Source: an uncultured delta proteobacterium (GTDB lineage Bacteria > Myxococcota_A > Polyangia > Polyangiales > Polyangiaceae). Taken from it: a stretch of 54,760 bases of DNA. Shown here piece after piece: positions 1 to 54,760 of the stretch. The DNA lies in NCBI GenBank assembly GCA_903870415.1, contig CAIQDA010000192.1, positions 1 through 54,760 of the forward strand, read 5' to 3'. Numbering within the stretch: the stretch's first letter is position 1; each line of letters begins with the position of its first letter. The position numbers and the translations under genes were made by a program. The notes beneath the pieces were generated by a model. The model had not been told where the DNA came from and did not search any database. It saw only the letters and a list, made by a program, of their open reading frames with translations.

Positions 1-11
1 ATGTCGAAACG

Positions 12-2720
12 TTGACCTTCATCGGGCTTTCTCGTAGCCCGGCGGTCGTGACGTCGAGTGACTCGGCACCCAAGCGATCGCGCCTGCGTGCCTTTGTGGC
101 CCGGGTTCCCTGGAAGCGGGTTTGCCTCGGTGCGGCTGGTGTCGGCGTGTTGTCGCTCGTCGTGACGCTTCGCCGCGTCGGAGACGTGAAGCGTCTCGCG
201 GCGGCGCTCGAAGACGAAACCGGCGCGGTCGTCGAGGCCTCGTCGCTTCGATGGGAGCCGTCGTCCGGGGTGCTCGGAGACTTCTTCACGGGCCGCTCGC
301 TTCTCTACTTGGCGCGGGTCGCGGCGGCGGAGCCCCGTGACGTGTGGCGCGCGCGCGTTCGTCTCGGGCCGTTCGGACTCATGACCATCGCGCAGGCGGT
401 CGACATCACGGACACTCCGCTCGGCGACGACCATGCGCTCGTCGCGCGAGGACATTTTGCAGCTTTTGCGACACGCGCTTACGATCAAGAACAGGCGGTC
501 ACGCTCCTCGACCTCGATGGCGAGGGGATGCAGAACGAGTGCGATGGACTTGTAGAATGCATGCAAGCGTCCATCACCAATCTGCAAGAGTTCGGCACGC
601 GCGCCGGGGTTGGGCGTGTCGACGTCACGCTTGATCGCGCGGCGCACGCCGTGGGGCTTGAGCTTGAGGGCGACGCGGACTCGTCTCGGAGCCTTGTGAT
701 TCAAGCGGCCCTCGATACGGGCCTTGAGCGATACCGCGTGCCGCTCTCCATGGGCGAGGTGACCGATGCGATCGCAGGCGTGTCGCGCCAGCCTGGACGG
801 CATCTGCCGAAGCGCTTCATTCACTGGGCCGTCGACACGGTGCGATCGATTCCATGGATCGGCCCCGCGCCCATTGCGTGGCTTGAAGAACACGCGTTCG
901 CTGCACGCGACTCGCTCCGTCAAGCGGGCTACGCGGTGCGCGGCGTCAAAAAAGGTACCGAGGTCGACAACGCGGATGCTCCCGTGGCGGTGAAGCCTCC
1001 GCGCGTCGTGCCGCCGAGCGAACTCGTTGACAAGCTCGACGACGGTTCGTTTCCGCCGCCCGCTTTTCGACCGATCCTGAACGATGCGGAACCGGGCGAA
1101 GGCGTTTGGGTCGATGCTTCGCCGACGTGGTTGCCGCGCATCACCGAGGGCGCGCCATCGGCATTCGCAAAATCGTTCGTGCGTCCCGATGCGGAGCGTC
1201 CCGATGTGAAGGTGCTTCTTGTCTCCATCGACATGCGCCAACTCGACTTGGCGATGGAGGCGGGGGCCGAAGATCCGAAGCCTCTCGCGGGCGCGCACGG
1301 GAGCGGTCGCATACCGCGTGATCCCAAGGTATTTCCCCGTGTGCGGGCCACGTTCAACGGGGCGTTCAAGACCGAGCACGGCTTCTACGGCATGATGGTC
1401 GACAAGCGCGTGCTTCTGCCGCCGCAGCCTCGCGCGGCGAGTTTGGCGGTGCTGACCGACGGTCGCGTGGCGATGGGTTTCTGGCCGAGCGTGAAGGACA
1501 TCGAGTCGCTTCCGGTCACCGGCTGCGAGCCCGCGATGGGTCACTTGTGCGACCAGCCGCTTTCCGTTTCCTCGTTCCGGCAGAACCTCGATCCGCTGGT
1601 GGACGGCGATCTCGTGAACCCCACGAAGCGCTTCCAATGGGGTTACACGCTGCCGGGAACGAGCGTGCAAACGGAGCGTTCGGCGGTGTGCGTGCATGCC
1701 TCGGGTCATCTCATTTACGGGTGGGGCGATGACCTCAACGGGACCACGCTCGCGAAGGCGCTTCGTGCCGCGGGCTGTCGTCACGCGATGCACCTCGACA
1801 TGAACCCGCATCACACGGGCTTCGCGTTCACGAACGTCGAGTCGGTCAAGCCACGAAAGCTCAAGGCGGAGCTGCTCTCGCCAACGATGACGATTCAGCC
1901 TGACCGCTACGTAAACGGATCGCCGAAAGACTTCTTCTACCTGCTCGTGCGCAGTGGTCTGCCGCCCGCACCCGAGGGTTTTGCCTGGTCGAAAGCGCCA
2001 GGTCCGCAGCCGTCGCCCGTGTTCGTGCCTGCGGTGTGGGACGCCAAGCTCGACGGTCTCTTGCTCGGAGACTTGAACCTTGCGCGCCTCGACATCACCT
2101 CACTCGACGGTGACCGCACCGAGTGGCGCGTGCGTGCGGGAACGAAGGAACTCGCCAGTGGCACAGGCGTCGAACCGGCCCGCGATCTCGACGACGGTGC
2201 GCATGCGCGTTCGCTCGCGAGCATCCGTATCGGTGTGCTCGCAGACGATCGTGCCTTCGGACTCATCACCGGCGGCCACATCACCCGTCCGCGACAACGC
2301 GAGATCGAAGACAGTGCGTGGCTCATCGCAGAGCCCGGAGAGTCCCTTCGCATCATCGACGACCCCACGACGCTTCGCGACGCGGACGCGGTCGAACTCC
2401 TTCGCGTTCTGCACGGCGGCAAGCTCGTGGACGCGAAGAAATTCCGCGCAGGCGCCAAGCTCGTCATCGGGATCACGAAGGAACGCCGCGTCGTCGCCGT
2501 GCGCGATCCGCAAGGCGATTTGCAGCTTATGGCGAAGGCGTTGCAGCTTCTTGGGTGCGACGAAGCAGTCCTCGCCGATCGCGGCATCGGAGCCTCTGCA
2601 AAGCTCACGCATCGCGCCGGCGACGACGAAGGGGAAGGTCGACTTGTGGCCCTTGCGCGTACGGAGTTGCCGCGGGCGTTTCGCTTTAAGACCGCGGAGC
2701 CGCCCGCGAAGGGCAAGTAG
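12..2720 (+). CDS. Phosphodiester glycosidase (NAGPA/DUF2233-like) domain protein with N-terminal TM segment
   Basis: 902-aa ORF; N-terminal hydrophobic segment; region RVRATFNGAFKTEHGFYGMMVDKRVLLPP...LAVLTDGRVAMGFW and GTTLAKALRAAGCRHAMHLDMNPHHTGF resemble the NAGPA-type fold. Start uncertain (TTG at 12 or GTG at 48). Confidence 0.6.
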   Translation: MTFIGLSRSPAVVTSSDSAPKRSRLRAFVARVPWKRVCLGAAGVGVLSLVVTLRRVGDVKRLAAALEDETGAVVEASSLRWEPSSGVLGDFFTGRSLLYLARVAAAEPRDVWRARVRLGPFGLMTIAQAVDITDTPLGDDHALVARGHFAAFATRAYDQEQAVTLLDLDGEGMQNECDGLVECMQASITNLQEFGTRAGVGRVDVTLDRAAHAVGLELEGDADSSRSLVIQAALDTGLERYRVPLSMGEVTDAIAGVSRQPGRHLPKRFIHWAVDTVRSIPWIGPAPIAWLEEHAFAARDSLRQAGYAVRGVKKGTEVDNADAPVAVKPPRVVPPSELVDKLDDGSFPPPAFRPILNDAEPGEGVWVDASPTWLPRITEGAPSAFAKSFVRPDAERPDVKVLLVSIDMRQLDLAMEAGAEDPKPLAGAHGSGRIPRDPKVFPRVRATFNGAFKTEHGFYGMMVDKRVLLPPQPRAASLAVLTDGRVAMGFWPSVKDIESLPVTGCEPAMGHLCDQPLSVSSFRQNLDPLVDGDLVNPTKRFQWGYTLPGTSVQTERSAVCVHASGHLIYGWGDDLNGTTLAKALRAAGCRHAMHLDMNPHHTGFAFTNVESVKPRKLKAELLSPTMTIQPDRYVNGSPKDFFYLLVRSGLPPAPEGFAWSKAPGPQPSPVFVPAVWDAKLDGLLLGDLNLARLDITSLDGDRTEWRVRAGTKELASGTGVEPARDLDDGAHARSLASIRIGVLADDRAFGLITGGHITRPRQREIEDSAWLIAEPGESLRIIDDPTTLRDADAVELLRVLHGGKLVDAKKFRAGAKLVIGITKERRVVAVRDPQGDLQLMAKALQLLGCDEAVLADRGIGASAKLTHRAGDDEGEGRLVALARTELPRAFRFKTAEPPAKGK

Positions 2721-2759
2721 CGCGCGCCTATCACTCGCCTTGGCACTCGCCTGGCCGCT

Positions 2760-4793
2760 CTACTTGGCGCTCTTCAAGTGCTTCTCAAAGAAGGCGAGCG
2801 CGTGACCGATCATCTTCACGCGGTTTTCCTTCTTCTGTGCGCCGTGGCCTTCGTCCGGAAAGATCATCAAGTCCGAGGGAATTCCGCGGCTTGAGAAGGC
2901 CTCGTGGATTTGAATGGCCTCGCCGACGGGTACGCGCGGGTCGGTGGCACCTTGAAGCACGAGGAGCGGAGCGGTCGCCTTCGCGATGTGTGTCGTGGGG
3001 GAAAGTTCGACGAGCGCGTCGCGATCTTTCACCGGGTCGCCGTACTCGCTGATGCGAAGCGCGCGGCGGTAGGGCGCCGTGTTTTCGAGGAAGGTCACGA
3101 GGTTCGAAATGCCCACGACGTCGACGCCGCAGTCGTACGTGCCTGCGAACATCGTCATGGCCATGAGCACCGAGTAGCCGCCGTATGACCCTCCATAGAC
3201 GCCAACCATCGGCGCCGTACCGCCCTGGGTAAAGCGCTTCTTGGCCCATACGCCCGCGTCGCGAATGTCCCCGATGACCTGCAATCGCTTGGGGCCGTCG
3301 TCGGCGCTGAGCCAGGTTTTTCCGTAGCCATCGCTGCCGCGAACGTTCGGCTCGACGAGCACGAAACCCGCGTCCATGAACGCTTGGGCGCCGGGGTTGA
3401 AGCCGGGTCGCGTTTGGCCTTCGGGCCCGCCGTGAAATTGCACGACGACGGGGCACGCGAGGTTCGCGCACGCGGGAGGCACGCGCACGAAGGCGGGAAT
3501 CGCGGTGCCGTCGGCGGCCGGGTAGCTCTCGAGCGTCGCGCGCACGAAGCCCGCGGGGTCGAGTTCGGGCATCGAAGGAGTCATCCACTCGGTGACTTTG
3601 GCGTCCTTGAAGTCGACGACGAAAAAGCGAAGCGGGTGCTGCCCGTCGTCCACGGTGAGTGGCGCGAAGCGACCGTCGAGCGAAGGCGCGCCCCACGAAT
3701 AGTTGTCACCTGCGGGCAGCTTCGGAAGAACGACGCTCTTGCCCGTGGCGGCGTCGAAGGCGTGGACACGACTCGCTCCAAGGGCATTTTCCACCACAAG
3801 AAGGCGCTTCTTCGCGTGGTCGAGCACAAAGCCATCGACGTCGCCCATCGCTTCCGGAGTGACCGCAGTATAGACGCCGTCTTTCCAAAAATAGACGCGA
3901 CGCTTATCGGACTTCGCATTCGTGCGCACGACGAGCGTGCCCGTGGTGGGAGCGAATTCCGCGTCGTACTCTTCGGTCTCGCCAACGCCGAGCAGCGGAG
4001 TCTTCGCCTTCGTCTTCGGGTCGAAGAGGTAGATCTCGCGAGAGAGCGACCCGGTGCTTTTCACGAGAAGCGCCATGCCGTCGTCGCGCACGTCGCCGAA
4101 ACTCCAGATGCCGTCTTCGTCAAAGACCAGTTCGCGGGCGCGGGTCGTGAGGTCGAAGCGGTAGACCGCGTAGCTGTCTTTTTTGCGATCGTTGGCCGAG
4201 TAGTAGAGCGACTTTCCATCGGGCGTGAAGCCCTCGAAGCGCGCTTGAACGCCGGCCTCGTGGAAGATGGGCGCGAGGGCTCCGCCTTGCTTTGGCTGCG
4301 TGTAAAGGCCGGGGTTTTCCTCGCCGCGGCGATCGCGCGTGACGATGAGCATCGCGCCGTCGCGGGTCTGCGTGACGATGCTCGTGCGGTCTTCGCCGCC
4401 GGTGAGCTGCGTCGGTTGGGCTCCTGCTTTGTCGAGGCGCCACGCCTGCGGGCTTCCGGTGACGGCCCACGAGAACGACAGGCTCGTGCCGTCGGGGCTC
4501 ATGCGCGCGCCGCCGGGACTGCGCACGTCTTGAAGCAAGCTGAGTTGCCGCGACACCTTCGCGTCGAGGGGCTTCACGGGAAAGCGCCCCAGGATGTCGG
4601 ACGTGACGCTCTCGAGCCCGTGCCCTGCGTAACCGCCGCGCGGAACCTTGCGGCCCTCGGCATCGAGTCGCACTTGGTTCGTGTTCTCTTGCGCGATCAC
4701 AAGCGGCGTGGCGGGAGCCGCAGGCACGGGCTGCACAGGAGAGGCGCACGCCGCGAGGGCAATCGGAAGCACGGAAACGACGCGTCGAAGCAT
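2760..4793 (-). CDS. S9 family prolyl oligopeptidase/dipeptidyl aminopeptidase, probable lipoprotein
   Basis: Lipobox-like N-terminus (VLPIALAACASP), beta-propeller-like middle, catalytic GGSYGGYS motif, C-terminal D and H (GATDPRVP, DEGHG). Confidence 0.9.
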   Translation of the reverse strand: MLRRVVSVLPIALAACASPVQPVPAAPATPLVIAQENTNQVRLDAEGRKVPRGGYAGHGLESVTSDILGRFPVKPLDAKVSRQLSLLQDVRSPGGARMSPDGTSLSFSWAVTGSPQAWRLDKAGAQPTQLTGGEDRTSIVTQTRDGAMLIVTRDRRGEENPGLYTQPKQGGALAPIFHEAGVQARFEGFTPDGKSLYYSANDRKKDSYAVYRFDLTTRARELVFDEDGIWSFGDVRDDGMALLVKSTGSLSREIYLFDPKTKAKTPLLGVGETEEYDAEFAPTTGTLVVRTNAKSDKRRVYFWKDGVYTAVTPEAMGDVDGFVLDHAKKRLLVVENALGASRVHAFDAATGKSVVLPKLPAGDNYSWGAPSLDGRFAPLTVDDGQHPLRFFVVDFKDAKVTEWMTPSMPELDPAGFVRATLESYPAADGTAIPAFVRVPPACANLACPVVVQFHGGPEGQTRPGFNPGAQAFMDAGFVLVEPNVRGSDGYGKTWLSADDGPKRLQVIGDIRDAGVWAKKRFTQGGTAPMVGVYGGSYGGYSVLMAMTMFAGTYDCGVDVVGISNLVTFLENTAPYRRALRISEYGDPVKDRDALVELSPTTHIAKATAPLLVLQGATDPRVPVGEAIQIHEAFSSRGIPSDLMIFPDEGHGAQKKENRVKMIGHALAFFEKHLKSAK

Positions 4794-4952
4794 GGCGCTA
4801 CGAGAGGTTCACCGCGCCGCAAGGTCAAGACGTTCCCTTGCAAAAATGCGCCGATTCCGTTGATGCTTGCCGTGTGCGGGCCCGGTGCCTCGTGCCGGCG
4901 CGCATGCGTTCGCGTCCCCCCATGCCGGAAACTCCGCTACGACCTCGCGCAG

Positions 4953-5813
4953 ATGAAGCGCTCGCCCATCAGTCCGCGTGTTCCGCCCACCGGCAAGCCC
5001 TGGGACGTGCCCGTGCACGCCGCGCCGCTCGTGTTCATCGACCTCGAAATGAGCGGACTCGTGCTCGGTCTCGATCGCGTCATCGAGCTGTGCATCGAGC
5101 GCGTCGAAGGTGGCGTCGTGGTGGGACGCCTCGAAAGTCTCGTGAAGCCTCCGGCGGGCGTCACGGTGCCTGCGACGGTGCATGGTCTCGACGATGCGAT
5201 GCTCGCCGACGCGCCTCCGTTCGAAGCGCTCGCGGACGAGGTGACTCGGCTGCTTTTCGGTGCCGTGGTCGTGGCGCACGCCGCCCCGTGGGACGTGGCC
5301 TTTCTCGAGGCCGAGCTTTTTTTCTGCGACAAAGCCCTGAAAATTCCGGGGTGGATCGACACGCTGGTGTTGAGCCGCCGCGCGTTTGCGTTTGAGCGTC
5401 ACTCGCTTGAGGCCCTGTGTGGCGAGTTCGGCCTCGAGCGTGCACGGGCCCATCGCGCCGGAGACGACGTGGGCGCCCTACGGCAAGTGTTTGCAAAATG
5501 CATCGAAGCCCTTGAGCCCGCCACGGTGCGTGATCTCACGGGTCTCGGCCCGCGCACGAGCAAGGTTCTCGGCGAGCTCGTCGGCCGTGCCCGCGACGCG
5601 GCGACGAAAGAGACCCCGGTGCAAGTGACCTACCGGGTGCCCGGCAAGGGTCAGCAAAAGATGCTCATGCAGGTGAAGACCGTAAGCGGCGACGACGCTC
5701 AAGGGTTCTCCATCGAGGGTTACTGCACGGCCACGCGCGGGCGCCATGTGCTGCGCCTCGAGCGCGTTGTGTCCGTGGAGTTTCCTCCACCGGCTGCGAC
5801 TACGGCGGTCTGA
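4953..5813 (+). CDS. DEDDh (DnaQ-like) 3'-5' exonuclease with C-terminal WYL-like domain
   Basis: Exo motifs FIDLEMSG, HAAPWDVAFLEAE, HRAGDDVGAL; C-terminal PVQVTYRVPGKGQQKMLMQVKTVSG...IEGYCTATRGRHVLRLERVVSV resembles WYL. ATG at 4953 in the frame of ORF 3384..5813. Confidence 0.8.
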   Translation: MKRSPISPRVPPTGKPWDVPVHAAPLVFIDLEMSGLVLGLDRVIELCIERVEGGVVVGRLESLVKPPAGVTVPATVHGLDDAMLADAPPFEALADEVTRLLFGAVVVAHAAPWDVAFLEAELFFCDKALKIPGWIDTLVLSRRAFAFERHSLEALCGEFGLERARAHRAGDDVGALRQVFAKCIEALEPATVRDLTGLGPRTSKVLGELVGRARDAATKETPVQVTYRVPGKGQQKMLMQVKTVSGDDAQGFSIEGYCTATRGRHVLRLERVVSVEFPPPAATTAV

Positions 5814-5861
5814 CGCGTGCGGGGGCGACTAAACGCCCTCTTCAGCGCTCTTCAGCCCTCC

Positions 5862-6566
5862 TCAGCCCTGCGGCAGCTCGAGGCGTTTCGTGCTGCGCAT
5901 ACTGACCGCGGTGCGCGCCAGTTCGTCGGCTTTCTCGTTGAGCGCGTGGCCAGCGTGTCCTCGCACGTACTCGAGGCGCACGTTGCCGCGCTCAACGATG
6001 CAGCGCTTCGTGAAGGCGATGAGCTCGGGGTTGGCTTTCGCCTTCCAGCCTTTTTGCAGAACGCCGATCGCGTATTGGCTGTCGGTAAACACGAGCAGAG
6101 CACCCGCCGGCGGAGCCCATTCGATCGCGCGCAAGATGGCGGTGAGCTCGCCAATGTTGTTCGTCGACGTGCCCAGGTATTCGTAGCCTTCGGCCGTGGC
6201 GCCGCCCGGGGCGACAAGCACGACGCCGCTTCCCGCGGGACCGGGGTTGCCGGAACAGGCTCCGTCCGTATACGCGACCCAGCCAACGTGTGCGCCGGGG
6301 TCGCCGGATTCATTCCGAAGCACAGCCTTCGTACGTGTCTTGGAAGCCGCTTTGGGCGCAGCTTCGGGCGCGTCGCCGAAGACTTCGTCCCCCACGAGCG
6401 GATCCGACGTCGCCTCAAGGTTGCGTGCTGCGGCGCGGTACGCCTTCGGGTGCCCGAGTCCGTAGCGAATTTCCACGCGTCCGTCGGGCTCCTTCACGAT
6501 GGTGCCGTCGTCGGCTGCCCTCGCGAGAACCCGCGTGCCGCGGAGCAGTGCCCACGTCCAAGGCAT
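5862..6566 (-). CDS. rnhA: Ribonuclease HI with ~110-aa N-terminal extension
   Basis: AYTDGACSGNPGPAGSG...NNIGELTAILRAIEW...FTDSQYAIGVLQKGW...VRGHAGHALNEKADELA. Start ATG at 6566 overlaps the upstream TGA (ATGA). Confidence 0.9.
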   Translation of the reverse strand: MPWTWALLRGTRVLARAADDGTIVKEPDGRVEIRYGLGHPKAYRAAARNLEATSDPLVGDEVFGDAPEAAPKAASKTRTKAVLRNESGDPGAHVGWVAYTDGACSGNPGPAGSGVVLVAPGGATAEGYEYLGTSTNNIGELTAILRAIEWAPPAGALLVFTDSQYAIGVLQKGWKAKANPELIAFTKRCIVERGNVRLEYVRGHAGHALNEKADELARTAVSMRSTKRLELPQG

Positions 6567-7282
6567 CAGAAGCACGTCGCAGTGAACGAGACACCGAAGG
6601 CCGCCGAGCCAACGGCGACGTCGATGCCGCTCTCGGACTTCGACGTCGACGCGGCGATGAACTGTCCCGCAACGCCGATGCCCCAGTCGCGCGAGATCAT
6701 CCACTCTTTGCCAACCATGAGCGAGAGGCCAAGGCCGCTCGAGTTGCCCTCGGAGCTGACGCTCTGGCTTGAGCCCGAGCTGCTGAACTTCTCGCGCGTG
6801 ATCCGTACGAGGCCTGCGGTGCCCGAAAGGTACAGGTTCGTTGGCATGAAGTAATACGTGGCGTTGAAGCCGAGGCCGTTGACGTTCAGGCGCGTGTTCT
6901 TCTGGTTTCCAAAGCTCGTGCCCGCGTAGTCGACCTTGGGCTCCGAAAGGCCGAAGCCGAAGAGGTCGCCGCCGAGCGAGAAGTTCGGGCTCACCGCTCC
7001 ACCGAGCGCGAACGAGTACAGCATGGCGCCGCCACTCGACGTGAGCGAGGTGCCGCTCCAGTCTTCCGCGACGCTGCCGCCGCCGATGCCGAGGGAAAGA
7101 CGGCCCATCATCCCCGTGTGGTCGTTGCCGCGAGGCGCATAACCGCCGCGTGAAGGCGCGGGCGCTTCAACGTAAGCGGGCTCCTCGTCTGCAGAGGGCT
7201 TTGCGCCAGGCGCGTACGACTGCGCGAGCGCCGGGGCGGCGAGGAGGAGCGGAGCGAGGGCGAGGAGGAGCGAACTGCGCAT
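6566..7282 (-). CDS. Secreted/outer-membrane beta-barrel-like protein
   Basis: Signal peptide MRSSLLLALAPLLLAAPALAQ; Gly/aromatic alternating strands ending in aromatic-rich C-terminus (FGVSFTATCF). Confidence 0.65.
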   Translation of the reverse strand: MRSSLLLALAPLLLAAPALAQSYAPGAKPSADEEPAYVEAPAPSRGGYAPRGNDHTGMMGRLSLGIGGGSVAEDWSGTSLTSSGGAMLYSFALGGAVSPNFSLGGDLFGFGLSEPKVDYAGTSFGNQKNTRLNVNGLGFNATYYFMPTNLYLSGTAGLVRITREKFSSSGSSQSVSSEGNSSGLGLSLMVGKEWMISRDWGIGVAGQFIAASTSKSESGIDVAVGSAAFGVSFTATCF

Positions 7283-7322
7283 GATGGCCTTGTGAAGCAG
7301 GTTCGAAAACGTGTGGAAAGTT

Positions 7323-8507
7323 TCAGGCAACGGGACGCTTCCAGCTGTCGTGGTAGCCGCGGTCTTCGAGCGCTGCGGCCTGTTCGGTCACGAGGAGCGG
7401 CTTGTCCGTGTCCATCATGACCGCGAGTTCGTCCGAGCGCGTGTGCCCAATGCTGGCCTCGTACGCGCCAGGGTGAGGAGCGTGCGGTGTGCCCGCAGGA
7501 TGAAACGAGATGGCTCCCGGACCGACGCCGCGCCGGCTGGTGAAGTTGCCGCGCAAGTAGAGGATGACTTCGTCGCAGTCGACCGACGTGTGCGGGTACG
7601 GGCAAGGGATGGCGTTCGGATGAAAGTCGAGGACCCGCGGCACGAACGAGCAGACGAGGGCGCCCTTGGCGGCGAAGGTCGCGTGGATTGTCGGGGGCAG
7701 ATGAACGAGGCCTGTTTTCGCCTGATAGCGCTCGATCGAAAACGCCCACGGGTAGACGAAGCCGTCCCAACCGACGACGTCCATGGGCGAGCGCACCATG
7801 AGCGACTCGGTGAAGCGGCCGCGGACCTTCGCGACGATCGTGTGCGGGCCTTGTAGCTCCGTGTTGAACGAGTGCACCGGTCCGTCGGGCCGCTTGAAAT
7901 CACGATGCGTGTAAGGTGCATCCATGACGAGCTGGCCGACGCCGTTGCGAAATTGCGCGGGAATATGCACGCCGCCCGAAAACTCCATGACCATCGCGCG
8001 GAGCTCGGCGCCGTCGAGATGCCAGCGGTGCACGAGGCCCTTCGGTACCCAGACGTAATCGCCCGCGTCGACCGAGAGCCAGCCGCACACGCTCTCAAGC
8101 TTGGCGCTGCCCTCGTGAATGAACCAAAGCTCGTCGCCGTCGCCGTTCGAAAAATAGACTTCGTCGCTCTTCGTTGGGCGCACGAGGAGCACGTTGACGT
8201 CGGCGTTCGTGAGAACGGGGAGGCGTGCGTCCAAAAAGGCGCCGCCTGGCGTAACTGCGTTGCTGTTGAAGAGCCGGCGCAGGATGGGATGGTTTCGGTC
8301 TTCGCTCGGAGTAGGCATCGGCCAGCCGCGGGAAGACGAAAACACGTCGAGGTGATCGGTCGTCGGGTACCGATGGTAAAAATAACTGAAGGCTCCGGCG
8401 AAGCCTCCGCGCGTGAACATCTCCTCGTAAACGAGCGAGCCGTCGGGCGCGCGAAACACCGTGTGGGGCTTGTCAGGAAACACGCCCGCGCAATGGCGAT
8501 CGATCAT
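7323..8507 (-). CDS. hmgA: Homogentisate 1,2-dioxygenase
   Basis: ORF from MIDRHCAGVFPDKPHTVFRAPDGSLVYEEMFTRGGF; cupin-like metal-binding residues; adjacent to hpd. Confidence 0.8.
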   Translation of the reverse strand: MIDRHCAGVFPDKPHTVFRAPDGSLVYEEMFTRGGFAGAFSYFYHRYPTTDHLDVFSSSRGWPMPTPSEDRNHPILRRLFNSNAVTPGGAFLDARLPVLTNADVNVLLVRPTKSDEVYFSNGDGDELWFIHEGSAKLESVCGWLSVDAGDYVWVPKGLVHRWHLDGAELRAMVMEFSGGVHIPAQFRNGVGQLVMDAPYTHRDFKRPDGPVHSFNTELQGPHTIVAKVRGRFTESLMVRSPMDVVGWDGFVYPWAFSIERYQAKTGLVHLPPTIHATFAAKGALVCSFVPRVLDFHPNAIPCPYPHTSVDCDEVILYLRGNFTSRRGVGPGAISFHPAGTPHAPHPGAYEASIGHTRSDELAVMMDTDKPLLVTEQAAALEDRGYHDSWKRPVA

Positions 8508-8535
8508 CGTGAGGTCCGTTTCGAACGCATCGCGT

Positions 8536-9699
8536 TCAGGTGGCGCCGCGAGGCTTTTCGTTGCGCTGGGCGCGCTCGATGCTCTCGAAGAGCGCGCGGA
8601 AGTTGCCGTAGCCAAAGCCCGGGTCGCCGGCGCGCTGGATGATCTCGTAGAAGAAGGGGCCCGCGCGGTGGTCGGCGTAAAGCGTGGCCGCCTCGCGGAG
8701 GAAGATCTGGAGCAGGTACCGATCGTTGGCGCCGTCGACGAGCACTTGGAGGCGCTCAAGCTCCGCGAGCTCTTCGCGCACGTTCGTGATGCCGAGCTTC
8801 GCGAGCCGCCCTGGCAGGTCTTCGTAATAAGACTTCGGCGTGTTGAGGAACTCGACGCCGCGGTCACGCAGCGTTTCGACGGTCGAGAGAATGTTCGGCA
8901 CCGCGAAGGCGATGTGCTGCACGCCGGCGCCGTGGTTGTCGTCGACGAACTTGGCGATCTGCGAGTCGCGGAAGAAGGGCCGAAGCGGCTCGTTCGTCGC
9001 GAACTTCACGCCCGAGTGCGGGTCCCACATGACGATGGAGCGCAGGCCAGAACCGCTCGCGCGCTCGGCCGCGACGTCCTTCGTGTGGAAGCTGATTTCC
9101 CAGAAGGGCTCGAAGCCGAGGACGTCCTTGTACCATGCAACAATCGGCTGCATCGTGTAGCCGTTTGACGTGATGTGATCGACCGAGGCGATGCCGAATT
9201 CGTTCGGGACGTTGCCTTCGTTGCCGAGGCCCACGTCTTCGAAGCCCGGCGCGAAGTCCCGGTAGTTCGTCTTCTCAACGAAGCGAAACGCGACGTCGCC
9301 GAGGGGCGTGGCGATTTCAACGGACCGGTAGTGCCCGCCGCGATCGTCGAACGCTTCGACCGGGTCGTGGAGGAACGTGCCGCCGCGACGATCGAGGAAC
9401 TCCATCGTGTCGTCGAGGTTCTCGACGCGGAAGCCCAGCGACATGATGCCCGCCGGGTGTCGCGTGAGGTACCGCGCGGCCTTGCTCTTGTCGGTCTCCT
9501 TCGTGGAGACGCAGACGCGGACTTGGCCTGCGCCGAAGATCTTGGAGCGCTGTCCGGAGCGGGCGACGAAGTCTTCGCGGGCCTTGGAAACCTCGCTGAA
9601 CCCAAGTTTTTGCGTGTAGAATGCAGTCGAGCGTTCGAGGTCCTCCACGCAGAAGTGGAAGTGGTCGTAGCCCAGGATGCCCAGCTTCGCGGAACTCAT
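8536..9699 (-). CDS. hpd: 4-hydroxyphenylpyruvate dioxygenase
   Basis: VOC-type sequence: YDHFHFCVEDLERSTAFYTQKLGF...GVQHIAFAVPNI...PFFYEIIQRAGDPGFGYGNFRALFESIE. Confidence 0.93.
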   Translation of the reverse strand: MSSAKLGILGYDHFHFCVEDLERSTAFYTQKLGFSEVSKAREDFVARSGQRSKIFGAGQVRVCVSTKETDKSKAARYLTRHPAGIMSLGFRVENLDDTMEFLDRRGGTFLHDPVEAFDDRGGHYRSVEIATPLGDVAFRFVEKTNYRDFAPGFEDVGLGNEGNVPNEFGIASVDHITSNGYTMQPIVAWYKDVLGFEPFWEISFHTKDVAAERASGSGLRSIVMWDPHSGVKFATNEPLRPFFRDSQIAKFVDDNHGAGVQHIAFAVPNILSTVETLRDRGVEFLNTPKSYYEDLPGRLAKLGITNVREELAELERLQVLVDGANDRYLLQIFLREAATLYADHRAGPFFYEIIQRAGDPGFGYGNFRALFESIERAQRNEKPRGAT

Positions 9700-9797
9700 G
9701 GCGCGGGAGCTAATCACAAGCAGGCGTTCCGTCGACGACGATTTGCATCGGCATTTTGCAGGCTTTCGGCGCGGTGCGTCACGTTTGCCGGTCGTAG

Positions 9798-11507
<1,710 letters not shown>

Positions 11508-11531
11508 GCGCCTTCTTCGGAGAATCAATCG

Positions 11532-11810
11532 ATGGCGAACAAGGCTGTACAGCTTATCGTCCGCGGCCGCGTGCAGGGCGTGTTCTTCCGCGCGTCGGCT
11601 CAGCGTGAGGCACGACGCCTCGGTGCAACGGGCTGGGTAAAAAATCGCAGCGACGGCAACGTCGAGATGCTGGTCGAGGGCGACGAGAACGTCATTCGCG
11701 ACGTGATGGCATGGGCCCAGCGCGGTCCGAGCGCAGCCCGCGTTGAATACGTGGACACACGCTGGAAGAGCTACACCGGCGAGTTCGACGACTTCGAGAT
11801 ACGAGACTGA
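11532..11810 (+). CDS. acyP: Acylphosphatase
   Basis: VRGRVQGVFFRASAQREARRLGATGWVKNRSDGNVEMLVEG. Confidence 0.95.
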   Translation: MANKAVQLIVRGRVQGVFFRASAQREARRLGATGWVKNRSDGNVEMLVEGDENVIRDVMAWAQRGPSAARVEYVDTRWKSYTGEFDDFEIRD

Positions 11811-11814
11811 TTCG

Positions 11815-13200
11815 GTGCGCTTGCGTCGAAGCTTCGTTGTCGCCGCGGCGGCGCTTTTTCTGACGGAAAGTGCGCTCGCCGGCGACGACCGACCTCTTCG
11901 CGAGTGGATGCAAACTGCACGCGTTCCCGAAACACGTGCGGACGCGCTGGCGCGTTTCAGAGCCGCCAAGCCCGCGGACCTGCCCGAGCTCAAGTTGCTC
12001 CTCGACGATGGTCGACGCGTGCCCGGTGAAGGCGTCGCGCGCATGCTCGAAGACCCTCGACGCGATTGCCGATCGAAGGTGAGTGACGCGGACGCTTGGC
12101 TTGGGTGCATCGTCGAAAAGCTCGACGGCAAGACCACGGTCAACGCGAAGAGCGCGACGGAGTTTGCGTGCGCATTGATCGGCGCGCGGGCCATCAAAGG
12201 CATCGACGGTCTTGCGCTCGCGGCAAGTCTTGGCCTCGACGCAAAAGGCGCCTTTGAGCCCGCGGTGCAGCACACCTTGAAGGGTGGGGGCGACGAGGCG
12301 ATCGCTGCACTCTACACGGTGCGTCGCGACGGGTCCGTGGCGCTGAAGAAGTGGGCCGCAGAGCGCCTTGAGGCGATGCACATGCGAAAACCCGCTGAAG
12401 TCGCCACGATGAGCGACGCGGCGTCCGTTGCGCGGGTGCTCTCCATTTTCGGCGCGTGGCATGATCCGGCCGCGCTCGGATTGCTTGTGGAACGCGTCGA
12501 CGCGGACCGTCGAGAGGTGCGCGATGCGGCACGTGCAGGCGTTCGAGCCTATGGCCGAGAAGCCATCTGGAAGTTGCGCGAAGCGTACCGCGAGGTCGCG
12601 GGGCAAGCGGCACCGGACGATTGGTTTTCGAAACGCCTCGCCGACGAGCTCTTTGGACGGCTCGATGCGCGTCGCCTCGGTCCCGCGATGGAGGCTCTCG
12701 ATTCGGCGCGGACGAAGGCAAAAGAGGGCCACGTGCTTGAGGCTGCTGACGAGGCCGAGCGCGCCCTTCGTCTCGCGCCCGACCATCCGGAGCGCCATGA
12801 ATTGGCTGGTTTTCTACTGGCCGCAGCCCGTGACCCGGCGTCCGCTACGCAGCCTGCGGAGCGGCGAGAGTCTCGGCTTTTTCTCGCGTCGCTTGCGGGC
12901 GGAGACGAACTCGCGGCGACGTTGGCGACAGAGCTTCGCGGTCTTCACGCGGACGTGCTTGCGGCGCGTGGCGTGTCGGACCGCACGTTGACCGGAGCGC
13001 CGTCCGCGGTGCCTGTTGCGGAGCCTCGTCGGAATCCAAAGTTCGTTGCGGGCGGAGCTCTCGCGGCGTTCGCGCTCGCGCTTGCGTGGGCCGGTGAGGT
13101 GCTTCGTCGACGCGCAAAGCGAGGCGAACAAAAGGTGCAAGCTGCACCCATCGACGAGAACGCGACGACCGCCGAGGTCTCTAGCGAAGAGCCGTCTTGA
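11815..13200 (+). CDS. HEAT-repeat-like protein, exported, C-terminal TM
   Basis: GTG start at 11815 with signal peptide (VRLRRSFVVAAAALFLTESALAGDD); helical repeats; C-terminal TM ALAAFALALAWAGEVL. Confidence 0.65.
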   Translation: MRLRRSFVVAAAALFLTESALAGDDRPLREWMQTARVPETRADALARFRAAKPADLPELKLLLDDGRRVPGEGVARMLEDPRRDCRSKVSDADAWLGCIVEKLDGKTTVNAKSATEFACALIGARAIKGIDGLALAASLGLDAKGAFEPAVQHTLKGGGDEAIAALYTVRRDGSVALKKWAAERLEAMHMRKPAEVATMSDAASVARVLSIFGAWHDPAALGLLVERVDADRREVRDAARAGVRAYGREAIWKLREAYREVAGQAAPDDWFSKRLADELFGRLDARRLGPAMEALDSARTKAKEGHVLEAADEAERALRLAPDHPERHELAGFLLAAARDPASATQPAERRESRLFLASLAGGDELAATLATELRGLHADVLAARGVSDRTLTGAPSAVPVAEPRRNPKFVAGGALAAFALALAWAGEVLRRRAKRGEQKVQAAPIDENATTAEVSSEEPS

Positions 13201-14305
13201 GGGCGTTGACGACGAAGTCCACGTCGGAGTCGGTCAGCGCGGGGTACATCGGAATCGAGAGAATACGCTGCCATTCGCGCTCAGCGACCGGGCAGAGACC
13301 GGGCTGGGTACCGAAGCGGTCGCGGTAGAACGGGTGCAGGTGCACCGGCATGTAGTGCACGTTCGCGGCGATGCCGGCTTCACGCAAGTTGCGATGAACG
13401 CCCGCGCGATCGGCACCCGCGGGAAGCTTCACGACGAAGAGGTGATACGCATTCTTCGCCTCGGGGCGGTCGCGCAACAGCTCGAGCCCGTCGATGGTGG
13501 CGAGCGCTTCACGGTAACGCGCCGCAATCGCTCGGCGACGTTCGACCCACGGCGCGAGCTTCTTGAGTTGCGAAACCCCGAGCGCGCACTGGATATCGCA
13601 GATGCGGTAATTGAAGCCGAGCTCGACCATCTCGTAATGAAACGTGCCGCGTTGCTCGCGCGTTCGATGGTCGGTGGCGATGCCGTGCGCACGAAAGAGT
13701 CGAAGCCGTGACGCAAGCTCATCGTCGTCCGTCGTGATGGCTCCGCCTTCGCCCGTCGTCACGTGCTTGACCGGGTGGAAGCTGAAGGCCGTCATTGCGG
13801 CAAGAGAGCCCACGGGCTTGTCCTTGTAGGATGCACCGATCGCGTGGCATCCGTCCGCGACGAGGGGAAGGCCATGGGCTGCAGCGAGCGCGTTCAGTTC
13901 GTCCCACGCGCAGGGTTGGCCCGCGTAGTCGACGGCGACGATGGCCTTCGTGCGAGACGTGATTCGAGACGCCACCGAGGCGACATCGATGGTGAGCGTG
14001 TCGGTTTCGACGTCCGCGAAGACGGGGGTTGCGCCCTCGAACACCGCTGCATTGGCGGTCGCGACGAAGGTCACCGCGGGGACGATGACTTCATCGCCTG
14101 GCCCGACGCGAAGAGCGTGCATGGCGCAGTGAAGAGCCGCAGTCCCGTTCGAAACGGCGACCGCGTGTTTGGTTCCCGCAGCGGCGGCAACGGACCGTTC
14201 GAAGAGCTCGACGTTGGGGCCCGTCGTCAGCCACGCTCCACGAAGAACCTCGACGACGGCGTTGATGTCATCGTCGTCGACGGTCTGTCGCCCATAGGGA
14301 ATCAT
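13181..14305 (-). CDS. pseC: UDP-4-amino-4,6-dideoxy-GlcNAc (PseC-type) transaminase, DegT/DnrJ/EryC1/StrS family
   Basis: MIPYGRQTVDDDDINAVVEVLRGAWLTTGPNVELFE; PLP Lys region TAFSFHPVKHVTTGEGGAI; ATGA overlap with pseB. Confidence 0.9.
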   Translation of the reverse strand: MIPYGRQTVDDDDINAVVEVLRGAWLTTGPNVELFERSVAAAAGTKHAVAVSNGTAALHCAMHALRVGPGDEVIVPAVTFVATANAAVFEGATPVFADVETDTLTIDVASVASRITSRTKAIVAVDYAGQPCAWDELNALAAAHGLPLVADGCHAIGASYKDKPVGSLAAMTAFSFHPVKHVTTGEGGAITTDDDELASRLRLFRAHGIATDHRTREQRGTFHYEMVELGFNYRICDIQCALGVSQLKKLAPWVERRRAIAARYREALATIDGLELLRDRPEAKNAYHLFVVKLPAGADRAGVHRNLREAGIAANVHYMPVHLHPFYRDRFGTQPGLCPVAEREWQRILSIPMYPALTDSDVDFVVNALKTALR

Positions 14306-15285
14306 GGGGTTTCGTAGCTGCGAACCATGGAGCGCAGCTCCTCGTCGGTCATCCAATTGCCTTCGAGATTGCTCACGTAACGGAACTCGACATCGACGGG
14401 CTTCGCCTTCGTCCACGCGTTGTTCGTCCACGAGGCTTGCACCGGCATGACGACGTATTTATCGCCCGCATCCAGTGTATGCGTCGCTTCTTCGTCCGAG
14501 AGGAGCGCCTCGTGGAGCTTTTCGCCCGGGCGAATACCGACCTCGTCGACCTTGCAATCGGGGGCGACGATTCGCACGAGGTCCATGATGTTCATGGACG
14601 TGATTTTCGGGACGAAGATTTCGCCGCCGTGCATCTGCTCAATGCCGTCGGTGACGAGCTTCACGCCTTGCTCAAGGGTGATCCAGAAGCGCGTCATGCG
14701 CTTGTCGGTCACGGTCACCCGTCCGGTCTTGCGCTGCTCGAGGAACACGGGAACCACGCTGCCGCGGCTGCCGACGACGTTGCCGTAACGGACGCAGGCG
14801 AACTTCGGCGTGTCTCCACCGGTGTAGGCATTGGCCTGAACGAAAAGCTTTTCCGCGACGAGCTTCGTGGCGCCGTAAAGGTTTACGGGTGAGACGGCTT
14901 TGTCCGTGCTGAGGGCGAGAACCTTTTGCACCTTCGCGTCGATGGCCGCGTCGATGATGTTCTTCGCGCCGTCGATGTTCGTCTTCACGGCTTCGAGCGG
15001 GTTGTATTCGCACGCGACCACTTGCTTGAGGGCTGCGGCGTGCACGACGATGTCGACGCCGTTCATGGCGCGGCGCAGGCGCTCCGCATCACGCACGTCA
15101 CCGATGAAGTAGCGCAGGCTCGGATGGTCGAACCCGGAGGTGCGCATCTCGTGCTGCTTGAGCTCGTCGCGGCTGAAGATGATGACTTTCTTCGGCTTGA
15201 ATTGCTCGAGCATGGTCGCCACGAACTTGCGTCCGAAGCTGCCGGTACCGCCGGTGACGAGGATGGTCTTGTCGTTCCAGTTCAT
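14302..15285 (-). CDS. pseB: UDP-N-acetylglucosamine 4,6-dehydratase (inverting)
   Basis: ILVTGGTGSFGRKFV...FSRDELKQHEMR...STDKAVSPVNLYGATKLVAEKLF; typical PseB. Confidence 0.93.
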   Translation of the reverse strand: MNWNDKTILVTGGTGSFGRKFVATMLEQFKPKKVIIFSRDELKQHEMRTSGFDHPSLRYFIGDVRDAERLRRAMNGVDIVVHAAALKQVVACEYNPLEAVKTNIDGAKNIIDAAIDAKVQKVLALSTDKAVSPVNLYGATKLVAEKLFVQANAYTGGDTPKFACVRYGNVVGSRGSVVPVFLEQRKTGRVTVTDKRMTRFWITLEQGVKLVTDGIEQMHGGEIFVPKITSMNIMDLVRIVAPDCKVDEVGIRPGEKLHEALLSDEEATHTLDAGDKYVVMPVQASWTNNAWTKAKPVDVEFRYVSNLEGNWMTDEELRSMVRSYETP

Positions 15286-15287
15286 GA

Positions 15288-16217
15288 TCAGAACCTCCGC
15301 TGGAAGACGTCTTCAAACGAATGACGTCCACCCTCATCTTGGTTGCGAGGTCCGCGCGCGATGTTCAGCGCGGACTCGGCGATGTCGCTCAATAGCTGCT
15401 CGCCGCTAAGGCGATTCGAGGCAAACCCGAAGGTCGACGGCGGAAGAAATCCGCCTAGACCCAATGGTCGAGTAGATGCAGAATGCATGCCACTGTGCGC
15501 GGCCCCGTTGACCGTGTTCACGCGTGGCGCTGTTGCGGCGACCGCACCGTCTGTCGCGTCGCCGATCGCATCGGCTCCAAGCGAAGCGGCGCGGTTTGCG
15601 AGGGAGGAAATCGCGCTCGTGTACTGAGCCTCGGGCGCGGTGAAGTAGCCGCCTTTTTTCAGCCCGTGGACGAATCCCTGCGCATCGCCCGTGCGTGCCG
15701 CATCGAGCGCGGAGCCGTATCGTTTCGAGAGAAGGCGCACGTAATCGGTCGCACCTTCTTGCGGCGTCTCGTAGGCGCGAAACCCGTCGGTGATCGAAAC
15801 GGTCTTGCCGTTCTCGACCTCGTGCGTGCCGTAGCGAGCGGTGAGGCCAGTGGGGCCGGCACCTTTGATGCCGCCGAAGTTGTTGTTCATCATCGCCTTG
15901 CCGCGTCCCGTTTCGAGGGACCACTGGGCGAGGAGAAGGTGCGAAGTTTTGTCGTTGGGCTCTTCGCCGAAGACGTTGCGCCACGCTTGCGAGAGGGCGG
16001 CCTTGGCTTCGCTTCCACTCAGCTTTGTCGTTCGCGGAGTGACCACCGTGATGGGGCGCTTGCCCGGCGCCGTGGCCTCGGGCTTCGCGACGTTCGCATC
16101 GAGCAGCGACCGAAACGTGTCGTTGCGCACGCCCTCATGAGCGTCGACCACGCGACCAACGGCAGCGTAGTCCTGGAGAACGGGGGGGAGGGTGAAGTCG
16201 GAAGGCACGGCGTCCAT
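15288..16217 (-). CDS. Glucosaminidase-domain (FlgJ-like) peptidoglycan hydrolase
   Basis: LLLAQWSLETGRGKAMMNNNFGGIKGAGPTG...FRAYETPQEGATDYVRLLSKRYGSALDAA. Confidence 0.8.
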   Translation of the reverse strand: MDAVPSDFTLPPVLQDYAAVGRVVDAHEGVRNDTFRSLLDANVAKPEATAPGKRPITVVTPRTTKLSGSEAKAALSQAWRNVFGEEPNDKTSHLLLAQWSLETGRGKAMMNNNFGGIKGAGPTGLTARYGTHEVENGKTVSITDGFRAYETPQEGATDYVRLLSKRYGSALDAARTGDAQGFVHGLKKGGYFTAPEAQYTSAISSLANRAASLGADAIGDATDGAVAATAPRVNTVNGAAHSGMHSASTRPLGLGGFLPPSTFGFASNRLSGEQLLSDIAESALNIARGPRNQDEGGRHSFEDVFQRRF

Positions 16218-16536
16218 TCGTACTCAAGATGCGTGCCAGACCGAATTTATCGGAAGTCGTGTGGGTTCGTGACCGGAACGGGGCGAGTAAGGTGGCGAGC
16301 GTCAAGAAGGCGTCGGGAAGTGACGATTCCTTGACGCTTTGCGCGTTTCGCACCCTGCGGCGGGGACCCCGCAGCCGAAATGCACCCGCCGCCGATGGAA
16401 TGGGGCTTCCGGCAGGCCCGCGAGTCGGTATCATCTGAGCTCGACAGCGTTTTTGAGAGCGCCGTCGGCGGTCGGGGACTAGCTCCGAACGAGACGACAA
16501 CAGCTAGCCCGCGTGCAGTTCACCGAGGAGAGATCG

Positions 16537-16899
16537 ATGAAAATTCTCATTGTCGACGACAGCAAGGCGATGCGCATGATTGTCATGCGGACGCTCCGCC
16601 AAGCAGGGTTCGGCGACCACGAATTCATCGAGGCAGGCAACGGGTCGGAAGGCGTTCAGAAGGTCAAGTCCGAGAACCCAGGTCTCGTGCTCTCCGACTG
16701 GAACATGCCGGTCATGTCAGGCATCGAGTTTCTCCGCGCACTTCGCGCCGAGGGGAACACGACGAAGTTCGGGTTCGTAACGTCAGAAGGCACCCAGGAA
16801 ACGCGTGACCTCGCCCTCGGCGAAGGCGCGCTCTTTCTCGTGACGAAGCCGTTCACGCCCGAGTCGTTCCAAGAGGCCATCGGAGCGCACGTAGGCTGA
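16537..16899 (+). CDS. cheY: CheY-like single-domain response regulator
   Basis: MKILIVDDSKAMRMIVMRTLRQAGF...LVLSDWNMPVMSGIEFL...LVTKPFTPESF. Confidence 0.93.
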   Translation: MKILIVDDSKAMRMIVMRTLRQAGFGDHEFIEAGNGSEGVQKVKSENPGLVLSDWNMPVMSGIEFLRALRAEGNTTKFGFVTSEGTQETRDLALGEGALFLVTKPFTPESFQEAIGAHVG

Positions 16900-16900
16900 C

Positions 16901-17389
16901 ATGGAAATTGATCCCTCCCTCAAGGCCTGGCTCGACGCGTTCACGGCTGCCACCGACGAGCTCGCGACGACGACGCTCGGATTCGAAGGCTGCCAAGTCG
17001 ACGAGCTCCTTCCGCAAGTCCCGTATCCGCCTCCCACGGCGGGTGCCTACTTGGCCATGGTCGGCAACGACCAAACGCTCCAGCTCGCCATTGTCTCCGA
17101 CATGCAGGGCTGCCGTTTGCTCTCGGGCGCGCTGCTCGGCATGGTCGGCGACGAAGACGGTCTCGCCGAAAGCGACATCGCTGATGCCATGGGCGAAATC
17201 ATCAACATCGTTGCGGGTGGCGTGAAGACACGCATGGCCGGCCGCGACACGGGCTTCAAGCTTGGTCTTCCGATGTTTATCGACGGCCACGTCGAGCCCG
17301 TGAAGGAAACCGAGCAAGCTGCCCACCGGGTGACGCTTGGATCGATTCATGCTTACCTCCTCACGCTTCGTCAAAAGAGGATGGGCTAA
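16901..17389 (+). CDS. cheX: CheX-like chemotaxis phosphatase
   Basis: ExxN motif in AESDIADAMGEIINIVAGGVKTRM; 1 nt after cheY stop. Confidence 0.75.
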   Translation: MEIDPSLKAWLDAFTAATDELATTTLGFEGCQVDELLPQVPYPPPTAGAYLAMVGNDQTLQLAIVSDMQGCRLLSGALLGMVGDEDGLAESDIADAMGEIINIVAGGVKTRMAGRDTGFKLGLPMFIDGHVEPVKETEQAAHRVTLGSIHAYLLTLRQKRMG

Positions 17390-17394
17390 GACAG

Positions 17395-17880
17395 ATGGCG
17401 ATCTACACGCTGCCGAGTTTCGAACAGATCGACGAGTACTTCAACGCGTTGCTTGATCGTCGAGTCGAGTCGAAGAAGGGCGCACCCTACCTGCCGAGCT
17501 TGAAAGCTCCGGGCATCGTCGGCGTGTTTTTCAACGAGCAAGGTCGTCCCGCGGCTGTGTGCATGATGAGCATCGCCTTCGCGGCGGCTTCGGCGGCGGC
17601 GCTTACGCGCATTCCTCCGACGGTCGCAGCGGAGAGCGTGAAGAAGGGCAAACTCGAGGCGAACCTGCTCGAAAATGCCAACGAAGTCATGAACATCGCC
17701 GTGAACCTTTTTCTCATGGCAGGCGGTCCTCGCATCTCGCTGAAGAGCGTGCATCCGGTTCCGCCCGCATTGCCGCAGCCGCTCATGGCCATGATCATGA
17801 AGCCGCCGCAGGTCATCCACGCGGACGTCATGATCGAAGGCTACAATCCGATCGGCAAGCTTTCGCTCATCGCATCGTAG
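17395..17880 (+). CDS. Second CheX-like chemotaxis protein
   Basis: ExxN motif in LLENANEVMNIAVNLFLMAGGPRISLKSV; tandem with the preceding cheX-like gene. Confidence 0.6.
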   Translation: MAIYTLPSFEQIDEYFNALLDRRVESKKGAPYLPSLKAPGIVGVFFNEQGRPAAVCMMSIAFAAASAAALTRIPPTVAAESVKKGKLEANLLENANEVMNIAVNLFLMAGGPRISLKSVHPVPPALPQPLMAMIMKPPQVIHADVMIEGYNPIGKLSLIAS

Positions 17881-18024
17881 AGCCGTCGAGCGTGGGTTTC
17901 AGGCCCGCATCGCGATGAAAATGAGGCGGAGTGATTCGTGGCGCATGGGTTCCGGCCCGTGCGCTTTCGTTTGTGGGGTTCGCGACGTGACGGAAACGCG
18001 GCGCATCGGAGTTCATCGAGGCCC

Positions 18025-19230
18025 ATGAGTGATTTCGTCGTACCGTTTCTATACGAGCTTCGCGCGCGCAAACTGAAGGTCGGTGCGACCGAAGCAATCG
18101 CGTTGGCGAAGGCCCTGGCGCTCGGCGTTCACGACTGTTCGCTCGATCGATTTTACCACGTGGCCCGTGCACTCTGCGTGCACCGCGAGGGCGATCTCGA
18201 TGCGTTCGACGTGGCGTTTGCAGCTCACTTCGAGGGCGTGGAGCGCGCGTCGAAAGTTCTCACGGACGATCTCCTTTCGTGGCTCAACGATCCGATTCAG
18301 AAGCGCCAACTTTCGGACGAGGAGCGAGCGAGTCTCGAGGCGCTTTCGCTCGAAGAATTGCAACGACGTTTCGACGAACGTTTGCGCGAGCAGAAGGAGC
18401 GACACGACGGCGGCAATCGGTGGATTGGGACCGGCGGCTCAAGCCCCTTCGGACGAGGTGGCACGCATCCAACCGGAATGGTCATCGGCGAAGGCGGCTC
18501 GAGGAGTGCGGTCGCGACGGCTCGACAAAGACGCTTTCGGCCGTACCGCGAGGACGCTGTGCTCGACGTGCGGCAGTTCGAGGTCGCGCTGCGCAAGCTC
18601 CGTCAATTGGCGCGTGATGGGCGTCCCGACGAGCTCGACGTGGAGGAAACGGTCATCGCAACCGGGCGCAACGCAGGCGAACTCGACATCAAGCTGCGAG
18701 CGCCGCGTCGCTCTTCTGTGCGGGTGCTGTTGCTCATGGACGTCGGCGGCAGCATGGACCCTTACGCCGACGTGGTGAGCAAACTGTTTTCGGCAACGAA
18801 ACGTGCGTCGCACCTGCGCGAAGTGAAGCCGTATTACTTCCACAACTGTGTGTATGGACACGTCTTCGGCACGGCGAATTTCACGGAACCCGTGAGTGTC
18901 GACGATCTCATCCACCGGTGCGGCCCTCAATGGAAGCTCGTGGTGGTGGGCGATGCGGCGATGAATCCGGCGGAGCTTCTCGGTTATGGCGACTATTCGT
19001 TTCACGAGCCTGGGGCGCGTCGAGCGCAGCCCGGAGTCGCGTGGATGGAGCAACTCGCCGGTCACTTCGAGCGGCGGGCGTGGCTGAACCCAGACCCTCC
19101 GCAGTTTTGGCGATCGGGCACCGCGGACTTGCTCTCGCAGCTCTTTCCGATGTTCGCGCTCACGGTGCAGGGCCTCGACGACGCGACGAAGCACTTGGTC
19201 GGTCAGCGCAACCACGTGCGGGCGGCCTAG
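18025..19230 (+). CDS. VWA domain protein (CoxE-like)
   Basis: VRVLLLMDVGGSMDPYADVVSKLFSATKRASHLREVKPYYFHNCVYG; WKLVVVGDAAMNPAEL. Confidence 0.85.
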   Translation: MSDFVVPFLYELRARKLKVGATEAIALAKALALGVHDCSLDRFYHVARALCVHREGDLDAFDVAFAAHFEGVERASKVLTDDLLSWLNDPIQKRQLSDEERASLEALSLEELQRRFDERLREQKERHDGGNRWIGTGGSSPFGRGGTHPTGMVIGEGGSRSAVATARQRRFRPYREDAVLDVRQFEVALRKLRQLARDGRPDELDVEETVIATGRNAGELDIKLRAPRRSSVRVLLLMDVGGSMDPYADVVSKLFSATKRASHLREVKPYYFHNCVYGHVFGTANFTEPVSVDDLIHRCGPQWKLVVVGDAAMNPAELLGYGDYSFHEPGARRAQPGVAWMEQLAGHFERRAWLNPDPPQFWRSGTADLLSQLFPMFALTVQGLDDATKHLVGQRNHVRAA

Positions 19231-19254
19231 CTTTGGGCGCCGTGTGCGAGCGCC

Positions 19255-20289
19255 TCAGGCCTCGTCTGCGGGCAGGTACGGGTCGAGAATGCTCGCGAGC
19301 TCTTCGATGACCGGATGCTTCGAGCCGATGGCGGCCATCGATCGGCGAACCTTCTTGAGGGTCGGCTCGACGAACGGAAGGAAGTTCGGATTGCCCTTCA
19401 CGCGGTCGATGAAGACGAAGCGACCGGCGTCCTTGAGCTTGCGCTGCACCGTCACCAAGTGAAACTCGAAGGCGAGAATGTCCGGGCGAAGACCCTGTGC
19501 CTCTGCGGCCTCGACGATGCGCTGGCCCACGAAAGCCGGATCGAACGTCTGGTAAGAATCGTTGAGGAGTGCAACCAAATCGTAAACGCGTGGTCCAATG
19601 AGCGCGTCCTGAAAGTCGATCCACACGATGCTTCCGTCCTCGCGAACCATCAAGTTCCGGGACTGGTAGTCGCGGTGCACGACGGCGGTTGCCATCGCCG
19701 CAACCTCACGCGCGAGAGCTGTCGCTAGACTGTCGAACCGAACGCGAACCTGCTCGGGCAGCGTGACCCCTCGCGCTTCGAGCGCCCACTCGCGAAAGTG
19801 ATCGATTTCCCAGCGCAAAAGCTCTTCGTCGAAGCGGCGCGTGGCGACGATCGTGCCTTCCGCAAGGGGCTTGAGGTGAAGCTGCGCCGCGACCAAGTCC
19901 GAGACCGCGCGCTTGTAGAGTGCATCTTTCTGGGACGGGTCAATCTCAAGCACTTGCGCCAGCGTTCGATCACCGAGGTCTTCGAGGAGCAGGTACCCGT
20001 CCTTCGAGGCGTCGGCGTAAATCTTCGGCACGTCGATGCGGGCCTTCGTCAGGAGCTCGTGCACCTCGAGAAAGGGCCAACGCGTGTTTGTCTCCTTCGA
20101 CGCCTCGTCGGGCGTGAGCCCATCGGGCACGAACATGACGACCGCCTTCGCGCCGCCAGGCACCGTCACACGGAAGTACTTCCGCGACGAGGCTCCGCCG
20201 ACCATCGGTTCGACGGCCTCCGGCGGGCCACCAAAGGCTTGAATCACAAGTGCATTCAGGGCGGCGCTATCGAAGACCTTCGCATGCAT
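19255..20289 (-). CDS. Aminoglycoside phosphotransferase-family kinase (AmgK-like)
   Basis: AVVHRDYQSRNLMVREDGSIVWIDFQDALIGPRVYDLVALLNDSY. Confidence 0.85.
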   Translation of the reverse strand: MHAKVFDSAALNALVIQAFGGPPEAVEPMVGGASSRKYFRVTVPGGAKAVVMFVPDGLTPDEASKETNTRWPFLEVHELLTKARIDVPKIYADASKDGYLLLEDLGDRTLAQVLEIDPSQKDALYKRAVSDLVAAQLHLKPLAEGTIVATRRFDEELLRWEIDHFREWALEARGVTLPEQVRVRFDSLATALAREVAAMATAVVHRDYQSRNLMVREDGSIVWIDFQDALIGPRVYDLVALLNDSYQTFDPAFVGQRIVEAAEAQGLRPDILAFEFHLVTVQRKLKDAGRFVFIDRVKGNPNFLPFVEPTLKKVRRSMAAIGSKHPVIEELASILDPYLPADEA

Positions 20290-20315
20290 GTGGAATCGGC
20301 TACCACGACGCCCCC

Positions 20316-20960
20316 ATGAGCCTGAAATCTGTGGAGTCGCTCGCGGGCGAGGTTGCGCGCTACGCGGCATTGGCCGCCTTCGACGTCGAGCCAGGGGCGC
20401 GAGGTTCTCTCGTGGCGTGGCTCTCGGAACTCGTCGCGTGGAACGCTCGCCTGGACCTCACCGCAGCCAAGACGGCGACGGAATTGGTCGAGTTGATGAT
20501 CGGTGATGCGCTTGAACTTGCGCGCGTGGTGCCGCGCGATGCGACGGTGGTCGATGTGGGAACGGGCGCGGGGGCGCCGGGTCTTGGGCTTGCGTGTGTG
20601 CGTCCAGACTTGGTAATCACCTTGGTTGAACCCCTGCAAAAACGCTGCTCGTTTCTTCGTCAGGCGATCGGCAAAACCAAGTGCGCGAAGGTGACGCTTC
20701 TGCACGGGCGACTCGACGTGGCGACGGACGCGATGGCGCGGGCGACCTTCGTGTTTTCGCGGGCCACGTTTGCCCCGAACGAGTGGCTTGCGGAGGCCGC
20801 GGCCGTGGTGGTGCCGGGAGCGCAGGTGGCCGTGCTGCTCGCGAAGGAGCCCGTTCCATCGGACTCGCGCATGAGGCTTTTGGGCACGCACGCGTATGGG
20901 CTTGCGTTCAGCGGGCGCGACCGATCCATCGCGACATTCGAACGCACGACAGAGGCGTAG
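20316..20960 (+). CDS. rsmG: 16S rRNA (guanine527-N7)-methyltransferase
   Basis: WNARLDLTAAKTATELVELMIGDALEL...VVDVGTGAGAPGLGLACVRPDL. Confidence 0.9.
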   Translation: MSLKSVESLAGEVARYAALAAFDVEPGARGSLVAWLSELVAWNARLDLTAAKTATELVELMIGDALELARVVPRDATVVDVGTGAGAPGLGLACVRPDLVITLVEPLQKRCSFLRQAIGKTKCAKVTLLHGRLDVATDAMARATFVFSRATFAPNEWLAEAAAVVVPGAQVAVLLAKEPVPSDSRMRLLGTHAYGLAFSGRDRSIATFERTTEA

Positions 20961-21021
20961 ACACTCGTTTGCGACGACGCGCTTCGTGAACTTGGCCCAG
21001 GCGCGGCGACCATGAGAGCCG

Positions 21022-23478
21022 ATGGATATGCGTGTGAGCGACAAGGGTCTCCAGGCGCTTCGGCGCCGAGCGGAAGAACTCGCGGCGTCCCGGCGTGAGC
21101 CAGTGACGACCGCCCACCTTCTTGCGTCTGTGGCCGAGTTGGCGGAGGAGCCTGCAAGCCTCCTGCTGCTCGATCGCGGTCTCGATGCGGTGCGGATTCT
21201 CGAGGCCGTTCCGACCGAGGGTCAGGACGCGGGCGAGTCGATCACGCGAACCTTGCAACGTGCACGCGATCTCGCGTCGCGCGGCGAGAACAAAGCAGTC
21301 TCGCCACTCCACGTGCTGTTCGCCCTTTGCCAGGAGCGCACCTCGGGCGCGTATCGAATTCTCGAACGCTCCGGCGTCGAACCCGGGAAACTTCGTGCCA
21401 CGGTGATGAGCCTCGTCACGGGCATCGTCATTCCGCGACGCACGACGCCGATCACCGAGCCGCGCGTCGCACGCACGACCATTTCCACGGAGCGCGCACC
21501 GTCGTCGCGCCCGACGCCGCTTCCATTGACGAAGATGCCTTCGTCACGTCCGCGGCCCGTCACGAATGCGCGCCCGACGATTCGCCCGCTCCCCTCCGAG
21601 CATCAAACGCGCACGACGACGATTCCGCCGCCGTCGCCGCCCATGAGCGAGCCGAGCCTTTCGGGATCGATTCCGCCCAAGGCCTTCGATGAAGCGAAGC
21701 CATCGATCCTTGCAACCTGCACGCGTGAGTTTGCGAAGGCGCCGCAGCGATCGGTCATCGGTCGCGAAGCCGAAGTGGAGCGAATTCTCGATGTGCTCGA
21801 TCGCCGCGACGCGCACCACGCCGTGATCGTGGGAGCTCCAGGCATCGGGAAGACTGCCGTTCTCCAGGCCCTCGGCGTTGCGCTTGTCGCCGCAGGAGCG
21901 CGCGTCCTCGAACTTGAACCGAGCTCGCTCGTGGCAGGGGCCATGGCCCGCGGGGCGATGACCGATCGCTTTGCGCGCCTGCGCCGCGAGCTTGAGGCCC
22001 TTGGTGGTCGCACCGTCATGATGGTCGATGGCCTCGGCGCGCTGCTCGGAGCCGATGCAAGCGAAGAGACCGTCGCGGAGGTGCGGGGCCTCCTCGCCCG
22101 CGGGACGACACGTCTTGTCCTCACGGCGTCGCCAGACGAGTACAAGCGCCACGTCGAAGCCGACGGCGCGATGGCACGACGCCTGAGCACCATCGAGCTT
22201 GCGGAGCTGCCAAGGGAGCGCGTGCTTGAGGTCGTCGAACGAGCGTCCGCGGAGCTCGGCGCGCACCATGACGTGCCCATCACGCAGGTGGCGCGTGAGG
22301 CGTGCATGTCGTGGGCCGAGCGCTACGTGAGCGAACGCGTATTCCCAGACAAAGCGCTGACGATTCTCGATCTCGCGGCCGCGCGTGCGAAGCGAAAGAA
22401 CGCGCCGTCGGTGGACCGTAGCCACGTGGCTCAGGTCGTCGCGGACCTCGCGGCGGTGCCTCTCGAGCGGCTTCTCGAAACGGATGCAGAACGCATGCTT
22501 CACCTCGAAGACCACCTCGCCAAGCGCGTGGTCGGTCACGGTGATTCGCTCGCGCGCCTCGCTCAAGTTCTTCGCCGCTCGGCGACAGGCCTTCGAAGCG
22601 ATCGTCCGCTCGGTACGTTCTTGCTCTTGGGTCCAACCGGCGTTGGCAAAACCGAAACCGCGAAAGCCGTGGCCGAGTGCCTCTTCGGCTCATCGAATGC
22701 GATGACACGCCTCGACTTCTCTGAGTACGCGGAAGCCCATGCGGTGTCGCGTCTCGTGGGGGCGCCGCCCGGTTACGTCGGTCACGATGCCGGCGGCCAG
22801 TTGACCGAAGCGGTTCGCAAACGCCCGTATCAAGTCATCCTCCTCGACGAGATCGAGAAGGCGCATCGCGACGTGCTCGAAGCGTTCCTCCAAGTGTTCG
22901 ACGAGGGCCGCATGACCGACGGTCGGGGCCGCACGGTGGACTTCCGTCAGACGGTCATCATCCTGACGTCGAACCTTGGCGCCGAGGTTTTTTCCAAGGG
23001 AACATCCAAAGTGCCGATCGGTTTTGGCGCGAGCACCGCTCCTGTGTCCGACGACAAACGACAGCTCGCGCTCGAGAAGGCCAAGAGTTCTCTGCCGCCC
23101 GAACTCGTCAATCGCTTCGACGACATTCTCGTCTTCGGCGCGCTCACCGAGACCGACGTGCGCGAAGTTGCGCGTCGCATGCTGAAGGACCTCGCGTCGA
23201 GGCTTCAAGAGTCACGCCGTGTCGACCTTGCGTGGACGGAGGCGGTGGTGGACCATCTGCTCGCGAGTGGCGGTTACGACGTTGCCTATGGAGCGCGTCC
23301 GATGCGTCGTACGATCGGCCGGCTCATCGAGACGCCGCTTGCGGAACAACTCCTCAACGGAACGGTCGCCGCGGGAGCCAAACTTCGCATCGACCTTCGC
23401 GACGGCGCGCTTCAGTTTTCGTCGAAGGTCACGAAGGAAAAAGTGCGAGCCGACCGAGGCGCAGCCCGAGCCGGGTAG
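21022..23478 (+). CDS. Clp-type double AAA+ ATPase (ClpA/ClpC family) with Pro/Arg-rich linker
   Basis: Clp N-domain-like repeats; Walker A GAPGIGKTA and GPTGVGKTE; D2 pore loop PPGYVGHDAGGQLTEAVRKRPYQVILLDEIEKAHRDV. Confidence 0.9.
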   Translation: MDMRVSDKGLQALRRRAEELAASRREPVTTAHLLASVAELAEEPASLLLLDRGLDAVRILEAVPTEGQDAGESITRTLQRARDLASRGENKAVSPLHVLFALCQERTSGAYRILERSGVEPGKLRATVMSLVTGIVIPRRTTPITEPRVARTTISTERAPSSRPTPLPLTKMPSSRPRPVTNARPTIRPLPSEHQTRTTTIPPPSPPMSEPSLSGSIPPKAFDEAKPSILATCTREFAKAPQRSVIGREAEVERILDVLDRRDAHHAVIVGAPGIGKTAVLQALGVALVAAGARVLELEPSSLVAGAMARGAMTDRFARLRRELEALGGRTVMMVDGLGALLGADASEETVAEVRGLLARGTTRLVLTASPDEYKRHVEADGAMARRLSTIELAELPRERVLEVVERASAELGAHHDVPITQVAREACMSWAERYVSERVFPDKALTILDLAAARAKRKNAPSVDRSHVAQVVADLAAVPLERLLETDAERMLHLEDHLAKRVVGHGDSLARLAQVLRRSATGLRSDRPLGTFLLLGPTGVGKTETAKAVAECLFGSSNAMTRLDFSEYAEAHAVSRLVGAPPGYVGHDAGGQLTEAVRKRPYQVILLDEIEKAHRDVLEAFLQVFDEGRMTDGRGRTVDFRQTVIILTSNLGAEVFSKGTSKVPIGFGASTAPVSDDKRQLALEKAKSSLPPELVNRFDDILVFGALTETDVREVARRMLKDLASRLQESRRVDLAWTEAVVDHLLASGGYDVAYGARPMRRTIGRLIETPLAEQLLNGTVAAGAKLRIDLRDGALQFSSKVTKEKVRADRGAARAG

Positions 23479-23485
23479 CGCGGGA

Positions 23486-25579
23486 TCACGCAAGGCCGAT
23501 GGCGCGCCTGTAACGGTCACGACGCGCATCGTCACGAAGCACCTGGTAGGCCTCTTCGACGACCTCGAGGATGGTTCGCACGTCGCCCTCAAACGCATGA
23601 AGTTCCGCGAATTGCAGGACGCGCGAGGGTTCGAACGAGCGACGAAGGTCGAGGTACGCCTGTCGAATCTCGAAGCCGTTCGCGCTCGCCGATACACCGA
23701 GCAACGTGAAGTAGTCGCCTTCGTCCACGAGTCGCCGCCGCAGGTGAATGCGTTGCCGAAGCGCATCGGCGTCGATGGACGAGCCGTCGTGGGAGCGCGC
23801 AGGGAGCGGCGGGTCGGGCTCCGCACGGAGGCGGTCGACGACGCCAATGATGTGCAAGTGCACGAGCGCCTCGAGCGTCACGAGGGCCGGGCCCAGTCGC
23901 TCCGCAGCCGCACTGTCGATGGGTAGCTCTAGCCACGCGTCGAGGTCGCGTGCGGTCTCCACGTCACCAAGGGCCTCGTCGCGGTCGGCGTAGCGCTCGC
24001 CGGGAACGAGCTGAAACGGACGCCGAAGCGCGCGCTCGGCAAACGTCGTCACGTTCTGACAGATGCAGAATGCACGAACGAAAACCGCCGAGCCCGAAAG
24101 CGCTCCAAACGGCGACGGTGCATCGTCAGGAACGGTGCCATCGGCGAAGGTTACCGTGCCGCGCTCGCTTGCAATCATGGCCGCGAGCACTTGCTCTCCA
24201 TGGAGGCGAAGCACGGGCCACAAGTCGTCCTGCGCCAAGTGCCCGCGCGCCACGAGGGCCGCGCATGCAAGGCGTGGAATCGGAGAAAGCGAAATTCCCA
24301 GGAGCGCGTCTTGGGGCAAGAACCCGCGCCTTCCGAGCAAGCGGAGGAGCGAATCGTCTACGTGTGTACTCTGCACGGAACAGCAGTCGCCCTCGCGAAG
24401 CGTGATGGTGCGCGAGGTGCCTTCATCGGCGAAGGTAAGAATTCCTGTGGCTCGACGATGGATGAGCGAGGCGATGAGGCCCGGTGCCGCGTGCCGTGCG
24501 AGCGTCGCGGGTATTTCGGCTCGTGCCTGGGGAGCAGCAGGCGGAAGCGTGCGCTCGGCGATGCGGGAATCCGGCGCATGCGAGCGGCCGACGACGAGGC
24601 CTGTCGGTGCGGTGCGAGGGCTCGGCACATCGGCCGGCTCCGCGGGAAGTTTCGGCGACGCCAACGCCGCATCGCGAAGGGACCGTGCGGGAGATTCTGC
24701 GAATCGGCCCAGTCGCGAGGTTGGCGGCGTGGCCCCTCGGTTTCCCGGAGCGGTGCTTGAGCGGGTGGCGGTGCTCGCGGTGGTTCGTCGCTGCTTGGCG
24801 GCCTGCAGAGGCGTCTGCGTGAGGATGCGCTCGTCGTCGCTTTTGCCGCTTCGCTGGCCTCCGCTGGCCGTGAGCAAACGTCCCTCGTCGCCCTCGGCGT
24901 CACCCTCGTCGTCCGGCGGCGCGATGCCCTCCATGTCCTCGCCACCGAGCACAAGGTCAAGTTCGCCTTCGGCGTCGAGGGGAGGAGCGGCGCCTGAGAG
25001 GTCGAGCGACGCGGCGCGAAGGTCGGCGGCCGCGAGGAGTGAGCGGATGTCATCGGCAAGCTCGGGCAGTTGCTGATGCCGGCCTTGAGCCGAGGGCACC
25101 ATGGCCGCGTCGAGCGAACGACCTGACGGCAACTCGTCGGGTGTATTCTGCACGGGTTGCCGCAAGAGCGAAGCGTTGCGTTCGCGACGAACGTCGCCTG
25201 GGCCGACCAGGGCCTCGATTTTTCGCACAAGCGCAGAGGCGTCGACGGGCCTTAGAAAGAGGCCACTTCCGTCGCGCATGAGGGCGTCTTCGGCGTCGCG
25301 AAGGGGGCCGCCGCTCGCTGCGACGAACAGCAAGTGAATCGCCTCGCCCCCGCTCGTCGCACGAATCTGAGCCACGACGCCAAGACTCGCCAAATCCGCC
25401 ACGTCGAGGACTACGGCAGCGGGGCGCTCGAGGCGCACGCGCTCCACAAGGCGATGCCTAGGCACGTCGATGACATCGTAGCCGGCCTGTGTGAGGGCCG
25501 ATTCGGTCTTCGTTGCTTCCGCCGACGGGTCGCAGACGTAGATGGTTGGTCGCTGCGGCCCCGAACTCGTGCTGCTCAT
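23486..25579 (-). CDS. Receiver-DUF4388/PATAN-J-like multidomain protein
   Basis: N-terminal receiver-like segment (YVCDPSAEATKTESALTQAGYDV); DUF4388-like block (GLIASLIHRRATGILTFADEGTSRTITLREGDCCSV); C-terminal J-like YFTLLGVSASANGFEIRQAYLDLRRSFEPSR. Confidence 0.75.
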   Translation of the reverse strand: MSSTSSGPQRPTIYVCDPSAEATKTESALTQAGYDVIDVPRHRLVERVRLERPAAVVLDVADLASLGVVAQIRATSGGEAIHLLFVAASGGPLRDAEDALMRDGSGLFLRPVDASALVRKIEALVGPGDVRRERNASLLRQPVQNTPDELPSGRSLDAAMVPSAQGRHQQLPELADDIRSLLAAADLRAASLDLSGAAPPLDAEGELDLVLGGEDMEGIAPPDDEGDAEGDEGRLLTASGGQRSGKSDDERILTQTPLQAAKQRRTTASTATRSSTAPGNRGATPPTSRLGRFAESPARSLRDAALASPKLPAEPADVPSPRTAPTGLVVGRSHAPDSRIAERTLPPAAPQARAEIPATLARHAAPGLIASLIHRRATGILTFADEGTSRTITLREGDCCSVQSTHVDDSLLRLLGRRGFLPQDALLGISLSPIPRLACAALVARGHLAQDDLWPVLRLHGEQVLAAMIASERGTVTFADGTVPDDAPSPFGALSGSAVFVRAFCICQNVTTFAERALRRPFQLVPGERYADRDEALGDVETARDLDAWLELPIDSAAAERLGPALVTLEALVHLHIIGVVDRLRAEPDPPLPARSHDGSSIDADALRQRIHLRRRLVDEGDYFTLLGVSASANGFEIRQAYLDLRRSFEPSRVLQFAELHAFEGDVRTILEVVEEAYQVLRDDARRDRYRRAIGLA

Positions 25580-25755
25580 GAGCGTTCGCGCGGCGCTTCC
25601 GGTGGGCGTCCACCCAGGCGAGCTCCGAGGCGCGCGATCGCGGGAAGCGACACGGCGAGGTACACGAGACCGATGAGAAAAAGCGCAAACGCGAGCTCGT
25701 TGGCGGCGAGGCCGACAAGGGGCAGAAGCGCAGCAATCTCAGGGTTAGTGACCAT
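25576..25755 (-). CDS. 59-aa predicted single-TM protein, not in supplied ORF track
   Basis: Manual translation: MVTNPEIAALLPLVGLAANELAFALFLIGLVYLAVSLPAIARLGARLGGRPPEAPRERS*. ATG overlaps the end of ppk1; TGA overlaps the ATG of the downstream gene (ATGA). Confidence 0.7.
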   Translation of the reverse strand: MVTNPEIAALLPLVGLAANELAFALFLIGLVYLAVSLPAIARLGARLGGRPPEAPRERS

Positions 25756-27991
25756 TCTTTTTGCGAGGCTTCGGAGGCGGCGGCGCGAGGCTCAATCGGG
25801 ACGGAGACGGGCGTGCGTGCGCGAGGTGAAACCGTCTCGACGAGATAGCGCCAAGCTCGCCGGACCGCGAGGCTGCTCGTGCTTGGTCGACGAACTTCTG
25901 CTGGCTTCGTACCGGTGGAACCGTTTCTTTAACGCGATCATAGGAACCGTCCGCTCGAAGAATCCAGGCCTTCGTCGAGTCTTCGAGCTGGATGGTGAGC
26001 AAGTTTGCAACGCGGTCGCGAAGCTCGGGGTCGACGATCGGGCAGAGAATCTCAACGCGGCGATGGAAGTTACGAGGCATCCAGTCGGCGGACGCAAAGT
26101 AGAACTCTTCCTCGCCGCCGTTCGTGAAGCGCATGACCCGCGAGTGTTCGAGAAAGCGATCGAGCAGCGCGCGCACTTCGATGGTCTCGCTGACGCCGGG
26201 CACCCCGGGACGCAAGCAACAGATGCCGCGCACGAGGAGGCGAATCGGGACGCCCACCTGCGAGGCTCGGTAAAGCGCTTCGATCACGTCCGCGTCGACG
26301 AGGGCGTTCATCTTGGCGACGATGCCCGAGGGCTTTCCGCTCACCGCGTGCTGCCGCTCTCGTTCGATGAGCGCGAGAATGCGTTCGTGCATCTCGAGTG
26401 GAGCCACGACGAGCTCGTTCCACTTCGGCGGCGCGCTGTAGCCCGTGAGCAGATTGAAGAGCGATGAGACGTCTTCGCAGAGCGCCGCACGTCCTGTGAA
26501 AAAGCTGAGGTCCGTGTAAAGGCGCGCCGTTTGCGGGTTGTAGTTTCCCGTGGCGAGGTGGGCGTAGCGTCGAAGGCGGCCCTTCTCGCGACGCACAACA
26601 AGCGTGCACTTTGCATGGGTCTTGAGGCCGATGAGACCGTAGACCACGTGGACCCCGCTCTGCTCAAGGGTGCGCGCCCATGCGATGTTCGAGGCCTCGT
26701 CGAAACGCGCCTTCAACTCGACGATGGCCGTCACTTGCTTGCCAGCCTCGGCGGCCCGCGCGAGGGCCTTCACGAAGGGCGAGTCGCCGCCCGTGCGGTA
26801 AAGCGTTTGCTTGATCGCGAGCACGTCCGGGTCGTCGGCAGCCGCGGACACGAAGTCCACGACGCTCTCGTAGGAGTCGTACGGGTGATGGAGCAGCACG
26901 TCGCGCTCGCGGATCACGGCGAAGAGATCGTCCGCGTCGCGAAAGGGGGCGGCCACGTAGGGCGTGAACGGTTCGTCCCGGAGTTCGCGGCGCTCGTCGA
27001 AGGCCTTCACCTTCATGAGGTCGTTCACGTTGAGCATGCCGCGCGACACGTACACGTCGCGCTCGGGGTCGAGCTTGAGGGCCTTGACGAGTTTTGCGAG
27101 CGAGGTGGCGGGAGGATCGCCGGACACTTCGAGGCGCACCGCGTTGCCGCGCTCACGCTTGCGCAGCTCTTGCTGGATGGTCTGGAGCAGATCTTGCGCT
27201 TCGTCGTCGTCGATCGAGATGTCGAAGTTGCGCGTGACGCGAAAGACGTAAACGCCCTTGAAGCGCGCACCGGGAAAGCACGTGCCCACGTGGCGTGCGA
27301 TGACGTCTTCGAGGAGCACGAACGCATGCTTGGCGCGCTGGCCATTCGCAAGGCGAACGCCGCTCACAGGCATGAGGCGCGGCAGCATCATGGGCACTTG
27401 CACCACGCCGAATCCGGACTCGGTGGCGCCCTCGCGCGAGAACATGACGCCGAGGTTCAGGCTCTTGTTGCGCACGTGCGGAAACGGGTGGCCCGGGTCG
27501 ATGGCGATCGGCGTGAGGATCGGAAAGATTTCACGGACGAACAGATCGTCGAGCTCCGCGAGAAGCTCCGGAGGAAGCTGATTCGGCTTCAGAATAAGGA
27601 GCCCGTGCTCCGTGAGGCGCGGGAGCAAACGCTCGTGAAGTCCCGTGAATTGCAGCGCCGCAAGCTCGTGGACACGGTCGCTGATCGCGCTCAACTGATC
27701 GCTCACCGACAGGCCGTCAGGAGACTCTTCGCCGACGCCGCCCGAGAGCTGTTGCTGGAGCCCTGCCACCCGCACCATGAAAAATTCGTCGAGGTTCGAG
27801 GCGACGATCGCGTGAAACTTGAGTCGTTCGCCCAGCGGAACCGTTTCGTTGTCCGCCTCGGCAAGGACCCGCGCGTTGAACTCGAGCCACGAGAGCTCGC
27901 GGTTCAAATACAGGCGGGAGGACTGGAGGGCTTCGCCGTCGCCTTGGGCGCGGCTGCGGAAGTTGACGGAGGAAGGGGCGTGGTCGCTCAT
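25745..27991 (-). CDS. ppk: Polyphosphate kinase 1
   Basis: YLNRELSWLEFNARVLAEA...ASNLDEFFMVRVAGL...KTHAKCTLVVRREKGRLRRYAHLATGNYNPQTARLYTDLSFFT. Confidence 0.97.
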   Translation of the reverse strand: MSDHAPSSVNFRSRAQGDGEALQSSRLYLNRELSWLEFNARVLAEADNETVPLGERLKFHAIVASNLDEFFMVRVAGLQQQLSGGVGEESPDGLSVSDQLSAISDRVHELAALQFTGLHERLLPRLTEHGLLILKPNQLPPELLAELDDLFVREIFPILTPIAIDPGHPFPHVRNKSLNLGVMFSREGATESGFGVVQVPMMLPRLMPVSGVRLANGQRAKHAFVLLEDVIARHVGTCFPGARFKGVYVFRVTRNFDISIDDDEAQDLLQTIQQELRKRERGNAVRLEVSGDPPATSLAKLVKALKLDPERDVYVSRGMLNVNDLMKVKAFDERRELRDEPFTPYVAAPFRDADDLFAVIRERDVLLHHPYDSYESVVDFVSAAADDPDVLAIKQTLYRTGGDSPFVKALARAAEAGKQVTAIVELKARFDEASNIAWARTLEQSGVHVVYGLIGLKTHAKCTLVVRREKGRLRRYAHLATGNYNPQTARLYTDLSFFTGRAALCEDVSSLFNLLTGYSAPPKWNELVVAPLEMHERILALIERERQHAVSGKPSGIVAKMNALVDADVIEALYRASQVGVPIRLLVRGICCLRPGVPGVSETIEVRALLDRFLEHSRVMRFTNGGEEEFYFASADWMPRNFHRRVEILCPIVDPELRDRVANLLTIQLEDSTKAWILRADGSYDRVKETVPPVRSQQKFVDQARAASRSGELGAISSRRFHLAHARPSPSRLSLAPPPPKPRKKNGH

Positions 27992-28116
27992 GGGACGGGT
28001 CGGATGTTCAGGAAGCGAATCTCTTCCCACGTTTTTCAGCGTTTCACCGTGACAGTATCGTAGTTTCGCTCGTCCATCGGCATCCATTGGCAAACGGTGG
28101 TACCGTCTCGAAAACC

Positions 28117-29217
28117 ATGAACGACGTCGCTCGGCGCCTCACGCTCATGTCCAGCACGCCTGAGCAGCGTGCCAAGGCCTTTGAAGAAACGCTCGCCGCG
28201 GTGAAGGGCGCGCACGTGGTGACGGTGCTCCGTGGGCATCCGGACCCCGACGGCATCGCGTGTGCGCTGGCCCAAGCCCACATCGCGGCGCGCTTTGGGG
28301 TGCAGAACACCATCGCGTACGTTCATGAGCTGAGTCACCGGGAAAACCGGGCTCTCGTGAAGCTGCTCGGCCTTGAGCTCCGCAAGATCAAGAGCCTCAA
28401 AGAGCTTGGGCAGGTCGACTACCTGTCGCTCGTCGACGCCCATGACGTCGAGCCCGACCTTGCGGACACGCAGGGCGTTGAGATCCTCTCGATCGTCGAC
28501 CATCACCGTGCGCCCGCTCCGCCAAAGGCTCGCTTCGTCGACCTTCGCCAAGACGTGGGAGCCACGAGCACCATCTTCGTCGAGTACCTCGATGCGCTCT
28601 GCCCGCTCGATGCGGACGTCGAAGAGGACCGTCGCATTGCGACCGCGTTGATGCACGGCCTCGCCACCGACACGGACGACTTCGTCCTCGCGCGCGCCAA
28701 CGACTTTCGCGCGGCTGCGACGCTTGCGGAGGTTGCGGATCGCGATCTCCTCGCGGACTTGTCGCGTCGCCTCATAGCGCCGAACGCGATGGACGTCATC
28801 GCGAAGTCCCTCGGGTCGCTCATCGTTCGTCGAAACTTTGCGATCGCCGGCGTCGGCTTCGTGAGCGAAGCGGACCGCGACACCATCGCGCAATCCGCGG
28901 ATTTTCTCGCGCGTCGCGAAGACATCGACACGGTCGTCGTCTACGGCGTGGTCGGGGACAAGTACATCGAGGGCTCGCTCCGCACGCATTCGCCGAGCGT
29001 TGAGCCGTCCGTGTGGCTCGAGAACGCGTTTGGCCACGACGAGCTTGGCCGCGCGTACGGTGGCGGTCGCCGTGACAAGGGCGGTTTTCGCATTCCGATC
29101 GGGTTCCTCGGTCGAACGACGGACCGTGCGCAGCTCTGGCAACTCGTCGAGCATTCGACGCGCAACGCGCTGCTTCGCCAGGTAGGCGACGAGCCGACGC
29201 CCGCCGTAAAGCCCTGA
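28117..29217 (+). CDS. DHH-family phosphoesterase (oligoribonuclease/pAp-phosphatase-like)
   Basis: LRGHPDPDGIACALAQAHIAARFG; LSLVDAHD; ILSIVDHHRAP; C-terminal FGHDELGRAYGGGRRDKGGFRIPIGFL. Confidence 0.88.
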   Translation: MNDVARRLTLMSSTPEQRAKAFEETLAAVKGAHVVTVLRGHPDPDGIACALAQAHIAARFGVQNTIAYVHELSHRENRALVKLLGLELRKIKSLKELGQVDYLSLVDAHDVEPDLADTQGVEILSIVDHHRAPAPPKARFVDLRQDVGATSTIFVEYLDALCPLDADVEEDRRIATALMHGLATDTDDFVLARANDFRAAATLAEVADRDLLADLSRRLIAPNAMDVIAKSLGSLIVRRNFAIAGVGFVSEADRDTIAQSADFLARREDIDTVVVYGVVGDKYIEGSLRTHSPSVEPSVWLENAFGHDELGRAYGGGRRDKGGFRIPIGFLGRTTDRAQLWQLVEHSTRNALLRQVGDEPTPAVKP

Positions 29218-29228
29218 CGCGCGACGCG

Positions 29229-30125
29229 GTGTCGACCGAACCTCTTCGTCTCGCCTACGTGGGCCTTCCGCTTGGCGCTTTGCTCCTCGAACGCGATGGG
29301 CATGATCTCGCGTGGGTTGGCCTTTCGAGGCGCGACTCGCTGGGGACGCGTCGGGCTCAACGCGTTTTTGGCGACCGCGTGGCCGTAACGCCGAAACTAG
29401 ACGGTCCCACGCTGCGACGCGTACGCGAACAAGGCGCAAACTACTTGGTGAGCTGGTTTTGGACGAAGCGCGTTCCCCCCGCGTGGCTCAAGAGCTTCGG
29501 CGGGCAAACGCTTGGCGTCCATCCGTCGCTTCTTCCGCGACATCGCGGACCCGATCCCATTTTTTGGGCCATCGATGCGGGCGACGCGGTGACGGGCGTG
29601 AGCGCGCATCGTCTCGAGGTCGAGTACGACGTGGGCGACGTGCTGGCCCAGCGAACGGTGCCCATCGACGACGACGTGAACGGCTGGAAGCTCGCCAAGC
29701 GACTCGACCGACCGAGCCTCGCGGTGCTGCGCGATCTTCTTGGCCGCGTGCGTTCGGGCGACGCTTTGCAGGCTTTGCCCCAAGACGAGAACCTTGCGAC
29801 CGAGGCGCCCGCCCTTGAAGACGACGATCTTTCGATCGTATGGTCATGGGATGCGTCACGTATTTCGAGGCGCATACGAGCTGCGTCGCCGTGGCCAGGT
29901 GCGTGGACAGAAGTAGGCGAAACGCTCGTGACCCTCGTGCGTGTCTCGGTTCGGGACGCGGCTCCTGCAGCGCTCTCGCCGGGTGAGGCCTGGGTAGACG
30001 GCGATCGCGCGTTTGTGCGTTGCGGGTCAGGCGCCCTCGAGCTCGACGTGGTGCGTCTTGAGGACGACCGGGTTCTGCGCGGCGCGCAAGTCGCGCGTTT
30101 CGTTGAAGCAAGCCAAGGAATCTGA
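29229..30125 (+). CDS. Formyltransferase family protein (Fmt-like)
   Basis: GVHPSLLPRHRGPDPIFWAIDAGDAVTGVSAHRLEVEYDVGDVLAQR; GTG start. Confidence 0.8.
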   Translation: MSTEPLRLAYVGLPLGALLLERDGHDLAWVGLSRRDSLGTRRAQRVFGDRVAVTPKLDGPTLRRVREQGANYLVSWFWTKRVPPAWLKSFGGQTLGVHPSLLPRHRGPDPIFWAIDAGDAVTGVSAHRLEVEYDVGDVLAQRTVPIDDDVNGWKLAKRLDRPSLAVLRDLLGRVRSGDALQALPQDENLATEAPALEDDDLSIVWSWDASRISRRIRAASPWPGAWTEVGETLVTLVRVSVRDAAPAALSPGEAWVDGDRAFVRCGSGALELDVVRLEDDRVLRGAQVARFVEASQGI

Positions 30126-30214
30126 CGCTTCCGTCTTGCGTGTCGTGCGTGACTCCGCCATGAGTCCGGCAAGTTTGGGGGCCTGCTTCGGGCCTCCCCG
30201 TGGGAGGAGACGTT

Positions 30215-31672
30215 ATGCGTAAGGATTGGATCAGCGTATTTGCGCTTGCAGGAATCGTGTCGTTTGGGGCGTACGCGTGCGGGTCGAGCGATTCGTCGTC
30301 GACCGCCGTCGCCGATGCGGGCGTAGACGCGGGCAAAGACGCCGGCTCGACGCCTCGGGCCGATGCTGCCGTCGACGCGGGGCCTGTTGAGGGTTCGTCG
30401 TGCGCCAACGCCATCACCGCTGACCTCGGCGCTGAAGTCACGGGGACGCTCGACGAAGCGGGCAAGAAGGTCTTCTACGCGGTGACGGTCAAGGCCGGAG
30501 ACTTCCTCATTCTCGGCGCCGACACGGCGGCGACGGCGGACACGGGCGAAGAGATTGTCGACACGACGCTGTCGATCTTCAACGCGAACGGCACGACGCT
30601 TCTCGCGAGCGTTGACGACGCGTTTCCGCGCGTAACCACCGACGCCGACATGTATTACCGCGCCCCCGCCGACGCGACGCTTTGCGTGCAAGTCACGGAT
30701 TTCGCGACGTGGGGCGGTCAGGCGAGCGGCGTTGCAACCGATGCAAACTACACGTTCTTTGCGGGAAAGGTCGACCCTGCCGCTGCGACGGTGAGCTTCG
30801 ACGTGGAACCGAACGACACGATCGCGGCGCCACAAACGGGCAAGCTCAAGGCGTTCGCGCCCGGTCCTGGTGGCTACACCCACGTCATGGGAATCCTGGG
30901 CACGGCGAGCGACGTGGACACGTACAAGTTCACCGCCCCAGCCGGGTCGAAGAGCATCAGCGTCATCGTTCCACCCATCGGAACCCCCGTCGCTCCGGCC
31001 ACCGCGAGCTACGGCTCGTCGATGGCGCGTTTCACGGTCACCGTCCAGAAGCTCGACGGCACGATCATCGCCCAGCTTTCGCCGCCCGCGGGCAACGTCG
31101 AGAAGATGTCCGAGGGTCTCTCGGCCCCCATCGAAGCGGGCGACTACTACGTGACGTTCAGCCACCCGGCCGGCACCACGGCAGGCGCGAACGACTTCTA
31201 CGCCACGACCCTCGACTTCAGCACGACAAACACGCCGGAAACCGAGTCGCTCGGAGCGAATACGAACGACACGCTCGCAAGCGCGCAGGCGCTGACCCTC
31301 ACGGCGGACGCGACGAATGCGAAGCTCAAGGACGGCTACATCCTTGGCTACCTGCCCGCGGGCGACCTCGCCGACAGCTTCTCGTTCCCGGTGGGCGTCA
31401 ACGATAGCGTGGCCCTTTCTTGCGGCTCGATTCGCAACGGTTCCGGCCTCGAAGGCGTGAAGGTCGAACTCTTCGTCGACGGCGTCTCGAAGCAGGCGGA
31501 AAACGAGACGGCCATCGCGGACCTCTCGTGGTCAACCTCGCGCTTCGCGTCCAAAGCTGCGGTTGGCATCACGGCGGCGGGCACGGCCGTCCTCCAAGTT
31601 TCGGCCACCGGTCGATCGGCGACGAACACGGGCACGTACTTCCTCTGCGGCGTCCACGTCACGATGCCCTGA
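30215..31672 (+). CDS. Putative lipoprotein with PPC-like (pre-peptidase C) domains
   Basis: Lipobox-like GAYACGSSD; Asp-Ala-Gly-rich linker; two-plus repeats of the type VEPNDTIAAPQTGKL...VMGILGTASDVDTYKFTAPAG. Confidence 0.65.
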   Translation: MRKDWISVFALAGIVSFGAYACGSSDSSSTAVADAGVDAGKDAGSTPRADAAVDAGPVEGSSCANAITADLGAEVTGTLDEAGKKVFYAVTVKAGDFLILGADTAATADTGEEIVDTTLSIFNANGTTLLASVDDAFPRVTTDADMYYRAPADATLCVQVTDFATWGGQASGVATDANYTFFAGKVDPAAATVSFDVEPNDTIAAPQTGKLKAFAPGPGGYTHVMGILGTASDVDTYKFTAPAGSKSISVIVPPIGTPVAPATASYGSSMARFTVTVQKLDGTIIAQLSPPAGNVEKMSEGLSAPIEAGDYYVTFSHPAGTTAGANDFYATTLDFSTTNTPETESLGANTNDTLASAQALTLTADATNAKLKDGYILGYLPAGDLADSFSFPVGVNDSVALSCGSIRNGSGLEGVKVELFVDGVSKQAENETAIADLSWSTSRFASKAAVGITAAGTAVLQVSATGRSATNTGTYFLCGVHVTMP

Positions 31673-31723
31673 GTTCGGTCCGTCGCCAGGCGTGCACGAC
31701 GTTTCGTGAGGCCCTGTGATGGA

Positions 31724-31759
31724 AGCGCTGCCCCTCTGCTCGGAGGGGTGGCGCTTTTT
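31724..31759 (+). terminator. Rho-independent terminator
   Basis: agcgctgcccctc-tgctcg-gaggggtggcgct followed by ttttt; 13-bp stem with two G-U-type pairs, downstream of the lipoprotein gene. Confidence 0.8.
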
Positions 31760-31843
31760 GTTTCGAGGGGCGGCACCGCCCCGGCGGAATGGACCAAACA
31801 AGGTGCTCCATGCCTTGACGCACCCTGGCGCTGGTCCTAAGAA

Positions 31844-31871
31844 ACTCGTACCCTCACGTAAGGGTAAGAGT
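31844..31871. promoter_or_regulatory. 28-bp dyad, candidate MerR-type operator upstream of the isc operon
   Basis: ACTCgTACCCTcACGTaAGGGTAaGAGT: 12 of 14 positions pair as an inverted repeat, ends 1 nt before the MerR ATG. Possible -35 TTGACG (31815-31820) and -10 TAAGAA (31838-31843), 17-nt spacer. Confidence 0.65.
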
Positions 31872-31872
31872 C

Positions 31873-32400
31873 ATGACCGTCCGCCTCCCCATCGCCCCAG
31901 CCGCTCCGCCCGCGTCCACGTCCGACGTGAGCGCGGTGTTGTTGCAAGTCGGCGATTTGGCACGGGAAACGGGCAAGAGCATTCGCGCGCTCCATCTTTA
32001 CGAAGAGCTCGAGCTGCTCCGGCCGCAGTCGCGAAGCAAGGGCGGATTCCGCCTCTACGGCAACGACTCGGTGCGTCGCATCAAGTGGATTGGCCACTTG
32101 CAGGAGCTCGGCTTCAGCCTGGGCGACATCCAAGGACTCGCCCGCGACTTCGAAAGTTCGGCGGTTGCACCGGCGGCAATGGCACGCGTCCATGAACAAT
32201 ACGCGATCAAGCTGTCGGCTACGCGCGAGCAAATCGCTCGCCTTCGTGAACTCGAAACCGACCTCGAGAAGAGCCTCGCGTACCTCCAAGCCTGCGACGT
32301 GTGCGAGCCCGCGACGGTGCTCCACGCCTGCACCACGTGCGACCACCACGACTGCCACGACCCCATGCCGGACCTCGTCGCCGGCCTTCACGCGAGCTGA
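31873..32400 (+). CDS. MerR-family transcriptional regulator with Cys/His-rich C-terminus, first gene of isc operon
   Basis: LLQVGDLARETGKSIRALHLYEELELLRPQSRSKGGFRLYGNDSVRRIKWIGHLQELGFSL; C-terminus QACDVCEPATVLHACTTCDHHDCHDP; 3 nt before iscS. Confidence 0.9.
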   Translation: MTVRLPIAPAAPPASTSDVSAVLLQVGDLARETGKSIRALHLYEELELLRPQSRSKGGFRLYGNDSVRRIKWIGHLQELGFSLGDIQGLARDFESSAVAPAAMARVHEQYAIKLSATREQIARLRELETDLEKSLAYLQACDVCEPATVLHACTTCDHHDCHDPMPDLVAGLHAS

Positions 32401-32403
32401 TCG

Positions 32404-33627
32404 ATGACCATCCAGTTCCCCATCTTCATGGACTACCATTCCACGACCCCCGTCGACCCGCGGGTACTCGAGGAAATGCTGCCGTATTTCACGCAGCACT
32501 TCGGCAATGCGGCGTCGCGAAATCACGCGTTCGGCTGGCACGCCGAGGCCGCGGTCGACCTTGGGCGCGAGCGCATCGCGAAGCTCGTGGGAGCCTCGAG
32601 CGAAAAGGAAATCGTCTTCACGTCCGGCGCCACCGAGTCGAACAACCTCGCCATCAAGGGCGTCGCGGATTTCTACCGCGACAAGGGGCGCCACATCATC
32701 ACCACGGTGATCGAGCACAAGGCGGTCCTCGACACGTGCAAGCGCCTCGAAAAAGAGGGCTTCGAGGTCACGTACCTGCCGGTCGAGACCGATGGCCGCA
32801 TCGATCTGAATCGCCTTGAGGCTGCGTTTCGCCCCGACACCATCCTCGTCTCCGTGATGTTCGCGAACAACGAGATTGGCACCGTCCAGCCCCTCGCCGA
32901 CATCGGTCGCATGTGCCGCGCGCGCGGCGTGCTCCTTCACACCGACGCGGTCCAGGGCATCGGCAAAGTGCCTTTCGACGTGGAGGCAATGAACGTCGAT
33001 CTCGCGTCGATCACGGCGCATAAAATGTATGGCCCGAAGGGCGTTGGAGCTCTGTACGTGCGGCGCTCGAAGCCCCGCGTGCGCCTCGTCGCGCAGATGG
33101 ACGGCGGCGGTCACGAACGCGGCATGCGCAGTGGCACCCTCAACGTGCCGGGCATCGTGGGCTTCGGAAAAGCTGCGCAAATCCTCACGGAAGAGGGCGT
33201 CGCCGAGTCCGAGCGCATCTTCGCGCAGCGCGAGCGTCTTCACGGCAAGATCACGAGCGCGCTCGAAGAAGTCTACCTCAACGGCTCGGCCGCGCATCGT
33301 CTCCCGGGCAACCTGAACCTGAGCTTCGCGTTCGTCGAAGGCGAGGGGCTCATGATGTGCATCAAAGACGTGGCCGTTTCGTCGGGCTCCGCCTGCACGT
33401 CGGCGAGTCTCGAGCCGTCGTATGTGCTTCGTGCGCTCGGCGTAGGTGAAGAGCTCGCGCACTCGAGCATTCGCTTCGGACTTGGCCGCTTCACGACGGA
33501 TGAAGAGGTCGATTACGTCGCGGAACTCGTCGTCAAAAAGGTGCAGAAGCTCCGCGAACTATCGCCTCTCTACGAGATGTTCAAAGACGGCATCGACTTG
33601 AAGTCGGTGCAGTGGGTCGCTCATTAA
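32404..33627 (+). CDS. iscS: Cysteine desulfurase
   Basis: [22 protein letters not shown]...[11 protein letters not shown]...[23 protein letters not shown]...[21 protein letters not shown]. Confidence 0.97.
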
Positions 33628-33720
33628 TAGCCAGAGGCGACGGGTCTCGAGCCCCTCGTCTTCCGCGCTCGGGCGGCCTTCCCCACCGCAAGCTTCATTG
33701 AGTCATACGGAGTATAGATT

Positions 33721-34125
33721 ATGGCATACAGCGACAAAGTCATCGAGCACGCCGAGAATCCGCGCAACGTCGGCACCCTCGACAAGGACGACCCGAACGT
33801 AGGCACGGGCCTTGTGGGCGCGCCTGCGTGCGGCGACGTCATGCGCTTGCAGATCAAAGTCGGCGACGGCGGAGTCATCGAAGACGCGCGCTTCAAGACC
33901 TTCGGCTGCGGCAGCGCCATCGCCTCGTCGTCACTGGCGACCGAGTGGCTCAAGGGCAAAACCCTCGACGAGGCCGCGGGCTTGAAGAACACCTCGATCG
34001 TCGAGGAGCTCAACTTGCCGCCCGTGAAGATCCACTGCTCGGTCCTCGCGGAAGACGCCGTCAAAGCGGCCATCGCCGATTACCGCGCCAAGCAGGTCGC
34101 CAAGACCGCCGGCGGGAGTGCCTAG
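33721..34125 (+). CDS. iscU: Fe-S cluster assembly scaffold
   Basis: MAYSDKVIEHAENPRNVG...GAPACGDVMRLQI...FKTFGCGSAIASSSLATEWLKGKT...PVKIHCSVLAEDA. Confidence 0.97.
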   Translation: MAYSDKVIEHAENPRNVGTLDKDDPNVGTGLVGAPACGDVMRLQIKVGDGGVIEDARFKTFGCGSAIASSSLATEWLKGKTLDEAAGLKNTSIVEELNLPPVKIHCSVLAEDAVKAAIADYRAKQVAKTAGGSA

Positions 34126-34127
34126 TC

Positions 34128-34526
34128 ATGGAGACCGTTTCGACCGCGACGCCGACGACCGCCCCATCCGGCAGTGAGCCGACGCCGGAATCGCGCCTCT
34201 CGTTCACGGTCTCTGTCGAGGCCGCGCGCGCCATTCGTCGTCAGATCGACAAGCGCGGAACGCCCGACGCGAGCCTGCGTGTGGGCATCCGCGGTGGCGG
34301 TTGTTCGGGGTTTTCCTACGTCATCGAGTTTGACGACGGTCCGCCTCACCCGCGCGACCGGGTCATCGAGGTCGAAGGTGTCCGTGTGCTCGTGGACCCC
34401 AAAAGCCTCGTCTACCTCGCGGGCGGCGAACTCCATTGGGAGAAGACGCTCATGCGTCAGGGCTTCAAGTTCGTGAACCCAAACGAGAAGACCAACTGCG
34501 GCTGCGGCCACTCGTTCACTGTGTAG
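34128..34526 (+). CDS. iscA: IscA/HesB-type Fe-S assembly protein
   Basis: LRVGIRGGGCSGFSYVIEFDD...GFKFVNPNEKTNCGCGHSFTV. ATG at 34128. Confidence 0.92.
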   Translation: METVSTATPTTAPSGSEPTPESRLSFTVSVEAARAIRRQIDKRGTPDASLRVGIRGGGCSGFSYVIEFDDGPPHPRDRVIEVEGVRVLVDPKSLVYLAGGELHWEKTLMRQGFKFVNPNEKTNCGCGHSFTV

Positions 34527-34531
34527 TCTGC

Positions 34532-35038
34532 ATGAATCCTTTTGCGCGCCTCGGGGTTGAGCCCAAGTTCGCCGTGGACCTCACGGAGCTCGAGCGCGTG
34601 CATCGCGATCTCTCGCGTGCGCTGCATCCGGATCGTCACGTGCAAAGCATGCCATCGGAGCGACGCCGCACCCTCGACGAAGCGGTGGCGGTCAACGAAG
34701 CATGGCGCGTGCTGCGATCCCCTGTTCGTCGTGCGGAAGCGTTGCTTGCGTTGCGTGACGAGCCCGTCGACGGCGCGGACGCGAAGCCCTCGGCCTCGTT
34801 TCTCATGGCGATGATGGAGCGGCGCGAGGAGCTCGAGTCGGCGAAAGCGAAGGGCCCCGCGGCGCTCCTCACGCTCGAGCAGGCGGCGACTCTCGACGCG
34901 GACAGGTGCCTCGCTGCCCTCTCTTCTGCCCTCGATGGCGGCGACGCGACGAACGGACCGCCGGCCCGACTGCTCGCCGAACTCCGTTTTCATCGACGCC
35001 TCCTCGACGAGCTTGGCGACCTCACCGCCGACGCGTAG
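34532..35038 (+). CDS. hscB: Co-chaperone HscB (J-domain)
   Basis: MNPFARLGVEPKFAVDLTELERVHRDLSRALHPDRH; position between iscA and hscA. Confidence 0.9.
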   Translation: MNPFARLGVEPKFAVDLTELERVHRDLSRALHPDRHVQSMPSERRRTLDEAVAVNEAWRVLRSPVRRAEALLALRDEPVDGADAKPSASFLMAMMERREELESAKAKGPAALLTLEQAATLDADRCLAALSSALDGGDATNGPPARLLAELRFHRRLLDELGDLTADA

Positions 35039-35104
35039 CGCGTCAACCAAACGCTTCGCCTGCTGCCGCGCGCCCCTGCTTTTTCGCAACGATCACGACT
35101 TCGC

Positions 35105-37003
35105 ATGTTTCTCGAAATCCACGACCCCAAAGCTCCTCCGCGCGCCATTGGCATCGACCTTGGCACCACGAACTCCATCGTGGCGTGCATCTCGAACGAG
35201 TGCCCGATTCCCATCGCGGACTGCAACGGAGAGACCCTCGTTCCTAGCGTCGTGTGCTTCGATAAAAGCGGCGACGTCATCGTCGGAACGCGAGCCCGCG
35301 AACGAGCGGCGCTCCAGCCGAAGGAAACCATCGTCAGCGTGAAGCGCTTCATCGGCCGCGCGAACGACGACTCGGAAACGCGGCGCCTTGGGCCTTACAC
35401 CTTCGTCGCACCCAAGCCCGGTGAAGCCAATCTCGTGCGCTTCGACGTGGGCATCGACCACCCGGTCACGCCGATCGAAGTGAGCGCGTACATTCTCGCG
35501 GAGCTTCGCCAGCGCGCGGAAGACGATCTCGGACGCATCGGCGGCGCGGTCATCACGGTCCCCGCGTACTTCGACGACACGCAGCGACAGGCAACGAAAG
35601 AAGCCGCGAAGATGGCGGGCATCGAGGTGCTCCGGCTCATCAACGAACCCACGGCGGCCGCTCTCGCGTACGGACTCGATCAAAAAAAGAACGGTCTCTT
35701 CGCGGTGTACGACCTTGGTGGCGGAACGTTCGACATCACCATTCTTCATCTCGACGACGGCGTTTTTCAGGTGAAATCCACGGGTGGCGACAGCCAGCTT
35801 GGTGGTGACGACATGGACCGCGTGGTCGCCGAAGCACTCGCGGACGACCTCGGTCTTGCGGACGAGGTGACGCACTCGGCGCTCGTCTCCCGGGCGTTGC
35901 TCACGGCCGCAAAGGCGTTGAAGCATGCGCTCACGGGGGCCGAGAGCGCCGAGTACGTCCTCGAAGACGGATCGGTCCTTGCCGGAAAACGTGTGCAACT
36001 TACACGCAGTCGCTTCGACGCGCTCGTGATGCCGCTGCTCGATCGAACCGGTCGTGCGTGCAAGCGAGCGCTTCGCGATGCGGAGGTGAAGCCCGATGCC
36101 CTCGACGGCGTGATCCTCGTCGGCGGTTCAACGCGCGTTCCGGCGGTGCAGCGCTTCGTGGAGCAGGTCTTCGGACAGACGCCGCTCACGGACGTCGACC
36201 CGGATCTGGCGGTGGCCCTTGGGGCTGCCATTCAAGCCGACATCCTCGCGGGCGCGGGAAACATGCCGGAGGTGCTGCTTCTCGACGTGCTTCCGCTTTC
36301 GCTTGGCATCGAGGTTGGCGGCGGCGTGGTCGACAAGATTCTCCCGCGAAACACGACCATTCCCGCGGGCGCTCGCGCCTCGTACACGACGGCCGAAGAC
36401 GGACAGACGGGGTTCGATCTCCACGTGGTTCAGGGCGAGCGTGAGATAGCTGCAGACTGCAGAAGTCTTGCGCACTTCGTCCTCAAGGGCATTCCCCCGA
36501 TGGCTGCAGGCTTGGCACGGCTTGAGGTATCGTTTCGCGTCGACGCCGATGGCATCTTGAGCGTTCACGCCGTGGAAACCACCACGGGCGTCGAGCAAGT
36601 CGTCGAGGTGAAACCGTCGTCGGGTCTCGACGATGCGACGGTCGAGACGATGCTTCTCGAAGCGTACGACCAGGGCGAGGCGGATCTCCTGCGCCGCCGT
36701 ATCGCGGAAGCGCGCAGCGAATGCGAGCGCCTGGGACGTGCGGCAGAGCGAGCGCTCAAGGCCGATGCGCGCATGCTCGAAGAGGGCGAACGCGAGATTA
36801 TCGATGAGGCGCTTCGAGCGCTTCAAGCGGCCGTCGAGGGCTCGGACGCGGACGTGATGCGCCGTGCGATGGAACACGTCGATGCGGTGACGAAGCCCTT
36901 CGCGGTGCGCAGGATGAATCATGCGATCGCCGAAGCACTCGCGGGGCGGACCATCGACGATGTGGACGCGAAGCCCGCGCTCATGCAAGGAGGCGCATCA
37001 TGA
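35105..37003 (+). CDS. hscA: Hsp70-family chaperone HscA
   Basis: [17 protein letters not shown]...[36 protein letters not shown]. Confidence 0.95.
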
Positions 37004-37362
37004 GCGATTCTGCTGAAGCCATCGTTGTCTTCGAAGGGCGCGGCGAGGTCCGTGTCGGCATCGGCACCTCGCTCCTTGTCGCTGCGCAAAAAGGCCACTT
37101 CCCCGAGGGGTCGGCGTGCGGCGGCGTCTGCGCGTGTTCGACGTGCCACGTGTACGTGAAAGAGGGCGGCGCTCTCTTGTCGGAGCTCGAGGACGAAGAG
37201 AACGACGTTCTCGACAAAGCCTTCGACGTGCGCGCCAATTCGCGGCTCGGTTGTCAGGCGAAGATCGAACGGCCGGGGCGCATCGTGGTCGACATCACGC
37301 GCGAGAGCCTTGATGCATTCTACAACGAACATCCGGACGAGCGCGCGCACCGCAACGGCTAA
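37000..37362 (+). CDS. fdx: 2Fe-2S ferredoxin of ISC type
   Basis: [24 protein letters not shown] overlap with hscA. Confidence 0.93.
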
Positions 37363-37419
37363 CTCGAAGTCGTGCAGCGGTTGGTTTTGCGCGAGACCCA
37401 CGGGCCTCTCAGCGCGGAT

Positions 37420-37791
37420 TCACTTGGGGCGAATGGCTTCGAGCTGCGCGACGAGCCGCGGCAGATTGCCCTTGTAAAGGAGCAGGCCGTCGAACCCGTA
37501 TTTGCCGTGATTCGCGCCTTCGATGGGGTCGGACGTGTGCAAGTAGAACTTGGCGCGGCCGTTGCCCGCCTGTTCCGCTGCGGCCTTCAAGCGCGCGAGC
37601 CCGGGGCCGCCGTCTTGGCCTGGCATGTGGAAATCCACGACGACCACTTCGGCTCCGCCGATGGTGGGAACGGCTTCGTCGATGCTCTTTGCGGTCTTCA
37701 CCGCATAGCCCGCCGTTTCCAGCGCCTTTTTCATCGCCGCAAGTGCGGCAGCGCTGTCGTCAACGATGAGAACTCGGACCTGGCGGGCCAT
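37420..37791 (-). CDS. Single-domain response regulator
   Basis: VRVLIVDDSAAALAAMKKALETAGYAV...VVVVDFHMPGQDGGPGL. Confidence 0.88.
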   Translation of the reverse strand: MARQVRVLIVDDSAAALAAMKKALETAGYAVKTAKSIDEAVPTIGGAEVVVVDFHMPGQDGGPGLARLKAAAEQAGNGRAKFYLHTSDPIEGANHGKYGFDGLLLYKGNLPRLVAQLEAIRPK

Positions 37792-37924
37792 GAACAACCC
37801 ATATGCTGCTCCGTGCCCGACGACAAGTTGCTCGCTTTGCGTCGAGGTCGAGTTGTGCTGAATAAGCGTTTGCTGGGCCCGGTTCTTGACCAGGCGCGTC
37901 AGCAGGAAGCTTTGGGGGTGACCC

Positions 37925-38491
37925 GTGTCGATTCGTTCGGACCGTTGGATTCGCAAGATGGCCCAAGAACACGCCATGATCGAGCCGTTCGAGCCCGGCC
38001 AGGTCAAGTACGTGGACGGCCAACGCATCGTCTCCTACGGCACCTCGTCGTACGGCTACGACGTGCGCTGCGCCCGGGAATTCAAGATCTTCACGAACGT
38101 GAACTCGGCCGTCGTGGACCCAAAGAATTTCGATCCGACGAGCTTTGTGGACTTCGTCGGTGACGTTTGCACGATTCCGCCGAACAGCTTCGCCCTGGCG
38201 CGCACGGTCGAATACTTCCGCATTCCGCGCACCGTGCTGACCATTTGCCTCGGCAAGTCGACGTACGCGCGCTGCGGAATCATCGTGAACGTCACGCCGC
38301 TCGAGCCCGAATGGGAAGGGCACGTCACCCTCGAGTTCTCGAACACGACCACGCTTCCCGCACGCATTTATGCAGGCGAAGGCGTCGCACAGATGCTGTT
38401 TCTCGAGTCCGACGAAGCCTGCGAGACGAGCTACAAAGATCGCGGCGGCAAGTACCAAGGCCAGACCGGCGTCACGCTGCCCAAGCTGTAA
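37925..38491 (+). CDS. dcd: dCTP deaminase
   Basis: [21 protein letters not shown]...[33 protein letters not shown]. Confidence 0.96.
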
Positions 38492-38506
38492 CGAGGACGC
38501 GGGCGG

Positions 38507-39607
38507 TCAGATAAGCTCGGTTTTCCCGCTGGACTTGAGCGCCTGCACCGCGAGCTTTGCGTCTTGCGCACGATCGCGCGGAAGCACCAAGAGCGCGTCG
38601 TCGGTTTCCACGATCACGAGGTCCGTGACGCCGATGAGCGCGATGGTTTTGCCCTTCGTCGAGCGTCGCAAGTCGCGCACGAGGTTGCCGCGCGCGTCGA
38701 ACGTGATGGCGTGCGCGGGTATCGCGTTTCCGTCTTCGTCCTTCTCGGCGAGTTCCCATGCGGTTTGCCACGAGCCCACGTCGGACCAGCCGAAGTCGCC
38801 GGGGACGACGGCCACTTGCTCCGCATGCTCCATGACGCCGTGGTCGATGCTGATGCTCGGAAGTCGCCGAAAAACCTCGTCGAGAATGCTCTTCTCGCGC
38901 CCTTCGCGTGCGGCGCTGTCGAGCACGGCGAGGCCCGACGCGAGCTCGGGAAGGTGCGTGGCGATCTCCTGGCGCATGACGTCGGCGCGGAAGACAAACA
39001 TACCTGCATTCCACAAGTGACTTCCGTCCGCGAGGTAGCTCTGCGCCACCGCGATCGGGGGCTTCTCGGTGAAGCGCGCGGCACGGCGAATGCCGCCCGA
39101 GATCTCCTCACCCTTCTCGATGTACCCGTAGCCAATCTCGGGGCGCGTGGGCACGATGCCCACGGTCGTGATGAAGCCGCGCGCGGCCGCTTCGGTGGCC
39201 TTCAGCAACACGCGGCGAAATTCTTCTTCGTTCGTGACGACGTGATCGCTTGGCAGCACGACGACAATCCCTTGCGGATCATGGCGCTGAATGGCGGCGG
39301 TGGCCCAGCCGATGCACGGTGCGGTGTTGCGTGCGAGCGGCTCCGCGAGAATGTTTGCGGGAGGCACGCGCGGCAGCAGCGCCTTCGTTTTCGCTTCGAG
39401 GTGTCGACCCGTGGCAATGAAGATGCGCTCTTCGGGGATGAGCGGCACGATGCGGTTCACGGTCGCTTCGAGGAGCGACTCGTCGGCCCGCGATCCGAGG
39501 GCGAGGAACTGTTTCGGATGCTTCTCGCGCGAGGCGGGCCAGAAGCGCGTGCCTGCGCCGCCGGCCATGATCACCGCGTAAAGATTCGTAGGCTTCTCGA
39601 CGTTCAT
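38507..39607 (-). CDS. manC: Mannose-1-phosphate guanylyltransferase
   Basis: YAVIMAGGAGTRFWPASREKHPKQFLAL...FTEKPPIAVAQSYL...LWNAGMFVFRADV. Confidence 0.94.
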   Translation of the reverse strand: MNVEKPTNLYAVIMAGGAGTRFWPASREKHPKQFLALGSRADESLLEATVNRIVPLIPEERIFIATGRHLEAKTKALLPRVPPANILAEPLARNTAPCIGWATAAIQRHDPQGIVVVLPSDHVVTNEEEFRRVLLKATEAAARGFITTVGIVPTRPEIGYGYIEKGEEISGGIRRAARFTEKPPIAVAQSYLADGSHLWNAGMFVFRADVMRQEIATHLPELASGLAVLDSAAREGREKSILDEVFRRLPSISIDHGVMEHAEQVAVVPGDFGWSDVGSWQTAWELAEKDEDGNAIPAHAITFDARGNLVRDLRRSTKGKTIALIGVTDLVIVETDDALLVLPRDRAQDAKLAVQALKSSGKTELI

Positions 39608-39630
39608 GGGGTGCTCGTGGGCGAAAGAAC

Positions 39631-40443
39631 TCAGGGAGCGGCGTGGCCCCACGCGAGGCATGCGAGGGCGAGGGGCACGAGGTAGATGGCGAATACCGCA
39701 AGGCGGCCGGATGCGAGAATGCGCTTGAGCGCGAGGAGCGCAACGACGCCAAAGGCAAAGCTCACGAGGGTGCCCGCCACGAGCGCGAGCGGATCGGTGC
39801 CTTCGCTAAACGCTTTGCGACCTTCGAGAAGGAGTGCGCCCGCGACCGCCGGAAGCGAGAGCAAAAACGAGAGTTCGAACGCGCGCTGACGTCCAACGCC
39901 GGCCCATAGCAGCGCCGCGATGGTGCATGCGGAGCGGGAAAGACCAGGAAGAGCGGCGAGTCCTTGCGCGACTCCGACGAGCGCCGCAGCACTGAGCGTG
40001 GGTTCGGTGCGCTTGCCTTCCGGTGCGCGCGAGCCAATGATCACAGCGGCGGCGGTGCCCAGCAAACACACGCCAATGATGGTCGGCGAGTCGCTCCACG
40101 CTTCGACCGAGTGCTTCAACGAGAGGCCCACGATGCCCGTCGGAATGGTCGCGACGATGATGGCCACCGCATCGCGCCCGCCTTGACTGGCTTGCAGCGT
40201 GCTTGGTGCCGAGAGCGCCGCGAAGGCCTCGCGCAAGCCTGCCATCACGCGCTCACGAAGCACCACGATGGTGGCGGCGAGCGTTCCTGCGTGCAGCAAG
40301 ACCGTGAGCGCGAGCGACGGCTCGTGGCCGAAGAAGCGTTGCGCCAGCGCCAAGTGCCCATCGCTGGAGATGGGAAGGAACTCGGTGATGCCCTGGATGA
40401 TGCCCAGGACGACGGTCTCGAAGAGGGTAGGACCAAGGTGCAC
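39631..40443 (-). CDS. uppP: Undecaprenyl-diphosphate phosphatase
   Basis: ETVVLGIIQGITEFLPISSDGHLAL; GLAALPGLSRSACTIAALLWAG; multiple TM segments. Confidence 0.94.
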   Translation of the reverse strand: MHLGPTLFETVVLGIIQGITEFLPISSDGHLALAQRFFGHEPSLALTVLLHAGTLAATIVVLRERVMAGLREAFAALSAPSTLQASQGGRDAVAIIVATIPTGIVGLSLKHSVEAWSDSPTIIGVCLLGTAAAVIIGSRAPEGKRTEPTLSAAALVGVAQGLAALPGLSRSACTIAALLWAGVGRQRAFELSFLLSLPAVAGALLLEGRKAFSEGTDPLALVAGTLVSFAFGVVALLALKRILASGRLAVFAIYLVPLALACLAWGHAAP

Positions 40444-40679
40444 GCGTCGGCCCCTACCACGGTGCTGCGCGCGGACGGTCTGTCGTCCGAGGTGCCACGA
40501 AGGGGGCGCACGGGGCAGGCGTCAACGAAGCGTCACTGAACGAGCGTCCATGTTCCGACGAGCGTCAACGGGCTGGCACCCGAATCGCAAGAAAAACAGC
40601 GAAAACACAGAATGTTGGCGGACGACAAAAGTTGGCAGGGCCCTTGCTCCATGGGGCCTGAACCCACCCGGAGGATTTC

Positions 40680-41630
40680 ATGAGCGCAGCCGCTCCCGCC
40701 CAAATCATCGCCATCCCCTCGAAGCGCCGCTCGGCGGAAATCGTCCCTTCTGACCGCATGGACGACGATGCCTACCTCGGGCAATTCATCCCGCTTCACT
40801 ACCACGGCCAGATGCTGTCTGACGAAGGCCGCATCAGCGCCTTTCAAGAGGCCATCGAGAAGCTCATTCCCGAAGACGCGCACGTCGTCGAACTCGGCGG
40901 CGGCACCGGCATCCTGAGCTTCCTCGCCTCGAAGCGTGCACGCAAGGTGAGCTGCATCGAGCGCATCCCGCACGTGGCGGCCGCGGCGCGACGCTTCATC
41001 GAAGCGAATGGCGCGAGCCACAAGGTCACGGTCTTCGACGGCGACGCGCGCACGTTCGTTCCCGACGAGCCGGCCGATGTCGTCATCTGCGAGATGCTCC
41101 ACGCGGGTCTCGTTCGCGAAAAGCAAATCGCCGTTCTCGAAGACTTCAAGGCCCGCCACGAGGCGCACTTTGGCCGCGGCATTCCGCTCATCATTCCCGA
41201 GGCGACGATCCTCGCGGTGCAGCCCGTTTACCAGCCGTATGACTTCGGCGGCTACGTGGCCCCGGTCCCCCTGTTTTTCCAGGCCGGAATCAACTCCGGA
41301 CCCACTGTCGAACTCGGTTCACCCGAGGTCTACGCCATCGTCGAATACGCCCGTGAGACGCCCGTCGACTTCGTCTTCGATCGCCTCATGACCATCGACT
41401 CAACGGGGACGATCAACGCGCTTCGCTTCATCACGAAGAACGTCGTCGGCATCTTCCCGAAGGAAGGCCGATCGAGCGACTGGCACATGAACTACATGTC
41501 CATTCCACTTCCGGAACCGATCCATGTCACCGCGGGCGAGCGCATTCGCGTGCGCTTCCAGTACGAGGCCGGCGCATCGATGCAGAGCCTCGGCAATGCG
41601 ATCAGCGCGACGCCCTGGCGCCGACGGTAA
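40680..41630 (+). CDS. PRMT-like SAM-dependent methyltransferase
   Basis: DDAYLGQFIPLHYHGQMLSDEGRISAFQEAI; VVELGGGTGILSFLASKRARKVSCIER; ICEMLHAGLVREKQI (E-x8-E); DWHMNYMSIPLPEPIHVTAGERIRVRFQ. Confidence 0.75.
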   Translation: MSAAAPAQIIAIPSKRRSAEIVPSDRMDDDAYLGQFIPLHYHGQMLSDEGRISAFQEAIEKLIPEDAHVVELGGGTGILSFLASKRARKVSCIERIPHVAAAARRFIEANGASHKVTVFDGDARTFVPDEPADVVICEMLHAGLVREKQIAVLEDFKARHEAHFGRGIPLIIPEATILAVQPVYQPYDFGGYVAPVPLFFQAGINSGPTVELGSPEVYAIVEYARETPVDFVFDRLMTIDSTGTINALRFITKNVVGIFPKEGRSSDWHMNYMSIPLPEPIHVTAGERIRVRFQYEAGASMQSLGNAISATPWRRR

Positions 41631-41723
41631 CGGTTCACTTCTCCGAAGGTTCAAACGCGCGGGTGCTTCGGCTCTCGCGCGTTCGTCTTTGGGGCGTCGT
41701 GCAGGCGCGCTAGTCCCCGTGGT

Positions 41724-42764
41724 GTGAAGCGCATCGTCATCAAGAAGCCCGGTTCCTGGAAAGCCCTTGAGCTCGAAACCTGTGCCGACCCGCCGGAACC
41801 CAAGGCCTCGGAAGTCGTCATCGATACAGCGTATTCCGGCGTCAATTTTGCGGATGTTGTCGCGAGGCAAGGCCTCTACGAATCGGCGAACAAGCAGATC
41901 GGCTACCCGATGTGCCTCGGCTTCGAGTGGTCGGGGCGTGTCGCAGCCGTTGGGGCCGACGTGAGGGACTTGGCCGTCAACGACGAGGTCTTCGGCGTCT
42001 CGAAGTTTGGTGGCTACGCGAGCCGCCTTGTTCTCGATCGTCGCTTCGTGTTCAAGCGTCCAGCGTCGTTCAGTCTTGCGGAGGCGGCAGCGTTTCCCGT
42101 GGCATTTCTCACGGCGTTCTATGGGCTCGTCGAACTCGGTGCTGCGAAAAAAGGCCAAGCCGTTTTGGTGCATTCGGCGGCAGGTGGCGTGGGTGGCGCC
42201 ATCGCGCAGCTGGCCCGCGCACGTGGCTGCCGCGTCTTCGGCGTCGTCGGGTCCGAGCACAAGAAGGACGCCGCGCTCCGCTTCGGCTGCGACGCCGTAA
42301 GCGTGAAGCCCGAGGGCTCGCGGACGTGGATCGACGAGGCTCGCGCGTTTGCTCCCGAAGGGTACGCGGTCGTCCTCGATGCAAACGGAGCCGAGACACT
42401 GCGTGCAAGCTACAACCTTCTCGCTACGCCCGGGCGCCTCGTGATTTACGGCTTTCATACGATGTTTCGCCGGGGTGGAGGTCGAACCGATTGGCTGCGT
42501 TTGGCCTGGCAATGGCTCCGCACGCCGCGCTTTGATCCGCTCGCCATGACGAACGACAACAAGGCCGTGTTTGGCTTCAACCTGTCGTACCTTTTCGATG
42601 AGGCAGAGCTTCTTGAGCGGGCCATGGGCGGGTTTCTCGACGGCGTCGCGCAGGGCCAACTTGTGGCGCCACCGGTCGTGGAGGTGCCCGCCGCGAGCGT
42701 GGGCGAGGCGCACCAAAAACTCGAAAGCGGCCGCACCGTCGGCAAGGTCGTTCTGCGGTGGTGA
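41724..42764 (+). CDS. Medium-chain dehydrogenase/quinone oxidoreductase (VAT1-like)
   Basis: GVNFADVVARQGLYESA...YPMCLGFEWSGRVAAVG...VLVHSAAGGVGGAIAQLARARG. GTG start. Confidence 0.85.
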   Translation: MKRIVIKKPGSWKALELETCADPPEPKASEVVIDTAYSGVNFADVVARQGLYESANKQIGYPMCLGFEWSGRVAAVGADVRDLAVNDEVFGVSKFGGYASRLVLDRRFVFKRPASFSLAEAAAFPVAFLTAFYGLVELGAAKKGQAVLVHSAAGGVGGAIAQLARARGCRVFGVVGSEHKKDAALRFGCDAVSVKPEGSRTWIDEARAFAPEGYAVVLDANGAETLRASYNLLATPGRLVIYGFHTMFRRGGGRTDWLRLAWQWLRTPRFDPLAMTNDNKAVFGFNLSYLFDEAELLERAMGGFLDGVAQGQLVAPPVVEVPAASVGEAHQKLESGRTVGKVVLRW

Positions 42765-42799
42765 CGCGACCAAACGCGAGCGCCCGCATCGGACCGGCC

Positions 42800-43723
42800 A
42801 TGGGCAAACGCATTGCGGTGACGGGCGGTACGGGTTTCGTCGGAACGGCGCTCGTCGAAGCTCTGCTCGCCCGCGGGGACGAGGTCGTCGTGCTGACGCG
42901 GAACCCAGCAAAAGCACAGGCGAATGCTGTTGCGCGAGGGAGTCTTCGCTTCGAGCGTTGGGACGCGTCGCGGGAGCCGGCGGCCTGGGTCGAAGGCGTG
43001 GACGCCATCATTCATTTGGCAGGCGAGGGCGTCTTCGATGCGCGCTGGTCGGACGCGCGCAAGAAGGCCCTCGTGGACTCGCGCGTGATCGGCACGACCG
43101 CGATCGCAGAAGCCATTCGCGCCGCGTCGTCGAAGCCGCGGGTCTGGGTGAGCGCCTCGGCCATTGGGTATTACGGTTCACGGATAGAGAGCAGCCCGCA
43201 GAGTGAAAGCGGACATGCAGGGGATGGCTTCTTGGCGACCCTTGCGCAGGCGTGGGAGCAGGCGGCCAGCGGGGCCGCGGGGCAAGGCGTGCGCATCGTG
43301 CATCCACGAATCGGCCTTGTTCTTGGAAAGCACGGCGGAGCCCTCGCGAAGATGCTTCCGCCGTTTCGCGCAGGCGTCGGCGGGCCCCTCGGGTCGGGCA
43401 AGCAAGCCTTCCCGTGGATTCACCTCGCCGACGCGGTCGCCGCGCTCCTCCTTCTCGTCGACACGGACGGCCTCGAAGGTCCCGTGAATCTCGTGGCCCC
43501 GGCCCTCGACACGATGAGCGCGTTCACAAAGGCTCTCGGCCGCGCGCTTCACCGCCCCGCAATTGTTCCGGTTCCCGGCTTTGCGCTCGCCCTCGCGCTG
43601 GGCTCGGAGCGCGCCGAGGCCTTGCTCACGGGCGTACCGGTCGTTCCAGCAAAATTGCAGGAATTCCAGTTTCACTTTCGCTTCCGAGCGGTCGACGAAG
43701 CCCTCGCTGACATTCTTCGGTGA
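42800..43723 (+). CDS. TIGR01777-type NAD(P)-dependent epimerase (SDR39U1-like)
   Basis: IAVTGGTGFVGTALVEALLARGDEVVVLTRNP...VDAIIHLAGEGVFDARWSDARKKALVDSRV...ASAIGYYG. Confidence 0.9.
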   Translation: MGKRIAVTGGTGFVGTALVEALLARGDEVVVLTRNPAKAQANAVARGSLRFERWDASREPAAWVEGVDAIIHLAGEGVFDARWSDARKKALVDSRVIGTTAIAEAIRAASSKPRVWVSASAIGYYGSRIESSPQSESGHAGDGFLATLAQAWEQAASGAAGQGVRIVHPRIGLVLGKHGGALAKMLPPFRAGVGGPLGSGKQAFPWIHLADAVAALLLLVDTDGLEGPVNLVAPALDTMSAFTKALGRALHRPAIVPVPGFALALALGSERAEALLTGVPVVPAKLQEFQFHFRFRAVDEALADILR

Positions 43724-43742
43724 TCGTGTACGGTGCGCGCCG

Positions 43743-45824
43743 ATGCGCATCCGAGCCCTCACGATTCCCGCTGCTTTGCTGTCCGTTTCCGCCGTGGCGT
43801 GTTCGCCCGAAGCCGCGGTGCCGCCTGCCATGCCCGTGATGGAGGCCTCGTCCGCGACCGTGGTGGCGCCGAGCTATGCGCAAGGCCCCGGGCTCGACCG
43901 CTCCGCCATCGACGAGAGCACGAGCGCGTGCACGGACTTCTACCAGCACGCGTGTGGCGCTTGGTTGAAGAATACACCCATCCCCGATGACAAGGCCGGG
44001 TGGACGCGGAGCTTCAGCGTCATCGACGAGAAGAACAAAGAACTCTTGAAGGCCATTCTCACGGACCTCTCCGCGGGCAAGACTGGCGGCGTCGCGTTCG
44101 GCAAAGAGATGGCCTCGGTTTACGGCGCGTGCATGGACGAGAGCGCCATCGAGAAGCGGGGAGCCAAGCCGCTCGCGCCCATCTTCACGACAGTGAACCG
44201 CCTCACCAAAAAGAACCTCGCCGAAACGCTCGCTGCGCTCCATACGCAGGGAATTCCCGCGTTCTTCGCCTTCGGTCCGACGCCCGACGCGAAGGACTCG
44301 TCGCAGATGATCGGCGACCTCGTGCAGGGCGGCATCGGCCTTCCGGACCGCGATTACTACTTCGACGACGACGCGAAGACGAAGGAAGTACAGTCCGCAT
44401 ACCGCAAATACCTCGAAACGCTCTTCACGCTTTCGGGCAAGAAGCCCGCGGCGGCCAAGCAGCTTGCGGAGGACGTGTACGGCCTCGAGAAGCGTCTCGC
44501 CGAACACATGATGAACAAGGTCGATCGCCGTGACCCACAGAAGGTCACCAACAAGATGGACCTCGCGAAGGTTGAGTCGCTCGCGCCGGGCTTCTCGTGG
44601 AAGACCTACTTGAAGATGATGAAGGTCTCCGATGCGGTGGCCATCAACGTGTCGATGGTCGCGTACATGAAGGCGCTCCCGGAGCGCTTCGACAAGGAGC
44701 CTCTCCCCCTCGTGAAGAGCTACCTTGAAGCGCGCATTTTGAGCTCGACGGCCACGCAACTTTCGAAGCCGTTCGACGATGCGGCGTTCGCCTACAAGGC
44801 GGCACTCACGGGCCAAAAGACCCGCGAAATCCGCTGGAAGCGCTGCGTCGGTCTCGTCAACGACGGCATGGGCGAGGCTCTCGCGCAGCCCTTCGTCGCT
44901 AAGACGCTTGGCGATGGCGGCAAGGACGCCGTGCAGAAGCTCATCATGGCGATCGAGGCCTCGATGGAGGCACGCCTTCCGACGCTCGCGTGGATGGACG
45001 ACGAGACGCGCGCGAAGGCTTTTGAAAAGGTCCGCGCCATCGTGAACAAGGTGGTGCACCCGTCCAAGTGGCGCAGCTACGAGGGACTCGCGGTGAAGGC
45101 CGGCGACCACTTCGGCAACGTGCTTGCGGCCGAGGCTTTTGAAAACGCCCGCCAAATGACGAAGGTCGGAAAGCCCGTGGACCGCGAAGAATGGTTCATG
45201 AGCCCGCCGGACGTGAACGCGTATTACGACGCGCAGACCAACCAAATGGTCTTCCCCGCGGGCATCTTGCAGCCGCCGTTTTACGGACCGCAGAACGCGA
45301 AGAGCGCGAACTTCGGCGCCATTGGCATGGTCATGGGGCACGAGCTCACGCACGGTTTCGACGACGAGGGCCGCCAGTTTGACGCGAAGGGCAACCTCAC
45401 CGATTGGTGGACGCCGGCCTGCTCGAAGGGCTTCGACGAGCGCGCCGAATGTGTGGTTGCACAATACAACGACTTTGTTCCAATCGATGATCTCCACGTG
45501 AACGGAAAGCTCACGCTCGGCGAGAACCTCGCGGACCTCGGCGGCATCAACCTCGCCTACCAGGCGATGATGAGCGACGCCGAAGCCAGCAAGACGGGCA
45601 GCGCAGGGTTCACCCCGCAGCAGACGTTCTTCTATGCGTACGCGCAGTCCTGGTGCACGAACCAGCGTCCAGAGATGCAGCGCCTCCGCGTGAAGACGGA
45701 CCCGCACTCGCCACCGAAGTTTCGCGTCAACGGCCCGCTCACGAACATGCCTGCGTTCCGCGAGGCATTCGCCTGCAAAGCCGGCGATGCGATGATCCGA
45801 GAAAACGCCTGCCGCGTCTGGTGA
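43743..45824 (+). CDS. M13 family metallopeptidase, probable lipoprotein
   Basis: Lipobox-like SAVACSPE; GMVMGHELTHGFDDEGRQFD; LTLGENLADLGGINLAY. Confidence 0.95.
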   Translation: MRIRALTIPAALLSVSAVACSPEAAVPPAMPVMEASSATVVAPSYAQGPGLDRSAIDESTSACTDFYQHACGAWLKNTPIPDDKAGWTRSFSVIDEKNKELLKAILTDLSAGKTGGVAFGKEMASVYGACMDESAIEKRGAKPLAPIFTTVNRLTKKNLAETLAALHTQGIPAFFAFGPTPDAKDSSQMIGDLVQGGIGLPDRDYYFDDDAKTKEVQSAYRKYLETLFTLSGKKPAAAKQLAEDVYGLEKRLAEHMMNKVDRRDPQKVTNKMDLAKVESLAPGFSWKTYLKMMKVSDAVAINVSMVAYMKALPERFDKEPLPLVKSYLEARILSSTATQLSKPFDDAAFAYKAALTGQKTREIRWKRCVGLVNDGMGEALAQPFVAKTLGDGGKDAVQKLIMAIEASMEARLPTLAWMDDETRAKAFEKVRAIVNKVVHPSKWRSYEGLAVKAGDHFGNVLAAEAFENARQMTKVGKPVDREEWFMSPPDVNAYYDAQTNQMVFPAGILQPPFYGPQNAKSANFGAIGMVMGHELTHGFDDEGRQFDAKGNLTDWWTPACSKGFDERAECVVAQYNDFVPIDDLHVNGKLTLGENLADLGGINLAYQAMMSDAEASKTGSAGFTPQQTFFYAYAQSWCTNQRPEMQRLRVKTDPHSPPKFRVNGPLTNMPAFREAFACKAGDAMIRENACRVW

Positions 45825-45872
45825 TGCATCACGCGCTCGTCGCGTGAGACGTGTGCAAAGTACAGCGCGTAC

Positions 45873-45906
45873 AGCCATGGGTGCCGAGCGTGCCCATGGC
45901 TTTTTT
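45873..45906. terminator. Rho-independent terminator between convergent genes
   Basis: agccatggg-tgccgagcgtg-cccatggct then a T tract (shared T at 45901). Confidence 0.75.
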
Positions 45907-46011
45907 CGTGCTTTGCGAGCGTGTACCCGGTGCGTTCTTGCGGTTCCCCTAAACGGTCGCTGAGGCAAGGCGGTCGTCGGGGCTCGCGGGCTCGCTCTTA
46001 GCGTTCGAAAG

Positions 46012-47043
46012 TTAGCGTTTGAAAATGTCTCCCCAGGAGACGAACGCGACGAGCGCGAGCATCAGCATGAGTCCCACCGCGTGGATGCGGGCTTCGAGTT
46101 TCGCGTCGGGCTTCCGGCGTGCGAGGGCCTCGAAGCCGAGGAAGATGAGTCGCCCGCCGTCGAGACTCGGAAACGGCAGCAGGTTGAACCAGCCGAGGTA
46201 TGCGCTCAAAATAGCCAGCGTCTTGAGTGCGTCTCCCACGCCCGAACGCACCGCGCCCGCGACCTCTTTTGCGATGCCGACGGGTCCTGAGAATTCAGCT
46301 TTTTCCTTGCCCGTGAGCGTACGAACGAGGCCGCGAATCTGCAGGTACACGACGCGCGTGGGCTCTGTGAATGCGAGCCCGAGGCTTTCCGCGGCGCCGA
46401 CGTTCTCGTGCGAGAAAGACGGCATGATGCGGATCTTGCCTTCGCTCGGCGAGCCCTTGGCGCCTGGTGTGACGTTGACGACGATGCGCTGCCCGTTGCG
46501 TTCATACGCGAGGGGCACGGCCTCACCGGGGTGCGCTCCGATGGTCGTGCGCAAGTCGTCCCAGGTGCCGATGCCCTTGCCCGCGACTTCGAGGATCTTG
46601 TCGCCGGTGACGAGTCCCGCAATCGCCGCCGCTCCGTCGGGCATGACGGTGACCCGCATGGACTTGTCGTCGATGACGTCACGACCACCTAGGAAAAACC
46701 CGAAGAAAAGAAGCACCGAGGCAAACGCGTAGTTCGCGAGCGGGCCCATGGCGATGGCCTCCACCCGCGCGGCAAGAGGCGCGTTCGCGTAGCTCGCCTT
46801 GTCGTTCGGATCGATCTCGTCGAAGGGATTCATTCCGTCGATCTGGACGAAGGCCAGAAACGGGATGAGAGCGATTTGGTACGTCGTCTCGCTGCCCTTC
46901 GGTTGGTGCTCGAAGAGGCGCGGACCGAAGCCGATGGAGAAACGCGTGACGCGCATGCCGTGGCGGCGCGCAGCCAAAAAATGCCCGCCCTCGTGGACGA
47001 CCATGAGGAGCGCGAGACCGAGGATCGCGAGCAAGTAGCTCAT
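46012..47043 (-). CDS. rseP: RIP site-2 metalloprotease with PDZ domain
   Basis: MVVHEGGHFLAARRHGMRVTRFSIGFGP...GDKILEVAGKGIGTWDDL...NLLPFPSLDGGRLIF. Confidence 0.95.
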   Translation of the reverse strand: MSYLLAILGLALLMVVHEGGHFLAARRHGMRVTRFSIGFGPRLFEHQPKGSETTYQIALIPFLAFVQIDGMNPFDEIDPNDKASYANAPLAARVEAIAMGPLANYAFASVLLFFGFFLGGRDVIDDKSMRVTVMPDGAAAIAGLVTGDKILEVAGKGIGTWDDLRTTIGAHPGEAVPLAYERNGQRIVVNVTPGAKGSPSEGKIRIMPSFSHENVGAAESLGLAFTEPTRVVYLQIRGLVRTLTGKEKAEFSGPVGIAKEVAGAVRSGVGDALKTLAILSAYLGWFNLLPFPSLDGGRLIFLGFEALARRKPDAKLEARIHAVGLMLMLALVAFVSWGDIFKR

Positions 47044-47235
47044 GGTGCAAGACGGTAGGTCGCCGAGCGGGACGACGCTAGGGGCGTGCGTCGATTCCTC
47101 TCGGAGGCCCCTGACGCGCAGGCGGCGAAGTTTCTCTCGCTCTCCATATTCCTGCACCGCATCGACGACGAAAACGCCGGGAATCCCCAGGGTCTTGGCC
47201 CTCCGCGCGCAACGCGGCATGCTCGTGAGCGAACC

Positions 47236-47997
47236 ATGTTTGCACCTCGAGCGCACCGTCCGCGTCCCCTGCGCTTCCTCGTGCAAGCGACCACGTTCAC
47301 CGTGTCGCTGTTCGTGCTCGCCCCGTTGCTCGTGTGCGCCGGGCTCTTGCCGGGCCGTCGCTTCGTGGCTCCGCTTCTGCGCGCATGGGGTCGCTCGATG
47401 CTTGCGGCGTGCGGCGTGCGTCTCGTTCTTGAACCCGGCGTGGCCGAAGAGTTCGCGGTGCCACGGCGCCGCGTGATGACGATCAACCACACGTCGACGC
47501 TCGACATCTTCGTCGCCACGGCGTTCTGGCCCGTCGGTGCAACCGTCGTCATAAAGCGCGAGTTCTTGTTCTTGCCCGTCCTCGGACAGCTCGCTTGGGC
47601 GATTGATGCGGTCGCGATCGATCGAAAAAATCGCTCGACCGCCGTGGCAGCACTCGCGGGCGCAGCGGAACGTATTCGCGCGGAAAATCGCACGATTATC
47701 GTGGCTCCCGAAGGTACGCGCTCGCGCACCGGAGAGCTTCAGCCCTTCAAGCTTGGGGCCTTTCACCTCGCGGCCGAGGCTGACGCGCCGATATTGCCCG
47801 TGGTCATGCACGGCAATCGCGAACTGTGGCCCATGGGCCAGACGACGTGCGCGCCAGGCACCGTCACCGTGCGTGTTCTCGAAGAAGAAGCGCCTCCGCA
47901 TGCGGGCGATGATCTTCACGCTCGCGCAGAAGACCTGCGTGCAAAATACAAGAAAGCCCTCGACGCGATGGCTCTCGAGATCCCCGTCACCGAGTGA
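47236..47997 (+). CDS. plsC: 1-acyl-sn-glycerol-3-phosphate acyltransferase (PlsC-like)
   Basis: INHTSTLDIFVATAFWP...APEGTRSRTGELQPFKLGAFHLA. Confidence 0.9.
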   Translation: MFAPRAHRPRPLRFLVQATTFTVSLFVLAPLLVCAGLLPGRRFVAPLLRAWGRSMLAACGVRLVLEPGVAEEFAVPRRRVMTINHTSTLDIFVATAFWPVGATVVIKREFLFLPVLGQLAWAIDAVAIDRKNRSTAVAALAGAAERIRAENRTIIVAPEGTRSRTGELQPFKLGAFHLAAEADAPILPVVMHGNRELWPMGQTTCAPGTVTVRVLEEEAPPHAGDDLHARAEDLRAKYKKALDAMALEIPVTE

Positions 47998-48015
47998 TCG
48001 CGTTACCCGTGCGCT

Positions 48016-48582
48016 TCAGAACGTGAGCGTGAACGTCGCGCTCGTGCCCGTGAACGAAAGGCTCGCTTTGTCGAGGGTGCGAATGCCTCGAAGCGGAGCG
48101 GGGTTCCAGAGCTCGTAGGAGAACGAACCGGCAAGTCCTGCGAGCGACGCGCCGGTCAGGCGAATCCACCGCTCTTGAAACGGCCATTCGGGCGGCACTC
48201 GCCCCTCGGCGATGGCCACGATGACGGGCGCGGTCATCAAGCCCAAGAGCGGCCCGAGCCAGCGAAATTCCGGAAGATCACGCTGCGAACCTTCCGGCGC
48301 GGGAGGAAGCCTGAGGCCGTCGTCGCACAGGGGCCGCGCCCATACCGCCGCGGACATGAGCCAGCCCCACGAAAGCCCCATCAGTGCGGGGCCCGTGGCG
48401 CGAGCAGCAAACGCATCGGCATACTTAAAATAGGCAACGTCTGCGGTGGTCGCAGCCGCAAACGTTCCGAGCGCTGAGCCGATGTAGGCCCAGTCCGCGT
48501 GGGAGCATTGGTCGCGCGCTTCGGCGATGGCCGGCGCTTCGATGACGAGAGTCGGCGGAGGCGGCGGGAGATACGCGCTCAT
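48016..48582 (-). CDS. Hypothetical membrane protein
   Basis: Multiple hydrophobic segments (YIGSALGTFAAATTADVAYF, GPALMGLSWGWLMSAAVW, LLGLMTAPVIVAIAE); 4-nt ATGA overlap with upstream TlpA-like gene. Confidence 0.55.
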   Translation of the reverse strand: MSAYLPPPPPTLVIEAPAIAEARDQCSHADWAYIGSALGTFAAATTADVAYFKYADAFAARATGPALMGLSWGWLMSAAVWARPLCDDGLRLPPAPEGSQRDLPEFRWLGPLLGLMTAPVIVAIAEGRVPPEWPFQERWIRLTGASLAGLAGSFSYELWNPAPLRGIRTLDKASLSFTGTSATFTLTF

Positions 48583-49238
48583 GGGGACGGCATGCCGCAG
48601 AGGTTTCCCGAGAGCTCGCGTCCCGCGGAGAAAACCGCAGGGCAGTACGTGCCGCCGGCTGTCTGGTCGAGGAGCTCGGACATGAAGCCGCCTGTCCAAT
48701 CACGTGGACCGTCGAAGCGTGCGCGGATGACGCCGCGGTCGTCGATGAGCCAGGTTTCGGGGTATTTCTTCGTGCCGAAAAGCTTCGTGACGACCTCGCG
48801 CTCCGGATCGAAAAGCACGGGAAAAGGCGGCTCTCCGCCGATGACGGCCTTCAGCGCCGCGAGAGACTCGGCTTGGTCCTCGTCCGTCGAGACGGTGACG
48901 ATTGCAATGTCGCGCCGGTCCGCGAGCGTCTTGGCGAGCTCTGCGAGGTCGGGCATCTCTTCCATGCAAGGTGCACACGTCATCGACCAGAAATTCAAGA
49001 GCACCGTCTTGCCACGGAGTGACGCCATCGAGAGGCGTTCGCCCTTGTGACCTGCGAGCTCGAAGTCCGGCGCGACTTTGTTCGCAGCAGCGTACGTCGG
49101 GTGCGAGAGGCAGAAAGCTCCGCAGCGGCGCCGAAGCTCACCGTCTTGGGCCGTGCGCACAAAGCCGAACGTGGCCGCCGCGGCAACGACGATGAACGCA
49201 AGCTGCGCGGCCGGCGTGATGAATTTCAGGGCTCCCAT
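48579..49238 (-). CDS. TlpA-like thiol:disulfide oxidoreductase
   Basis: N-terminal TM; APDFELAGHKGERLSMASLRGKTVLLNFWSMTCAPCMEEMPDL. Confidence 0.9.
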   Translation of the reverse strand: MGALKFITPAAQLAFIVVAAAATFGFVRTAQDGELRRRCGAFCLSHPTYAAANKVAPDFELAGHKGERLSMASLRGKTVLLNFWSMTCAPCMEEMPDLAELAKTLADRRDIAIVTVSTDEDQAESLAALKAVIGGEPPFPVLFDPEREVVTKLFGTKKYPETWLIDDRGVIRARFDGPRDWTGGFMSELLDQTAGGTYCPAVFSAGRELSGNLCGMPSP

Positions 49239-49273
49239 GAGGTCGTCGAAGCTAGCACCGGTCGCGGCGCGGT

Positions 49274-50788
49274 TCACGCAGCGACGACGGGAAGCTTGCG
49301 CGTCAGGGGACTCCGGGTGCCCAGCTCGTCGAGAGCTTTGTAGGCTTTCTTGTAGTCTGCAAACGTTCCGCCGGCGCGCACCGCATCGGCGACCGCCAGT
49401 CCCTCGGCCTCACCGCCTTGCGCGAGGACCCACTCGACCCAGGCCCACTTGGCGCTCGTGGACCGGATGTCGACGCGACCTTTGACCCCGCGGCGAAGCT
49501 GCTCAAGGCGCTCTTGCACGACGTCGATTCCCGCAAACGGCATGCCGTCGAGGGGCGTGTTGCGCTTCGAAACGAAGGGCGCGATGCCAAGCGAAAGCGG
49601 GATAATTCGCGAGAGTTCCGTCGTGAAACGCACGCACTCGTCCACGTCTTCGGGGCCTTCGCCCGGGGTGCCGACCATCAGGTAGAGCTTCAAGCGATCC
49701 ATGCCCTTCTCGCGGGCGAGTCGAGCGCAGCGTTCGATTTGCTCTTCCTTCGCTTTGCGATCGAGCGAGGCACGGACGCGCTGACTCGTGCCGTCCATCG
49801 CGGTCGTCAACGTGCGGTAGCCGACGCGGGCGAGGGCGCTCACGAAGGCGTCGTTCATGCGGTCGGGACGCAGCGACGAGAGGCCCACCTGCTTGCCCTT
49901 GTCGGCGAGCTCGTTGAGGATCTCGACGATTTTTGGGTGGTCGCTCACGGCCGCGCCGACAAGTCCGACCTTCGGCGCGTCGTCGGGAATGAGGCTGAGA
50001 ATCTTGGCTTTCGGCACGATGCGCATGCCGCCATTCGTCGAGCGTCGCATGACGCAGTACTTGCACCCGCGCGAGCAGCCGCGTTCCGCCTCAAGGAGGA
50101 ACATGTTCGAAAACTCCGCGTGCGGCGTGCGGATGGGGCCCCACGCGGGCAGCAGATCATCGTCGATGGACGCGATGCTTGCGAGTAGCCCTCCGTGGAT
50201 CGCCGGGACGGTGATGGACGGAAGTTTCGCGAGGCCTTCGAGCTGCGCTGTGCGGGTCTCTGCAGAATACAAGATGTCGAGCGCAGGCCCGATGAGCTCT
50301 TCAGCCTCGCCCATGATGAACGCGTCGGCGTAACCAAGAAGCGGTGCTGGATTCGAAAAGGTGAGGGGCCCGCCGAGCAGAAGAAAGGGGTGCTCGGGTC
50401 CGCGATCGCGACGGTTTGTAGGAATGCCCGCTGCGTCGAGCATGCGCACGAGGCCCGCGATTTCGAGTTCGTAGGCGACCGAAACGCAGATGACCCGGTA
50501 CGACGAGATCGGGCGCATCGCCTCGTACGTCAGCACGTCGGCGACTTGGGCTCCGGGCTCGTCACCGCCGTCGGCGAGGAATGCGCGATGGGCGACGAAC
50601 CCGTCTTGCTCTTGGATTGAGCGGTAGATGCGTTGAAACCCGAGCGAGCTCATGCCCGCGGCGTACGGAGACGGGTAGGCGAGGGCGACCGCATGAGGCG
50701 CGTCCTTGTCCATGCGGCCTGTCTCGTCGGCGAGGCGCTGGCGTACGAGATCCCGAAAACCAGGTGATTTGCTTCGAGTACGACCCAC
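49274..50788 (-). CDS. Radical SAM protein with B12-binding-like N-terminal domain
   Basis: LEAERGCSRGCKYCVMRR (Cx3Cx2C); LYLMVGTPGEGPEDVDECVRF. Confidence 0.88.
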   Translation of the reverse strand: MGRTRSKSPGFRDLVRQRLADETGRMDKDAPHAVALAYPSPYAAGMSSLGFQRIYRSIQEQDGFVAHRAFLADGGDEPGAQVADVLTYEAMRPISSYRVICVSVAYELEIAGLVRMLDAAGIPTNRRDRGPEHPFLLLGGPLTFSNPAPLLGYADAFIMGEAEELIGPALDILYSAETRTAQLEGLAKLPSITVPAIHGGLLASIASIDDDLLPAWGPIRTPHAEFSNMFLLEAERGCSRGCKYCVMRRSTNGGMRIVPKAKILSLIPDDAPKVGLVGAAVSDHPKIVEILNELADKGKQVGLSSLRPDRMNDAFVSALARVGYRTLTTAMDGTSQRVRASLDRKAKEEQIERCARLAREKGMDRLKLYLMVGTPGEGPEDVDECVRFTTELSRIIPLSLGIAPFVSKRNTPLDGMPFAGIDVVQERLEQLRRGVKGRVDIRSTSAKWAWVEWVLAQGGEAEGLAVADAVRAGGTFADYKKAYKALDELGTRSPLTRKLPVVAA

Positions 50789-50943
50789 GGGGCGATGCTT
50801 AGGCCGAAACGTGAGAGATGCAAGCCTTGCGGCCGTGTTTGTCGAAGTCGCGTGTATCCTTCATGCATTCGCGGCGAGGGCTTTGCTTCGACTTCGTTGC
50901 GTTTCGCTTCGAGGTCCGAGGAAAGCGGGTTAGGCGGAGCCCC

Positions 50944-52071
50944 ATGAGTTCGCCCGCATCCGTGCGCCCCGCGCTGCAGTTCAAGGTTCAGCCCGAAGAC
51001 TTCTTCGTGGAGGAAATTCCGGCCTTTGAGGCGTCCGGCGTGGGTGATCACCTCTACGTGCACTTGCGCAAGACGAACCGCGGGACGGAAGAAGTGTTGC
51101 GGGCCGTGGCTCGCGCGCTCGGGGCTGACGCGCGAGACGCAAGCGCGGCGGGTCTCAAAGACGTGAGGTCGGTGTCCACGCAATGGATAAGCGTTCCGTT
51201 GCCGGCGGGTGCGCGCGGCGTCGAGGTCGAAGAACGGGCGAAAGCGCTTGCGCTCGAAGGCGTGGAAATTCTCGAGACCAAGCGTCACAACCACAAGCTC
51301 AGGACGGGGCTCCTTCAGGGCAACCGCTTCACCGTGCTGCTGCGAGGCGCCCGCGCCGAAGACGTCGCGACCATCGACGCCGAACTATCGCGTCTGTCTC
51401 AGGGAATCCCAAACGCATACGGCGTGCAACGCTTCCGCCAAGACGGCTCCAATGTGGCGCGCGCCAAGAGCTGGCTTTGCGAAGGCGGTCCGGCCCCGCG
51501 CGACAAGCGTCAGCGGCGCTTCGAGTTCTCCGTGCTTCAGTCCGAGGGGTTCAATCGCTTTCTTCAAGCGCGCGTAGACGCCGGGACTTGGCGCACGCCG
51601 CTCCTTGGCGATTGGCTCGAAAAGACAGCAACCGGCGGCGTATTTCGCTGTGACGACGTAGCCGTCGACGGTCCTCGCGCCGAAGCCGGAGAGGTTATCG
51701 TCACAGGGCCGATGTTCGGTTCGAAGATGCGTCGCGCGGAGCACGAGGTTGGCGAGCTTGAGCGATCCATCTGCGCCGACGTGTTTGGTGCGGACTTCGA
51801 CTTTGTCCGCGCCTCGGGCCTTGGCGAAGGCACACGGCGCGGCCTCGTGCTTCAGCCTGAGTCGCTCACCTGGACATGGGAGCAGCAGCCAAATGATTCA
51901 GCGGGCGTTCTCTCTGTGCGCTTCGTGCTACCGAAAGGCGCCTATGCCACGACCGTGCTCGGCGCGGTGTTTGACCTGATCGAAACCAAGGACACCCCCT
52001 CGGCATCGGTCAAGCCGGCACCCGAAGAAGCCGGCAGCGAACAAGACGAATCTTTCGAGACAAGCCCATGA
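50944..52071 (+). CDS. truD: tRNA pseudouridine(13) synthase
   Basis: FKVQPEDFFVEEIPAFEASGVGDHLYVHLRKTNRGTEEVLRAVARALG...AGLKDVRSVSTQWISV. Confidence 0.93.
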   Translation: MSSPASVRPALQFKVQPEDFFVEEIPAFEASGVGDHLYVHLRKTNRGTEEVLRAVARALGADARDASAAGLKDVRSVSTQWISVPLPAGARGVEVEERAKALALEGVEILETKRHNHKLRTGLLQGNRFTVLLRGARAEDVATIDAELSRLSQGIPNAYGVQRFRQDGSNVARAKSWLCEGGPAPRDKRQRRFEFSVLQSEGFNRFLQARVDAGTWRTPLLGDWLEKTATGGVFRCDDVAVDGPRAEAGEVIVTGPMFGSKMRRAEHEVGELERSICADVFGADFDFVRASGLGEGTRRGLVLQPESLTWTWEQQPNDSAGVLSVRFVLPKGAYATTVLGAVFDLIETKDTPSASVKPAPEEAGSEQDESFETSP

Positions 52072-52748
52072 TCGAACGTTTGAAGAGTGCAATGGTCGGC
52101 GCTGGCGCCGAGTGGGTTCTTTGGCTCATGCTCGGCCTGAGCGTCATCTCGCTCGCCATCATGCTTGAGCGCGCATGGCTGTATTATACACTCAGCGATG
52201 ACGTCGAAGCGCTGATGCGTGACCTCGCGAAGTTGCTTCGTGGCGGTGACCTCAAGGGTGCCAAGGCGCGTCTCGAGCTGTCCGCAAGCTCGGAGGCGGC
52301 CGTTGTGGGTGCAGGCCTCGCGGAAGCGGACCTTGGTTCTGCGTCGGTCGAAGAGGCCATGGCGGGCGCTCAATCGCTTCAGCGAATCAAGCTCGAGCGT
52401 CGCCTCGCGTTTCTCGGAACCGTGGGAAACAACGCGCCATTCATTGGGCTTCTCGGCACGGTCATCGGCATCGTCGGCGCGTTCGACGAACTCGGCAAAG
52501 CCTCGCAAGCTCCCGCTCAAGGTGCAGCTTCCGCCGCCGCAGGGGCCCTCGCACCGCAAGCGGTCATGACCAACATCGCCGAAGCGCTCGTCGCCACGGC
52601 GGTGGGTCTCGTCGTCGCCATCCCTGCGGTGGCCGCGTACAACATCTTCATGCGCCAGGTGAAAGAGACCTCGGCGAATACCGACGCCCTCGGGCACGTG
52701 CTCCTCGCGCACCTCAAGAGCAACGGCTCCGGCGCGGAGAAAGCCTGA
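52068..52748 (+). CDS. exbB: MotA/TolQ/ExbB proton channel family protein
   Basis: LAFLGTVGNNAPFIGLLGTVIGIVGAF; VMTNIAEALVATAVGLVVAIPAVAAYN; ATGA overlap with truD. Confidence 0.93.
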   Translation: MIERLKSAMVGAGAEWVLWLMLGLSVISLAIMLERAWLYYTLSDDVEALMRDLAKLLRGGDLKGAKARLELSASSEAAVVGAGLAEADLGSASVEEAMAGAQSLQRIKLERRLAFLGTVGNNAPFIGLLGTVIGIVGAFDELGKASQAPAQGAASAAAGALAPQAVMTNIAEALVATAVGLVVAIPAVAAYNIFMRQVKETSANTDALGHVLLAHLKSNGSGAEKA

Positions 52749-52749
52749 C

Positions 52750-53199
52750 ATGGCTGGCGGAGCTTCCGGCGATGGCGACGAGGCGATTGTCGGCATCAAC
52801 GTCACGCCGCTTGTCGACATCACGCTCGTGCTCCTCATCATCTTCATGGTGACGGCGCGCATCATCGTCTCCCAGTCGGTCCCGATGGACTTGCCCAAGG
52901 CCGCAAGCGGCACCGACGTGCAGGTCGTCTTCAGTGCGGTCATCGGTGCCGACGGCAAGCTCCAGGTCGACTCGAAGTTCGTGCCCGACGACGACGCGGT
53001 TTTCGCCCTCGCTCGCGAAGCCCACACCAAGAATCCCGAGCTGCGTGCGGTCATCAAGGCCGACTCGGCGATTGCGCACGGTCGCGTGATTCATATTCTC
53101 GACCTCTTGAAGCAGGCGGGAATTTCGAAGATCGCATTCGGTGTCTCTCCTACGGCCGCACAACCTGGCGCAGCGCTTCCCAAGCCGGCTAAGCCATGA
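52750..53199 (+). CDS. exbD: ExbD/TolR family protein
   Basis: INVTPLVDITLVLLIIFMVTARII. Confidence 0.93.
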   Translation: MAGGASGDGDEAIVGINVTPLVDITLVLLIIFMVTARIIVSQSVPMDLPKAASGTDVQVVFSAVIGADGKLQVDSKFVPDDDAVFALAREAHTKNPELRAVIKADSAIAHGRVIHILDLLKQAGISKIAFGVSPTAAQPGAALPKPAKP

Positions 53200-53235
53200 C
53201 GTATTGGCGAAGTACTACCGCCTAAGGACGCCGTA

Positions 53236-54090
53236 TTGAGCACGTCTGCTGTCATGCCGTCCCCGATGAATCACGAGGAAAAACCCTCGGGATTTGAGGC
53301 GCTGGTCGCCATCGAGGTAAGGTCGCGTCGTCTCCTCGCGGCGGCGTTCGTTGTCGCCATTGCGTTGCACGGCGCGGGGGCTGCAAGGGCCGCAGCGATT
53401 CCAGTCGAAGTTCGCGCTTGGGCTCTCGGCGTCCAAACGTTCGTTCACGAGCGCCTATGGTCGGAGGTCGACCTCGAGCCGCCGAAGCCGCCCGAAGTTC
53501 CAAAACCTGACGAGCCTGAGCCTCCGAAGATCGAAGAGCCGAAGCTCCCAGAACCTGAGCCGCCGCCTCCCGAGGCGCCCACTCCGCCCGCAGCTCCCGA
53601 GGCCGCGCAAGCTGGGCAAATCTTGGCAGCGGAAGGTCCCGCGGACGGCCCTGTCGATTTGTCGAACGCGTTCGTTCAAGGAACTGGCGAGGCGTACGCC
53701 GGCGGTTCCACGCACAAAGACGGTACGGCCACGACGGCGGTCACGAGCCCGCACGCGGTGGCGGGAGGCGTCGTCGGCGGGACGGGGGTCGTGGTGGCTC
53801 CGACGCAAAACCTCTCGCGAAAAGCTGCCGACCTAGGGTCAAGCAACTGGGACTGTTCGTTCCCCGCGGAGGCCGATCTTGACCAGGTCGACGACGCGTA
53901 TGTGTCGATCCAATACACGGTATCACCGGAAGGCCGCGTGAGTGACGTCAAGGTGCTCACCGACCCGGGCCACGGATTTGGACGCGCTGCGAAGACGTGC
54001 GCGAAGCTCCGTCGCTACGAAGCCGCACTCGACGCCGCCGGAAAGCCCACGAGCGAAGTGAAGCTCGCGAACGTTCACTTCACTCGCTGA
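53236..54090 (+). CDS. tonB: TonB-family energy transducer
   Basis: N-terminal TM, Pro/Glu-rich linker (PPKPPEVPKPDEPEPPKIEEPK), TonB_C-like end (YVSIQYTVSPEGRVSDVKVLTDPGHGFG). Confidence 0.85.
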   Translation: MSTSAVMPSPMNHEEKPSGFEALVAIEVRSRRLLAAAFVVAIALHGAGAARAAAIPVEVRAWALGVQTFVHERLWSEVDLEPPKPPEVPKPDEPEPPKIEEPKLPEPEPPPPEAPTPPAAPEAAQAGQILAAEGPADGPVDLSNAFVQGTGEAYAGGSTHKDGTATTAVTSPHAVAGGVVGGTGVVVAPTQNLSRKAADLGSSNWDCSFPAEADLDQVDDAYVSIQYTVSPEGRVSDVKVLTDPGHGFGRAAKTCAKLRRYEAALDAAGKPTSEVKLANVHFTR

Positions 54091-54760
54091 AGCGCGCGAC
54101 GCAGCGGGGCGGGAGAAAGCAAGACGGGAAGAGAGAGCGGGCGCGGGGCTTGTTTGGCGCCATGAAGCGTTCGCGCGGAAGCATGCGGCCTCGGGTGCGG
54201 GGCGGCGGATCCGCGCTTCGGCCTGCGTGGTCCTCGCCTTTGTCGCGGGGCTTGCGTGCCTGACCTGCGGGCCTTGTCGCTTGCTCCGTTTGGCCTTCGC
54301 GACGTGCTTCGGCGCGGCGCATGGCTGCTGTTCCGTTTTTTTTGTTTGGGTTTGTTACGGGAGATCGCCTCGCCGCGTGACTTGCCTCGGCGCTCCGCCG
54401 CATCTTCGGCTCCGGTCCTCAGGCCTCCGCGACGGCTCCGCCACTCCCGCCCCCGTTGCCACTTGGAGAGCGGAACGCTTCGGGGCCTTTGTGATGGGGA
54501 TAGAGAGATGGAGAATGAAGAGAGAGACGCGAGGCGGGCGCGGGCGTGGGGGCGGGTCCGCTGCTGCGGGCTGCCCGACGAAGCCGGAAGCGCGGAGCGG
54601 CATGGTCACGAAGCGCGGCGTGATGCGATGCGTTCTCGGCACAGCTGTCATGTTCATCGACGGAGCACGTCGAAGTGGCCCGCCGCTTCAGCGAGCACCA
54701 ACCCGCAATCGTGAAGTGCCGCGATGCACGGGCCGGCGAAGGAGGTTTGCAGCCCGCAGC

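Follow-up and report, generated by a model that had tools for sequence, protein, structure and literature searches.

What reads the gapped palindrome TGYA-N3-TRCA that recurs throughout this locus, and at which level is it kept? The window, i.e., the whole 54,760-nt stretch of DNA analysed, belongs to a Myxococcota MAG (G000; 4.69 Mb in 511 contigs) and carries exactly 30 copies of the word with its three-base spacing (k=3). The other spacings from k=0 to k=20 yield 0–4 copies each (mean 1.4), among them isolated copies for k=0 at 558 and for k=5 at 30733. The recount agrees with the original prediction in the number of sites, in every coordinate cited there and in the rarity of other spacings; the GC content, assumed there to be near 67%, is 64.5%. 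The sites delivered by the motif scan of the window, with no strand assigned, are the following:

551..561, TGTAGAATGCA
5492..5502, TGCAAAATGCA
7910..7920, TGTAAGGTGCA
9129..9139, TGTACCATGCA
9615..9625, TGTAGAATGCA
11909..11919, TGCAAACTGCA
12306..12316, TGCACTCTACA
13136..13146, TGCAAGCTGCA
13825..13835, TGTAGGATGCA
15477..15487, TGCAGAATGCA
19914..19924, TGTAGAGTGCA
21254..21264, TGCAACGTGCA
21711..21721, TGCAACCTGCA
24064..24074, TGCAGAATGCA
24365..24375, TGTACTCTGCA
25142..25152, TGTATTCTGCA
26605..26615, TGCACTTTGCA
30742..30752, TGCAAACTACA, lost in G002, which has TACGGCTTACA
34522..34532, TGTAGTCTGCA, spans the stop of a + strand ORF (ends 34526) and the ATG at 34532; retained in G002 as TGTAGTATGCA
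35994..36004, TGCAACTTACA, within hscA; retained in G002 as TGCAGATTACA, missing in alignable orthologs from other genera
36451..36461, TGCAGACTGCA, within hscA; no site in G002 (CGCCGACTGCC); alters residues kept by many relatives
37314..37324, TGCATTCTACA, one mismatch in G002 (TGCCTATTACA)
42404..42414, TGCAAGCTACA
45458..45468, TGCACAATACA
45854..45864, TGCAAAGTACA, intergenic according to the gene calls, the converging genes ending at 45824 (+) and 46012 (-)
47940..47950, TGCAAAATACA, outside every called gene
48965..48975, TGCAAGGTGCA
49351..49361, TGTAGTCTGCA
50261..50271, TGCAGAATACA
52180..52190, TGTATTATACA

The site at 34522, originally assigned to the iscA/hscB junction, indeed contains both the stop and the ATG, and the one at 45854, described as intergenic, is placed between converging genes. 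The site at 36451 replaces an RRLP-like peptide of HscA that is retained in many relatives. No hscA site is common to different genera among the + oriented orthologs, which were the alignable ones (minus-strand loci were left out).

The excess extends to the whole genome, in which TGYA-N3-TRCA occurs 2004 times, about once per 2 kb, versus 115 times for the reversed pattern. The direct analysis covered approximately 1.18 Mb of the congener G002 and 0.52 Mb of G000, with other spacings, permuted half-sites and ortholog comparison as null controls. In 800 kb of G002 the peak at k=3 has the same sharpness (408 copies vs. 6–52 at other k), and it is also present in G006, G013, G026 and G079. When all gapped 4-mer pairs of G002 are ranked against the expectation from other spacings in the same codon phase, TGCA-N3-TGCA, TGTA-N3-TGCA and TGTA-N3-TACA take ranks 1–3 (z of 88, 73 and 54, respectively). 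The original prediction was to be abandoned if no such peak existed genome-wide; the peak is found, so this objection fails and the observation of an over-represented palindrome is correct. The dominance of two coding registers noted in the window also holds in G002, whose coding sites distribute among codon phases 1/2/0 as 167/166/25.

The two species G000 and G002 belong to one genus and are 74% identical over 140 kb of orthologous DNA. In this comparison G002 retains all eight defined bases in 40 of the 54 sites of G000. The proportion falls to 15/61 when these half-sites are taken at other spacings (Fisher 9e-8) and to 23/88 when the half-sites are permuted and k=3 is kept (Fisher 2e-8). 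Identity per base reaches 0.88–0.93 in the core, 0.86 at position -1 and 0.82 at position -4, while the N3 bases (0.71–0.73) change at the background rate. In a smaller first alignment of the same genomes, A/T at third codon positions was retained in 28/44 cases inside cores and in 1453/4726 elsewhere, i.e., about twice as often inside. Conservation that depends on spacing and includes synonymous bases reflects a constraint on DNA, not on protein, and is no coding artefact. The spacing controls and synonymous-site conservation rule out a peptide or codon-usage explanation, in line with the initial view that no single peptide motif accounts for the sites. Preservation at the DNA level inside unrelated genes implies that something in the cell reads the palindrome chromosome-wide, and the fact that individual sites take precedence over the choice among synonymous codons, and in some cases over the amino acid, argues that this reader matters to the cell.

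The two halves of the word behave as separate units. The Y of each half varies independently, as do the left and right flank bases; the TGCA/TACA combination is as common as TGTA/TGCA, and no compensatory changes between arms, as expected of an RNA hairpin or terminator, are seen. The arms thus need not pair and each half is read separately in duplex DNA, which rules out an RNA hairpin or cruciform and points to a symmetric protein that recognises the site as double-stranded DNA. With the preferred flank bases included, the palindrome reaches 25 bp, aaaTgcG-TGYA-nWn-TRCA-CgcAttt (as a concrete sequence, AAATGCGTGCAGACTGCACGCATTT). These flank preferences are the same in G000, in G002 and in sites pooled from G006, G013, G026 and G079, which agree at positions -5, -4, -1 and in the central W, so that the preferences are common to five genera. 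One-off forms counted with perfect sites masked are at chance level (467 vs. 479 expected in G002; 201 vs. 175 in G000), TGYG alone being in mild excess, and recognition appears for this reason nearly all-or-none. Note that an apparent depletion of one-offs was an artefact of counting half-sites inside perfect sites, which disappeared after masking.

The closest named relative by HscA is a MAG labelled Polyangium aurulentum (82%), apparently the same as G002. Among 108 genomes of the family, site density ranges from a background of 4–12/Mb up to 480/Mb, and a strong excess (about 25–480 sites/Mb) is restricted to one clade of the family, which is probably Polyangiaceae. Across 237 genomes of the phylum the excess is absent or weak and no further group is similarly rich; outside the family the highest values are ~65–75/Mb, with a ratio to the backward pattern of 2–3. 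In a tree of HscA, the one protein on which clade placement rests, every genome that carries 50 or more sites/Mb belongs to a single clade (support 100/99), where G059 is the only motif-poor member. Since the rich genomes form one clade, the rise in site number seems to have happened once, with density varying widely afterwards. Dialects of the word were not found in other genera among 4-mer gapped palindromes (G006, G013, G026, G079, G021 and G059). A literature search retrieved the exact word only within LuxO sites, and no myxobacterial report of it was found.

Within genes the sites are uniform along the length and Poisson per gene, and spacing between sites is near-Poisson (CV 0.99). Density depends on the arrangement of neighbouring genes, as called with a simple in-house codon-usage caller. 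In G002 (1.18 Mb) it amounts to 0.47/kb in genes, 2.14 in converging gaps, 0.55 in tandem gaps and 0.16 in diverging gaps; the respective values in G000 are 0.41, 1.19, 0.48 and 0.23, the diverging-gap densities resting on few sites (4 in G002 and 3 in G000). The sites thus seem to gather where sequence is otherwise unconstrained and to be poorly tolerated near promoters. Their scarcity between diverging genes argues against promoter control, and this pattern of accumulation and avoidance is more readily expected of a bound or modified site than of the operator of a regulator.

The most likely reading, on which our confidence is evenly balanced, is that TGYA-N3-TRCA is the chromosome-wide recognition site of a putative dimeric, sequence-specific DNA-binding protein. 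The word would be a highly iterated chromosomal site, read as duplex by a symmetric protein, presumably a bound homodimer, that makes contact with two TGYA half-sites at a seven-base distance and responds to flanks as far as ~12 bases from the centre. A selection or conversion process would preserve each site at the DNA level, and its rise in abundance would have been a single event within one clade of the family. Its role would be chromosome-wide (architecture, segregation or a DNA-processing mark) rather than the control of single promoters. We propose more tentatively, with slightly less than even confidence, that the reader is a clade-specific dimer of a hitherto undescribed system, reading ~2000 strictly conserved 11-bp palindromes (25 bp when extended), retained even at a cost to proteins, in order to organise, segregate or mark the chromosome. 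The analogy to nucleoid proteins initially suggested agrees with the flank preferences and the sparse sites in diverging gaps, but no gene for a nucleoid or architectural reader was found: every Fis-type HTH (HTH_8) protein inspected in G002 is an ordinary sigma-54 activator, and the genomes checked yielded no standalone Fis-like protein. All-or-none recognition is stricter than is typical of nucleoid proteins and more enzyme-like, which counts against a bound nucleoid protein.

Next in likelihood, though rather improbable, is methylation of the HIP type, in which a core orphan beta-class N6/N4 methyltransferase (G000:C337; G002:C1:48.8-49.8 kb) would modify TGYANNNTRCA, and methylation-directed repair or marking would make and keep the sites. 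All-or-none specificity with clean Y/R degeneracy is what an enzyme would display, and such enzymes accompany the cyanobacterial HIPs (PMC4390886). G000 and G002 each have a single full-length PF01555 enzyme, the orphan one; it has orthologs in 9/9 motif-rich genomes of the PF01555 panel and in 34/35 genomes with at least 25 sites/Mb, and G059, nearly motif-free inside the rich clade, is without it. Other methyltransferases are poorer candidates. The m5C enzymes (PF00145) are missing from 7/9 motif-rich genomes tested and type I enzymes are not shared, G027 having a weak hit only. A Dam-like D12 enzyme occurs in 9/9 motif-rich genomes tested, but its recognition segment matches the GATC motif of Dam/DpnM; its target is thus probably GATC and it is unlikely to read the palindrome. 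Against methylation, the orphan enzyme is also carried by 41 genomes with fewer than 25 sites/Mb, and its likely target-recognition region showed no change specific to the clade. The enzyme cannot be sufficient for the motif, but may be necessary for it. A further point against it is G116 (112 sites/Mb; 88% complete), in which no copy was found. Methylation alone accounts neither for the A/T flanks nor for the density pattern around genes. The methylase analogy of the original prediction is possible, with one shared candidate enzyme that also occurs in motif-free relatives. The neighbours of its gene code, by inspection, for a DnaJ-like and a chemoreceptor-like protein, and no restriction enzyme was recognisable among the neighbouring proteins read by eye. 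A restriction-modification site does not fit, as the sites are in strong excess rather than avoided or neutral and no endonuclease was recognised by eye beside the methyltransferase.

The remaining explanations are less probable still. A DNA-uptake sequence, i.e., a palindrome preferred by the competence machine that accumulates by transformation-driven molecular drive, is doubtful. Density (0.42–0.49 per kb, comparable to the roughly 0.5–1 per kb of an uptake word), near-Poisson spacing, A/T flanks and enrichment in converging gaps resemble USS/DUS, and ComEC-type genes are present. However, one-mismatch forms are not over-represented, unlike the ~11-fold excess reported for the Pasteurellaceae uptake sequence, and known uptake sequences are non-palindromic (PMC1939737). 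The uptake analogy raised for the window is weakened by the chance-level one-offs. ComEC is equally present in motif-free relatives and was discarded as a discriminator between rich and poor genomes. Even more remote is the operator of one global transcription factor, such as a Fis-fold enhancer-binding protein like LuxO: half-site and spacing are identical to the LuxO consensus TTGCA-N3-TGCAA (PMC3352281), but ~2000 mostly intragenic copies, fewest between divergent genes and recognised all-or-none, do not suit it. The least credible account, to which we give almost no weight, is an RNA hairpin, a terminator or a by-product of codon/dipeptide usage. GTGCA-N3-TGCAC could fold and converging gaps are enriched, but the arms do not covary, third codon positions are kept in favour of the DNA word and the same words at other spacings lack a comparable excess, so that this account is largely refuted.

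The function of highly iterated palindromes is an old open question, based largely on cyanobacteria, whose HIP1 and alternate HIPs are GCGATCGC, GGCGCC, rCCGGy and GCsGC (Elhai 2015, PMC4390886). By appearance these are the closest kind, and of the three analogies originally drawn the HIP1-like one is the best descriptive match. Both are palindromic with palindromic extensions, clade-associated, present at hundreds or more per Mb, and found in genomes that have orphan methyltransferases. As in HIPs, the myxobacterial word lies far above genome-wide expectation (rank 1 in G002) and is dispersed in coding and non-coding DNA. It differs in being gapped, TGYANNNTRCA instead of a continuous GC-rich word such as GCGATCGC, and in belonging to another phylum. 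One-off forms of HIPs are common (PMC4390886), those of the Synechocystis decamer being ~11-fold above expectation (PMC1939737), whereas myxobacterial one-offs are not in excess; the link to methylation is here a candidate only, one shared orphan enzyme that also occurs in motif-free relatives. The word is thus a real, strongly conserved and clade-restricted highly iterated palindrome, of the HIP kind by its look and with a different one-off pattern. Its unrelated sequence, other phylum, single traceable origin and density of about 25–480/Mb among relatives set it apart, and the origin, density range and measurable conservation of each site make reader identification and comparative tests feasible. 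If a clade-specific dimeric reader exists, the word would represent a second kind of highly iterated palindrome, one that lies outside cyanobacteria and is independent of theirs.

Other systems share individual features. The USS/DUS of Pasteurellaceae and Neisseriaceae have similar density, graded A/T flanks and raised density in some intergenic regions, but the myxobacterial word is palindromic, its one-offs are at chance and no specific uptake machinery was identified, ComEC occurring in rich and poor genomes. The LuxO (NtrC-family) operator shares half-site and spacing and is found at a handful of promoter sites. The geometry of Fis-type sites, YA-N3-TR, is also shared with the half-site and spacing of the word. 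MatP, SlmA and Noc are DNA-binding dimers whose strict palindromic sites serve the whole chromosome; these number tens per genome, compared with ~2000 copies of TGYA-N3-TRCA for the reader proposed here.

Two methyltransferase genes and two kinds of repeated element were located in the host genome (G000), its congener G002 or the window:

L162:2778-3617 (G000:C80), Dam-like adenine methyltransferase gene
L204/L231 (G002:C1:48822-49766) and L207/L229 (G000:C337), orphan beta-class methyltransferase
G002 C5:54086-54196 (L144), tandem repeats of 33-bp units within a called gene
Window 33705, 41824 and 53913, ATAC-N3-GTAT

The Dam-like protein, a close match to DpnM, belongs to a family with a copy in all nine motif-rich genomes tested. 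Two TGYA-N3-TRCA sites lie within the L162 gene itself, at 3455 and 3497, 42 bp apart. The orphan beta-class methyltransferase is single-copy and is found in 90 of the 108 family genomes; at most motif-rich loci examined, the gene after it is chemoreceptor-like.

Each 33-bp unit of the G002 tandem repeats carries one TGYA-N3-TRCA copy. A second gapped palindrome, ATAC-N3-GTAT, is likewise dispersed and shares the N3 spacing of TGYA-N3-TRCA. It occurs 23 times in 800 kb of G002 (C1-C16), versus 0-10 at other spacings, usually as ATACNNCGTAT or its complement; GTAT-N7-GTAT is also enriched. The gapped 4-mer scan of 800 kb of G002 detected additional repeated words, CCTG-N2-AATT/AGGG-AATT, several-fold above other spacings.

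Two genomes from other families of the same class display a weak TGYA-N3-TRCA excess over the control that is possibly real: G309, with 160 versus 24 in 3.7 Mb, and G193, with 109 versus 28.
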